Assembly (NCBI RefSeq): GCF_012939955.1
Contig: NZ_SPMY01000032.1
Span: 1 to 54,278, forward strand
DNA from: Candidatus Accumulibacter phosphatis
Lineage (GTDB): Bacteria > Pseudomonadota > Gammaproteobacteria > Burkholderiales > Rhodocyclaceae
Reading direction: 5' to 3'
Length of the DNA: 54,278 bases
In this document: piece after piece, positions 1 through 54,278 of the stretch
How positions within the stretch are numbered: the stretch's first letter is position 1
How the letters are laid out: the number at the start of each line of letters is the position of its first letter
Translations under genes and position numbers: made by a program
Notes under the pieces: generated by a model
What the model was told of the DNA's origin: nothing
Database searches by the model: none
The model's input: only the letters and a program-made list of their open reading frames with translations

Positions 1-243
1 CTGTTCCAGCCGGCGGCTGGAGAAAATACCCGTCGCGTAGCCATAGACCAGAATCGCCAGCAGCGTCGCCGGATGATAGGCTTTCGATCCGCGCCCAGCG
101 TACTGTTGAATGAGTTTGGAAAGATCAAGCTGGTCGATCACGTCAACAATGAACCGGGCCAGATGATCCTGGTTCAGCCAATCGTCCAGTGACGGCGGGA
201 GTAGATAGTCGGTCTTGCGGTCAGCGACAATGAAGTGGGCCAT
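1..243 (-). mobile_element. IS1182-family transposase, N-terminal part (cut by window edge)
   Basis: Reading the minus strand from the ATG at 243 gives 81 codons open to the window edge. The protein begins MAHFIVADRKTDYLLPPSLD and contains YAGRGSKAYHPATLL followed by YGYATGIFSSRRLE. This is the typical N-terminal DUF772 segment of IS1182-type (IS5-superfamily) DDE transposases, which move the element by cut and paste. The catalytic core lies outside the window. The gene points away from the polysaccharide cluster, so the element end should lie between 244 and 365. That gap contains no gene, and I cannot define the terminal repeat without the other end. The family call is from recognised motifs; whether this copy is intact cannot be judged. 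Confidence 0.85.
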
Positions 244-365
244 GTGACGACTCGGTAGCTCGAACAAAGTATGATTTTATCATGTGCGGTTCACGGCGCT
301 GGGAAAGTCCGACAGGCTGCTAGGCGACGGCCGAGAAAAAGCGACAAGGAAACTGAAACAAACCT

Positions 366-2307
366 ATGTGCGGAATAACTGGAATTTTCGATACCCGTGG
401 CCGGCGTGACATTGATCGTCGCGTCCTCTCGAGGATGAACGAGTCGCAGCACCATCGCGGCCCCGACGAAGGGGGCTTGCACCTCGAACCGGGTGTCGGC
501 CTGGGCCATCGCCGGCTCTCGATCATCGACCTTTCCACCGGCCAGCAGCCGCTCTACAACGAGGATCAGAGCGTTTGCGTGGTGTTCAACGGTGAAATCT
601 ACAACTACCAGGAGCTGATCCCGGAATTGCAGGCGCTGGGCCACGTTTTCCATACGCGTAGCGATACCGAGGTCATCGTTCACGCCTGGGAGGCCTGGGG
701 AGAGGACTGCGTGCAACGTTTTCGCGGCATGTTCGCCTTTGCCCTCTGGGATCGTAATCGCGAGACGCTCTTCCTGGCGCGCGACCGCTTGGCCGTCAAG
801 CCGCTGTACTACGCGATGTTGCCCGATGGCATCTTTCTCTTCGGCTCCGAGCTCAAGTCGCTGCTGGCACACGGCGGCCTGGCGCGCGATATTGATCCCC
901 TGGCGGTCGAGGAATACTTCGCCCTTGGCTACGTCGCCGAACCGCGGACGATCTTTCACCAGGCCCGGAAGCTGCCGCCGGCGCACCTGTTGAGCGTTCG
1001 TCGCGGGCAAGCGCTGGCCGCGCCGAAGGCTTACTGGGACGTGCGTTTCAGCCTTGACCAGCAGCTACCGGTAGACGAGGCATGTGAGAAACTCAACGAA
1101 ATCCTGCGCGAGTCGATTCGGCTGCGCATGATCTCGGAAGTGCCGCTAGGCGCCTTTCTGTCCGGTGGTGTCGATTCGAGTGCAGTTGTGGCGCTGATGG
1201 CCGGCTTGTCCAACGAGCCGGTCAATACCTGCTCGATGGCTTTTGAGGATCCAGCCTACAATGAAGCCGCCTTCGCGCAGGAGGTCGCGGCTCGCTATCG
1301 AACCAATCATCATTGCGAACTGGTTGCCAGCGACGACTTCGATCTGATCGACACCCTGGCCCGCTTGTACGACGAGCCCTATGCCGACAGTTCAGCGATC
1401 CCAACCTATCGGGTGTGCCAGCTGGCGCGCAAGCATGTGACGGTGGCTCTTTCCGGTGACGGTGGCGACGAGACTTTCGGCGGTTATCGTCGCTACCGCA
1501 TGCACTTGATGGAAGAGCGTTTGCGTTCGGCGTTGCCGTATGGTGTGCGGCGGCCCCTGTTTGGTGTGCTCGGGCGGATATATCCGAAAGCGGACTGGGC
1601 GCCGCGCATTTTTCGCGCCAAGACCACTTTCGAAGGCATGGCCAGAACGGCGGTCGAGGCCTATTTCCATTCCGTGTCGATCATGCGCGGGCCAATGCGA
1701 ACGAAGCTGTTCAGTGGCCGCTTCCGGCGCGAAATCGATGGCTACAGCGCGCAGGACGTTTTTTCGTTACCACGCCGGCAAGGCTGGCACTGACGACCCT
1801 CTGGCGCTGATCCAGTACCTCGATCTCAAGACCTACCTGGTCGGTGACATCAATACCAAGGTTGATCGTGCCAGCATGGCGCATTCGCTCGAAGTCCGCG
1901 AACCGCTGATGGATCACCGGCTGGTGGAATGGATGGCGACGCAACCGTCGTCGCTCAAAGTGTGTGGACAGGAAGGCAAGTTCTTGCTGAAGAAGGCGAT
2001 GGAGGCCAGTCTGCCGCACGACATCCTTTATCGTCGGAAAATGGGCTTCGCCGTGCCGCTCGCGCGCTGGTTTCGTGGCCCCTTGCGGGAACGAGTCCGC
2101 CAAGCGGTGCTCGGTTCCCGTCTGGCAGAGACGGGCTGGTTCAATCAGGATTATCTCCGTCATCTCGTTGATGCCCATCAGTCGGGAGCACGCGACTACA
2201 GCGCGCCGCTGTGGACGGTGCTGATGTTCGAGGCTTTCCTGCGCAATGTGCTGGATGCTCCGGCCGAACTGGTCGCCGTGGCAACGGAAGGTCAGGGACC
2301 GAGATGA
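366..2307 (+). CDS. Exosortase A system-associated amidotransferase (asparagine synthase-like), frameshifted
   Basis: Glutamine-dependent amidotransferase of the asparagine synthase B type, in the form found in exosortase A polysaccharide clusters (family TIGR03108). Cys2 after the start Met (MCGITGIFD) is the class II glutaminase nucleophile. RGPDEGG and FNGEIYNY are glutaminase motifs. The synthetase PPi loop SGGVDSS lies near residue 265 and LSGDGGDE follows. It probably transfers glutamine nitrogen to a sugar or nucleotide-sugar precursor in the cytoplasm. The reading frame breaks at a run of six T at 1759-1764: the first frame ends at 1793, and the correct frame ([11 protein letters not shown]) runs to 2307. 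Removing one T gives 646 residues, the usual family length. I read this as a base overcall, not a real lesion. The next gene begins 16 bases later, so the two are probably cotranscribed. Confidence 0.9.
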
Positions 2308-2323
2308 ACCTGCGACGCGTCAC

Positions 2324-3514
2324 ATGAGCAATGTTCTCTACCTGGTCCACCGCTTACCCTATCCACCAAACAAGGGCGACAAGGTACGCTCGTTTCACCT
2401 GCTCAAGCACCTGGCTGCACGGCACCGGGTGTTCCTGGGCACTTTTATCGACGACCCGCAGGACGAGGCTTATGTCGAGGTTGTTGCCAGCTATTGTGCG
2501 CAGATGCATATTGCCCGGCTCTCTCCGAGGATTGCCAAGCTGCGTAGCCTGAGGGGCTTGCTTAACGGTCAAGCGCTGACACTTGCCTATTACCGCAATA
2601 CTGCCTTGCAGGCATGGGTTGACCGCATGCTGCGAGACGAAGGAATCGATGCCGTGGTCGTCTTTTCTTCGGTCATGGCGATGTTTGTTGAGGGGGGGTC
2701 ACGGCGCAAACTGGTCGATTTCGTCGATGTTGACTCGCTGAAATGGGTGCAGTATGCGCCGCAACACCCTTGGCCAATGTCCTGGCTCTACCGGCGGGAG
2801 GGTTCGAGATTACTGGCTTTTGAGCGCTCGGTGGCCGTTCAGTCCGGGCGATCGTTCTTTGTCACCCAGGCCGAGGCGGACCTGTTTTGCGGCCTTGCAC
2901 CAGAGTGCGCCGGCAACGTTGAAGCGATGTGTAACGGTGTCGATGCCGATTACTTTTCACCGCAGCATGACTTGCCCGTGCCCTTCGACTCGCAGGAAAT
3001 AGCCCTCGTGTTCACCGGCGCAATGGACTACTGGCCAAACATCGATGCCGTGAGCTGGTTCGCCACGGAGATTCTGCCTTCCTTGTTGCAGAGTTGGCCC
3101 AACATCCGTTTTTACATTGTCGGACGCAGCCCAACCGCCGCGGTCCTGGCCCTGGCCGGAAAGCAAATCGTCGTCACCGGCACGGTGCCCGACGTGCGCC
3201 CGTATTTGCGCCATGCGGCGGTCGTCGTTGCCCCCCTGCGCCTGGCGCGCGGCGTGCAGAACAAAGTCCTGGAAGCGATGGCCATGGGCTTGCCGGTCGT
3301 TGCTTCGCAGGAATGCTCGACCGCCATCGATGCCATTCCGGAGCGGGATTTCCTGACAGCAGGGACTGTTTCACAGTTTGTTTCTCAGGTTGAAGCGATA
3401 CTTGGCGAGCCAGACCGGGCTCGATTGATCGGAACGGCTGCACGTGAGCGCGTATTGGCACGCTACAGTTGGGACGCGCACCTCTCCATCATTGACCGCT
3501 ATCTTGAGCCGTGA
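2324..3514 (+). CDS. PEP-CTERM/exosortase A-associated sugar transferase (GT4, TIGR03087-like)
   Basis: Family 4 glycosyltransferase of about 396 residues that matches the sugar transferase subfamily linked to exosortase A loci (TIGR03087). The N-terminus NVLYLVHRLPYPPNKGDK is characteristic of that subfamily and places the start at the ATG at 2324. The C-terminal nucleotide-sugar domain has FTGAMDYWPN and, near residue 316, the E-x7-E type segment LEAMAMGLPVVAS. It probably adds a sugar to a lipid-linked repeat unit at the inner face of the cytoplasmic membrane. The donor and acceptor cannot be read from sequence. A run of seven G at 2692-2698 is in frame (GluGlyGly), so not every homopolymer in this window is miscalled. 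Confidence 0.88.
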   Translation: MSNVLYLVHRLPYPPNKGDKVRSFHLLKHLAARHRVFLGTFIDDPQDEAYVEVVASYCAQMHIARLSPRIAKLRSLRGLLNGQALTLAYYRNTALQAWVDRMLRDEGIDAVVVFSSVMAMFVEGGSRRKLVDFVDVDSLKWVQYAPQHPWPMSWLYRREGSRLLAFERSVAVQSGRSFFVTQAEADLFCGLAPECAGNVEAMCNGVDADYFSPQHDLPVPFDSQEIALVFTGAMDYWPNIDAVSWFATEILPSLLQSWPNIRFYIVGRSPTAAVLALAGKQIVVTGTVPDVRPYLRHAAVVVAPLRLARGVQNKVLEAMAMGLPVVASQECSTAIDAIPERDFLTAGTVSQFVSQVEAILGEPDRARLIGTAARERVLARYSWDAHLSIIDRYLEP

Positions 3515-3674
3515 AATCCTTCTCCTTACTCCGCACGCCGCGTCGTTCGCCCGATTCCTCCGTACTTCCTGACAGGATCGCGGCAATTTTTCGGAGTGAC
3601 TCCGTTTTCGGCAAGGCAACCGGCTTCGTCAGTGACGCCGATGGCAGGCTGGATCGCCGTGGCCGGATGGGGCG

Positions 3675-4892
3675 ATGAACATGCGCATTCTGCACATCCT
3701 GGATCATTCCATCCCTCTGCACAGCGGCTACACTTTCCGTACGCTTTCGATCCTTCGCGAGCAGCGCAAGCTCGGCTGGCAAACCTTTCATCTCACCACA
3801 CCGAAGCAGCTTAACTGCCAGGCAGCCGAGGAAAACGTGGACGGCTGGCACTTTTACCGCACAGCCGCCCCAACGCTTGCCGGTTTGCGGCTGCCCGGCA
3901 TCAATGAACTGGGTGTGATGCGCCAGGTGGAAAAGCGCCTGATGGAGGTGGTCGAAATCGTCAAGCCCGATATTCTGCACGCCCACTCACCGGTACTTAA
4001 CGCCATTCCGGCCTTGCGCGTTGGCAAGCGCCTGGGTTTGCCGGTGGTGTATGAGGTGCGGGCGTTCTGGGAAGATGCGGCGGTCGATCATGGAACCACC
4101 ACCGAGGGCAGTCTTCGCTACCGCCTTACACGGCGCCTGGAAACCCATGCCCTGCAGCGCGCCGACCACGTTTTTACGATCTGCAACGGCTTGCGCAACG
4201 ATATCGTCGCGCGTGGCGTTCCGGCCGAAAAAGTGACGGTGATCGCCAATGGCGTCGATATCGAATCCTTCGCTGTCGGCGGCGAGCCCAACCTCGCGCT
4301 CAAGGAGCGCCTGGGCCTGCAAGGCGCGACCGTGATTGGCTTCATCGGTTCTTTTTACGCGTATGAAGGGCTCGATCTCCTTCTTGATGCGCTGCCGCAG
4401 ATTCTCAGGGGGCGCCCCGAGGTGCGCGTGCTGCTCGTCGGTGGCGGCCCGCAGGATCAGGCGCTCAGGCAACAGCTTGACCGCCTCGGATTGGCCGACA
4501 AAGTGGTGTTCACCGGTCGCGTCCCGCACGCTGAAGTCCAGCGCTATTACGATCTTGTAGACGTCCTGGCCTATCCGCGCCATTCAATGCGCCTCACCGA
4601 GTTGGTTACACCGCTCAAGCCGCTTGAGGCCATGGCCCAGGGACGCCTGTTTGTGGCTTCCGATGTCGGCGGCCACAAGGAGTTGATCCGCCATGGCGAA
4701 ACCGGCATTCTTTTCAAGGTCGGCGATGCTTCTGCGCTGGCTGAGGCGGTCTTGCAACTGCTCGCCGATGGTAGCCGCTGGGCGGATTATCGTGCGGCCG
4801 GTCGTCATTTCGTCGAACAGGAACGCAACTGGCAGCGTAGCGTCGCCAACTATCAGCGACCCTTTGCGCGTCTGTTCGAGTCAAGGCGCTAG
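3675..4892 (+). CDS. PEP-CTERM/exosortase A-associated glycosyltransferase (Daro_2409-like GT4)
   Basis: GT-B fold, family 4 glycosyltransferase of 405 residues that resembles the exosortase A-associated family TIGR04063 (Daro_2409). It opens with MRILHILDHSIPLHSGYTFR, whose HSGYTFR glycine-rich loop is typical. The acceptor-domain segment DILHAHSP and the linker VIANGVD follow. The donor-binding region is GFIGSFYAYEGLDLLL, then LKPLEAMAQGRLFVASD near residue 315 with the E-x7-E pattern. It likely extends the repeat unit of an extracellular polysaccharide in the cytoplasm. The gene stands 160 bases after the previous one, in the same direction. ATG 3675 and the in-frame ATG at 3681 are both possible starts. 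Confidence 0.88.
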   Translation: MNMRILHILDHSIPLHSGYTFRTLSILREQRKLGWQTFHLTTPKQLNCQAAEENVDGWHFYRTAAPTLAGLRLPGINELGVMRQVEKRLMEVVEIVKPDILHAHSPVLNAIPALRVGKRLGLPVVYEVRAFWEDAAVDHGTTTEGSLRYRLTRRLETHALQRADHVFTICNGLRNDIVARGVPAEKVTVIANGVDIESFAVGGEPNLALKERLGLQGATVIGFIGSFYAYEGLDLLLDALPQILRGRPEVRVLLVGGGPQDQALRQQLDRLGLADKVVFTGRVPHAEVQRYYDLVDVLAYPRHSMRLTELVTPLKPLEAMAQGRLFVASDVGGHKELIRHGETGILFKVGDASALAEAVLQLLADGSRWADYRAAGRHFVEQERNWQRSVANYQRPFARLFESRR

Positions 4893-5151
4893 GATGATCA
4901 GCCGCGCTCGCCAGCCCGATACTGCGCCGCTGTCGCGGCTTGCGCCAGCCGGCACAGAGCTGGCGGGCGGCCTGAGGACAGTTGCTCTGCGGCAGCGGTC
5001 TTCGTCAAAATAAGCAGCAGAAACTCGTTCTCCAGGCCAAGCCGTTGCTGCTCGTCGCTACACGGTAGTCCGCGCTTGCTCGACGCGCGAGTGAGTTCCA
5101 GGAGGGCGGCGCTGATCCCGCCGTGGTGTTGACGGCCAGAGATGGAGGGGC
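4893..5151. other. Intergenic gap inside the polysaccharide cluster
   Basis: This stretch of about 260 bases holds no convincing gene. Short open frames on the minus strand have no recognisable protein character. A purine-rich GGAGGGG at 5144-5150 can serve as the ribosome binding site of the next gene, although its spacing is short. I see no strong terminator hairpin followed by a T run. Confidence 0.5.
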
Positions 5152-6537
5152 ATGGATATTTACACATCGTTTGCAGCGAACCTGCTGTTCCCGCTGCACG
5201 AAAAACTCAAGAAGCACTCCACGACGGCAGTCAAACTTGAGCTGGAGCGCAGCCAGTGGCTGCCAGCGGAGCAACTACGCGCCCTGCAACTGGCCAGGTT
5301 ACGCGAGTTCCTTAGCGACTGCGCTGCGCACGTGCCCTACTATCGCGATCTGTTTCGCGCGCTGGATTTTGTTCCCGCCGAGATCACCGCCATTAGCGAT
5401 CTGGCCCGTTTGCCCGTGCTGACGAAGGATGTCATCCGCCGCGACTTCGACCGCTTGCGTTCCAGTGCGCCAGAGGCAGTGCGGCTATTTTCCACGACCG
5501 GCTCGACCGGGGATCCCCTGCGCTTCAACATCAGCAAGACCCGCATCAGCCGCGACGTGGCGGCCAAATGGCGTGCCACGCGTTGGTGGGACGTTGATAT
5601 CGGTGACCGCGAAATGGTGATCTGGTCGAGTCCGATTGAATTGACCCGGCAAGATCGCGTCAAGCAGGTCCGCGATTGGCTATTGCGTACCAGGCTGCTG
5701 CCGTCGGCGACGATGTCGCCAACAGATATGGATCGCTTCATTGCGGAAATCTGCCGCTTCCGACCGAAAATGTTGTTCGGTTACCCCTCATCAATGACGC
5801 TGATCGCACAACGGGCCGAGCAACAAGGAGTCCCTCTCAACCAGCTCGGCATCAAGGTGGCCTTTTGCACGGCGGAGCGCCTGTATCCACATCAGGCCGA
5901 TGTGCTGCAACGAGTATTCGGTTGTCCGGTTGCGAATGGCTATGGTGGTCGTGATTCAGGTTTCATCGCCCACGCTTGCCCGCAGGGCGGAATGCACATT
6001 ACCGCCGAGGATATCGTTGTCGAAATTGTCGACCAACAGGGCAGGCCAGTGCCTGCGGGCGTGCCGGGCGATGTGGTGGTGACCCACCTGTACAGCAGTT
6101 GCTTTCCGTTCGTTCGCTACCGCAACGGCGATGTGGCCGTGCTCGACGATGGTCAATGCGCCTGCGGTCGTGGTCTGCCATTGCTGAAAGAGATACACGG
6201 CCGTAGCAATGACGTGCTCCTGGCTGAAGACGGTTCGGTAGTGCTCGCCATTGCATTTGCCATAGTGCTGCGGGACATGCCCGGGGTTAATGGCTTCAAG
6301 CTGATCCAGGAAACCCTGTCATTTTGCCGTCTGCAACTGGTGACTGATGCTAGCTTTCGGCCATCAGCAAGCGAGCAGGAGCTGCGCAGCACTTTCCGTA
6401 CAAGGCTTGGTGCGGGTGTTCGGCTGGACATCGAATATGTCGAAACGATCGAGGCAGAGGCCAGCGGCAAGTATCGCTATGTGGAGAGCAAAGTAAGTCA
6501 GCAGCAGGTCGCGCAGGCCGGCGGCTGTACTTCTTGA
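5152..6537 (+). CDS. PaaK/CapK-like adenylate-forming enzyme of polysaccharide cluster
   Basis: A 461-residue member of the phenylacetate-CoA ligase / coenzyme F390 synthetase group, often called CapK when found in capsule loci. STTGSTGDP near residue 113 is the phosphate-binding loop of adenylate-forming enzymes. Further conserved segments are MLFGYPSSM, YGGRDSG near residue 264, and FVRYRNGD with CACGRGLPLL before the C-terminal lid. The family activates carboxylates as acyl-adenylates. In polysaccharide clusters it is thought to prepare an acyl or amino-acid substituent for the sugar chain, but the true substrate is unknown. The start at 5152 follows a purine-rich stretch. PaaK-like genes are regular members of exosortase A-associated clusters, which supports the context call. 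Confidence 0.87.
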   Translation: MDIYTSFAANLLFPLHEKLKKHSTTAVKLELERSQWLPAEQLRALQLARLREFLSDCAAHVPYYRDLFRALDFVPAEITAISDLARLPVLTKDVIRRDFDRLRSSAPEAVRLFSTTGSTGDPLRFNISKTRISRDVAAKWRATRWWDVDIGDREMVIWSSPIELTRQDRVKQVRDWLLRTRLLPSATMSPTDMDRFIAEICRFRPKMLFGYPSSMTLIAQRAEQQGVPLNQLGIKVAFCTAERLYPHQADVLQRVFGCPVANGYGGRDSGFIAHACPQGGMHITAEDIVVEIVDQQGRPVPAGVPGDVVVTHLYSSCFPFVRYRNGDVAVLDDGQCACGRGLPLLKEIHGRSNDVLLAEDGSVVLAIAFAIVLRDMPGVNGFKLIQETLSFCRLQLVTDASFRPSASEQELRSTFRTRLGAGVRLDIEYVETIEAEASGKYRYVESKVSQQQVAQAGGCTS

Positions 6538-6855
6538 GCAGCAGGCAGCCGCAGCTGAATGTAAACGCGGCGTGACGGATTTCCTCGTCGTCGCTACTGG
6601 ACCGGGATACTCTAGGACCCGTTCTGGTGCCGCCATGCAATTTTCGAAAGCACCGTAGCGAAGGGCGCGTGTGGGGCGAAGGAGCGTGCTCCTGCGGCGC
6701 GCGTGTTTGTACTCGGTCGTGCGTTTCGATCGAACGGTTCGCGGTGTATGAAACCTGCTTGAAAAATAATGAAAGGCACCCATGGGAGTTCACTCTTTCG
6801 GTTTGAGCTGCATCAGCGTAGCGCTCGTGCAACGTTCAGTTTGCGCGAACTGGCA

Positions 6856-7981
6856 ATGACTGGCGATGCAACGCAAATTGCCGATAGCGGCTCGCTGAGG
6901 CCGGCGGTCTGCGTGGTGGGCCCCCTGCCACCACCCTCCGGTGGAATGGCCAATCAGTGTGAGCAACTCGTCCGTCTATTTGGCGAAGAAGGGAGCCGCG
7001 TCGAGCTGGTACGTACCAATGCGCCCTACTGGCCAGCCTGGGTGGGGAGGCTGCCGGTACTGCGCGCCGCCGTTCGCCTTTTGCCGTACCTACTGCAACT
7101 TTGGCGGGGCGCGGGGCGGGCGCAGGTGATTCATGTCTTCGCTAATTCCGGGTGGTCCTGGCATCTGTTAACGGTGCCGGCGATCTTGATCGCACGCTTG
7201 CGGAGCATTCCCGTGATCATCAATTATCGGGGCGGGAATGCGGATTCCTTTTTTTTCACGAGCCCCATGGCACGTGCGCTACCTGCTTTCTCGGGTGGCT
7301 CTTCGGGTCACTCCGTCAGGATTTCTTCAGGGGGTCTTTTCAAGTTACGGTTTAACAGCCGAGGTCATACCGAACATTATCGATCTCTCACGTTTTTCGC
7401 CAGGCCCGCCACGCGCGTTCGCTTACTCGCCGCATGTGGTGGTGACCCGAAATCTGGAGCCGATCTACGGCATTCCAACCGCGATTCGTGCTTTCGCGCA
7501 GATCGTTCCGTCATACCCGCAGGCGCGCCTGACCGTCGCCGGAAGCGGCCCTGAACTCTCCCGTTTGCAGGCGCTGGTCGCCGAGCTAGGCTTGCAGAGC
7601 AGCGTTTGCTTCTCGGGTCGCATCGAAAACTCTGAGATCCCGGCGCTCTACGCATCGGCTGATTGCTTGCTGAACCCAAGTACGGTTGATAACATGCCGA
7701 TCTCCATTCTTGAGGCCTTCGCGAGCGGTGTGCCGGTGGTCAGTACCAGTGCCGGTGGGATTCCCGACATGGTTGAGCAGGGCGTGTCCGGCTTGCTGGT
7801 GCCGATAGGCGACCATGATGCCATGGCCCGGGAACTGCTCCGTGTTTTGCAGGACGTCTCGCTGGCTGCAGATTTGCGGCAGGCCGGTCTGCTGCAGGCA
7901 GAGAGGTACGCCTGGCCCCGGGTGCGAACGCAGTGGCTGGACGCCTATCGGCGCGTGGCTGGCGCAAGGAGAACATCTTGA
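6856..7981 (+). CDS. Glycosyltransferase family 4, frameshifted
   Basis: GT4 glycosyltransferase of about 374 residues once the frame is mended. The N-terminal part has VCVVGPLPPPSGGMANQCEQ, a glycine-rich loop typical of polysaccharide GT4 enzymes, and VIHVFANSGWSWHL. The second half has VIPNIIDLSRFSPG, VAGSGPE and LEAFASGVPVVSTSAGG (donor site with the E-x7-E pattern). The frames split at a run of eight T at 7249-7256; deleting one T joins NADSFF to SRAPWHVRYLLSR in a natural order. The start is uncertain: ATG 6769 is in frame, but its extra 29 residues look unlike the family, so I prefer ATG 6856. Neither has a clear ribosome binding site. It probably adds one sugar to the same glycan as its neighbours. 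Confidence 0.82.
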
Positions 7982-8158
7982 TTCCGCGTCGGGAAGCTGT
8001 TCGTGCTCCCGGTTCCTGCCGTATTGGCACCTTGACCGTCTTTGTACAAGCAGCCGGTTCAGCTTGGCCAGAGGTCTGCGCTAGAGGCATCTGGTTGCCG
8101 CTCGCTGCAATCCTCTGCGCTGTGGCTGCCGGTGCGCACTGCCTGGCGGGAGCACCCA

Positions 8159-8177
8159 CCCTGAACAGGGTTCAGGG
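8159..8177 (+). promoter_or_regulatory. Perfect hairpin overlapping the ribosome binding site of the O-ligase gene
   Basis: CCCTGAAC at 8159-8166 and GTTCAGGG at 8170-8177 are perfect inverted repeats separated by AGG. The right arm contains most of the AGGGAG Shine-Dalgarno sequence (8174-8179) placed seven bases before the ATG at 8186. Folding of the mRNA would hide the ribosome binding site. The structure is seen in sequence; a role in translational control is inference. Confidence 0.5.
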
Positions 8178-8185
8178 AGAACGCA

Positions 8186-9505
8186 ATGCGTGATTTGTTG
8201 ATAGTCGGCATCGTCCTTGCGGCTCTGCCGTTTGCGCTCCGTCATACGTGGATGGCGGTGATGTTGTGGACCTGGATCAGCGTCATGAACCCCCACAGGC
8301 TGGCCTACGGCTTTGCGGCCACTGCTCCGATTGCGGCTGTCGCGGCGGGTGCGGCCTTACTTTCGTTGGTCATTACGCGCGACAAATTGCGCATGGCCTG
8401 GTCACCGCCCGTGGTTGCGCTGCTTCTCTTCATGCTTTGGGTGTGTCTGACGACCCTCTTTGCCGTGAATTTGGATGGGTCCTCGAGTCGGCTGAATGAC
8501 GTCCTGAAGATTCAGCTAATGACGTTCGTGGCCTTGATGGCCTTGCACGAACGGAAACACATCGAGGTGTTTGTGTGGGTCATCATGCTCTCGGTTGGTT
8601 ACTACGCCTTCAAGGGTGGGTTCTTTACGATCATGACCGGTGGCGCACATCGGGTCTGGGGTCCTCCCGGCGGTTTCTTTGAGGACAACAACGCATTCGC
8701 GGTTGCCGTGATCATGGTCATACCGCTGATGAACTACCTGCGCCTGGTCGCTTCGAGTCAGTGGTTGCGTCGTGGTCTGGTGGTACTGATGTTGTTGGCA
8801 GCGGCAGCAGCGCTGGGCACACAGTCACGCGGAGGTCTGGTGGCAATATCTGCCATGGCCATGGTGTTCTGGTATCGCTCCGATCGGAAGTTTGCAGCTG
8901 CCGTGGTAATCATGATTGTCGCCGTTGCCTTGATTTCCTTCATGCCAGGGTCGTGGGAAGCGCGAATGTCGACGATGCAGAACTACGAGCAGGACGCGTC
9001 TGCCTCGCAGCGACTTGAGGCTTGGCGGACAGCCATCAACATCGCCAATAGCCGAGTCACGGGCTTGGGTTTCTCGATGTATGACTGGGCTACGGCTGCG
9101 ATATATGCCCCGCCGGAGGTCTCCAAAATACGGGCAGCACACAGCATCTTCTTCGCCGTGCTGGGCGAGCATGGTTATATCGGCCTGTTCTTGTTTGTGC
9201 TTATCTGGTGGCTGACCTTCCGCGTGGCGGCGCAAACGCGCAAGCAAGCCGCTAACCGACCAGAGGCGGCGTGGGTTCATACCCTGGCCGGGATGTGCCA
9301 AGTCTCGCTGGTAGGTTATCTGGTCGGCGGGGCATTCCTGAGTCTTTCCTATTTCGACGTGCCCTACAACATCATGGTCATTCTGGTGGTCAGTCAACGG
9401 TGGTTGAACGAGCACCCGGCGCAAGAAACACCTGCCGGCTTCTCGTCTGTACAGCCTTCTCAAGCAACGCTTCCAGCGAACACCACGCAGCAGGTGCTGA
9501 CATGA
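8186..9505 (+). CDS. Putative O-glycosylation ligase, exosortase A-associated (TIGR03097-like)
   Basis: Integral membrane protein of 439 residues from the O-antigen ligase/Wzy superfamily, in the form found next to exosortase A genes (TIGR03097). The N-terminus MRDLLIVGIVLAALPFALRH and the nearby WTWISVMNPHRLAYGF are hallmarks of this family. Many hydrophobic segments follow. Between them lie a loop with GPPGGFFEDNNAFA and a large C-terminal loop with RAAHSIFFAVLGEHGYIGL, which corresponds to the conserved H-S-x-Y/F region of O-antigen ligases. It probably joins finished glycan chains to an acceptor, or polymerises them, on the periplasmic side. AGGGAG seven bases upstream supports the start. 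Its TGA overlaps the ATG of the next gene (ATGA at 9502-9505), so translation is probably coupled. Confidence 0.9.
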   Translation: MRDLLIVGIVLAALPFALRHTWMAVMLWTWISVMNPHRLAYGFAATAPIAAVAAGAALLSLVITRDKLRMAWSPPVVALLLFMLWVCLTTLFAVNLDGSSSRLNDVLKIQLMTFVALMALHERKHIEVFVWVIMLSVGYYAFKGGFFTIMTGGAHRVWGPPGGFFEDNNAFAVAVIMVIPLMNYLRLVASSQWLRRGLVVLMLLAAAAALGTQSRGGLVAISAMAMVFWYRSDRKFAAAVVIMIVAVALISFMPGSWEARMSTMQNYEQDASASQRLEAWRTAINIANSRVTGLGFSMYDWATAAIYAPPEVSKIRAAHSIFFAVLGEHGYIGLFLFVLIWWLTFRVAAQTRKQAANRPEAAWVHTLAGMCQVSLVGYLVGGAFLSLSYFDVPYNIMVILVVSQRWLNEHPAQETPAGFSSVQPSQATLPANTTQQVLT

Positions 9506-10480
9506 TTGTGAAAACTCTTGCTCGAGTTCTGGCGCCCGGAGGGCCCCGAGGACGCCTGTCGATCCTGATCTTTCATCGTGTCCTCGCACATCCGGATTCG
9601 GTTATGAGGTGTGATCCGGACGCCGCCCAGTTCGAACTGATCATTGGCTGGTTGAAGCAGTGGTTTAACGTTCTACCGCTGGACGAGGCGGTCGCGCGGC
9701 TGAACGCGCATTCGCTGCCGCCGCGGGCTGCGGCAATTACTTTTGACGATGGCTACGCCGACAATTACGCTGTCGCCATGCCGATACTTCAGCGGCATGG
9801 TTTGAGCGCAACTTTTTTTTGTCGCAACCGGCTATCTCGATGGCGGACGAATGTGGAACGACACGCTTGTCGAGGCGGTTCGCCAGTGTGGCAATAGAAG
9901 GCTTGATCTTTCGGATGAAGGGCTCGGGACGCATGACTTGAACTCGGACGAAGCGGTTCGCCAAGCGATCGACGCCGTTCTTAAGCTTGTTAAATACCGA
10001 GACCCTGAGGAACGTATCAAAGCGGCCACTTACGTTGCCAAGGTCTCAGGCGCCAGATTGCCGACCGATCTGATGATGACCTCGGAGCAGGTGAAGAAGA
10101 TGCGTCGTGCCGGTATGACGATAGGTGCGCACACCGTCACGCACCCGATTCTCGCCCGCTTGTCGCCCGATGACGCAAGGGCGGAGGTTGCCGAGAGCAA
10201 GCAATTCCTGGAGTCCCTGCTGCAGGAGCGGGTAGGCTTGTTTGCCTATCCCAATGGGAAACCGGATGTCGACTATCGGGCGGTGGACGCCGACATGATT
10301 CGCGGCCTGGGTTTTGATGCGGCGGTGACCACAGCGTGGGGAGTGGCCGATGCGCGGAGTGACTTGACGCAACTGCCTCGTTTCACGCCGTGGGATCGAA
10401 CCCGATTTCGTTTCGGCACAAGGCTCGCCAGGAACTTGTTGCAGAACAGATGGTTGCGATCAGGGCAACTGGCCTCGTGA
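9502..10480 (+). CDS. Polysaccharide deacetylase family protein, frameshifted
   Basis: NodB-type polysaccharide deacetylase (carbohydrate esterase 4) of 325 residues after one frame correction. LSILIFHRVL opens the domain, and TFDDGYADN near residue 79 is motif 1, with the catalytic Asp and metal-binding Asp. IGAHTVTHPILARLS is motif 2, with the two metal-binding His. FAYPNGKPD is motif 3. It would remove N- or O-acetyl groups from the exported or lipid-linked polysaccharide. No clear signal peptide is visible. The frame breaks at eight T at 9813-9820; with one T removed, SATFF continues to VATGYLDGGRMW as in the family. The start overlaps the stop of the O-ligase gene by four bases, so it is translationally coupled and last in the cluster. 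Confidence 0.87.
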
Positions 10481-10609
10481 TGCCAGGCGGTGTCTTCCCG
10501 CCGGCAATGGGGCAGTGCGCGTAGCGCCGTGCACCCGCTCTCCCGCGCCGCGGCAGGAAGCTCGACATGGGCCCAATCTTCCCGCAATGAAGTGCGGGCT
10601 GGTGTAGTG

Positions 10610-10682
10610 CCGCACTGCGCACTCGGCACTGCGCTCTTCGCACGCCAAGCTCCGCATTCCGCACTCCTCATTCCGCATTCCC
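10610..10682 (+). repeat. Low-complexity imperfect tandem repeat of CCGCA(T/C)T-like units
   Basis: The stretch is made of degenerate units such as CCGCACTGCGCACT and CCGCATTCCGCACTCCTCATT. It does not code for a plausible protein on either strand. It lies between the end of the polysaccharide cluster and the decayed gene at 10682-11144 and is likely a slippage-prone filler or a regional repeat of this genome. Confidence 0.5.
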
Positions 10683-11144
10683 GACAAGTCTTTCAGCAAA
10701 CCAACAGCTGCGCGAAAGCCATGCGGTAGCCGGAATTGATAGCGTCCATATTGCGTGCAACACACACGAAAAGGCCAAGACCGCCCTGGCCGCGCTGAGC
10801 GAGGCCCTTTCTTTTCTGATCGACCTTGGCTCCGGAGAGCGGACCTCGATGCCGAAGTTCGGTGAAGCCATGCGCTCCTTCGTCGTCAAGGCCCTGGCCA
10901 TCGCCGAAGTGCATCCGGAAATTCTCCCCGGCAGCCTGAGCTTGAAGAATATCGCGTCGACGTCCACCTCATCGAAGCGCTCTACCCCATTCGCTAGGCC
11001 ATCGAAACCCTCGTCCGTCGGATCGAAGACAGCTATTTCGCCGCTGGCGGCGAAGCCTACGGCAGCGCCTTGCTGGTGTACCAGTACGCCAAAGTCCACC
11101 ACATCCACACCGGCGCACTCGAACAAACCCTCGACGGTTCATGA
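10682..11144 (+). pseudogene. Decayed conserved hypothetical gene (about 150-residue alpha-helical family)
   Basis: The plus strand encodes a protein-like sequence: KAKTALAALSEALSFLIDL, ERTSMPKFGEAMRSFVVKAL, then EEYRVDVHLIEALYPIR and GGEAYGSALLVYQYAK. It resembles a small helical family of unknown function common in Gram-negative bacteria (LIxLTxEERxxLPKMGDKxxxFV... SEAYxAALxxY). The copy is damaged in two ways. One base is missing at about 10941-10948, where LSL should continue EEYR. A TAG at 10995-10997 also stands where Gln is expected. No good start codon is visible; the frame is open from about 10682. Two independent defects make a true pseudogene more likely than base-calling error. 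The function is not known. Confidence 0.65.
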
Positions 11145-11229
11145 CTTTCATGATCGGGGTAGGGGTGGTCTGCGCGTGTCATGACCGTTTGTCGGCAGCA
11201 CGCCCGCGAGACTGCGCTCGAAGCTGTGT

Positions 11230-14200
11230 TCATGCCGACGGCGTTACTGGCGGAGCGGCCTCCAGCGTCACCTGTAAGCGGCTGTTTGGACTGATGGTCC
11301 TACTCGCGAGTTGGGTGACGAAGGATGTCTTCCAGTTGTCGCGCCGGTTGCGTGGGTCGTCGCTGCCGATCGCGAAGCCGGCGAAGTTTGCGCCGAAGTC
11401 GATTTGCGGTGGGCTTTGCCCCGGCGCCGGCTGCTCCGGCCACGCCTGCGGCGCCGCAAAGGTCAAGGGCAGGCGGGTCGGCAGCCTTGGAACCTCTGGC
11501 CATGGGAGGCCATTCATCCTTTGGCCGATCTTCGATGCATCCCAAAAAGTGATTCGTTTGTCGGCATCGATGTCGGCAAGCAGGAGTGGATCGATCCGGG
11601 ACCAGGCGGCAAATCCATCGTCTGTCCCAGTCGCAGTGCGCTGAATTAGCGTCACATCAGCCCATTCCCAGGTACCGTTGCCGTTGCTGTCACCGACGTA
11701 GCCGACCACGTGCTGGCCGTCGCGGTCGACGCCGGCCAGGGACTGCGCGTTGATCGACACCTGCTGGATATCGAGTATCTGCTGCGCGCCGTACGGGGCC
11801 GTCGCCGGTACGCTGGCGACGAGGTCGAGCAGCGTGACCGTGCCGGCGGCGATGGCCGTTTCCGACGCGATGCTCACCCGGAGCTCGCCGGCGACTGAGC
11901 GGTCGATCGCCAGCAAAGCGTCCGCGGGCAGGCCGGAACCCGGGAGCGCAGCGCTGATTACCAGCAGCGATGGATCGAAACGGATGACGAAGCTCAAGCG
12001 CCGCACCTCACCCGGGCTGAGCAGCGTCAGCGGAAGATGTTTGCCGGCAGCCGGCACATTGACCGCCTGGCCGGGTCCGCGCATGAAGTGGGGCAGCGAG
12101 AGCTGTGTTGTTGGCAGGGCGTCGAGAGAAAACGAGGCCTGGTAATCGTCGCCAGCGACGCCGTCAGCGTTGCCGTCGAGAGTGCTCCATACGCCGCGAA
12201 ACGCCTGCGGCCCGCTCGTCAGCGTCAGTTGGTAGGTGTCGGGGTGGAGACCGCCGCCGCCGATCAGGTAGCGCAACCCTCGGTAGTCGGCGTCGATGAC
12301 CAGGGATCCATTGATTACCCCGGTGCTGCCTGTGAGAAGGATGTCAGTCGTACGGAGAACGGTGAGCAGCGAGTCGTAGAGCTTGATCTGACTGGCGTCG
12401 AAGACGTTGTTGAAACGCACCGCAAAGCCGCCGTAATCGTAGCTGAACGAACTGACTTGCAAGGGGAGTGGTAGCACGGCCACGGCCAGCGGTTCGAGAG
12501 TATAGCTGCCATCCTCGTCCATGGCGCTGGCGCGAATACGGACTTCGCCGAGTATTCCCGTGTAGCGGTGGCTGACCTGGCCAGGGTTGCCGGCGATGTC
12601 CACAATGTCGACGACCTGACCATCGCCCCAGTCGATTCGCCAGCTGTCGATGCGGTCGTCGCCCGGATCGCTGCTGCTCAGGGTGAGCGTGAAGTCCTCG
12701 CCAGTGTAGGTCGCCTGCAGACCACTGGCGCTCAGCGTCGGCGCCACGTTGAGCACGTTCAGCGTGAAGTGAGTGCTCGCTGATTCACCCGCCGTATCGC
12801 TGACGCGCACGCAGAAATAGTGGTTGGCGTCGCCGTCTCTCGCTTGCCAGTCGATGCTCCCGGTGGTCGGGTCTATCGTCGCTCCGGCCGGCGCGGCATC
12901 GAGGGAATATCGCAGGATATCGCCAGTGTCGACGTCGCTTCCGGAAGCGTTGGCGGTGAAGTGCTGGCCTTCGAGCAGCGTGAGCCCGCTGGTTGGGGCG
13001 ATCTCGGCCAGTGTCGGCGCGTCGTTGACTGGCGTGACGATCAGGCGGACGGTCGCGAGATTCGATTCGACACCGTCGCTGAGCAGCCGATAGGTGAAGC
13101 GATCGTCGCCGTGCCAATCCGCGTGCGGGCGGTAGGTGATGCTGCCATCGGCGTTGGCGGCAACATCGCCATGCGCAGGGCCGTCGATGAGGATGGGGAC
13201 GAGCGCGGGGACGATGCCGTTCGTTTCGCCGCCGGGGTTGTTGCCCAGGTCCCAGCCCAAATCGTTGCCGAGGACGTCGATGGTCACCGGCGTGTCTTCG
13301 GCCGTGGTAGCGACATCGTCGCGGGCTTCAATGCTATGGCCGCCGCCGAGATGAAGGTCGCGGATGCTGACCTGGCTGCTGGCGGCAGCCGCGCCGCGCC
13401 CAAAGCCGATCAGGTCGAAGCTCAGGTTGACTACGGTACCCGTCGCGATGCCGGTGAGGTCGACAACGACCGACAGACTGCCGTCGGCGTTGCGGAGTGT
13501 CGTGACGCCAGCGGACTTGTGCTCGCTGCCATCGGCTTGCAGGTTGAGGATCGCGTCGTTGTCAGCCAGGCCGGTGCCTCCCATCAGTGACAGGCCGGTA
13601 CTGGCGTCGATCAGCGCCACTTCGACGGCGTCGTCGGGGGCTGCGTCCACGTCGTTCAGCGCGATATCGGCCAAGGTGAAGGACAGGGTTCGATCATTGG
13701 CGCCGAGCACAAAGGCCTGGTTGAGGCGGGTTTGCGAGGCGGCCGTTTCCTTGAGCGTCGCGAACTCCGGCACGAAAATTACTGCGCCGTTGGTGGACCA
13801 CCAGTCAGCGCCGTCGATGAAAGCGGGGTCAAGCAGGGTGGGGTTGGCCACGATACTGAATTGCGTGAGCGTCGCGTTGAGCCTGTCGCCGGTCGGGTCG
13901 TTTGGCTCCGGCGGGCGTAGGCGGCTGAGCCGCAGGGAGCCGACGCTGCGGCTCAGCGGCAGCGGTGCGCCGGGCGGGGTAGAGGGATCGTACGGCAGGG
14001 GTGCGGAGTCCGTGCCGGCGAGCAGGCCGCGAAGGGCGATGAGTTCGGTGGAAGAGGGCAGGCGGCGGACGCTCGGCAGGAGGGTCGAGGCCATCAGGCC
14101 GTGGCTGTCGGCGGTGTGGTCCAGTCCCACGGCGTGGCCGTATTCATGGAGCAGAACGGTGAGCATGTCCATTCTGCCCTCGGCCTCGGAGCCCGGCTTG

Positions 14201-15127
14201 GCGATCCACTCGAATGGGTTGCTGGTGGGGAGGAATTCGGCGTTGTCGGACGGGGTGGGGTCTATGAACCAGCCGTAGCCGGCGGCGGTGGGGGGAGAGG
14301 GTGATTGTTGCGTCGTGCCATTCGCCCGTGGTTTGCCCGATGACTGTTCCTGTAAGATCGCTGAAGCTTAGGATGGGGGCGCTCCTTGCAGCATTAGATC
14401 CGTGATGGGTAACATTGTTGGCCACTGAGCTGGTATTACGCACGTTGTAAAAGATGCGCCATTCGCTTTTTTTCGCAGTGTTGCATATATACTCTTTTAT
14501 AGTTTTCGTAGTCATTATGTGTTTGGGTTGAAATATCTAGGACCTTTATAAAATAAACTACTTTTACATTCTTTCCGCCAATATTAACCAAGACGGTGGC
14601 TTCGTCGTTACCAGTGTAGCCGGCTTGAGGTAAGTATTGAAACCGGAATCCGTCTCTTATTAATATTTCTCCGTGTTGTGGTTGTTTAAGTATTTGAACC
14701 TTTGCTGCCTCGATGTCCGCTTGCAAATTGCCGTCGAAACGAGCTTCGGGAAATATTTGTCCGCCACTATCTTTTGGGTAAATATCGCGGCCGTTAGAAA
14801 ACGGGGAGTCGCCCTCGGGTTGCATTCGTTCAAGCGTAGGTGATACAAGGCAGACACCTATTGTTCCATGTAGCAATTCCGGAGCAGTGGCTTCATTTTT
14901 TTTGTTGTCGTTCAATAGATGTGTTTTGCTTGCCGATGTCATTTGTTGGGGCGTATGGCATTTCTGCTATTAACATCGTTAATTCTCCCAGAAAGTTATC
15001 GCCGTGATATTGCGATCCCTCTAGCAAAGATTGCGCTCCAGTTCCAGGTTCGCCCGTGGGCAATGCTTCATTATAAGGAAGCAAATTTACAGTGACCGGC
15101 CCAGTTTTTTTGAGGTGCACGCATATT
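11230..15127 (-). CDS. Metzincin-type metalloprotease with cadherin-like, cohesin-like and dockerin-like domains (frameshifted)
   Basis: Four short frames (starts at 15127 or 15120, 14942, 14515 and 14172) join into one protein of about 1297 residues when one base is removed from each of four runs: T7 at 15105-15111, T8 at 14896-14903, T7 at 14467-14473 and G6 at 14290-14295. Order from the N-terminus: a leader without signal peptide, a cadherin-like domain ([11 protein letters not shown]), a protease segment with [20 protein letters not shown] and the zinc site [11 protein letters not shown], then tandem cadherin/Ig-like and PKD-like domains ([15 protein letters not shown]). A cohesin-like beta domain (about 11700-12080) and a dockerin-like pair of loops follow ([24 protein letters not shown]). 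The gene begins about 40 bases after the stop of the giant gene, so it is probably cotranscribed. It likely cleaves or matures a surface protein. If translation starts at GTG 15120, the first overcall is not needed. Confidence 0.75.
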
Positions 15128-15160
15128 CAGTGAAAACCCAAACTTCCTGTTGTAGGTTCT
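14390..15160. other. AT-rich island at the giant-gene/metalloprotease junction
   Basis: Base composition drops sharply here. I counted 19 G+C in the 60 bases at 14521-14580, against 44 of 60 at 11881-11940. The island covers the first 250 or so codons of the metalloprotease gene and the short spacer before it. The adjoining GH19 end of the giant gene (15165 to about 16700) is intermediate, for example 32 of 60 at 15541-15600. The contrast suggests that this junction was acquired or replaced separately. Confidence 0.7.
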
Positions 15161-15164
15161 TTCG

Positions 15165-15900
15165 TTATTGACAGTAATCCCCAATGCGCTCAGGGCGGTT
15201 TTTTATGTTGCCGAAGCTGTTTTCATCGTACATAAAACTGTTGATGCGATTCAGTATTTCTTGTCTTGCGTCTCTTGCAGGCTGTGTTGGATTTCCGTTG
15301 ATGCCAGAGTGGACTTCCCGAAAATTCTGCAGGTCATTTTGATCCGTGTTGTCTATTCGTTGATTTAGGTCATTCCAGGCTGACCCATATCTCCAATACC
15401 ACGCTCCAACGTCGGCAGCTAGTTGCAAATCAGACGATATTAAAGCATAGTCGGCGATTAAATCATAAGTACTCCCGACAACGGTGTTTAAACTAGGTAC
15501 TTGCCGTTGTACGTAAGGCCTGTAACTTCGATCGGGGCCGCGGGTTAGTTGAAGTGCTGCAACCGTTCCACCTTGCGTTGCAAGGGTGTAGTTACTTCGG
15601 CCAGTAAGATGGAGAAGTCCGCGTCCCCTGAAGTTCGAGCCGTCATGTGTGTTTGGGATGTTTCCATTGCGGTTAGAGTACTGCCGATCAAGGTCCGCCG
15701 CCGTCGCAGCTTCTGAAAGCCATCCGCTTTCATACATCCATTGCAGCCGACCAGTTTCTTCGTAGACGTTCGCCAAAAATGCGGCAATCCTCTTTGGGGT
15801 ATTGATCTCGAAGGTCTTCAGTGCTTCATTAATAGGAGCCACCCACTGGGCCATTCTTTCAGCGTTTGAGTCCATGATCGCCGCCAGAGACTCGGGCGTA
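15165..15900 (-). other. GH19 chitinase/endolysin-like catalytic domain at the end of the giant protein
   Basis: The last 240 or so residues match the bacterial and phage GH19 fold. KRIAAFLANVYEETG corresponds to the helix with the catalytic Glu (usually HES, here EET). NRNGN and FRGRGLLHLTGRSNY form the signature loop, and VGAWYWRYGSAWNDLN and IDNTDQNDLQNF lie in the closing region. GH19 enzymes cut beta-1,4-linked GlcNAc polymers, either chitin or peptidoglycan. The endolysin-like GRGLLHLTGR form favours peptidoglycan, but substrate choice is inference. The His-to-Glu change beside the catalytic Glu is unusual. Confidence 0.75.
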
Positions 15901-18900
15901 AGTTTGGCTCCAATGCCACCACCGTGAGTACCCAAACCACCGAGTAGCAAATTGTCGCTGTTAATCAAACCTCCAGCCGATGTCCCATCGCCAAACAGTG
16001 CTCGTTGAATTATCAGCTGCTCGTCAGCGGTTTTTCCAGAATGTATCTGCTGCACTTGCTCATCCAGCGATCCATTGCCGTTTATGGCGTCTGTTCGGAC
16101 AGACGCATATACGGCTAGGAAGTCTCGCAAGGCTGCCGTTTGGTTATTAGTTCCTTGGTCGTTAATTAACGGATCTTGCGGGTTGGTAACGCCGTGGCGT
16201 CGATTGGGGTTTTGAAGAAGATCTGACAATGCAAGCGCATTTGTGTAGTTCCACGTGCCGGTGTTCAAGGCATCCGTTATTCCGCCGTTATCGGCTCGTA
16301 GGCCGAACAGCCATTCGTTTCCGTCAATCGCGGTCTGGTTGGGCAGCGAAACATACTGCACATTAATCCCGAGATTGAGCATTGTACCCAGGGAGCTGGT
16401 ACCGTTGAACCACAGCGCATACGGCCTTCCTTGCGCCGTCGCGGCATTCTGCGCGGAAAGCATAAGGTCATAGATCCAGCTGGTGCCCATTGCCTTAGTG
16501 GGCTGCGTCTGGTCGGTCTGGTCCTCCCAGCCGATGAGCTGATGCTTTCCTGACGGGAAAAAATTCAGCCAGTGCGGTGCGTTGTAGGCGTTCAGCCAAG
16601 CGGCATCATCATTTGATAGCGTGATTGGCGGCAGTGGCTTGGTGGTCGTCTTGTTTTTTCCCTTTACCTTGATTGTTTCGGTAACGGTGGAGATGTAGTC
16701 GGTCTTTCCCTCGACGATTTGCGTAAATTGCCTCAATACGATGTGCTCTGCGTTGTCTATTGCGCCGTTGACCGTGATTTCTCCCGTGTTTTCCACCGCG
16801 GACAGGCCAAATCCGAGGTACTTCAATCGTTGCTCGACACGCCAGACATCGAGAAGGTCGTTCTTGGCGCCTTTCTCCGCGCTGAGGCCGGCCACGCCTG
16901 CGAAGGGGTGGTAGCCGGGATTGTTCAGCGGTCGATCGCCGAAGAACACGGTTTCAGCTGCTCGCGTGTAGTCGACCACACGCAGTTTCAGCAGCAGGCG
17001 TTTTTCAGGATTGTCCTTGTCATAGCCCTTTATCGTGATCGTGACGTCGCCAGCAAGCAGCGCCTTGCCTTGGCGCAGGCGATCGACATCAATCGACGGC
17101 GCGAGGAAGATGATGCCGTTCTCTTTCAGCGCCTTTTTGCCGCCGTCGGTATTGATCGTTTGCAGTCCCTGGTAGGCCTCCCTGGTCGCCGCTTCCGCCG
17201 CCGTATATCCAGCCTCGCGCTCGGCGGTGAGCAGGAAACCTTTGCTGTCCTTGACCAGGGTCGCGGCTCCGCCGATTTCGATGTTGTCCCAGTTGATGTT
17301 GAGATCTGAGTCCTTCAGGTCGGCGAGCGTGCTGGGGTATTGGTCACGGATGAGCTTGAAGAGGTCTATGCGGGCGATGTCGCCGTAGTTGATCGCGGGG
17401 ACTTTGCCGTCCTTGTCGGGTTCGATGGTGGTCTTGAGGAACTGGCCACCATCGACGGGTGCACTGAACTCGACGGTGTCGGGTTTGAGGAGTTGGCTGG
17501 TGGCCATTCCGTAGACCCAGCCGGAAGTCAGTTGCGGGCTGTCGGCGAGATCGAGTTTGCTGGGCGTCACGACCTGGGTGGTGACGCCATCGACGCGCTC
17601 GCGATCGATCGGCAGAGGCCGCGGCGTGGCTTGTCTGGTGAGTGAATTGCGTTCCGCAGCGGCGATCAGCGACTCCAGGTCCCAGACCAGCAGGCCGCTC
17701 GGTGGCGGCGGTTCGCCGATCGTTGGCCAGTAGCGGATATCGGCCCATAGTGTCTTGCCGGCGTCGATGAGTTGCAAGCGCGAGAAGTTGGCGTCGATGA
17801 TCGGCGAGGTCGCGCCCAGGTATTCCGGGGTCGCGCTGAAGGGATTCTTGACGATGCCGATCTTGCCGCCCTTTTGCGTGAGGGCGTTCTGCGGGTCGTC
17901 CAGGGCGTAGAGCGGGTCGACGAAGTCGAAGAAGTAGTCGGCGACCAGGGCGTATTCGGCGCCGTTGCGCGTCACGATTACCGCTGGCGATTGTGCGCGC
18001 TGGATATTCAGTTGGTAGTTGCCGTCGAGGCGGCTCATGCCGGGCAGGGCGCCGGACATCGCGATTTGTTTGAAGACCGGCGTTCCTTGCAGTCTCCCCA
18101 AGTCGCTCAGTTGGACGGTGACTGTGGCCAGTCCCGCGTTGAGGTCGAAAGCGTCGCTGAGCAGCAGGCGCAGCGTGTTGTCCTTTATGCCCGCGGAAGA
18201 AATGTACTGTGGTCCCTTGCCTTCCCGTGTCGGGAAATCGACTTGCAGGAAAGCGGCGGCGTGGGTGGCAGTGAGACGGCCCCTGCTTGCCAGCAGTTGG
18301 TCGAGGTCAAGAATGAAGACGTTGCCGCTGTCTGGCTGACTGCGCGCAATGGCAACGCCGACGCTTTGCTGGCTGGCCGTCACCGCCAGGTAGCTATGGG
18401 CGCCGTGGGTGAGCGCCATGTCGATATAGCCGTAGGGCGCATTCTGCCCACTCACTGTCGCGGGTAGCTCGATCTGCTGGATTGCCAGAAAATCGGCAGC
18501 GCTTTCGTCGATGTTGACGCGCAGGAGACGATAGCTGCCCGTCGGCTCGTATGCGCCGCCCTCGGCGACGTAGAGCCACTGCCCGGAAACGGCGAGACTG
18601 CTGACGTTGGCCGTGCCGACGCTGAAGGTCGTTGCCGCCGTCATGGTGGCGGTGTCGATGACGTGGATATTGCCGTGCGCGCCGGCGACGAAGAGCAGAC
18701 GGTTATCGAGGCTGAAGGCGATCTGGTCGGTCTTGCTGCCGCCGCCGACGATGGGCTTGCCGCTGGCGTCCAGATAGGGGATTTCATTGACGATCTGGCC
18801 GTCCCTGAAAATCTCGATCTTGTTGGCGAGGGTGACGACACTGAAGTCGGTCTGCCCTTCGAGGGTGACGCTGCCCGGCTCGCCGTTGGCCAGCCAGCGG

Positions 18901-21900
18901 CTTGCACCGGGGAGGCTCGGGTCGACGGTTTGCAGCAGGCGTTGTACGGTGAGCCTGTGTAGGCCGAGGGCAAGCTGCGCCGGGAGCTCGACTTCGACGG
19001 TCATGCTGCTTGCTCCGGGGGCGACCGCCGCGAGTTCGATCAGCTGCTGCCATAGACGCATGCCTTCGCGCCTGGCTTGACTGTCGGTATCCCAGGCGCT
19101 GGAACTCGCTTTGCCCTGCGCATCGATGCTCAGCTGCTCCGGCGAGACCCACAGGCGCAAGGCCGTTTCCTGTGCCGCCATTCCGGGCACGGCTGCCGCC
19201 TGGAGATTCTCCAGGGTCAGCTGCAGCTTCCCGGAAGCGAGCATTTTGACGTCGCTGATGCGCGGCGAGGGGGTGGCATCAAGGGTGCCCGATCCGCTCG
19301 CGCCGGGTGTGGCGATGGTCAGCGTGAGTTCGCCGTTGGCGAGGCTTTTCTGAAGCGGGACGACCTGGTAAACGCCGCCATAATCGAGCTTGATGGCGTA
19401 GATTTCCGACATGCCGGCGAAGAGGCCGATCAGGTTCGTTGCTCCTCCGGCGCCCGACAAGCCGCCACTGGCCAGGTCGCCGGCCATCGAAATCGCCAGC
19501 GAATTGGTGGTCAGGGCAAAGACGTTGAGGCCGTTGCCGCGCACTGTGACCGCACCGGTTTGATGGTCGCTGCGGGTCTTCACCAGGATGAGATCGCCGG
19601 AACCGCTGACGCCGCTGTACGGCGGGCTTGCGGTGCGGGCGACGAGATGGCCTTGCGCGTCAGTGCCGACGAAGCCGTTGTCAAGCAGCCACCATTTGTC
19701 CTGCATGGCGCCAGTGAGGTCGGGGGCGGTGCCGCGGCGCAGAAACAGGACTTCGTCACCGACTTCGACGCCGGCCTCGTCTTGCAGCGTGATCGCCAGT
19801 TGCACCGGCACGCGGGTTGCCTGCTCGCCGAGTTCGAGACGGAAGGCCGCGAGGGTCTGCAGGATTTCCGCTTCGGGTGCGGCCATTCCCGTTTCGGCGA
19901 GTAGATTGGCGACGCCGATGCGTCGTATCGAGACCACCGCATCGTCCCGCAATGCCCCCGCGCCGATCATCACCGTTTCGCCAGTCGCCGCCTGCACGAC
20001 CCCGCCCTGCTCGGCGGCGATGGTGATGCCGGCCGGGGTGGCGGTGCTCGGGTCGTCGTCGGTCAGTGCGGCGGCTTGCACGCGCAGGCGGATGTCGCTC
20101 TGGCCGATGACCTGTTCGCTGACGCCCCCGTAGGGATCGACGACGCTGGCCAGGTGGACGATCGAAATGTTGACCTCGCCAGCCTGCAGGGCAGTGATCA
20201 GGCCGTCTTCGCTGAGCGTGGCGATACTGGCGTCGGAGACGAGGTAGCGGGTGCCGCTGTACACCGGCGGGGTCGCCGGGATGAGGATTTCGAAGCTCTC
20301 TCCGCTGTCCGGGTCGACGTAGTTCTCCAGGGTTTCCGGTGTGCCGGCGAAGATGGTCTGGCTAGGTGTGTGGATGTCAATCGACTGATCGCCGTTCGGG
20401 TCGAGCAGGCGAACTTTCAACTGCCGTGTGTCGCCCGGCATGAGGGTGAGCGTGCCGGGATAGACGTCGGGCTCGATGGGCGGGCTTTCTTCGCCGGCAT
20501 CAGCACTTTGGCTCTGGCTTTCGCTTGCGTCGTCGCCGCTGTCGGGGTCGAAGGGCAGCGGCGCGGCGCGCACATTGAGCGCCGCGGCGGTCTGGATCAG
20601 GCGCCCATCGCTGTCCACGCGCTGCAGCATGAGCAGCGTCGGGCCGACGCCGGTGGCGTGGACCAGGTCGTGGGCATCGTCGACCAGCACGGGGCTGGGC
20701 AGGCTGCCGCCCAGGCCGGCGAGGTCGGCGGCGCTGAGGGTGAGATAGGTGGGGTCGGTGATGGCAACGGACTGTTCGTCCGCGAAATCGGCGCTCGCCT
20801 GGAGGCGGGCGAACTGGCCACTGACCAGCGCCGGCAATGGCGCGAGATGGATTTGCAGCAATCTTGCGCCGCTGACGTCGATGGTCAGCTCGATGGGTGC
20901 GCCGGCGGCAAAGCCGTCGTCGGCCTGCAGGGTCAGCGTCGCTGCGCCGCTGTAGCCGGCTTCCGGGGTGAAGCTGACTTCCTCGCCGTTGGCTTCGAGT
21001 CTGGCGCTGCCATGGGTGCTGGCGAGAATGCGCCAGAAGAGTGTGTCGCCTTCGAGGTCTTCGGCGATATTGCTCAGGGCGCTGCGCGTGGCCAGGCCGG
21101 TGTGCGTCCTGAGTGCCGCGGAAGCGGCTGCGCTCGCCGCCGGCGCCTGCTTGGCCCTGAAGCCGGTATTGGCGTAGAGGAGCTGGCGATCGGTGCTGCC
21201 GATCTGGCCGTCGCCGTCGATATCGGCCAGTGGGTCTTCGCTTGTGGCGGCTTGTTCCCAGGCCTGGCTGTCCGTAGCGTCGACCTGGCCGTCGCGGTTG
21301 AGGTCACCGGCGACGCTGATGCGCAGTTGTGCGGCGCCGCTGCCGGTGAGGCGAATGAGCTTGGTGCCGGCTTCGCTGACGCGCAAGAGGCGGGTGACTT
21401 TTCCGTCCACGGTGGTACTGGCGATGATCTGGGCGCCGCCGACTTCGAACTGGCCGTCGGCGGGAAGCCGCGTTTCCAGCGCCAGGATCACGGCGCCCGC
21501 GGCGCCCGGGCTGTGGATCGTCGAGGCGATTTCACTTTCGCGCACACTGAAGGCGAGCTGGGCCGCCTGATCGGCATCGAGCTCGCCGCTCCAGGTGCTG
21601 GCCTTGCCGCTGGCCCAGTTCACTACCGCACCAAGATTCGCGGTGATGGGGTCGGTTAGCACCTGCCCCGCAGCATCGTAGGCAATCGCCGTGCCGAAAT
21701 CGCTATCCTCGAGATGGCGGACGAGGATCAAGCGACCGCCGCTGTCGTAGCGGTAGGCAATGGCGGTTTGGCCACCCCTGCCGTCAGGAGCGGTGATGCG
21801 CACGATGCGGCCGGCCTTGTCGCGCTGGAAGTCCACCCGTTGCGTGAAGCCCTCGGCGCCACTCGCGCTGAAGTCATCGCTGACCGCCACGATGCCGGCG

Positions 21901-24900
21901 TCCGAAAGCAGCCAGGATTGGCCGTCAGTGAAGCTGATGCTGTGGATCGTCCCTTGTGCGTCGAGGGTGTAGCGCGTGCCGTCCGGCGCCGTCAGGGTAT
22001 AGGCGCCGGGCACCCATGGCAGGCCGCTATCACGCTCGTAGAGTCGCTCGCCCTGGCGCTGGAGATTGTCGGCGCCGCTGCGCTCGCCGTCGGCGTGCGC
22101 CTGCAGCGTCCAGCCCCGGTCGCTGCTGAAGGACGGCTGCCAGACTTGCGCTGCGCCGGCTTCGCTACCCAGGCGCTCGCTTTGTGCGCCGAGGATGAAG
22201 GATAGCTGCGTCAGGCCGGCGTCGGCGTCGGCGAGATCGGTCGGGACCGTCAGCCAGACGCGCGCGCCCAGCGACCACGGCGCAATGGCCCCATTGGCCA
22301 GCGTTGTTGTCTGGTCGCTGCGGAGCTGGCTGGCGAGCAGCGCCAGCGTCCAGTTGCCGAAGTCGCTGCGCTGGTCTGCCGGCGTGTCGCCGTTCGCTTC
22401 GCGCCAGTGGCGAACGAGTGCCAGGGTGTGGCCGGCCAGGGTCAGCGTGGCGTCGGCCTGGCTATGACTGGCGAAAGTCTTGGCGGTGCTGTCGATGATC
22501 AGGGTGGCGGCGATTTCGCTGCTGCGGCCAGCGAGGTCCCAGGCACTCAGGCGCAGCTGATAGAGGCCGTTGTCGAAGCGTCGCGGATCGAGCGTCGCCA
22601 GCGCCAGGGTCTGTGCGACGCTGCTCGCGGGCGTTTCGGCCTCGGCCAGCGTTTGCCAGCGATTGCTGCCGACCGCGGCGAGTTGCAGCCGCCAGCCCAT
22701 GAGCTGTGTTTCGGCGAACTGTGCGGTCAGGGCGGTGCTTGCCGGCACTTCGTGCGGCTGGGCATTGGCGCTGGCGCCGGTGAGTGCGCCGCTCCACGCG
22801 AGTTGCGGCGCGGCGGTATCGGCCGGGTCTTTGACGCGCAGGGTCTGCGTGTGGGTGGCGCTGAAGCCGTCGCGGTCGGTGGCCACGACGCGCATTTCGA
22901 TCAGTCCGGGCTGGCTGGGGCTGAGCCTGATGCGTCCGGCACTATCCAGGGCAACGTCGTGCCAGATTTCGGGGCCGCTTTCGGGACCGCTTTCGGGACC
23001 GCTTTCGGAGCCCATTAGCGGGCCGATTGCCGCGCCGCGTACGGCTACCGCGAGTTCTGCGATGCCGCTCCAGGCGTCGGCGCGCACGCTTGCCAGGATT
23101 GTCTGCCCGGGCAGTGCGGGCGTGCTCGGCGTTGTCGAGACGAGGATCGTGGGCGCGTTGGCAGCCGCTTCGGCGACGACGCGCAGCGTGAATACCGTTG
23201 ACGCCGTCCCGTTGCGCGCCTGGCCGTCCTTGACCGTGGCGCTGACCGTGAAGTCACCGATCTGTCCGGCGCCGGGTGTCCAGACGAGGTGCCGGCTGTC
23301 GGCGTCGTAGCGCGCACCTTCCGGAAGGCCGCTGAAACTGATCGCCAGCGCTGCAGTCTGGGTGCTGCCGTCGGCGTCGCCGAGCGCGATACCCTTGCTC
23401 GCGCCGCCGCCGCCACTGAATACGACGGGGAGGCTCAACGTATCGCCGATCACCACGGCGTGATTGCTGGCGCTGATCTGCGGTCGCCGATTGACGTCGA
23501 AAACGCGTATCTGGACGCTCTGCGTGGTTGTCGAGTTGTCGGCCCCGCGGCCGTCGTTGGCGCGGAAGGTCAGGGTGTGCGAGCGGCTGTCGCCGCTACT
23601 GTTGTCGACGACATCCTCCGGCGTCCATTCGAAGCGGCCATTGCCGGCGTTGAACGAGACGCCGGCCGGCGTTTCCTGGTCATACACCAGGCTCAGTTGC
23701 ACGGCGTCGCGATCGGGGTCGGCGGCGACGACGGTGAAAGCCAGCGTCTCGCCTTCGTTGATCAGTTGCAGTGGCATTGGCGGGATGCGTGGTGCCTGGT
23801 TGGCGTTGGCGACGATGATCTCAAAGTCGCGGCTGAACGTGGCCATGCCGTCGCTGGCGGTGACGCTGAAGCGCCAATGTCCGGCCTGCATCGCGGTGGG
23901 TTCGGGGTCGCTAGCATCTTGTGCAGCGAAGAGATCGGGCGTCCAGTCGAAGGCTGCGCGATTGCCGTCGGCGCTGAAGCGCATGCCGCGCGGCAGGCCG
24001 GCGACGCGCCAGTGCAGCGCATCGGCGTCGCTGTCCTGCGCGAAAACTTCGAGAGCCAGTGGCTGCCCTTCACGAGCGTCGATTCGCAGCGCGGTGGATT
24101 CGCCGGCTGCGCTGCTGTCGTCAACGAGCGGCTGCCCGTTGGCCAGGACGGCGAGCAACTCGGGCGCCGCGTTTTCCGAGCGCACGATGATGCGCAGGGT
24201 ATGCCGGCTGACGTTGGGCAGCGGGTGTTCCGGGTAGCTGAAGCTGCCGTCCTGCGGCGGCAGGCCGCTGTCGGTGAGGATCAACTCGACATCGCGGCTG
24301 CCCAGGTCGTCGGCAGTCGGCGTCCAGCGCAGCGTTGCCTGCCCGTACTGGCTGGCCGGAATCAGCTCGGCGCCGAGGGGCAGGCCCGTGCTCGTCCAGC
24401 TCAGCGGGTCCTGATCGAGATCGCTGGCGATGATGGCCACCGACAGCGGCTGGCCGACTAGCGCGACCACCTGGCGCGGCGCGGCGATCAGCGGTGCTTC
24501 GCTGACGCTGCGCACGCTGAGGACGAAGGAGCGCGCTGCGCTGAGCCGCTGCGTGGCGGCGCCATCACCGTCGTCGCTGGCGGTGATGGTGAGCGTGTAG
24601 TCGCCGCGGTCGCCGGCGCCAGGGGCGAAGCGGATGGAGCCGCGCAGTGGCGCACTGGATGGGTCAGCTTCCGGGCCAGTGGCGGCCGGGGGCAACTGCG
24701 TATAGGTCGCGAAGCGCGGCAAGCCGCTGATCTCGATGGCGATTGGATTGCCGTCGACGTCGCCGACGCTGAAGGGGATCTCGAGCACGCCGCCAGCGTC
24801 GACGAAGGCATTGCCGAGGTCACCGATCTGCGGCGCGCGGTTGGCGTTGCTGACGACGATCGGCAGCGTCATCTGGCTGAGCGCCGGAGTTCCGGTGCCG

Positions 24901-26321
24901 TCGCCGTCGTCGGTCGCCGTGACGACGACGCTGTAGCTGCCGGCCTGCGTGTAAGCCGGTGTCCACAGGATTTCCATAGTTTCGGCATCGAAGCTGGCAC
25001 CGGCCGGCAGGCCGCTGAGCTGGTAGCTGAGCGTCGGTGCACTGCTTTCCGGGCCGCTCGCTTCGCCGCCGGGGTGCCTGCGGATGCGCGGCTCGAAGGC
25101 CGGGTTGTCGGGGTCGAAGGCGAAAACGCTGATGCGTAGCGGCTGGCCTTCGAGGACTCGCCAGGTTTCCGGTGCGGCGAAGAGGGGTGCGCCGTTGGCG
25201 TTGGCGACGTCCAGGACGAGCTCGCGGCCGAGCACGCTGTGCTTCGTTTCTCCGGCGAGAGTCGTCCAGGTGGCGACGATACTGAGCGGGACGCGATAAG
25301 TACCCTGCTGGTCGAAACCCGGGGTCCACGCGAACCAGCCGCTCTGGGCGTCGAGCGTCGCACCGCCCGGCAGCCAACGCGCGCCGTACTCGAGGCTGAG
25401 TGTCGTGCCGTCGGCCTGGGCGCGGCCGGCGATCATCCCGGGTACGCTGGCGGCCAGTTGCAGCGCCCAGGCCTCGCCCTCGCGCAGCGATTGCGTGGCA
25501 ACGGCGGCCAGCACGGGTGGCGCGTAGGCCTGTTCGACGGTGATCGTGAACGCGCTGCTGGACGTCCGCTTGCCGTCGCTGGCGATGACCGTGACGGCCT
25601 CCCAGACACCGGCCTGATCGTAGTCTGGCGTCCAGCGGAGGACAGCACTGGCGGCGTCGAATACGGCGCCGTAGGGCAGATTGCGTATCGCCAGGGTCAG
25701 GCGGTCGCCGTCGGCGTCGGTGGCGAGCAAGGGCAGCGACAGCGTTTCACCTTCGCCGATGCTGAGGTCGTAAGTGCCCTCGATCACCGGTGCACGGTTG
25801 CCGCCAATGACCGGCAGCGAGAACTCGCGCAGCGCGACGCCGCCGCGGCTGTCCTCGACGCGCACCACGATTTTGCTGCTGGCGTCGGCGCTGGCGGCTG
25901 GCGTCCAGGCCAGGGTGGCGGTCGCCTGCGCAGCTTGCTCGGAGGAGGTGGTCTCGGCCGCTGTTGTCAGCGTGACGCCGGGCGGCGCTTCTACGAGCTG
26001 CCACCAGAAGCGCGTGCCGTCGGTGTCGCTCGCTTCAAGCCTTACGCTCCATTCCTCGCCGACCCTTGCCGGCGGTAATTGCTCGCTGTCGAGCCAGTCG
26101 GCGACCGCCAGGCCTGGCGGTAGATTGTCCTGCGGGAAAGCGTAGACGCCGTGCCCAAGATTCGTTTTGAGCAGCTCGACCAGGCCGGCGCGCGGCGCAA
26201 GTTCGCTACCTGGCGTGACGCGCACGGTCTGGCCGGCGATCGTCGCGCCGACGGCGAGGCGGCCGCCAAGCGTCTGCAGCGCGGCGCTGAGGTCGATGGT
26301 CCACAGCGCGGAGCGTTGCAA
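15165..26321 (-). CDS. Giant surface protein, C-terminal third: Ig-like array, dockerin, propeller-like segments, GH19 lytic end
   Basis: Continuous frame of about 3718 residues that continues the giant protein begun at 50464; the apparent TTG start at 26321 is only where this frame opens. Domains in order: about nine putative Ig (He_PIG-like) repeats with NRAPxI starts (26150-23150); a linker with GPESGPESGPE; a YD/RHS-like segment (YTLDAQGTIHS, YRYDSGGRLILVRH) at about 22480-21640; and a dockerin (DLNRDGQVDATD, DIDGDGQIGSTD) at 21312-21158. After these come a ZU5-like segment (about 20000-19600) and a propeller-like segment (about 18830-17650). Near 16850 is a peptidoglycan-binding-like helix pair (VEQRLKYLGFG). 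The end is a GH19 chitinase/endolysin-like domain with FLANVYEETG, where the second Glu aligns with the catalytic Glu, and FRGRGLLHLTGRSNY. I infer an extracellular fibre with a peptidoglycan- or chitin-cutting tip. The stop at 15165 looks natural. Confidence 0.82.
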   Translation of the reverse strand: MQRSALWTIDLSAALQTLGGRLAVGATIAGQTVRVTPGSELAPRAGLVELLKTNLGHGVYAFPQDNLPPGLAVADWLDSEQLPPARVGEEWSVRLEASDTDGTRFWWQLVEAPPGVTLTTAAETTSSEQAAQATATLAWTPAASADASSKIVVRVEDSRGGVALREFSLPVIGGNRAPVIEGTYDLSIGEGETLSLPLLATDADGDRLTLAIRNLPYGAVFDAASAVLRWTPDYDQAGVWEAVTVIASDGKRTSSSAFTITVEQAYAPPVLAAVATQSLREGEAWALQLAASVPGMIAGRAQADGTTLSLEYGARWLPGGATLDAQSGWFAWTPGFDQQGTYRVPLSIVATWTTLAGETKHSVLGRELVLDVANANGAPLFAAPETWRVLEGQPLRISVFAFDPDNPAFEPRIRRHPGGEASGPESSAPTLSYQLSGLPAGASFDAETMEILWTPAYTQAGSYSVVVTATDDGDGTGTPALSQMTLPIVVSNANRAPQIGDLGNAFVDAGGVLEIPFSVGDVDGNPIAIEISGLPRFATYTQLPPAATGPEADPSSAPLRGSIRFAPGAGDRGDYTLTITASDDGDGAATQRLSAARSFVLSVRSVSEAPLIAAPRQVVALVGQPLSVAIIASDLDQDPLSWTSTGLPLGAELIPASQYGQATLRWTPTADDLGSRDVELILTDSGLPPQDGSFSYPEHPLPNVSRHTLRIIVRSENAAPELLAVLANGQPLVDDSSAAGESTALRIDAREGQPLALEVFAQDSDADALHWRVAGLPRGMRFSADGNRAAFDWTPDLFAAQDASDPEPTAMQAGHWRFSVTASDGMATFSRDFEIIVANANQAPRIPPMPLQLINEGETLAFTVVAADPDRDAVQLSLVYDQETPAGVSFNAGNGRFEWTPEDVVDNSSGDSRSHTLTFRANDGRGADNSTTTQSVQIRVFDVNRRPQISASNHAVVIGDTLSLPVVFSGGGGASKGIALGDADGSTQTAALAISFSGLPEGARYDADSRHLVWTPGAGQIGDFTVSATVKDGQARNGTASTVFTLRVVAEAAANAPTILVSTTPSTPALPGQTILASVRADAWSGIAELAVAVRGAAIGPLMGSESGPESGPESGPEIWHDVALDSAGRIRLSPSQPGLIEMRVVATDRDGFSATHTQTLRVKDPADTAAPQLAWSGALTGASANAQPHEVPASTALTAQFAETQLMGWRLQLAAVGSNRWQTLAEAETPASSVAQTLALATLDPRRFDNGLYQLRLSAWDLAGRSSEIAATLIIDSTAKTFASHSQADATLTLAGHTLALVRHWREANGDTPADQRSDFGNWTLALLASQLRSDQTTTLANGAIAPWSLGARVWLTVPTDLADADAGLTQLSFILGAQSERLGSEAGAAQVWQPSFSSDRGWTLQAHADGERSGADNLQRQGERLYERDSGLPWVPGAYTLTAPDGTRYTLDAQGTIHSISFTDGQSWLLSDAGIVAVSDDFSASGAEGFTQRVDFQRDKAGRIVRITAPDGRGGQTAIAYRYDSGGRLILVRHLEDSDFGTAIAYDAAGQVLTDPITANLGAVVNWASGKASTWSGELDADQAAQLAFSVRESEIASTIHSPGAAGAVILALETRLPADGQFEVGGAQIIASTTVDGKVTRLLRVSEAGTKLIRLTGSGAAQLRISVAGDLNRDGQVDATDSQAWEQAATSEDPLADIDGDGQIGSTDRQLLYANTGFRAKQAPAASAAASAALRTHTGLATRSALSNIAEDLEGDTLFWRILASTHGSARLEANGEEVSFTPEAGYSGAATLTLQADDGFAAGAPIELTIDVSGARLLQIHLAPLPALVSGQFARLQASADFADEQSVAITDPTYLTLSAADLAGLGGSLPSPVLVDDAHDLVHATGVGPTLLMLQRVDSDGRLIQTAAALNVRAAPLPFDPDSGDDASESQSQSADAGEESPPIEPDVYPGTLTLMPGDTRQLKVRLLDPNGDQSIDIHTPSQTIFAGTPETLENYVDPDSGESFEILIPATPPVYSGTRYLVSDASIATLSEDGLITALQAGEVNISIVHLASVVDPYGGVSEQVIGQSDIRLRVQAAALTDDDPSTATPAGITIAAEQGGVVQAATGETVMIGAGALRDDAVVSIRRIGVANLLAETGMAAPEAEILQTLAAFRLELGEQATRVPVQLAITLQDEAGVEVGDEVLFLRRGTAPDLTGAMQDKWWLLDNGFVGTDAQGHLVARTASPPYSGVSGSGDLILVKTRSDHQTGAVTVRGNGLNVFALTTNSLAISMAGDLASGGLSGAGGATNLIGLFAGMSEIYAIKLDYGGVYQVVPLQKSLANGELTLTIATPGASGSGTLDATPSPRISDVKMLASGKLQLTLENLQAAAVPGMAAQETALRLWVSPEQLSIDAQGKASSSAWDTDSQARREGMRLWQQLIELAAVAPGASSMTVEVELPAQLALGLHRLTVQRLLQTVDPSLPGASRWLANGEPGSVTLEGQTDFSVVTLANKIEIFRDGQIVNEIPYLDASGKPIVGGGSKTDQIAFSLDNRLLFVAGAHGNIHVIDTATMTAATTFSVGTANVSSLAVSGQWLYVAEGGAYEPTGSYRLLRVNIDESAADFLAIQQIELPATVSGQNAPYGYIDMALTHGAHSYLAVTASQQSVGVAIARSQPDSGNVFILDLDQLLASRGRLTATHAAAFLQVDFPTREGKGPQYISSAGIKDNTLRLLLSDAFDLNAGLATVTVQLSDLGRLQGTPVFKQIAMSGALPGMSRLDGNYQLNIQRAQSPAVIVTRNGAEYALVADYFFDFVDPLYALDDPQNALTQKGGKIGIVKNPFSATPEYLGATSPIIDANFSRLQLIDAGKTLWADIRYWPTIGEPPPPSGLLVWDLESLIAAAERNSLTRQATPRPLPIDRERVDGVTTQVVTPSKLDLADSPQLTSGWVYGMATSQLLKPDTVEFSAPVDGGQFLKTTIEPDKDGKVPAINYGDIARIDLFKLIRDQYPSTLADLKDSDLNINWDNIEIGGAATLVKDSKGFLLTAEREAGYTAAEAATREAYQGLQTINTDGGKKALKENGIIFLAPSIDVDRLRQGKALLAGDVTITIKGYDKDNPEKRLLLKLRVVDYTRAAETVFFGDRPLNNPGYHPFAGVAGLSAEKGAKNDLLDVWRVEQRLKYLGFGLSAVENTGEITVNGAIDNAEHIVLRQFTQIVEGKTDYISTVTETIKVKGKNKTTTKPLPPITLSNDDAAWLNAYNAPHWLNFFPSGKHQLIGWEDQTDQTQPTKAMGTSWIYDLMLSAQNAATAQGRPYALWFNGTSSLGTMLNLGINVQYVSLPNQTAIDGNEWLFGLRADNGGITDALNTGTWNYTNALALSDLLQNPNRRHGVTNPQDPLINDQGTNNQTAALRDFLAVYASVRTDAINGNGSLDEQVQQIHSGKTADEQLIIQRALFGDGTSAGGLINSDNLLLGGLGTHGGGIGAKLTPESLAAIMDSNAERMAQWVAPINEALKTFEINTPKRIAAFLANVYEETGRLQWMYESGWLSEAATAADLDRQYSNRNGNIPNTHDGSNFRGRGLLHLTGRSNYTLATQGGTVAALQLTRGPDRSYRPYVQRQVPSLNTVVGSTYDLIADYALISSDLQLAADVGAWYWRYGSAWNDLNQRIDNTDQNDLQNFREVHSGINGNPTQPARDARQEILNRINSFMYDENSFGNIKNRPERIGDYCQ
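21158..21312 (-). other. Dockerin-like calcium-binding pair in the giant protein
   Basis: Two EF-hand-like loops, DLNRDGQVDATDSQAW and DIDGDGQIGSTDRQLL, lie 22 residues apart within the giant protein and fit the type I dockerin pattern. Dockerins bind cohesin domains, and a cohesin-like domain is encoded in the neighbouring metalloprotease. Pairing between the two proteins is a hypothesis. Confidence 0.75.
22970..23010 (-). repeat. 12-bp tandem repeat encoding Gly-Pro-Glu-Ser
   Basis: Units close to CCGCTTTCGGGA repeat about three to four times on the plus strand. They encode GPES repeats on the minus strand inside the giant gene. The period is a multiple of three, so copy-number change by slippage would not break the frame. 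Confidence 0.7.
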
Positions 26322-29300
26322 GCTTGCAGCGGCCTCGGCTGGCGCGGCTTGAGCATCGCCGGCAGCTTGGGCGCGACGATGGCGTCGGCGAAATAGTGGC
26401 CGGCGTCGAGCAGCAGAAGCAGCGGCCCTCTGATGTCGTCACTGCCGATATTGGTGACGCTGACCTCGTAGCTGATTTCACCGCTGGCGCGGTTGGCGCG
26501 GGTATTGCTGAAATTCAGCTGCAGCCGGCTGCTCATGTCGGCGAGAGCAGTGAAGCGGCTCGCATAGGCGTTTTGCAGCGGTGTCTCGGCGGCGCTCTGC
26601 AGACTGGCCGCAATGTCGATCTGGTACTCGCCGGCGCTGAGGCCGCTGATTTCCAGCCAGGCGCTGCGGCTCTGCGCATCCCAGCGGACGGCTTGTGGCT
26701 GCCGCTGCACACCTGCTGCAGCGGACTCCGCGCCCAGCGCACTCAAGGGAGTGAGCGTGTAGTTGGCCGGGTTGAGGACGCTGCGGGCGTCTGCTGCAAC
26801 GGCGCCGTCAGCCGTCGTCCCCAGCCACATCGCCTGGTCGAAGACGACGCCGATGTGCGTGAGCGGCAGCGGCACCAGCGCGCCGTCGGGAACCGTGATG
26901 GCCTGAACGAGTGGTGCCCGATGCCGCGAGATTTCGTCGATGCCGGTCGTTTGCGCGACCAGGAGGCGGCCGTCAGCGGTGGCGACGACGCTCTCGCCAC
27001 GGCTGCCGCCGCTGGCGACCTGTAGCGCTCGCCGGCTGTCGAGTTCGATCATCCACAGCGGTGACTGCTGCGGCGTACTCGTGGTGCCGGCGCCAACTGC
27101 GCGCTGGCGGAGGTTGCTGGAGGCGAACAGCAGCCCGTCGAGGGCGCTGCCGACGGCGCCGAAGGCGATGCGGTCGACCACGCCGGCGAGACGGTATTCG
27201 AGCTCGGCCCGGCCAGCCGAGCGGCCGTCGAGCGGGAAGCTGACGATCTCGCTGCTGGCTTGCAGTTGCGCGCCAGCGATTTCGCCGCCGCTCCATTTGA
27301 CGCCCCACAGGCGGCCGTCGGCAGAGAAAGCCAGGTCACCGACGCGCTGATTGCTGAAGTGCTGCCAGGCGCGGGCGCGATCGCTGGCGTTGGGGTCGAA
27401 GATCTCGATGCCATTGCCCGAAGAAATGTAGATCTTGCCGCTGCTCGGGTCGATGGCCAGGGCGTGCGTCAGCGGATCACCGCCCGGGCCACGCTGACGT
27501 TCGATGATCTGGCCGCTGGCGGCGTCGAGCTGCAAGAGTTCGGCGCCGGTCGTCAGCCAAAGCTGGCCGAAGCGATCGATGGCCATGTCGAGGATCGGCG
27601 CATCGAGGGTGAGCAGTGGCGTTAGGCCGGAGGCGGTGGTGTTTACGGCATCCGTGGTGGTGGGGCCACCATTTCTGGCCAAGTGGAACATCTGGTTGCG
27701 CTCGGCGCCGGCGCTGGCCAGGAAGCTGTGATCCGCCAGCTCGACCAGCGCTTGCGCGCCAATGTCGGCGTCGCTGGCGGCGTAACCGGCGGCAAAGCCG
27801 CGCAGGCTGAAGGGCGCGAGTACGGAACGCAGATCGCTGCTCTGGCTGCTCGCGACATGCCCGGGCAGTAGCCGTGCCGCTTCGGCAAAAAGGGCGTTGC
27901 TGGGGTAGCTGCGGTCGATCGCCGCCAGCGGCAGTTCGGCAGTTTGCGCCAGCGACTCGTTGACGCCGATGGCGTCGAGAATCTCCTGTCGCGCGCCGTC
28001 GTCGGGCAGCACGGCCCTGGCCACCGACGCCGCCTCGCGATTACCGGCGCGGTCGGTGGCGACAGCGAGGAATTCATAGCGCTTGCCGGCGCTGCCGGTG
28101 AAAATCGCCTGGCCGATCGTCGGCTCGACCTGGCGTTGCCAAATGCGGAACTCGCCGCCATCTTCGGCCACATAGACGGTCACCGACTTGACGCCACTGG
28201 CAGCGCCGGCACTGGCTGTGCCGCCACTATCATCACCATTGTCACCACTGCCCGCAGCAAGCACCGTGTCATCGGCCTGCCAGCGCACATCGAAGAGCGG
28301 TGCGTCTTGCGCGCTGTCGCCGAGTGCGGTCACCGCCAGCGTCGTGCGCGGTGCGTCGGCGTCGAGCTTGACAAGGTTGCGCTCGCTGTCGATTGGCGGT
28401 GCCTGGTCGATGAACAGGCGCGCGATGCTCACAATATCGACGCCGGAAGCTGCGCTGTCGCTGGCGCTGACCGTGTAGCTCAGCGAAGCGCGCTGTGGTG
28501 CGCTGCTGTCGCTCGGCTCGCCCGCCGCTGCGGCGAGCAGGCCACGGCTGGCGTCGTGCAGGACTTCGCCGCTCTGCGGGTCGATGGCCTGCAGCAGCCA
28601 GGTGGCGGTACGCGTGGCGACGTCGATGCCGGCGCTGACGCGCAGCACAAAGCCTTTGCTGCCGCTGAAATCGAAGTCGCCCTGGAAGCTCGCCTTGCCG
28701 GCCGGCAGATGCACATTGATGTCGCCGAGCTTGAGATCACCGAGCCGGAAAGAGCGCGCGTCGAGGCTGGCGTCGAGCTGCGTCAGCAGGCGCATTTGCC
28801 CCGCCGGCGCGCCGCCCGGCGTGCTGAAATCAAGGGCGTAAGGCAGCGGCGTCGCGCCGGGGACATAGCTGTTACCGTCGCTGCCAAGCGCCGCTTGCGG
28901 GCCACGCACGCTGAGCAGGGCAGCACTGGCTGCAGACTCGCTGGCGGCCTGCTGCAGGTAGCGCGTCAGGTCGAGCGCCTGCCCGGGGACCGGCTTGAAG
29001 TCGGCGTCGAGCACGCCGATGTGACGCAGATATTCCAGCTCGCCAAGGCCGCCGGCAAAGACGTTGAAGTTGATGAAGTGCGTTGCCTGCGACGCCTGTC
29101 GGTCGTAGTCGGCACGCTCGGCCGTTACCGGCACCGGGATTTCGACGAAGCCGGCGAGCGATTGCCGGTATTCGTCGTAGTCGACCGGGGCGGCCGTGGC
29201 CTCGGGATCGCCGGCGAAAGCGGCGGTGTCGCCATACCAATTCTGGACCGTCGCAAAAAAGCCGAGCAGGTCGCCCTGGGTGCGATAGGCGTCGCCGCCG

Positions 29301-32300
29301 TGGGCGAGCAGGATGCCGCTGGCCAGCGTGCTGTTCAGGCTGACAACCTTGGGGTGGCTGCGGATCGGTGGCGCTTCGTCGAGCGGGCGCAGCAAGCCGG
29401 CCGCTTCGAGGGCGCCAAGCCAGCCGGCGATCCACTGCGTGGGGTCGGCGGCGAGCGCCGCGAGACTGGCGGGGGCGGCCGCGTCGGCGAGGATTGCGGC
29501 GCGCAGCCTGGTGGCGTGCACGACCTGCTCGGCGACGAATTCGTCGCGCGTCAGCGGCGTTGCGGCGCCGCTGATGTCGAAGCGGAAGGGCATGGCCAGC
29601 TGTTCGATTTTGAGCAGGTGTTCGTCCGGGTTCCTGGCAAGGAACTTCTGCGCCAGTCCTTCGGCAATGCGCTCGAGGTCCTGCACGCCGCCGTCGAGCA
29701 GTCCCTGCTCTTTCCACTCCGGGCGCAGCGCATAGAGTTTGTCGCGCAGGCCGTCGAAGTCGTAGGCCAGCCATTCGGCGAGGCCGGGATAGGTCTGCAC
29801 GTTGAAGCTCATGCCGACGTAGCCGCCGGCTGCCACATCGAGGGCGTAGCCGGGCAGCAGGTTGATGCCGTCGGTATTGAGCGCACCATCGAGGCTGGCC
29901 CAGGGAATGTCCGGGCGGCTCGTGCCGCTGGTCGGCGTCGGGCCGTAAGTCTGGGTGTTGCCGGCCGCGTCCAGGCTGACGCCGTCGGGGCGGCCGCCGA
30001 CATTGCTGCCGACTACCAGGTAGGGTAGGGCGATGCCGTTGAGCACTTCGTCGCTGTAACCCATTTCCGGGACGCCGAGGTCGAAGCGCACGTACGGTGT
30101 GTCGACGTTGCTCAGGCTCTGCAGCGAGACGCTGTACAGGCCGTTTTCACCAGGAGTCAGGGTGCGCGGGCCGCCGATGCCGATGGTCACGTCGGCCTCG
30201 ATGGCGCGCTCGACCAGGAAGCGCTGCGCTTCGGTAACGCGCTGGCCATCGGGATTGATGACGCTCAGATCGTAGAGCCCGAGCGGCACGCCGTGCAGGT
30301 CGAAGACCGCCCGGATGTGCGTCGCGTCGAGTACCTGCCAGCGTTCGGGTTCGACTTCATGGACTCCCGGTCGCGTCAGCTTGACGAGGGCGCCGGGCTT
30401 GAAGTGGGCACCTTCGATGTCGACGCTGACCCAGCGGCGCGCGCTGTTACTGCTACTACTGCTGTCGTCGCTGTTGTCCTGCTCGCCGCCACCGCCCTGG
30501 TCGGGGCTGATGTGCGTGATCGACAGCGGCAACAGGTCGGCGCGCAGGGTCACCGGCGTGTTGGCGGCGCCCTGCCGTGAGCGCAGCAGCAGGTAATAGT
30601 CGCCGGCCTGCGTGCTCGGCAGCCAGACTTCCTGATCGGCTGCCAGTGGCCGCTCGTAGGCGGCATCGAAAGCGTAGCCGCTGGGCACCTCGCCGTAGCG
30701 CAGATAGAGTTCGTTGCTGCCATCGTCGGCATCGGCACCCGTATCGGCAATGAGGCTGACGCGCAGCGTTTCGCCGGCGGCGACGGCGACTTTGTAGAGA
30801 CGCGCCTGGCCTGGCGAGAGGGTGGTTTGCAGCGGCGTGCCGATCTGCATTGCGGGGACGCTGACCTGCAGCGTGCCACCCGAAGCGCTACGGTTGTTGG
30901 CTTCGCCGGGCGGCAGGCTGAGGCCCGTCGCCGCGCTATAGCTGATGCTGCCTTCGAAGACTTCGTTGTACAGGTCGGGGCGGACGATGAGCCGCCAGTT
31001 GCCGTCCTTGAGTGGCGGCAGCGAGGCGCTCAGCGTGCCGTCGTAGCTGGCGTTGGCGGCCAGGCCGCTGGCACCGCTGTCGTGATCGAGCTTGCCGAGC
31101 AACTGATCGCCGAGGTCCCATTCGTTGTCGGCCGAGAGGTAAATGGCATCGGTCCAGCGTCCCCAGGCGGGATTGCTCGACTGGTTGCTGATGCTGAAAT
31201 CGATACGGATCGGCTCGCCGACGCCAGCGCTGCCCGGCATGACAAGGTTGGTGACGACCAGATCGGCCGGCGGCGGGACCTCGATCAGCAGCGGCTGCAC
31301 GGCGGCCAGCGCGTTGTTCTGCTCGCCGCCGAACTCGCGCAGCCTGCCGAATTCGCCGCCGCCCCAGGCGTTTGCCGGGTCGCTGATGACGAAGACGTAC
31401 CACGGGCCTTCCATTTGCTGCGGCGCAGTGAGCACCCGCGTGGCGTCGTAGCTGGCAGCAGCGGCGAGGCCGCCGGAATGCTCGAGGTAGCCGAGATAGC
31501 GGTCCTGCCTGATGTCCAGGTAGCGGTCGCGGGACAGGTAAACCAGGTCGTACCAGCGGCCCTGGTCGCCTGGCGTGTCGCCGCCGGCATTGACGACGCG
31601 GTAGCTGACGCTGAAATCCTGGCCGGCGACGACCCGCTCCGGGGCGAGCACTTCAACGAGCTGCAGGTCGGGCGGCGTGGCCAGGCTGATCGACAGCGGC
31701 GTCGCTGCCAGGTTGTTGCCTTCGGCAGCGAATTCGAGAACCGTTCCGGCGGCGTCGCCAAAGCGAGCCAGCGGCGGCAAGTCTGCACGGATGCTGCTGG
31801 TTCCGCTGGAGTAAGGGTCGGCAAAGATCGCGGTGTCGGTGCTGACCAGGATGTGGAAATCGCCGCTGATCGATGCCGGCAGCGCGGTGGTGATTGACGC
31901 GGTATAGGACTCGCCAGGGCGCAGGGTTTTCGGCTGGCCCTTGTCGTTCAGTTGCACGGCGTAGGTCTGCAGCGCGTGGTCAGCGTAATCGAGCGAGGCG
32001 TCGCGTGACAGGTAGATGCCGTCGACCCAGCTGCTGCGGCGCGTTTCGCGGTTGCCGCGATTGCTTACCGTCCAGCTGATCGTCAGGGGCTGCCCGGAGA
32101 AGGCTTCGCTTTGACCTTCGGCCAGCGCCAGGGCGATGTTGTCGATCTGCAGATCCGGCTCGCGATAACTGATGGTGAGCGTGCCGCGGCCGAGGTTGTT
32201 GTCGTTGCGCGGGCCTTCGAAGACGCTGCCCGGCGCCTGGTTTGCACCGCCATACCAGGCGCTGCTGCCGGCGAGGCTGCCTCCGGACGACAACTCCAGG

Positions 32301-35300
32301 CGCGCCCGGCGCCGGCTCGGGTCGCCGCTGTCGCTTTCGGCGTCGGTAATCACGTAGACGTAGTACTCGCCGTCGGCACCGACCGGCAAACGCAGCCTTG
32401 CCGTGGCGGTATAGCTGGCGTTGCTGGCGAGACCGCCGACGTTGGCGTGTACGACGCTGCCCAGCGGGATCGCCCTTGCGGCGATGAACGAGGGGTCGCG
32501 GCTGAGGTAGAGGCTGTCCACCCAGCTGCGCGTTCCCGACCACACCGGGCCACCGAAGTTGGTGACGGTCCAGGTCAGCGTCGTTTCTTCGCCCGAGAAG
32601 TGCGGCGCATTGTTGGCATCGTCGGCATCGCCCCCATCGCCCCCATCGTCAGGCTGCGCGCTTACCGCGGTGACCCGCAGGTCGGCGGCTTCGGCCTCGA
32701 GTTGCGAAGCAGTGGCGCGGGCGTTGTTGCCGTCGTCCGACTCGGCGACGCGCTTGCCGCTATCGCTGCGCAGGATCAGGAAGCGCCCCTTGATCCACGG
32801 CGCGAGTTGCAGCGTCTGGCTGACGCTGTAGCCTTCGCCGAAGCCCAGGCTGCGCGTCTGGGCATAGTCGGCGAGGTGCCAGACTTCGCTTGCCGTCTGC
32901 CAGTCGGCGCTGTCGGCCAGGTAGACCGAATCGGTCCAGCTGCCGTCGAAGGCGTCGCCGCGGTTCTCGACGCGGTAGCTGAAGCTGTAGCTCGCGCCGA
33001 TGGCCACCGTCGCCGGCGCCACGAGTTCGCTGACCTGCAGGTCCGGCGGTGTCGTTCCGAGCACGCTGATTGCTCGCGCCTGGTAGTTGTTGTTGTCGAT
33101 CTGGCTCGGGTCGTCGGCGTTGATGTTCGTCGCCAGCGTGTCTTCGAGAATCACGTCGTAGGTGTCGCTCCAGACGCTCAGGAAGTATTCGCCCGAGGGC
33201 AGCGCGTCGGGCAAGCTGACGCGGACGCTGGCGAGGTAGCTGTCGCCGACGCCGAGATGCCCGACGTGGCTGAAGGAGCCGAGCAGGAGGTCGCCCTTGT
33301 GGGCACCCGGGCGGAGTTTGTCGCGCGCCAGCCAGACGGTATCGGTCCAGCGATCGAGCGCCGCCGAGTCGCCGCGCGTCATCGCGCTGCCATGGTTGCT
33401 GACCTGATAGCGGACTTCGATACTGGCGCCGTGCACCGCCTGGTCCGGGGCGACGACGGCGCTGCTGACCAGGTCGGCAAAAGGCACGGCCGTGACCGTG
33501 AAGTGGGCGGCATAGGCGTTGTTGGCGTCGTTCGGATACTCGTCGAGCTTGAAGCTGCCGTCGGCGACGACGATCAGAAAGGCGTCGCTGCGCAGGCGGA
33601 TCGGGATGTCGAGCAGCGCCGTTTCGCTGGCGTAGCTTTCGCCGGGCGCCAGCGCGCCAGCGTTGGCCATTTCACCGAGCAGCCGATCGTCGCCGCTGAG
33701 CGTGCCGTCGAGCGACAGGTAAATTTTGTCGGTCCAGCGGCCGTTGGCCAGCGCCGCGCCGAAGTTGCCGATCGTGAAGCGGATGGCGGTTGCCGTGCCG
33801 GCGGTGATCTGCTCGGGGACGATGACGCTGGTGACACGCAGGTCGGGTCGCGCGTTGAGCCCGATAGCCGTCGTTGCGGCGGCGAGCAGGCTGTTGTTGT
33901 TGCGCGCTTCGCCGTGTTCGTAGATTTGCTCGCCGCTGGCGTTACTTTCGCCGAGCCTGGCGTTGGTGATGAGCTTGAGCCGGTAGAGGCCTTCGACTTT
34001 CGTCGGCAGGCGCAGTTGCTCGGTGCGCGTATAGCGCGTTCCGGCGGCCAGGCTGCGCTGGTGGCTGAAGCTGCCGAGGGCGATGGGCTGGCCGCTGCCG
34101 CTGGCCGGCAGCAGCCAGACACTGTCCACCCAGCTGCCATTGGCGTCGGCGTCGCCCTGGTTGACGACGCTCCACGAGACGTCGATCAGCGCGCCTTCCT
34201 GTGCGCTGGCCGGGGCGACGAGGCTCTCGACCTGCAGGTCGGGTGAGCGCGAGAGTTCGACCGGCAGCGGCAGCGAGTGGCCGCTGTTGTTGTCGGTGAA
34301 GACGAACTCGAAGGGGCCGCCGGTGCGCACGTTGAGGTAGTGCGTGCCGCTGATACCCTCCGGCAGGACGACTTCGAGACTGCGAGCGTAGCGGGCGCCA
34401 ACCGCGAGCTGGCCGATGTGGCGGGCCGGGCCGAACTGCGCGACGAGGCCACTGCCGTCGGCGTTGCGGCTGAGCCAGACCTGGTCCGACCACTCGCTGC
34501 TGTCGGTGCTGCCGATGCCGTCATTGAACACCTCCCAGCTCACTGTCAGCGGCCGCCCGCTGGCGGCGAGGCCGGCGCTGGTCACCGCAGCGATCTGCAG
34601 GTCGGCGTAGGCGACGGGCATTACGTCGAGCGGGTGTTCGAGGTACGCAATATTGTTCGCTTCGGCGTGATTCTCGAAGACTTCATTGCCCGCATCACTG
34701 ACGACGAAGAGCCGGAAACGGCCGCTGCTGCGCGCCGCGAGCGGGATGTCTTCGCTGCGGCTGTACGACTCGCCTGCCGCCAGCGCGCCGTCGTGGCGGT
34801 AGTCGCCGAGGAGCAGGTCGTCGGCATTGCCGAGGATGTCGTCACGCGAGAGCAGCACGCGGTCGCTCCAGCTGCTGAAACGGCCGGCACCCGTGCCCTG
34901 GTTGCTGACCGTCCACGCCACTGTGAGCCTTGCCGGGTCGGCGATCAGCGTTTGCGGCGCACTGACTGCGCTCACCGCCAGATCGGCGTAGGGCGAGAGC
35001 TCGATCTGCAGCGACGCGGTCGAGCGATTGTTGCTGCGCTGGCCGTCGCCGATGGCATTGCCGGCGTCGCTGACGACGATCAGGTCGTAGGCGCCGGAGA
35101 AGTCCAGAGGCACGACGATGTCGGCCACCGCGTCGTAGCTGGTGCCGCTCGCCAGCGGGCCCTGGCGGACGATCTCGGCGAGTCGCTGCGCTGGCGCCGA
35201 GCCATCCGTAGGCGCCAGGAAGACCTGGTCGCTCCAGCTGCCGAGGGCGACACCGCCGGCGTTGCGCACCTGCCATTCGACGTGCAGTACGGCGCCCGAG

Positions 35301-38300
35301 GAGAGCAGCGGCGCTGGGTCGGAAACGTGCACCGACAGATCGACACGGGCGACCCGCAGGGTGTCGCTGGCGCGTGCCAGATTGTTGTTTTCGGCGCCGC
35401 GCTCGTAGACGCTGTCGTCGCTGTCGGTCTTGACCAGCCAGCGCCATTCGCCGTCGGGCAGCGATGTCGGCAGGGTGAAGCTGGCGCTGCGCGTGACACT
35501 GTCGCCGGCGGCCAGCACGGCGCTGTTGAAGACACTGGCCACTTCCCGCGGCATGCCGGCGCTGTCTTCGAGGAAAATCCGGTCGCGCCAGGCGCCGCTG
35601 CTCGGTGCCGCCCCGCTGTTGCTCAGGGTGTAGCTGACGCTGGCCAGATCTCCCGGTCGCAGGGCGTTGGGGCCGAGTACGTCGCTGACCGTCAGGTCGG
35701 GCGTCGGTGTCAGGCGGATGGCCAGGGCGGCGGCGCTCGCGGCGCTGTTGTTGCTACTGCGGCCGCCTTCGTTGACGCGACGATTGGCGTTGGTTTCGAC
35801 GAGCACGAAGTAATCACCGTCGAGATCGCGCGGCAGGATCAGCGTCGCCTGGCCGCGATAGTCCTCTCCCGGCCCAAGTGCACCGCTGTGCACCAGTGAG
35901 CCGGCGACGACCAGGTCATCGTTGCTCACGCTCGTGTCGGTGGAGAGCACGAGGCGATCGTTCCAATCTGCGCGGTCGGTGGTCGCGTTGCCGAGGTTGC
36001 GCACCTGCCAGCTGATCGACACTTCTTCGCCACTACGCGCCATGCTCGGCGTGTCGACGCTGACGACAGTCAGATCGACCATCGGCGTGATCAGCTCGAA
36101 AGGCAGGGCGCTGCTGAAGTTGTCCGCAGCCGGGTCGGGCTCGGCTTCCCTGGCGCTGTCGGTACGGATGCCCAGGGTGTAAGCACCGGCGCTGCGCAGC
36201 GGCACCCTGACCGAGGCACTTTGCGTGTAGCTCTCGCCGACGCGCAGGCCACCCTCGCGTCGGACACTGCCGATCACCAGGTCGTCGCCATTGCCGATGA
36301 GCGCGTCCGTACTGAGAATGATCTGGTCGTTCCAGCCGCCGTCGGCGTCCACCGTGCCGCGGTTGGCGACGCTCCAGCTGACTTCGGCGAGTTCTCCGCC
36401 GACGCTGCCCGGCGGCGCATTGGCGGCTTCGACGCGCAGGTCGGGATAGTCCCTGCTGGCCGAGTAGAACGTGACGCCGGCGCTGTTGTTGTCTTCGGCG
36501 TCGCCTTGCGGGTTGTGCTCGAAGACGGCGCCGACCCCGGTCTGACTCTGATCGGTGGTGAGCGTGATTGCGAAGCGGCCGCTGCCCTGGTGCCCCTGCG
36601 GCAGGGTGAAGTTGAAGTGGCGCTGGCGTGGCTCTCCGGGCTGCAGTGGGCCAGCGGGCTGTCCATCGACCATGCTCAGCGGATCGAAGGCCAGATGCGT
36701 ATCGAGGATGACGACATCGGTGTCGATGTTGCGCACGCGGATGCGTTCGTTGAAGACGGCGTCGGTGGCGCTGCCACCCTCGTTCCTGATTTCCCAGGCC
36801 AGCGTCAGCGTCGCACCGGCCTCGATGTCGCCCACATCGGCCGGCTCGACACGCAGGTTTCCGGGCAGCAGGTCCGGGCCCGTGACGCGCAGCAGTTCGG
36901 CGCTGTTGTTGGTCTCGGCGTTGCGAGCGGGATTGGCTTCGGCGAGCTGCCCGCCGGCATCGGCGATGACGCGCAGCAAAAAGCGCCCGGCCGCGGCGGC
37001 GCCGCTGGGCCAGGTGAACTGCGTGCTCCGCGAACGGCTGGCGCCGGCAGCGAGCGGGCCATCGCTGGCCAGGTCGACGGTGGCGAGCAAGGACAGGGTC
37101 TCCGCATTGCGCAGTTCCAGGCGTTCGCTCCACGGCCCCGCGGCGGCCTTATTGCCCGCGTTGCTCGTCAACCAGTGCGCAGTGACCGTTTCGCCCGGTT
37201 GCAGCGCGCCTTCCGGGTCTAGCGTCAGCGCGCCGACGACCAGGTCGACGTAGGGCGCGAGGTGCACCTGCAATGGCGCGGCGACGCGATTGTTGCTGCG
37301 GCTGCGCTCGGCGAGCTGCGCATTGGCGTCGCTGACGACGATCAGCTCGTAGTCGCCGAGGAAGTCGATCGGAATCAGCAGATCGGCGCTGCCGAGGTAG
37401 CTCGCGCCGGCGTCGAGAGGGCCGCTGTGCAAACGCTCGGTGACGAGGACTGAAACGCCGTCGTGGGTCAGAGTGATACGGTCTGTCCACGGCCCGAGCG
37501 CCGCTGCGCCGTGGTTCTCCACCGCCCACTCGAGGTGTAGGGTTGAGCCGGACTGTAGCGGGCCAGGATAGTCAAGGTGCGTGATGGCGAGGTCGCTACG
37601 CACGATACGGACCGTTGCCATCGACGCGCTGCGGTTGTTGGTCGCGTCCAGCTCTTCGACGCTGTCGTCGCTATCGACAATGACCAGCCAGCGGAATTCA
37701 CCTTCGGCCGTCGAAGGCGGCAGGGTGAAGCTCGCGGTTCGCGACACCATGGCACCTGCCGCCAGCGACCCTGAATTGAACACGCTTGCCAGCTCGCGTA
37801 GCCCGGCGGCACCTTGGTCGAGGTAGATGCGATCACGCCAGGGAGTGTTGACAGGGTGGTCAGTGTCGGTAGTGCCGACGGGCGCGTTTCCTACATTTTG
37901 GGTGCGGTAGCTGATGCTGGTATTTTCGCCCGGGCGCAGAATCGTCGGCCCTACGACTTCGCTGACCGCCAGATCGGCGACTGGCTTTTGCGTGATGCTT
38001 AGCGGCGTGACGCTGGCAGCACGGTTGTTGCCGGTGCGTCCATTCTCGGCGACCCTGCGGTTGGCGTCGCTGTCGACGAGCACGAAGTAGGCGCCACTGA
38101 GGACGCCCGGCAGCGTCACGGTGACTGCGCCGAGATAGCTTTCGCCTGGCGCCAGCGTGCCGGCATGTGGAACGTTGGCCACGATGATGTCACTTGGGTC
38201 GAGGCTGGTGTCGGACGAGAGCAGCACGCGATCGTGCCACAGCGCCTGGTCGCTGATCGCGTTGCCATCGTTGCGCACGCTCCAGCGGATGTCGGCGCTT

Positions 38301-41300
38301 CCGCCGCTGAGTGCAAGGGCGGATGTCGTGATCTCGACTACGCTCAGGTCGGCGAACGGGCTTTGCAGTGCGAAGGCCGTGCTGAGGCTGTTATCGGCGC
38401 GCGTATCGGGTTCGATCGCTTCCTGGTCGGCGTCGGTGCGCAGCGCGAGGAACACCGGCCCCTGGGCGATGAACGGCAGGGTGAGCGTGGCGCTGCCTGT
38501 ATAGCTCTCGCCGTGACGCAGGCCACCGCTGTGCCGGAAGCTGCCGACAAGGATGTCGTCGCCATTGCCGATGACCGTGTCGCGGCTGATGATGAGCTGG
38601 TCGTTCCAGTCGCCGTCAGCGTCGGCGCTGCCGCGGTTGGCGACTTGCCAGTCGATGCTGATCTGCTCGCCGGAGATGCCTGTCGCTGGCGCGGCAAAGG
38701 ATTCGACCTGCAGGTCGGCGTAGGCCGTGCTCGCCGCGAGCAGTTGCACGCTGGCGCTATTGTTGCTCTCGGCGTCGGCCGGGAGGGCAGCAGCGGCACT
38801 GCTTTCGACAAGGACGCCGAGACCGCTACGGTCCTGGTCGACGCTGACGCGAATTTCGAGAGTGCCGACCGCGCGCAAGCCGTCGGGAAGGCGAAAACTG
38901 AAGCTTCGCTCGCGGTACTCGCCGGGAGCGATAGCACCATTCGGCTCGCCCGCCGTGGTGGCGAGTGGGTCGTAGGTGACGCTGCTATCGAGCAGTTGCT
39001 GGGCGCTGTCGAGGTTGGTGACCACGATACGCTCGGGGAACGCACGGGCGGTCGAGCTATCGCCCCTGTTCCAGTCTTCCCAGTGAATGTTCACCCTGCC
39101 GCCGGCCTGGATGTCGGTGTCGTCGCTGCGCAGCACGCGCAGGTTTCTGATCTCCAGATCGGCGCCGACGAGGTGGATCAGTTCGGCTGACTGGGTGCGC
39201 TGAGCAGCGTCGGCGTTGCCGCTGGCCGTGGCCACTACGGTCACTGCGCGTAGCAGGAAGCGTCCGGCAGCGCTGCTGCCGCTCGGCCAGAGCAGGCTCG
39301 CGCTGCGGCTGCGGCTGGCGTCGACCGCCAGCGGCTCTTCGCTCGCCAGATCGTCGAGGACGACGCTGGTGACGAGTTCGCGGGTTGTCAGGTTGAGTAA
39401 CTCCAGGCGCTCGCTCCAGCCGGGCGCGGCAGCCTGATTGCCGCGGTTGACGGTATCCCAAGTAATCCAAACCTCGGCGCCGGGCTCGAAAGCACTGTCG
39501 GCTGCAAAGGCGAGATTTTCGATGTGCAGTTCGCTGGCCGGCGCCCGGACGACGTCGATCTCGATGGAGCGGGCGTTGTTGCGCTCATTGACCCCGCCGA
39601 CGCTGCTTTCGTGGATGACATTGTCGACGTCGGCGATGACCGTTATCCGCAGGCGGCCGGCAGCGCTGTCGTCGGCAGGCAGAGTGAGGGTGTGGCGACG
39701 GCTGCGCGAGTCGCCGGCGGCAAGCGCTCCATTGGCAGACTCGCTTGCGTCGTAGGGGACGTAGACGTCGGCAACGATGCGGCCGCTGTCGAGATTGCGG
39801 ACGACGATGCGCTCGTGCCAGTTGCCCACGGTCGCCTCGCTGCCACGGTTCTCAAGCAGCCACTCGAGGTCTATCGTCTGGCCGGTGCGCAGCTCATCGC
39901 TAGGGGCCACGATGCTGCTGACAGTGAGGTCAGCTGCCGGTTTGGCCCGGAACTCGTCACGAGTCTGTGTGCTTGCCTGCGGCACCAGGCCGAGCTTGAA
40001 GGAAATGGGTGCCGCAGGGTTGGCGGCTGTGCTGCCGCCATCGATCACCAGCGTATAACTGCCGGTAAGCAGGAGTTCCGGCGTCTCCTGATCGACGCCG
40101 CGCAGGCTGTGCCGGTAGACGATCTGTCCCGTGGCGCTGTCGACATGGTCGAAGGCGACACTCGCCACGCCCATGGCGCTGCGCTGGAGAACTGTCCGCC
40201 CAAGCGGGTCGAGAAGTTTCCACTGCGCCACGGCGCGAGCCGCTCCCGAGCTCGACGTGCTGCTGGCGTCCAGCACGTTGAGGAAGTAGCGCTCGCCGGC
40301 GCGCGCCTCGAAACGGAAAGTCTGCGTGCCATCCGCCGGCGCAATGCTGATCGCCGTTGGCGTCTCGCGAGCCAGCAGCGGGCTGCCATCGAGCGTGAGC
40401 ACGCGGAAGCTGCAGCTTTCCGGCGTGCTGATAAAGTTGCGGAGCAGCAGCGTGTAATCGCCGGCGGCGAGCGGGCCGGAATGGTAGCGGGCGTAGTTGA
40501 CCCTGCTTGCATAGGTGTCCGTAGCGGGGTCCAGCATGCGCCGCGCGAAGAGCTGCAGGCCGGCAGGATCGAGGAGTTGCCACCATAGATTGGCACCGCT
40601 GCTCAGGCTGTCGAAGGCGAGGACGCTGGGCTGCTCGAGGTGCAGCGCGTAAGGTGTGCTGCCGTTGCCGTCGACGGTCAGGCCAACAGTGCTGCCGAGG
40701 ACGAGAGGCGGTACCTTACTGGCAGTAGCCGGCGGGGTGCGCAGCGTGAAGGCGTAGGGTCGATCGTGGGCGGTGTCGGCAGCGCCGTCGATCAACAGCA
40801 GGTATTCGCCGGCCGCCATCGCCAGCGGGGAGCCGTGGCTTCTGGCGTCACCATCGGCTTGCTGTACGCCATCGGCCGAGAGCAGGCGCCAACGCAGAGC
40901 ACTGGCGGAGCCCGCGTCGCCGTCGAAGACGAAGGCGCGCCTTTCGGGGATGCTGAAGCGATAGCTGTCGACGACGCGGCCAGCGGACAGCTTGCCACTG
41001 CTCGGGGTGTCCGCGAGCAGGCGTGCTGCGTCGCCGAGGGCGTCGGTTTCACTGAGCGCGAAGCGTAGCTGTCTGGCCGCCAGCTCGCTGGAGACATCCC
41101 GCAGTTCGAGGATGTAGCTTCCTGCTGCGGGGAGCTTGATCGCGCGTGGTGCAGTGTTGACGGTATTAAAGGTGTTGGCTGTGTCCGAGCTGTCGGCGGC
41201 ATACACTTGCCAGCCGGCGGCGCTGCGGACCTCGGCATGGGCGGCGAAGTTCGCACTCAGCGGGCTCAGCCATAGTGTCGCGGCGTCGCTGGTCGTGAAG

Positions 41301-44300
41301 CGAAAGGCGAGCTTGCCGCCAGCGTCGAGCGTCGCAGTTACGATGCTGTTCAATGTCAAGGCTGGCGCGGGTCCTCCAGCGTTCGAGACAGTGAAGGCGA
41401 AGTGGCGGTTTGTCGCGCCATCGCCAGTGTTGGTGTCGCTGCCATCATCGCGGAGCAGGAAATAAGTGCCGTTACGGGCGAGGGGGCCGGCACTACCGGT
41501 GCCTTGTCCACGCGCCAGCTCCTGCCCGAATTCGTCGAGCAGCCACCAGCGCTCGCTGTCGCCGGAATGTTGTTCCAGCGTCAACCGGTCGCCAGCGGCG
41601 GCAATGAAGTTGAAGACCGCGACCTGGCCGGTCAGGCGCTCGCCGCTGATCGAAGCACCCATGCTCAAGGGCTGTGCCTGCGCCAGGTCGAGTAGTTTGA
41701 AAGCGAAATCGTCGCCATGCCGGAGATCTGTATCCGCGGTAAAAGCAAGGTGATAGCTTCCTGCCGGCAATTCGATGAGCGCTAGTGGATCGTCGAGACT
41801 TGCCGCGCTGGCCAGCCTCCCCTGGTCGATCAGTTGTCCTTCGCGAGAAATCCGCCAGGTGAAAGCGGCACTGTCGCTTTCGCTACGGGCCAGGTCGAGC
41901 AGCACGCGCGTCGCCGTCGGTACGCTGAAGCGATAGACCGCGCTGGCGGTGGCGGCGAAAGCTTCACCACCGACCTGTTCGCCAAGCGCGATTAGCTGTG
42001 TCGTTTTCAGCGCGAAGCGGTACTCCGCCTCTCCGCCAGCCGCCGACTGCTGCTCGCTGTCCCAGACGAGGAAGTAGTGTCCCGGCGGCGGTGCTGTGAC
42101 AGTCGTCCTTGGTTCGTCGAGAGAGCCCGCCGCGACCTGGGCGCCGTCGCTACGGAGCAGGCGCCACCAGCCGTACAGTCCGCCGAGCTTGCCGGGCTGG
42201 TAGTCGAGGGGCGTCCCTGCGGAAAGATCGACGGCGTAGATGGCCGCTTCGCCGGCCTGCAGGCGACCGTAGACAGCTGTGTTGAGCGACAGGGTGGGTA
42301 CCGTGGCGAGGTCGAACAGGCAAATGGCGTAGGCCGTATCGCCGCTTGGCGCAGCGATCGTCTGCACCTCGATACGGTACTCGCCGGCCTCAAGATCGAG
42401 CGGCTCCTCGGGGCGTGCTGCCGTGTAGGCGTCGATCGTTCGCAGCCATGTGCTTCCCTCGTAGAAGAGAATTCGCAGCGGCGAGTCGACTTTTGCCACA
42501 TCGAGGTAAAGCAGCTTTCTCTCGGTCAAGCGAAGGCGATAGCTGTGTTGCGCTTCGCCGGTGTCACTTGCAGGCAGTTGGCCTTCGATACGGCTGTTGA
42601 GCACGATCGGTGGCTGTGGCCGTTCGATGGAAATGCTCGGGTCGCCAGCGAAATCACGGCGTCTCACGAAGTACCAGCTGCTGTCCTGCGATGGCACAAA
42701 GCGCAGCACCGCGCCGTCGGCAAGCAAGTGCGCCTGCAAAAAATCCGCTCCGTGAATCGACCATTCGCTTCCGTTCGCGGCCTGGAGGAGATACTCGGCA
42801 CCGGCCGCGAGATCGACTCGATACATGCTGGCGCCGGAGTCGGAGTCGCCGAAGCTGATCAGCTCGCCGATACCGTGCCCGGCAACTACCTGGATGGCGT
42901 TCGTGCCGCTGTCGACCCGAACAGCGATGCTTCCGCCCGGACCATAGTCGAGCGACACCTCCAGCGTGTAGTCGCCGGCGGCGAGTGTCAGCACATCGGT
43001 GCTGGCCTCGTCGCTATTCCAATAGCCATGGTCACCAGTAAGCAAGCCGGCCGCGTCGCGCAGTACCCAGTGCGCTTCCCATGCGCCATCGCTGCCGCCG
43101 GTGTGACCCTTGATTAGCGCGAGGGCGTTCTGGTCGAGGGTGAAACGAAAAGCCTTGCTGGTCGCGCTGCTGTCGTCCAGCGTGTCGCTATGTTCCAGGC
43201 CCAGCACGAGAGGCACGCTGGCGAGCGGCATTTGCTCATCGCCAGCGTCCCGCCTTGCCACGATGGTGTAGTTCACGGTGCCGGCAAGATAGTCGCCGCC
43301 AAAGAGGACGAGGGTGTAAACACCGGACTCTTCGACCGTCTCCTGCAAAGCGCTGCCGTCGCCGAGCCAGTGCTTGGCAAGGCGGCGACCGAGCGGGTCG
43401 AACAGGGCAATGCTGACGTCGTTGTAGCCATAGCGGTCGAAGCGCCTGGCGCTACTTATTTCGACTGTCAGCAGCTCGCCGGCTCGTGCCTGCAGGTAAT
43501 AGATCTGCGTCTGCTGTTCGCCGGGAGCCAGGGTGCCGGCGACTTCCTCTTCGGGCTCCAGGAGCGGGTAGTCGGCACCCGCGGTGTTCAGCAGGCGGAA
43601 GCTGAAGTCATACGACGCATCGCGATTGCCTGGCCACGAACTGGTGTAGAGCCTGAGTACGTAGTCACCCGGTACGAGTTCGAGCAGGTCGTGGTCCCTG
43701 CTGCCCAGATGGCTGTCGGCCAATTGCTGATCATCTGCGTTGCGCAGGTGGTAGTCGACATCCCATATTTCCGACAAGGCCTCGACGACAATGCGGCTGC
43801 GCTCAGTCACCGAAAAAGTGTAGGTGAGCGAATAGAGGTTCGACGCGTCCAGGCTGACCGTGCGCACTTCGTCCAGTTGCAGGGTCTGCGGGGCCGACGC
43901 GGCGAGGGTGATGGGCGTGTTCAGCGCACCGCTGGCCGCGCGCTCTGGTTGTCGCTTCAGTTCGAGGGTGTAGGTGCCAATGTCGCCTGACAGCTCGATC
44001 GAGGTGTTGGCGCCGCTTCCCTGTGCGAGCAGGTCGAACCAGCTATCGAAAAGCAGCCAGCTGAGTTCTTCGGCCGGCTCCTCGGCTGACTCCGTGTCGA
44101 TTTCGAGGCGAAGGTATTGTCCCTCCAGGGTCGAGTCGAATCGGAACACCTTGACCTGTTCGCCGCTTGCGAAGCTGGCCGGCGTTTTGCCGATCGACAA
44201 TTGCGGCACGTGATTCAGGTCGACCAGGTGCACGCTGAAGGCGGCGCCGCTCTCTGCCGACAGGTCCAACTCGTAGTTGCCGGCGGACAGATACATGGTG

Positions 44301-47300
44301 TAGGGCGAGTCGGCTTCCCGCTCGTCGTCACCCGGCTGAGCCGGGCCAAGAGGGAGCCAGTCGCCGGAATCGGGAGCGTCGCGCGCGTCGCGGATTCGCC
44401 ATTGCACGCCCGCGTCCGAACCCTGGTCGTGGATCTGGAGATAGGTGCCTGTGGGTACATGCAGCCTGTAGCTACGCATCCCTTCGTCATCGGTGAGACG
44501 CCCGGAGAATCGATCGCCAGGAATCAGGGGCATCGGCGACAAGGCGAGGCTGAAGTCAATACCGTCCCCGGCGTCGGCTTCGTCCTTACTTTCAGCGGCG
44601 CTGGAAAGGATGACCATGAAGCGTCCGGCTTCGAGTTTGCCAAGGTCAACGAGGTGATGCATCGCGGCGCCGCCGTCGTCGAAGTCCGGATCGTCGCCGC
44701 CATGCACTTGCCGACCGGCGGCGTCGTAGATTGCCCAGCGGACGGGCGACGCGCTGGCGGTGGCGATCTGCAGCTGATGATCACCAGCCCTATGGACATC
44801 GTAGTGGTAGAGGACGGCGTTGCGAGCATTCGTCAGCCGGCCGTTCGTTCCCGTCGCGGAGAGTGCTTCCGTGTGTTCGGAGGCGAGCAGTTGCAGGCGG
44901 TAGGTGGCCTGGTCGGCTGTCGCTTCGATGATCAGCACGTAGTCACCAGCGCCGAGCAGTTCCTTGTAGCTGGCGTCGTCGTCGGGCCACCAGACAGTCG
45001 GGCCGGAATCTGCGCCGGCGGCTAGCAGACGCCAGCGGATGTCGCGCGAGCCGGCATCGTGTACCCAGGCGTGCGTCGGCAGGGTGGCAGCGAAAGGCAG
45101 GCTGACCCGGTAGCGGACGCGGTCGCCCGAGTGCGTCAGGACGCCATCCAGGGTTTCATCCGGCTGCGTGTGCGAGAGGCTCGCCTGGTGGATCCTTAGC
45201 TCATAGTCGAGCGAGATCTCGAAAAGCGGGTCGATTTCCAGGACCAGAAAGCTTTCCCCGTCGGTGGTGCTGTCCAGCTCGATCTGCTTGCCGATCGGAA
45301 GCGCGGAGTCGTCAAGCAGAATGCCGTTAGCGTCGTAGACGGTGAGCCTGCCTGCTGCGCTGTCACTGCTGCGGGCCGCAACCGAAAATGGCCGGCCATC
45401 GTTCACCGGCGGTACGCGAAAAATTTGCGCGCCGCTGCCGGCGTCCAGGGTTCTGCGTATTTCCTCGTCCGGCGCCAGCGTTTCGGCCGCGCCGACGTCG
45501 AGCAGGCGGAAAGCGTAGGGGCCGAGATCTTCGATCTGGTCGGCTTCCACGGCGAAGGTGTAGGTGCCTGCATCGAGGGCAAGAAAGGCATTGCTGTCGC
45601 AGACGCCGGAGGCGAGAAGCGAGCCGTCGGCGGCGCGCAAGGTCCAGCGGTTTCCGGAAGCGGTGAGTCCGTCGAAGAGCAGGCGTGTCGACCAGTCGAG
45701 CGAGAGTTGCCATTGATCGGCAAAGTCGGGAAGCCGGGTGTTTCCAGCGGCCTCGCTGCCAACGGTCAGTGTCGCGACCTCGGAGCTGACTAGTGTCGCC
45801 GCATAGCGCAGCATCAGCGGCGCGTCGTTGGCGCCCCTGCCGACGACGATCAAGAGGTATGTGCCGCTGCGCGGGAGCGTCGTTGCGATCGCTGAGTCGC
45901 TGCTGCCGGCGGCAGTGTTGAAGATGCTCCGCAGGTCGTCGGTGGCCAATAACCGCAGCGATGCCGCGCCGTCGCTCAGTCTGAGGACATCGAGGCTCAG
46001 GCGGTCGCCGGCTGTGCCGTCGATGCGGAAGAGTCGCAGGCGGCTGGCGGCGTCGAAGAGCAGCGTCTGCGTGCTATCGAGAGGCAGGGTTTCGGCCTGG
46101 CCGGCATCGAGCAGGCGGAAGCGGAAGTTGTCGGTGCTGGCAAAGCCAGGAACGATGCGCAGGCGATAGAGGCCGGCAGCGTCCAGCCGGATCGGCTGGA
46201 CGGTGGCATGGCCACCAAAACTATGGTTGTTGTGGATGAGGCCGACCGGTCCACGCAGCTCCCAGCTCAGATTGTCGCTATCACTCAGGGCATCCAGAAC
46301 GAGTATTGTCGGTGCGTCGATCGAAAACACGTATTCGCGAACCAGACCGGGCTGATCGATAACTCCGGAGACTTCGCTGCCAAGCACGATTTCCTGGCTG
46401 CGGACCAGCAGGCGGCGCAGGACGAACTCATAGAATTCATAGGTATCGCTCGGGTTGTCCGTGCTGTTGTCGATTTCCTGGCCGTCGACGACGAAGGTGT
46501 AGCTGCCGGCCAGCAGTTTGAAGAGTTCATTACTCTCCGACATGCGGCCGCTGACCCGTGCTCTGCCGAGGCTGTCGAGTATGCGCCAGTCGCCGTCGCG
46601 CGTCGGCGTGATGGTCGGCGTGAAGATGAAGTCACTGTCCTCGTCGACGCGCAGCGAGAATGCCTGTGCCTCGCTTGCCGGGCTAAGGGTCAGTGGGACG
46701 AAGCTTTCGAACGGAAGGAGAGGCAGGTCGGCCGTGTCGAGCAAGCGAAAGCTGAAGCTGCCGGTGGCCAGGGTGGGGCTGGATACGTCGAATTTGTAGT
46801 TGCCGGCGGGCAGCGACAGCACGCTGGAGCGCGTAGTGGCGAAGCTGTTCAGCGGCGCGTTGCCAGCAGCGCCGTTGAGCGGCGCTTCCACGCCGCGCGG
46901 CCCACTCAATCGCCACACGAAATCGCTAGCGTCGGCGCCGCTAGTTTGGCCCGTGTCAATCAGCAGTGAGCTCGGTGCCGTGAGCGTGAAGCCGTAGCTG
47001 ACGCCTTCTCCCGCGCGTTCGATGCTGCCGAAGCTGCGTTCGTTGAGCGTCAGCGGTGCCGCACGGGAAGTCGTCAGGGCAAAGGCGAAGGCAATGGGGC
47101 GTGGCGAGGAGTCCGGCACCTCGTAGCCGAAGTCGGGAAACACCGCCAGCAGATATTCGCCGCTACTCGGCAGCTCGGTTTCCGTGACGCTCGCGCGGAG
47201 AGTGGCCAGCGGGCGGCTATAGGGATCCCACAATTGCCAGGAGACTCTCTGATTGGCGTCGCCAGTGAGCTGGAGTTGGGAGACGATGCTGTGCTGGCCG

Positions 47301-50300
47301 GCCTCTGCGGTAAAGCGGTACAGACGCGTTTCACCCGCGGGGATCGTTTCGTTGATGCTCGTGCCCGAGGGGAGGTCGATGGCGGCGTCGGCATTCAGCA
47401 CGCGGAAGCGGTATTCCGCGACCTGCGGGCTGAAAGTGTCCAGGGTCAGCAGGTAGTTGCCAGGCGCCAGGCGAAGAATCTGCCCCTGATCGTCGCGGAA
47501 GGAAGTCCATCCCCGTACCGTGCCGAGCGGACCGGCAAGCATCCAGCGGGAGGATGGCGCGCTCGGGGGACCACTCAAGGGACCGCTCAGGGCATCAAAG
47601 ACGAGGGTGCTCGCCTGGTCGAGGGTGAAACGATATTCGGCGACACTGCCGACTTCGGCCGAGCCGACGCTGATCGGGCGGTTGAAGACCAGCGCCGCGC
47701 TGACTTTGCTCTGTCGGGAAAGCGTGAAGCCGACATTTGACGCGCCTTTGGCGCCGTAGTAGCCATCGTTGAGCAGCGTGTAGCGGCCAGTCGTGGCGAT
47801 GTTGATGCTGGTCGTGATGCTCGCGCCCGAGGCCGCCGCGACCTGGCGTCCGAAGGGGTCGAGCAGACGCCAGACGCCGCCAGCCGAATCCACGGCGTTC
47901 AGGATCAGGGTGCTGCCGGCCGTCGCGGAAACGCGGTAGCCGATTGTCGAGGCGGCTGCCACGCGCATGGTCACCACTCGCTGGCCGAGCGCCAATTCCT
48001 CGAAGCTGCCACTGTCGAGCAGACGGAAGGCGTAGGCGCCGTCGCCAATGACACTGCCTGTTGCGGCGCTGCCTTTGACGGTCAGGGCGTAGTCTCCTGC
48101 CGGCAGATTCAGGAGTGGGTTGGCGTCGGCGTCGTCGCTGCGGTAAAGGGGGCGGTTCTCGACTTCGCTGCCGCGTGGCCCTTGCAAGGACCAGATGGCG
48201 CTGCTGAAGCCACCCTGTGTGTCGAACACCAGTTGACGGTCGTCGGAGAGCGTGAAGCGATAGGTCCGGGTGGCTTCGGCCGTGGGCAGCAGGCCGGCAA
48301 GCATCGTGCCGAGAGGCGCGGGCTCACCGGTGGGCAGTTCGACCAGCTCCAGCTGACCGATGCGCTTGAGCTGGAAGCCATAGTCGCGGGGCGTCGTCGC
48401 ATCGAGGCGCCCTTCGAGGAGCAAGGTGTAAGCGCCGTCGCTGCTCAGCAGCCGGGCGTCGGAACTGTTGCCGGCAGCCGGTAGGGCGGTGGGTGCGCCG
48501 ACGTCGTGGCCGAAACGGTCGACCAGCCGCCAGATGACTTCTTCGCCACTGCTGTCACTGTCGCCGCTACTGCCACTCATGTTCTCGAGGGCGATCTGGT
48601 CGCCGGCCTCGGCAAGGAAGCGATAGGCGTGGGTGCTGTTGCCGGGGGGCAGGGCGATGCTGCTGCTGTCATCGAAGGCCAAGGCGGGCGCGGCCGCGAG
48701 ATCGAGCAGGCGGAAGGAAAACTCGCCGCTGGCGGCGGCTGTGCCGTGCACCGTCAGCTGGTGCTCACCGGGCGGCAGGGTGAGGATACCGAGGTGGCTG
48801 GCGGACGTGCTGGCGCCGCTATCGTCGCTATCGTCGAAACGCCGATCGCTGACCTCTTTGCCGCGCGGTCCGGCCAGTGACCAGACGATATCGGCGCGCA
48901 GACTCTGCGCTTCGAACGCTACTTGCGTTGCCTCGGCCAGATCGAAAGTGAAGATCGTCGACTGGCCAGCGCTGGCGATGGCTTCGGAAATGGTCTCGCC
49001 GAGGGTCAGCGTCCGCGTCACATCGGGGACTGCGTGCAGCGAGAATTCGTAGGCGAGCGCCACGTCGGCGGCGTTGTTGTCCGCGCCATCGAGCAGCAGC
49101 CAGTACTCGCCGCTCGATGGCAGCGTAAATGGTCGGGTCATGGTGACGGGATTCGCCGCGGCGCTGAAATTTCCGGCCGCGACTCGCACTCCCCAGGGGT
49201 CGACCAGCCGCCAGGCGAGTGAGCCGCCGGCGACCGAGCGCGGCTCAAGGAAGAGCTTGTCGCCGGCATTGAGCGCTATCTTGTAGATCTGCGACGCGGT
49301 GGCCTGCTCGAGCTGGCCGCTCGTTACGGCGTTCGCGACGAGCTCCGGCGCCGCGTCGGCGGCGAGCAGGCGGAAAGGGAAACTACCCGTGCCTGGGCCG
49401 TCGAGGTCGACCGACAGGGTATGGCTTCCGGGCGGCAACAGCAGTCGCTCGCCGCCGTCGAAGAGCGCGCTTTGCCCCGCCACCCGGCGCGTGACCTGCT
49501 GACCGGCCGGCCCGCTCAGCGACCAGGCGAAGCCGGCGTTGTTCAGGCGGTCGAAAATGACCGGTGTCGTATCGTCCAGAGCAAACTTGAAGTGAGCGAC
49601 CTTGCCGGGCTGGTCGATGTGGGCGATCTGCGTTTCGCCGATGCGCAGTGGCGAGACGCTGTCGACCACCGCTTGCAGGGTGAAGTCGTAGGTCAGCGCT
49701 GCCTGATTGGCGATAGCGCCTTCGAGCAGGAGCAGGTATTCGCCGCTGTGTTGTACGGTGAAGCGCGCGCTATCGTGCCGGGCATCGAAGCTGACGCCCT
49801 CCTGGCGGCCAAAGGGGTCGAGCAGGCGTCCGAAAAGCGCAGCGGCGGCGGGCGTCGTGGCCTTGAAAGTGTAGCTGTCCCCGGCGCTGGCACGGAAGCG
49901 GTAGGCGGCGCTCTGGTTGCCGAACTCGAGCACGCCGCTGACCGGCGTGTCTGGGGCGATCACGCTTGCCGAAGCGGCGTCGATTACGCGCAGCGAGTAG
50001 GCGCCCAGCGCGTCCTGCGCGCCATCGACCCGCAGCTGGTAGTGGCCGGGCGTCAGATCGTAGGCTGGCGGACTGCTGTATGGGGAATCGGTGGCGCTGA
50101 AAGACCTCTGCCCTAGCAGGCCGCCGGGACCGTCCAGGCGCCAGCTCAGGTCGCTGCAATTGCTCAGGCTGTCAAGGACGACACGGCTGGCTTCATCGAC
50201 GGTGAACCGGTAGTAATCCTGCTCGCCGGGAACGTCGATGCTGCCGGCAAGAGTCATGACTCCTGCGGCGGGATCGCCGTCGAGAAGAATGCGCGGTTCG

Positions 50301-50464
50301 AGGGCCTCGAAATGGAGCTTTGCCGTCGCAACTTCGCGTTGCCTGCGTGTGGCTGCGAGCTTTATTGGCGCTGGCTGCGAGGGCGGCTGCTCACCGGGCA
50401 GCAGGCCGCGATCGGGAGCGTCGGGAGCGTCGGGAGAAGGGTTCCTGCCTGTGGACTTGCGCAT
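26042..50464 (-). CDS. Giant LEPR-XLL surface protein, N-terminal two thirds: PPC-like and CARDB repeat arrays
   Basis: The ATG at 50464 is preceded by GAGGGGG with seven-base spacing, so I prefer it to the TTG at 50500. The frame stays open for about 8140 residues. The N-terminus is hydrophilic and reaches FEALEPRILLDGD, the LEPR-XLL motif found at the start of very large surface proteins. There is no ordinary signal peptide. About thirty alternating PPC-like sandwich repeats follow (xxxDxLS...WxLxGPxG and WRLLDPFGR...SGxYxLLLDG), then 23 CARDB repeats, one further PPC-like and one IPT/TIG-like domain (VDIEGAHFKPGALVKL), a region of unknown fold, a propeller-like segment (about 27950-26900) and an Ig-like domain. 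After LPAMLKP at about 26350 the frame turns to nonsense and the true continuation lies in the frame that ends at 15165. One missing base at about 26336-26345 explains this. The complete protein would have about 11,766 residues. How it is exported is not shown. Confidence 0.85.
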   Translation of the reverse strand: MRKSTGRNPSPDAPDAPDRGLLPGEQPPSQPAPIKLAATRRQREVATAKLHFEALEPRILLDGDPAAGVMTLAGSIDVPGEQDYYRFTVDEASRVVLDSLSNCSDLSWRLDGPGGLLGQRSFSATDSPYSSPPAYDLTPGHYQLRVDGAQDALGAYSLRVIDAASASVIAPDTPVSGVLEFGNQSAAYRFRASAGDSYTFKATTPAAAALFGRLLDPFGRQEGVSFDARHDSARFTVQHSGEYLLLLEGAIANQAALTYDFTLQAVVDSVSPLRIGETQIAHIDQPGKVAHFKFALDDTTPVIFDRLNNAGFAWSLSGPAGQQVTRRVAGQSALFDGGERLLLPPGSHTLSVDLDGPGTGSFPFRLLAADAAPELVANAVTSGQLEQATASQIYKIALNAGDKLFLEPRSVAGGSLAWRLVDPWGVRVAAGNFSAAANPVTMTRPFTLPSSGEYWLLLDGADNNAADVALAYEFSLHAVPDVTRTLTLGETISEAIASAGQSTIFTFDLAEATQVAFEAQSLRADIVWSLAGPRGKEVSDRRFDDSDDSGASTSASHLGILTLPPGEHQLTVHGTAAASGEFSFRLLDLAAAPALAFDDSSSIALPPGNSTHAYRFLAEAGDQIALENMSGSSGDSDSSGEEVIWRLVDRFGHDVGAPTALPAAGNSSDARLLSSDGAYTLLLEGRLDATTPRDYGFQLKRIGQLELVELPTGEPAPLGTMLAGLLPTAEATRTYRFTLSDDRQLVFDTQGGFSSAIWSLQGPRGSEVENRPLYRSDDADANPLLNLPAGDYALTVKGSAATGSVIGDGAYAFRLLDSGSFEELALGQRVVTMRVAAASTIGYRVSATAGSTLILNAVDSAGGVWRLLDPFGRQVAAASGASITTSINIATTGRYTLLNDGYYGAKGASNVGFTLSRQSKVSAALVFNRPISVGSAEVGSVAEYRFTLDQASTLVFDALSGPLSGPPSAPSSRWMLAGPLGTVRGWTSFRDDQGQILRLAPGNYLLTLDTFSPQVAEYRFRVLNADAAIDLPSGTSINETIPAGETRLYRFTAEAGQHSIVSQLQLTGDANQRVSWQLWDPYSRPLATLRASVTETELPSSGEYLLAVFPDFGYEVPDSSPRPIAFAFALTTSRAAPLTLNERSFGSIERAGEGVSYGFTLTAPSSLLIDTGQTSGADASDFVWRLSGPRGVEAPLNGAAGNAPLNSFATTRSSVLSLPAGNYKFDVSSPTLATGSFSFRLLDTADLPLLPFESFVPLTLSPASEAQAFSLRVDEDSDFIFTPTITPTRDGDWRILDSLGRARVSGRMSESNELFKLLAGSYTFVVDGQEIDNSTDNPSDTYEFYEFVLRRLLVRSQEIVLGSEVSGVIDQPGLVREYVFSIDAPTILVLDALSDSDNLSWELRGPVGLIHNNHSFGGHATVQPIRLDAAGLYRLRIVPGFASTDNFRFRLLDAGQAETLPLDSTQTLLFDAASRLRLFRIDGTAGDRLSLDVLRLSDGAASLRLLATDDLRSIFNTAAGSSDSAIATTLPRSGTYLLIVVGRGANDAPLMLRYAATLVSSEVATLTVGSEAAGNTRLPDFADQWQLSLDWSTRLLFDGLTASGNRWTLRAADGSLLASGVCDSNAFLALDAGTYTFAVEADQIEDLGPYAFRLLDVGAAETLAPDEEIRRTLDAGSGAQIFRVPPVNDGRPFSVAARSSDSAAGRLTVYDANGILLDDSALPIGKQIELDSTTDGESFLVLEIDPLFEISLDYELRIHQASLSHTQPDETLDGVLTHSGDRVRYRVSLPFAATLPTHAWVHDAGSRDIRWRLLAAGADSGPTVWWPDDDASYKELLGAGDYVLIIEATADQATYRLQLLASEHTEALSATGTNGRLTNARNAVLYHYDVHRAGDHQLQIATASASPVRWAIYDAAGRQVHGGDDPDFDDGGAAMHHLVDLGKLEAGRFMVILSSAAESKDEADAGDGIDFSLALSPMPLIPGDRFSGRLTDDEGMRSYRLHVPTGTYLQIHDQGSDAGVQWRIRDARDAPDSGDWLPLGPAQPGDDEREADSPYTMYLSAGNYELDLSAESGAAFSVHLVDLNHVPQLSIGKTPASFASGEQVKVFRFDSTLEGQYLRLEIDTESAEEPAEELSWLLFDSWFDLLAQGSGANTSIELSGDIGTYTLELKRQPERAASGALNTPITLAASAPQTLQLDEVRTVSLDASNLYSLTYTFSVTERSRIVVEALSEIWDVDYHLRNADDQQLADSHLGSRDHDLLELVPGDYVLRLYTSSWPGNRDASYDFSFRLLNTAGADYPLLEPEEEVAGTLAPGEQQTQIYYLQARAGELLTVEISSARRFDRYGYNDVSIALFDPLGRRLAKHWLGDGSALQETVEESGVYTLVLFGGDYLAGTVNYTIVARRDAGDEQMPLASVPLVLGLEHSDTLDDSSATSKAFRFTLDQNALALIKGHTGGSDGAWEAHWVLRDAAGLLTGDHGYWNSDEASTDVLTLAAGDYTLEVSLDYGPGGSIAVRVDSGTNAIQVVAGHGIGELISFGDSDSGASMYRVDLAAGAEYLLQAANGSEWSIHGADFLQAHLLADGAVLRFVPSQDSSWYFVRRRDFAGDPSISIERPQPPIVLNSRIEGQLPASDTGEAQHSYRLRLTERKLLYLDVAKVDSPLRILFYEGSTWLRTIDAYTAARPEEPLDLEAGEYRIEVQTIAAPSGDTAYAICLFDLATVPTLSLNTAVYGRLQAGEAAIYAVDLSAGTPLDYQPGKLGGLYGWWRLLRSDGAQVAAGSLDEPRTTVTAPPPGHYFLVWDSEQQSAAGGEAEYRFALKTTQLIALGEQVGGEAFAATASAVYRFSVPTATRVLLDLARSESDSAAFTWRISREGQLIDQGRLASAASLDDPLALIELPAGSYHLAFTADTDLRHGDDFAFKLLDLAQAQPLSMGASISGERLTGQVAVFNFIAAAGDRLTLEQHSGDSERWWLLDEFGQELARGQGTGSAGPLARNGTYFLLRDDGSDTNTGDGATNRHFAFTVSNAGGPAPALTLNSIVTATLDAGGKLAFRFTTSDAATLWLSPLSANFAAHAEVRSAAGWQVYAADSSDTANTFNTVNTAPRAIKLPAAGSYILELRDVSSELAARQLRFALSETDALGDAARLLADTPSSGKLSAGRVVDSYRFSIPERRAFVFDGDAGSASALRWRLLSADGVQQADGDARSHGSPLAMAAGEYLLLIDGAADTAHDRPYAFTLRTPPATASKVPPLVLGSTVGLTVDGNGSTPYALHLEQPSVLAFDSLSSGANLWWQLLDPAGLQLFARRMLDPATDTYASRVNYARYHSGPLAAGDYTLLLRNFISTPESCSFRVLTLDGSPLLARETPTAISIAPADGTQTFRFEARAGERYFLNVLDASSTSSSGAARAVAQWKLLDPLGRTVLQRSAMGVASVAFDHVDSATGQIVYRHSLRGVDQETPELLLTGSYTLVIDGGSTAANPAAPISFKLGLVPQASTQTRDEFRAKPAADLTVSSIVAPSDELRTGQTIDLEWLLENRGSEATVGNWHERIVVRNLDSGRIVADVYVPYDASESANGALAAGDSRSRRHTLTLPADDSAAGRLRITVIADVDNVIHESSVGGVNERNNARSIEIDVVRAPASELHIENLAFAADSAFEPGAEVWITWDTVNRGNQAAAPGWSERLELLNLTTRELVTSVVLDDLASEEPLAVDASRSRSASLLWPSGSSAAGRFLLRAVTVVATASGNADAAQRTQSAELIHLVGADLEIRNLRVLRSDDTDIQAGGRVNIHWEDWNRGDSSTARAFPERIVVTNLDSAQQLLDSSVTYDPLATTAGEPNGAIAPGEYRERSFSFRLPDGLRAVGTLEIRVSVDQDRSGLGVLVESSAAAALPADAESNNSASVQLLAASTAYADLQVESFAAPATGISGEQISIDWQVANRGSADADGDWNDQLIISRDTVIGNGDDILVGSFRHSGGLRHGESYTGSATLTLPFIAQGPVFLALRTDADQEAIEPDTRADNSLSTAFALQSPFADLSVVEITTSALALSGGSADIRWSVRNDGNAISDQALWHDRVLLSSDTSLDPSDIIVANVPHAGTLAPGESYLGAVTVTLPGVLSGAYFVLVDSDANRRVAENGRTGNNRAASVTPLSITQKPVADLAVSEVVGPTILRPGENTSISYRTQNVGNAPVGTTDTDHPVNTPWRDRIYLDQGAAGLRELASVFNSGSLAAGAMVSRTASFTLPPSTAEGEFRWLVIVDSDDSVEELDATNNRSASMATVRIVRSDLAITHLDYPGPLQSGSTLHLEWAVENHGAAALGPWTDRITLTHDGVSVLVTERLHSGPLDAGASYLGSADLLIPIDFLGDYELIVVSDANAQLAERSRSNNRVAAPLQVHLAPYVDLVVGALTLDPEGALQPGETVTAHWLTSNAGNKAAAGPWSERLELRNAETLSLLATVDLASDGPLAAGASRSRSTQFTWPSGAAAAGRFLLRVIADAGGQLAEANPARNAETNNSAELLRVTGPDLLPGNLRVEPADVGDIEAGATLTLAWEIRNEGGSATDAVFNERIRVRNIDTDVVILDTHLAFDPLSMVDGQPAGPLQPGEPRQRHFNFTLPQGHQGSGRFAITLTTDQSQTGVGAVFEHNPQGDAEDNNSAGVTFYSASRDYPDLRVEAANAPPGSVGGELAEVSWSVANRGTVDADGGWNDQIILSTDALIGNGDDLVIGSVRREGGLRVGESYTQSASVRVPLRSAGAYTLGIRTDSAREAEPDPAADNFSSALPFELITPMVDLTVVSVDTPSMARSGEEVSISWQVRNLGNATTDRADWNDRLVLSTDTSVSNDDLVVAGSLVHSGALGPGEDYRGQATLILPRDLDGDYFVLVETNANRRVNEGGRSSNNSAASAAALAIRLTPTPDLTVSDVLGPNALRPGDLASVSYTLSNSGAAPSSGAWRDRIFLEDSAGMPREVASVFNSAVLAAGDSVTRSASFTLPTSLPDGEWRWLVKTDSDDSVYERGAENNNLARASDTLRVARVDLSVHVSDPAPLLSSGAVLHVEWQVRNAGGVALGSWSDQVFLAPTDGSAPAQRLAEIVRQGPLASGTSYDAVADIVVPLDFSGAYDLIVVSDAGNAIGDGQRSNNRSTASLQIELSPYADLAVSAVSAPQTLIADPARLTVAWTVSNQGTGAGRFSSWSDRVLLSRDDILGNADDLLLGDYRHDGALAAGESYSRSEDIPLAARSSGRFRLFVVSDAGNEVFENHAEANNIAYLEHPLDVMPVAYADLQIAAVTSAGLAASGRPLTVSWEVFNDGIGSTDSSEWSDQVWLSRNADGSGLVAQFGPARHIGQLAVGARYARSLEVVLPEGISGTHYLNVRTGGPFEFVFTDNNSGHSLPLPVELSRSPDLQVESLVAPASAQEGALIDVSWSVVNQGDADANGSWVDSVWLLPASGSGQPIALGSFSHQRSLAAGTRYTRTEQLRLPTKVEGLYRLKLITNARLGESNASGEQIYEHGEARNNNSLLAAATTAIGLNARPDLRVTSVIVPEQITAGTATAIRFTIGNFGAALANGRWTDKIYLSLDGTLSGDDRLLGEMANAGALAPGESYASETALLDIPIRLRSDAFLIVVADGSFKLDEYPNDANNAYAAHFTVTAVPFADLVSSAVVAPDQAVHGASIEVRYQVSNHGSAMTRGDSAALDRWTDTVWLARDKLRPGAHKGDLLLGSFSHVGHLGVGDSYLASVRVSLPDALPSGEYFLSVWSDTYDVILEDTLATNINADDPSQIDNNNYQARAISVLGTTPPDLQVSELVAPATVAIGASYSFSYRVENRGDAFDGSWTDSVYLADSADWQTASEVWHLADYAQTRSLGFGEGYSVSQTLQLAPWIKGRFLILRSDSGKRVAESDDGNNARATASQLEAEAADLRVTAVSAQPDDGGDGGDADDANNAPHFSGEETTLTWTVTNFGGPVWSGTRSWVDSLYLSRDPSFIAARAIPLGSVVHANVGGLASNASYTATARLRLPVGADGEYYVYVITDAESDSGDPSRRRARLELSSGGSLAGSSAWYGGANQAPGSVFEGPRNDNNLGRGTLTISYREPDLQIDNIALALAEGQSEAFSGQPLTISWTVSNRGNRETRRSSWVDGIYLSRDASLDYADHALQTYAVQLNDKGQPKTLRPGESYTASITTALPASISGDFHILVSTDTAIFADPYSSGTSSIRADLPPLARFGDAAGTVLEFAAEGNNLAATPLSISLATPPDLQLVEVLAPERVVAGQDFSVSYRVVNAGGDTPGDQGRWYDLVYLSRDRYLDIRQDRYLGYLEHSGGLAAAASYDATRVLTAPQQMEGPWYVFVISDPANAWGGGEFGRLREFGGEQNNALAAVQPLLIEVPPPADLVVTNLVMPGSAGVGEPIRIDFSISNQSSNPAWGRWTDAIYLSADNEWDLGDQLLGKLDHDSGASGLAANASYDGTLSASLPPLKDGNWRLIVRPDLYNEVFEGSISYSAATGLSLPPGEANNRSASGGTLQVSVPAMQIGTPLQTTLSPGQARLYKVAVAAGETLRVSLIADTGADADDGSNELYLRYGEVPSGYAFDAAYERPLAADQEVWLPSTQAGDYYLLLRSRQGAANTPVTLRADLLPLSITHISPDQGGGGEQDNSDDSSSSSNSARRWVSVDIEGAHFKPGALVKLTRPGVHEVEPERWQVLDATHIRAVFDLHGVPLGLYDLSVINPDGQRVTEAQRFLVERAIEADVTIGIGGPRTLTPGENGLYSVSLQSLSNVDTPYVRFDLGVPEMGYSDEVLNGIALPYLVVGSNVGGRPDGVSLDAAGNTQTYGPTPTSGTSRPDIPWASLDGALNTDGINLLPGYALDVAAGGYVGMSFNVQTYPGLAEWLAYDFDGLRDKLYALRPEWKEQGLLDGGVQDLERIAEGLAQKFLARNPDEHLLKIEQLAMPFRFDISGAATPLTRDEFVAEQVVHATRLRAAILADAAAPASLAALAADPTQWIAGWLGALEAAGLLRPLDEAPPIRSHPKVVSLNSTLASGILLAHGGDAYRTQGDLLGFFATVQNWYGDTAAFAGDPEATAAPVDYDEYRQSLAGFVEIPVPVTAERADYDRQASQATHFINFNVFAGGLGELEYLRHIGVLDADFKPVPGQALDLTRYLQQAASESAASAALLSVRGPQAALGSDGNSYVPGATPLPYALDFSTPGGAPAGQMRLLTQLDASLDARSFRLGDLKLGDINVHLPAGKASFQGDFDFSGSKGFVLRVSAGIDVATRTATWLLQAIDPQSGEVLHDASRGLLAAAAGEPSDSSAPQRASLSYTVSASDSAASGVDIVSIARLFIDQAPPIDSERNLVKLDADAPRTTLAVTALGDSAQDAPLFDVRWQADDTVLAAGSGDNGDDSGGTASAGAASGVKSVTVYVAEDGGEFRIWQRQVEPTIGQAIFTGSAGKRYEFLAVATDRAGNREAASVARAVLPDDGARQEILDAIGVNESLAQTAELPLAAIDRSYPSNALFAEAARLLPGHVASSQSSDLRSVLAPFSLRGFAAGYAASDADIGAQALVELADHSFLASAGAERNQMFHLARNGGPTTTDAVNTTASGLTPLLTLDAPILDMAIDRFGQLWLTTGAELLQLDAASGQIIERQRGPGGDPLTHALAIDPSSGKIYISSGNGIEIFDPNASDRARAWQHFSNQRVGDLAFSADGRLWGVKWSGGEIAGAQLQASSEIVSFPLDGRSAGRAELEYRLAGVVDRIAFGAVGSALDGLLFASSNLRQRAVGAGTTSTPQQSPLWMIELDSRRALQVASGGSRGESVVATADGRLLVAQTTGIDEISRHRAPLVQAITVPDGALVPLPLTHIGVVFDQAMWLGTTADGAVAADARSVLNPANYTLTPLSALGAESAAAGVQRQPQAVRWDAQSRSAWLEISGLSAGEYQIDIAASLQSAAETPLQNAYASRFTALADMSSRLQLNFSNTRANRASGEISYEVSVTNIGSDDIRGPLLLLLDAGHYFADAIVAPKLPAMLKPRQPRPLQACNAPRCGPSTSAPRCRRLAAASPSARRSPARPCASRQVANLRRAPAWSSCSKRILGTASTLSRRTIYRQAWRSPTGSTASNYRRQGSARNGA
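30870..39950 (-). repeat. Array of 23 CARDB-type repeats in the giant gene
   Basis: I counted 23 repeats that start with the pattern (A/P/V)DLxVxxVxAP...G...WxVxNxG...W.D.(I/V)xLS.D, from ADLTVSSIVAP near 39940 to ADLVVTNLVMP near 31265. CARDB domains are adhesin-like Ig-fold modules found in bacterial and archaeal surface proteins. They give length and possibly binding surfaces. Repeats 2-7 and 8-13 form a duplicated six-repeat block. Confidence 0.85.
34991..39541 (-). repeat. Tandem duplication of a six-CARDB block (two units of about 2.3 kb)
   Basis: Block A (about 39541-37253) and block B (about 37252-34991) contain six CARDB repeats in the same order with matching idiosyncrasies. In each, the second repeat carries a long insert (DPLATTAGEPNGAIAPGEYR versus DPLSMVDGQPAGPLQPGEPR), the third has GxWNDQ(L/I)I(I/L)S, and the fifth opens with GPxxLRPGxxxSxSY. 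The blocks have diverged, so this is an old unequal duplication. Confidence 0.7.
39960..50250 (-). repeat. Array of about thirty alternating PPC-like repeats in the giant gene
   Basis: Repeats of about 105 residues alternate between two types. Type A has YxFxLxxxxxxxxDxLS...WxLxGPxG...LxxGxYxLxV...FRLLD. Type B has YRFxAxAGDxxxL...WRLLDPFGRxV...SGxYxLLLDG. The pair period is about 215 residues and most type B units end in LxLGE or LxLGS. The pattern resembles bacterial pre-peptidase C-terminal (PPC) domains, which are secreted beta-sandwich modules that often bind ligands. Confidence 0.75.
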
Positions 50465-50641
50465 GTTTGTTCCCCCTCGCATTGCAAAACTCAATGCCAA
50501 CGGACAAAAAACCTACGTTTCTCAGCGACCGGTGACGGTCGCCGGTGGTCACCAGCGGCTGCAGCTTGCGCAGCTCCTGCAGCTCCTGCAGCGCGTGTCG
50601 GCTGCTCGGACTTGAGCTTTTCTGCTATGATGCTGAGCCCA

Positions 50642-50670
50642 ATTGTCAGCAAGATGTTGCGACTTGTCAA
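50642..50670 (-). promoter_or_regulatory. Predicted sigma-70 promoter of the giant gene
   Basis: On the minus strand TTGACA (50670-50665) is a perfect -35 box, followed by a 17-base spacer and GACAAT (50647-50642), four of six matches to the -10 consensus. Transcription would begin near 50635 and leave a leader of about 170 bases before the ATG at 50464. Confidence 0.6.
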
Positions 50671-50672
50671 CA
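50655..50672. promoter_or_regulatory. Candidate operator dyad (TGTTG-N8-CAACA) over the giant-gene -35 box
   Basis: TGTTGCGACTTGTCAACA is an 18-base imperfect palindrome with five-base arms. It covers the -35 box and the start of the spacer of the predicted giant-gene promoter, and lies about 50 bases before the XRE gene on the other strand. A repressor bound here would block the -35 region. Binding by the neighbouring XRE protein is inference. Confidence 0.5.
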
Positions 50673-50719
50673 GTTTCTTGCGATATTTTCCTCGTCTTGT
50701 TTTTTTTTACAGGTTGTTA

Positions 50720-51211
50720 ATGACTGGATCTGCCGCCAATCCTGGCTCCAAGCCGAACCCGACGACAGCAGAGCGGGCCCTCGATCCGCGACCGTTTGCC
50801 GACATCGACGCCGACGCGCTCGCAGCGCGCTTGAAAGCGATCATCGGCGACGAGTCGGTGTCGTCGTTTGCGCGCCGCTGCGGCATGGCCGAGTCGGTGC
50901 TGAGAACTTATCTCAGAGATGGCCGCATGCCACCGCTGGACAGGGCTCTGGCCATTGCCGCCGTGGCTGGCGTCAGCGTCGACTGGCTGGCGACCGGGCG
51001 CGGCGCGCGTGGCATCGCGCAAGACAGGGCCGCCTATACGGTGAACTCGGGCAGTGCTGCCGCGGCAGAGGCTCCGGTGCTTGACGCAGCCGTGCTCGAA
51101 GGCGTTGTCAAGGCCGTCCTGCAAGGGCAGGGCGGGCGCGCCTCGCCGGAACATCTTGCCGCCATGATCGTCGATCTTTATCAACGCGCGCTCGATCGCG
51201 GCACGCGCTGA
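50720..51211 (+). CDS. XRE-family (phage CI-like) helix-turn-helix regulator
   Basis: A 163-residue DNA-binding protein. The segment from about residue 25 to 80 has SFARRCGMAESVLRTYLRDG, typical of CI/XRE HTH domains, followed by RALAIAAVAGVSVDWLATG. The C-terminal part (AAVLEGVVKAVLQGQG, EHLAAMIVDLYQRAL) is a helical tail found in similar betaproteobacterial regulators. ATG 50720 has AGG six bases upstream. A longer in-frame start at 50312 would run back through the giant-gene leader and is unlikely. The gene is divergent from the giant gene, with a palindrome in the shared control region. This suggests that it represses the giant gene and perhaps itself. Confidence 0.85.
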   Translation: MTGSAANPGSKPNPTTAERALDPRPFADIDADALAARLKAIIGDESVSSFARRCGMAESVLRTYLRDGRMPPLDRALAIAAVAGVSVDWLATGRGARGIAQDRAAYTVNSGSAAAAEAPVLDAAVLEGVVKAVLQGQGGRASPEHLAAMIVDLYQRALDRGTR

Positions 51212-51647
51212 GCAGGCCGGCCGCTTATCCCGCTGCTCTGCCGGTTCTCGATACGGCGCCAGTCGCAAGGCTTGGCGTTGGCAGCGCCTGCTCGGCTCCG
51301 GCGCGTGTCCGGCCGCCTGCTTCCTTGCTTGCCGGCGCCCTCGGTGCGCCTGGTGGTCGCCAGGAAATCGTCACTCCGGCAAGGGCAGAAGTGAGACTTT
51401 TGAATCGTTTTGTGGTGGGTGGGTCGTATAGGATGGGAAAAAAAACCTGCTTCGACGCAGCGGCGGCTACCACAGGCAGTCAGCCAGGCGCTTGCGCTGA
51501 AAGGCATGGCTGCCAAGCCTTGCCGATGAAGACGAAGGAGGCGCGGCGAATTCTCGCTACAACCGGGGCCCGGAATTGCGCGAGCGATCTGCCTGGCCAG
51601 GCTCGAAATCAAGGAGGTAGAGCACTGAATTCTTTAGGAGAAGCATC
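51212..51647. other. Gene-free stretch upstream of the hemerythrin gene
   Basis: About 435 bases without a convincing gene. Open frames on both strands have no recognisable motifs. The only clear signal is TTAGGAGA at about 51633-51640, the ribosome binding site of the next gene. I looked for a cyclic-di-GMP riboswitch core and did not find one. An unrecognised small RNA cannot be excluded. Confidence 0.5.
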
Positions 51648-52181
51648 ATGGCTTTGAAGTCACGCGCCATGTTCGACGGTCGCATGTCAGGGGTTCACGG
51701 CTTGACGAATTTTTCGCTCAAGCAGTTGATCGCCTGGGATGGTCGTCTAAATATTGGCCAGCCGCAAATCGACGCCCAGCACGAGGCCATCTTCGCCCTG
51801 GCGGTGAAAAGCTCGGATGTCTGGCGCAAGCACGGCGATGTCGAGCAGTTGAAGCGGATGACGGCCGAGCTTCATCAGTCGCTCGAGGAGCATTTCCTCT
51901 ACGAGGAAGGGGTGCTGGCGGGATTGGACTACGAAGACCTCGCCGAGCACCGCGTCGAGCATCAGGTGATGCTCGACGAGATGCAGCTTATCCGCGCTCG
52001 GGTGGAGCAGATGGACCCGGAAAACGACAACGTCGAACCGGGATTTCTGCTCATGAATTACATCCTCAGCGCGACCGTTGGCCACATCTTTCACAGCGAT
52101 ATGGACTATGGGGTCCTGGCCCGTGCGGCGGGGGGACGAGCGGCGGCGAGGACAGTTCGGGCGCTTTCGGTGCTTTCTTGA
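51648..52181 (+). CDS. Bacteriohemerythrin
   Basis: A 177-residue protein with a single-domain hemerythrin fold after a 28-residue N-terminal extension. The di-iron ligands can be placed at His45 (DAQHE), His82 and Glu86 (HFLYE), His101 and His105 (HRVEH), and the C-terminal HIFHSD (HxxxxD). It binds oxygen reversibly and may carry, store or sense oxygen, which suits a microaerophilic or biofilm life. The start has a strong Shine-Dalgarno AGGAG seven bases upstream. It is transcribed in the same direction as the XRE gene, but 436 bases separate them, so it probably has its own promoter. The Ala/Arg-rich tail after the domain is not conserved. Confidence 0.93.
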   Translation: MALKSRAMFDGRMSGVHGLTNFSLKQLIAWDGRLNIGQPQIDAQHEAIFALAVKSSDVWRKHGDVEQLKRMTAELHQSLEEHFLYEEGVLAGLDYEDLAEHRVEHQVMLDEMQLIRARVEQMDPENDNVEPGFLLMNYILSATVGHIFHSDMDYGVLARAAGGRAAARTVRALSVLS

Positions 52182-52347
52182 GGCGGCGGGACCAGCGGCA
52201 GCCGCTTCGCGCCAGAAATTGGGCCGGGCTCTAGCCGGAGCAGGGCAATGCCTGCTACTTTGCGCTTGCGCTTCCAGTCGCTGGCGACCGCTTCTGTCCG
52301 AGGCCTGACGCTTTGCGATCCACCGCTGACAAACTGCGCATCCATCG

Positions 52348-52953
52348 ATGAACTACACTTTCGCCTCGGCGACCATCCTGCTGATCCTGATCACGGATCC
52401 GGTCGGCAATATTCCGATTTTCGCCAATGCCCTGCGCTCGGTGCCGCCCGAGCGCCGCGCGTGGGTGATTTTGCGCGAGGTGCTGATTGCCTTTGTCCTG
52501 TTGCTGACTTTCATGTTCGTCGGCGACAGCTTCTTGCGGCTGATGAACCTCAGCGAGCTGTCACTGCAAATCGGTGGCGGCGTGATCCTCTTTCTGATCG
52601 CGCTGCGCATGATTTTCCCGCAACCGGGCGTTAGCGACGGGCCCGAAATGCTGGGTGAGCCGCTGATCGTGCCGCTGGCCGTTCCGTCCATCGCCGGGCC
52701 ATCGGCTTTGGCCACCGTGCTGCTGCTGGTTTCGCAGGCGCCGGAGCGGCGCCTGGAATGGATCGGCGCCTTGGTGATCACGATGGCCGTTTCCGCCGTC
52801 GTGCTGGTGCTCGCCGAACGCATCCAGCGCATCGCCGGCGAGCGCTTCGTGGTGGCCCTGGAACGTTTGATGGGGCTGGTTCTGGTTGCGGTGTCGATCG
52901 AAATGATGTTGCGGGGAATCAAGACTTTCGTCTTGCAGCTCGCCAGCGCCTGA
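52348..52953 (+). CDS. MarC-family integral membrane protein
   Basis: A 201-residue inner-membrane protein of the MarC/UPF0056 family with six predicted hydrophobic segments. LILITDPVGNIPIF is the family signature near the N-terminus, and PLAVPSIAGPSALATV is the matching signature in the second half. The family's role is not established; an early link to multiple antibiotic resistance was not upheld. Its two similar halves resemble a transporter fold. There is no obvious ribosome binding site before ATG 52348, but the signature position makes this start right. Nothing in the context links it to the polysaccharide or fibre genes. Confidence 0.93.
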   Translation: MNYTFASATILLILITDPVGNIPIFANALRSVPPERRAWVILREVLIAFVLLLTFMFVGDSFLRLMNLSELSLQIGGGVILFLIALRMIFPQPGVSDGPEMLGEPLIVPLAVPSIAGPSALATVLLLVSQAPERRLEWIGALVITMAVSAVVLVLAERIQRIAGERFVVALERLMGLVLVAVSIEMMLRGIKTFVLQLASA

Positions 52954-53171
52954 GTTTGGCGGTGGCGTGTCGTTCCCGCTCAATGCTCAACAAGAAGCAG
53001 AAGTGGCTGATAAAAATAGAGAAATATGGAGTGGCGTGAGACGAGACGTTTTCCGCTCTGTGTCCTTGTCCATCTCGTCCTCCTCTCGAAAACATCGAGC
53101 TTGAAGGAGAGCGAGCGACCGTTGCAGATGGGCGGGCTGGCTTCCGGCTCCCCTGTTACAAGCAGCCCGCA

Positions 53172-53307
53172 CGTCATTGCGAGGAGGCGCAGCCGACGTG
53201 GCATTCCAGTTCCATCGTCTCACTATTTCCCGTCGCATTGACATCGTGACAATGCGAAAAGCCAAACCTCTGGATTGCCGCGTCGGCTTCGCCTCCTCGC
53301 AATGACG
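53172..53307. repeat. Long inverted repeat with 38-base arms (MITE-like)
   Basis: The left arm 53172-53209 and the right arm 53270-53307 begin and end with CGTCATTGCGAGGAGGCG and its complement. They match at 35 of 38 positions. The 60-base centre carries its own perfect stem, TCGCATTG (53233-53240) with CAATGCGA (53250-53257). Motifs of the CGTCATTGCGAGG type occur as dispersed intergenic repeats in many bacteria. Short open frames that cross this element on both strands are not genes. It may also act as a transcription barrier between marC and the minus-strand gene. Confidence 0.8.
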
Positions 53308-53356
53308 GCGGGTGGGAGATGCTTGCCGAAAGTCTCATCAAGAACGCAACACCACA

Positions 53357-53677
53357 CTAGGTCGGGAGCGATTCGACAATGCCGTCCCTGGCCCGCGTGA
53401 GCCTGTAGTGCAATTTCAAGGCGCGCGAGAAGTAGTACAGAGTCGGGTTGCTGAGCACGCGCTCGTACTCGAGTTCGCTGATTTCGACCTTGGTGTCCCC
53501 AACCCGATAGAAATGCCGGTTGCCATCCTCGATGATTTCAGCCCGGTAGTTGCTGTCGTCGTCCGGCGGCTCGGGCCAGGGTGGCGCCACGCCCGCCGCG
53601 CGAGCGATGTGATTGGCACGTCGCAGGTCTGCAGTTTCCCAGGTGCCGATGCGCTTCCTCTGCAGGCACCGGATCAA
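53357..53677 (-). CDS. Small hypothetical protein
   Basis: A 106-residue open frame with a protein-like composition: charged N-terminal half (ETADLRRANHIARAAG), then YRAEIIEDGNRHFYRVGD and ISELEYERVLSNP. I do not recognise the family. The start is uncertain: TTG at 53677 is the listed option, but the frame stays open upstream to about 53770, next to the end of the IS110 copy. The gene may be the tail of a longer one that the insertion cut. It lies alone between the inverted repeat and the transposase and is convergent with marC. Confidence 0.5.
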   Translation of the reverse strand: MIRCLQRKRIGTWETADLRRANHIARAAGVAPPWPEPPDDDSNYRAEIIEDGNRHFYRVGDTKVEISELEYERVLSNPTLYYFSRALKLHYRLTRARDGIVESLPT

Positions 53678-53793
53678 ACGGTGTTCCGTTTCAAAATCTG
53701 GCAGCTCTTCCCTATTTGTTAATGCGAAAGAAGCTCGTTGGAAGACGCAGGAACCCCTGATCGCCTGGGGTCATGCAAAAGGGTTGTCGTGAA

Positions 53794-54278
53794 TCAAGCG
53801 GCTGCGGCGATGAAGCCGAAGCGAGTCAGAGCCTTGATCCAGCGAGAAGCGTTGCGCTGTACGGAAAGCTGCTCATAGTTGGTGGCGGAATCCCGGTAGT
53901 GTTCGCCACGCTTGAGCATGAAGAAGATGGTGCGCAACATTTTGTGAGCCAGCGCGAACGATCAGCGACTGGAACTTGGACTGGAACGCTGATTTGGTCC
54001 GACTGGCGGCGTGAGCGAACTCACAGAGAAGTCGGCGGACGTAGAGATTGCCCTTGCGCACGCGCCCCGACTTTCGTTTTCCGGCGGATTCGTTGTTGCC
54101 CGGGCAAACGCCGACCCAGGAAGCGAGGCGATCCGGGGAGCCAAAGGCACTCATGTCGCTGCCTATTTCGACCAGCAGCATGGCGGCGCCGATCGCGTCG
54201 ACGCCCGGTAGCGTTTGCAGCAGCGCCAGCGCATTCATCTCACTTGCCAGCTCGCCAAGCAGTCGAGCGTCGAAGCGG
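53794..54278 (-). mobile_element. IS110-family transposase, C-terminal part, internally deleted (cut by window edge)
   Basis: The minus strand carries the C-terminal transposase_20 domain of an IS110-type element: LPGVDAIGAAMLLVEIG, ASWVGVCPGNNESAGKRKSG, then LLCEFAHAASRTKSAF. The first frame drifts after KFQSLIVR and stops at 53873. The expected end (LAHKMLRTIFFMLKRGEHYR) is present in another frame and stops at 53794. About nine residues usually found here (RGHKRxxxA) are missing, so a deletion of about 28 bases, not a simple overcall, broke the frame. The N-terminal DEDD catalytic part is outside the window. This copy is probably inactive. Confidence 0.85.

Follow-up and report, generated by a model that had tools for sequence, protein, structure and literature searches.

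The window, a whole contig of 54,278 bases (C35) in a 5.04 Mb genome of Candidatus Accumulibacter phosphatis, carries on its minus strand a very long gene that appears in the ORF list as two overlapping frames, 26042-50500 (8152 aa) and 15165-26321 (3718 aa). The earlier note had read these as one chain with a single one-base break over 35.3 kb, ending at 15165. That description holds for most of 15165..50464, and gives way at 15.19-15.24 kb, where further frame changes occur. Proteins of same-genus relatives align with the window in frame one from ~50464 to 26378, in frame two from 26372 to ~14530, and in frame three from ~14448-14289 to 11233 (Table 1). Frame changes of the window gene are thus placed close to 26.37 kb, within 15.19-15.24 kb and within 14.3-14.5 kb, with a return to the former frame by ~14.95 kb; read against homologues, an Ig-like stretch at ~14520-14954 on the minus strand is back in the earlier frame, and the closing residues of the second-frame piece appear to be out of frame. 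Because homologues align past 15165 in other frames, the ORF listed at 11230-14172 (start 14172) is the C-terminal part of the same gene. Its third-frame tail and metzincin motif resemble those of two relatives, G009 and G001. Taken together, the alignments indicate that the giant gene is real, that its true end is at about 11,233 and not 15,165, and that it encodes a conserved giant protein of approximately 10,000 to 13,000 residues, the window copy being broken in this assembly.

Table 1. Features of the giant gene in the window (positions in the 54,278-base contig)
Feature	Position	Strand	Remarks
N-terminal piece	26378..50464	-	one frame, 8029 aa; LEPR-XLL start, PPC-like and CARDB-like repeats
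LEPR-XLL (LEPR-8K, NF012209) motif	50246..50317	-	NCBIfam match; no membrane-spanning stretch nearby
First frame break	26357..26378	-	homology switches frame
Second-frame piece	15168..26372	-	3735 aa; Big_9, He_PIG and Cadherin-like repeats, dockerin-like stretch, GH19 at end
Dockerin type I match	21177..21311	-	24.6 bits, cut-off 22.9
GH19 endolysin-type domain	15168..15917	-	predicted fold, pLDDT 80; Glu pair and GRG motif
Broken stretch	14300..15240	-	frame change near 15.2 kb, stop at 15165, additional stops
C-terminal piece	11233..14289	-	third frame; metzincin, Ig-like domains, conserved tail
Metzincin zinc motif (HExxHxxGxxH type)	14116..14148	-	11 residues

With several frame changes and stops at ~26.4 and 14.3-15.2 kb, the window copy might be a decaying pseudogene, the protein being made by other strains only. 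A related copy in a complete, single-contig genome of the same genus (G015) has indeed lost its middle part to an unrelated insert: approximately 2370 residues are replaced by ~7.7 kb (G015:C1:2852015-2859718) encoding a C5 cytosine methylase, an NYN-domain protein and a DUF4062 protein, perhaps a mobile or defence insert. Against decay, the reading frames between the breaks are still long and intact, and the break positions differ among the window, G009 and G001, as assembly errors could make them. We regard decay of this copy as a serious possibility that falls a little short of even odds, and a conserved gene broken in this assembly as the better reading.

The N-terminus of the chain contains the LEPR-XLL motif proposed earlier (residues 50-73 of the frame from 50464), which scores 29.7 bits against a cut-off of 17. 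Hydropathy near the motif reaches a 17-residue maximum of 0.95, with no hydrophobic stretch; among 30 LEPR loci examined, our pattern found the motif in 27, and only 3 of those 27 exceed a hydropathy of 1.6. The Pfam matches are CARDB, PPC and DUF11 for the first frame and, for the second, He_PIG, Big_9, Cadherin_5 and dockerin, in agreement with the PPC, CARDB and He_PIG domains that had been expected and adding Big_9 and Cadherin to them. The expectation of more than fifty repeat domains is likewise borne out by a lenient count: profiles built up iteratively on repeats of the gene itself, with a permissive domain cut-off, give ~66 sandwich-type repeats over the three in-frame pieces (53, 10 and 3), and the curated models of Pfam give a smaller number. 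RTX and PEP-CTERM had both been described as absent, and neither turned up at the thresholds used: Pfam lists no RTX family at E 0.01, and Pfam and NCBIfam place no PEP-CTERM family on the window pieces scanned, despite an adjoining XrtA locus. No CdiA/B-type family (TPS domain) is among the Pfam and NCBIfam matches of the giant-gene pieces either.

The XrtA/PEP-CTERM exopolysaccharide locus adjoins the giant gene at window positions 366-10480, with TIGR03108 just under its cut-off and TIGR03097 over it. A link between the two was rejected, as proteins of this locus were not found at E 1e-8 in the flanking stretches of eight same-genus relatives, a check that had no sequence on that side for G018 and ~2 kb for G014. 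On the 5' side of the giant gene lies a MarC gene, which also sits beside the giant in three relatives.

For the enzyme domain that closes the second frame, Pfam lists no family, GH19 included, even at E 10, whether the final 300 or the final 800 residues are searched, and NCBIfam gives no GH19 match. Sequence and profile comparisons do find relatives: phmmer aligns the region with the PWe2 endolysin (E 5e-13), a PHROG endolysin matches at E 8e-28, and a profile search reaches the endolysin 9eoi at E 1.9e-33. Two Glu residues, which by their position we take to be the catalytic pair, and a GRG motif are invariant in 14 of 14 aligned sequences. The predicted model (pLDDT 80, pTM 0.81) retrieved endolysins as all four of its best Foldseek matches (E 2.6e-6 to 1.2e-5). 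By the score test that the earlier note had set for itself, the GH19 assignment thus fails with the Pfam model; it stands on profile, catalytic residues and predicted fold, which together point to a domain of the GH19-endolysin type. It shares predicted fold, Glu pair and GRG motif with the endolysins of PWe2 (9ms7), phage KTN6 (gp46, 8p8e), P. aeruginosa (9eoi) and SPN1S (4ok7), and differs from them in being embedded, in relatives, in a chain that exceeds 10,000 residues and in its lack of a Pfam GH19 match.

The GC content of the GH19 stretch (window 15168-16067) is ~50%, against 67-70% in the rest compared, and the same is seen in G018, G009, G001 and G016; in G014 the corresponding values are 0.60 and 0.72.

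The placement of GH19 at the far C-terminus, also proposed earlier, could not be upheld. The chain continues past this domain in all 12 aligned same-genus homologues, and the domain looks terminal in the window only because a stop follows one of the frame breaks. What follows in the same chain is a protease-like domain with a metzincin zinc motif. The Pfam match to PF00413 is marginal (24.6 bits, cut-off 24.0, residues 2-31 only) and the fold model is poor (pLDDT 59.8); a metzincin profile matches karilysin at E 7.5e-6, and HExxHxxGxxH together with the Met of the Met-turn is invariant in 17 of 17 aligned relatives. Our pattern recovered the metzincin motif in 25 of 34 loci examined, with the frame continuing beyond the motif in every one of the 25. 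Where metzincin motif, GRG motif and a closed end are all present, the chain runs 815-1301 residues past the metzincin motif (11 of 11 loci).

A first genome scan with the GH19 end of the window alone gave 32 pattern matches, none of which was confirmed. The 300-residue GH19 end has strong matches in 14 of 28 same-genus genomes (the window's own included), weak matches in short frames in 2 more and none in 12. Four relatives encode the entire order LEPR-XLL, GH19, metzincin and stop in single frames: G014 (9924 aa), G016 (12768 aa), G017 (10252 aa) and G025 (10104 aa), so that single-frame homologues within Ca. Accumulibacter span 9,924-12,768 aa; the giant of G018 runs off its contig after 12528 aa. 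The N- and C-terminal parts lie in separate frames in five relatives (G001, G009, G011, G015 and G023), and the G023 locus includes a run of unknown bases. One very long LEPR-XLL chain, as the earlier note had proposed, is therefore what several orthologues encode in a single frame, with five others split or gapped. By sequence comparison the giant protein is conserved far beyond chance within the genus.

Outside the genus, the isolates Azotobacter beijerinckii (11444 aa) and Dyella tabacisoli (13248 aa) encode giants with both GH19 and metzincin; those of Methylibium rhizosphaerae (11772 aa) and D. flagellata (11381 aa, running off its contig) have the metzincin and no GH19 match. Some isolate rows sit in the search profiles and so match partly by construction, the GH19 of Dyella tabacisoli not being among them. 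The aligned sequences indicate a family present in Ca. Accumulibacter and in certain other members of the Beta- and Gammaproteobacteria. The genome of the window also carries a second LEPR-XLL giant (G000:C55:1290-35081, 11264 aa, running off the contig) that has no GH19 or metzincin match.

How such a chain might leave the cell had been left as an open question, and the neighbourhoods of the relatives offer a candidate answer. In Methylibium the giant gene is followed directly by TolC-like (199.1 bits, cut-off 225.2), HlyD, M50 and short SecA genes. The giant gene of Dyella tabacisoli has a short HlyD gene directly before it and, ~6 kb past it, HlyD-GAF, M50-HlyD and short SecA genes. A corresponding gene set is found in the genome of the window on another contig (G000:C53, 17397-24206); it includes a SecA_DEAD match and a PqqD-M50-HlyD fusion protein in which PqqD (28.8 bits, cut-off 23.4) and HlyD_3 (29.2, cut-off 22.2) pass and M50 (21.5, cut-off 27.2) falls below, the M50 of Methylibium being above. 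PqqD passes the Pfam cut-off in this protein only; two Dyella proteins are just below (19.7 and 22.8), and Pfam found no PqqD domain in the Methylibium fusion protein.

The order HlyD-GAF, fusion, SecA-like, short HlyD on one strand occurs in 14 of 19 neighbourhoods, and a SecA-like gene, with a short frame of mostly 660-843 aa, in 17 of 19. The exceptions are G041 and G018, without the short HlyD; G046, with the short HlyD on the opposite strand; G052:C2, without the SecA-like gene; and G030, with a different order. The fusion stretch of G018 also has no SecA-like gene, one being found farther along the contig. In 9 of 22 genomes the fusion gene has a LEPR start no more than 10 kb away. No TolC gene was detected beside the operon in the 19 stretches at E 0.05; TolC-like genes are present elsewhere in the genome of the window, and one is near the operon in G165.

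The presence of these genes follows that of LEPR-XLL across genomes. In a sample of 61 relatives from 34 genera, 28 of them of one genus, we counted a fusion gene as a full-length M50-HlyD profile match at E<1e-170, a cut of our own choosing; 21 genomes have both LEPR and fusion, 2 LEPR only, 1 fusion only and 37 neither, and the 5 genera (of 34) that have LEPR are also those that have the fusion. A second, short SecA (265-349 bits) is present in exactly the 22 fusion genomes of this sample, other second-SecA matches scoring less than 25 bits, apart from a split gene in G003. The fusion-only relative (G006) has fragments of the GH19 and metzincin module at its contig ends. Of the LEPR-only relatives, one (G012) is an 820-contig assembly, and in the other (G019) the LEPR frame has only 235 aa. 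The count depends on the cut: at E<=0.001 some fusion-profile match is found in 55 of 61 relatives, mostly over the HlyD part, and three genomes with no LEPR (G007, G048 and G051) have weaker fusion matches (4e-44 to 2e-57), which speaks against a strict link. Eleven genomes picked via GH19 or metzincin matches divide into 7 with both and 4 with neither, the fusion profile having been built from 3 of those 7.

Across a class sample of 274 genomes, with at most four candidates scored per genome, E<1e-100 gives 16 with both, 3 LEPR only, 6 fusion only and 249 neither, and E<=1e-30 gives 17, 2, 19 and 236, respectively. Three LEPR-positive class genomes have no strong fusion gene (G147, G284 and G295), again against the link. 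Among the fusion-only class genomes, G165 has a LEPR start directly after the fusion gene and G329 a variant LEPR start (RLESQERRILFSAD) after the operon; no LEPR start was seen for the other four in the short stretches examined.

Two side observations concern the edges of this pattern. LEPR-like starts, one of them a variant, lie beside or near export genes at L278 (14820-19427) and L282 (near 1482) in genomes scored LEPR-negative, and are followed by what we take by eye to be DUF4347-like sequence. In G019, a 98% complete genome with the LEPR motif at G019:C96:129120-129185 in its 235-aa frame, there is no full-length fusion match and no second SecA, as if the substrate had decayed along with the exporter.

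Fisher values for the link between LEPR and fusion are 4e-13 (61 relatives) and 2e-18 and ignore ancestry. Since one genus dominates the sample of relatives and the p-values take no account of the tree, the association could be a mere by-product of shared ancestry and genome size. That the same 5 of 34 genera carry both genes across the order, that the class sample divides 16/3/6/249, that the genes are direct neighbours in several genera, and that a control exporter shows no link all argue otherwise, and we consider a by-product very unlikely. The control, an LssB-type ABC exporter of type I secretion scored over its cut-off, is present in 6 of 23 LEPR-positive and 11 of 38 LEPR-negative genomes.

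The giant and its putative exporter share parts with several described systems. Named LEPR-XLL proteins (NF012209, LEPR-8K) have in common with it the N-terminal motif above cut-off and a very long repeat protein, and differ from it in the GH19 and metzincin module near the C-terminus and in the link to a SecA-like gene set. Accessory SecA2 systems tie a second SecA paralogue to particular surface proteins. The Dyella SecA-like protein matches SecA2 models below their cut-offs; here, unlike in those systems, the host is Gram-negative, the SecA frame is short, and it is encoded with HlyD adaptors and an M50 protein. PqqD/RRE maturation of RiPPs combines a PqqD-like leader-binding domain and an M50 protein in one pathway, and the Dyella protein matches the daptide M50 model NF041824 (E 4.6e-41, 141.2 bits, cut-off 300). 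The M50 part here differs in being fused to an HlyD-like part, with the giant protein as its proposed cargo. The giant cell-wall-degrading proteins of Omnitrophota, which belong to another phylum, are likewise described as joining a very long chain to a wall-degrading domain.

Type I secreted giant adhesins, LapA among them, are the nearest parallel for the very long Ig-like spacer, and the proposed exporter shares HlyD and TolC type parts with their export. They differ from the present case in that the giant has no RTX match and that a SecA-like ATPase and a PqqD-M50-HlyD protein replace the linked ABC exporter. Ordinary type I (ABC) secretion could nevertheless export the giant, with the SecA-like set only travelling along or serving other LEPR proteins. 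HlyD and TolC are themselves type I parts, and giant repeat proteins are classical type I cargo by established knowledge and by PMC8277102, which describes SiiE as a type I secreted giant adhesin. PMC10868602 describes a LEPR-XLL protein of Vibrio that carries RTX at its C-terminus, so the motif is not necessarily tied to a single route. In the giant itself no RTX family matches, and LssB is below its cut-off in the genome of the window (best match 355.8 bits, cut-off 693.1) and has no association with LEPR. This control suggests a weaker case for type I export within the LssB-type ABC family that it covers, PrtD and HlyB being other families. We think type I export of the giant improbable, and favour export by the SecA-like gene set.

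We propose the following route. PqqD-like domains are the leader-peptide binders of RiPP pathways, M50 proteins are membrane proteases, HlyD and TolC build conduits, and SecA drives chains with ATP; from these known roles and the gene link, LEPR-XLL is likely an export leader. The PqqD-like domain of the PqqD-M50-HlyD membrane protein would bind the LEPR-XLL leader, the short SecA-like ATPase would drive the chain, and two further HlyD-type adaptors and a TolC-type channel would take it across the envelope, with possible trimming of the leader by the M50 site. Outside the cell, the sandwich array would act as a spacer, and GH19 and metzincin would act on neighbouring cells, debris or matrix. 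The gene family, its architecture, the conservation of its motifs, and its co-occurrence and neighbourhood with the export genes were computed here; the signal role of LEPR, the order of steps, the energy source, the substrate and the biological purpose we infer from them.

The two enzymes might instead serve the producer itself, by making room in its own wall or by processing the fibre at release. Many envelope machines carry a dedicated wall hydrolase, as is well established, and the protease follows the hydrolase in one chain; an HlyD-TolC conduit would not obviously need wall cutting, and the GH19 domain is closest to endolysins, mostly of phages. Such self-use seems to us somewhat unlikely, and action on other cells or material the better reading, though roles in self-processing or in the matrix are also conceivable for the fibre.

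On balance we lean towards a conserved giant surface or secreted protein that is exported by a dedicated machine whose genes lie at another place in the genome (G000:C53). We would give about even chances to the broader idea of an undescribed class of Gram-negative secretion, in which LEPR-XLL is the leader and a truncated SecA paralogue, not an ABC transporter, powers the export of proteins longer than 10,000 residues via a PqqD-M50-HlyD receptor/protease, HlyD adaptors and TolC, yielding fibres with wall- and protein-cutting enzymes. In the open PMC literature, surveyed by titles and the starts of abstracts, we found no paper on a system of SecA, HlyD and M50 or on giant proteins of Accumulibacter.

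LEPR-XLL giants have so far been named in NCBIfam by their motif, and a gene set that follows them across the class gives this motif a testable job. As most sampled genomes with such giants also carry the SecA-like gene set, it may be the answer to the export question and suggests a way for chains longer than 10,000 residues to pass both membranes; cultured hosts are available. Accumulibacter forms dense aggregates in phosphorus-removing sludge. An enzyme of the GH19 endolysin type beside a protease would suit an attack on cells and debris, or their use as food, in such aggregates, where these fibres could matter for aggregation or competition.
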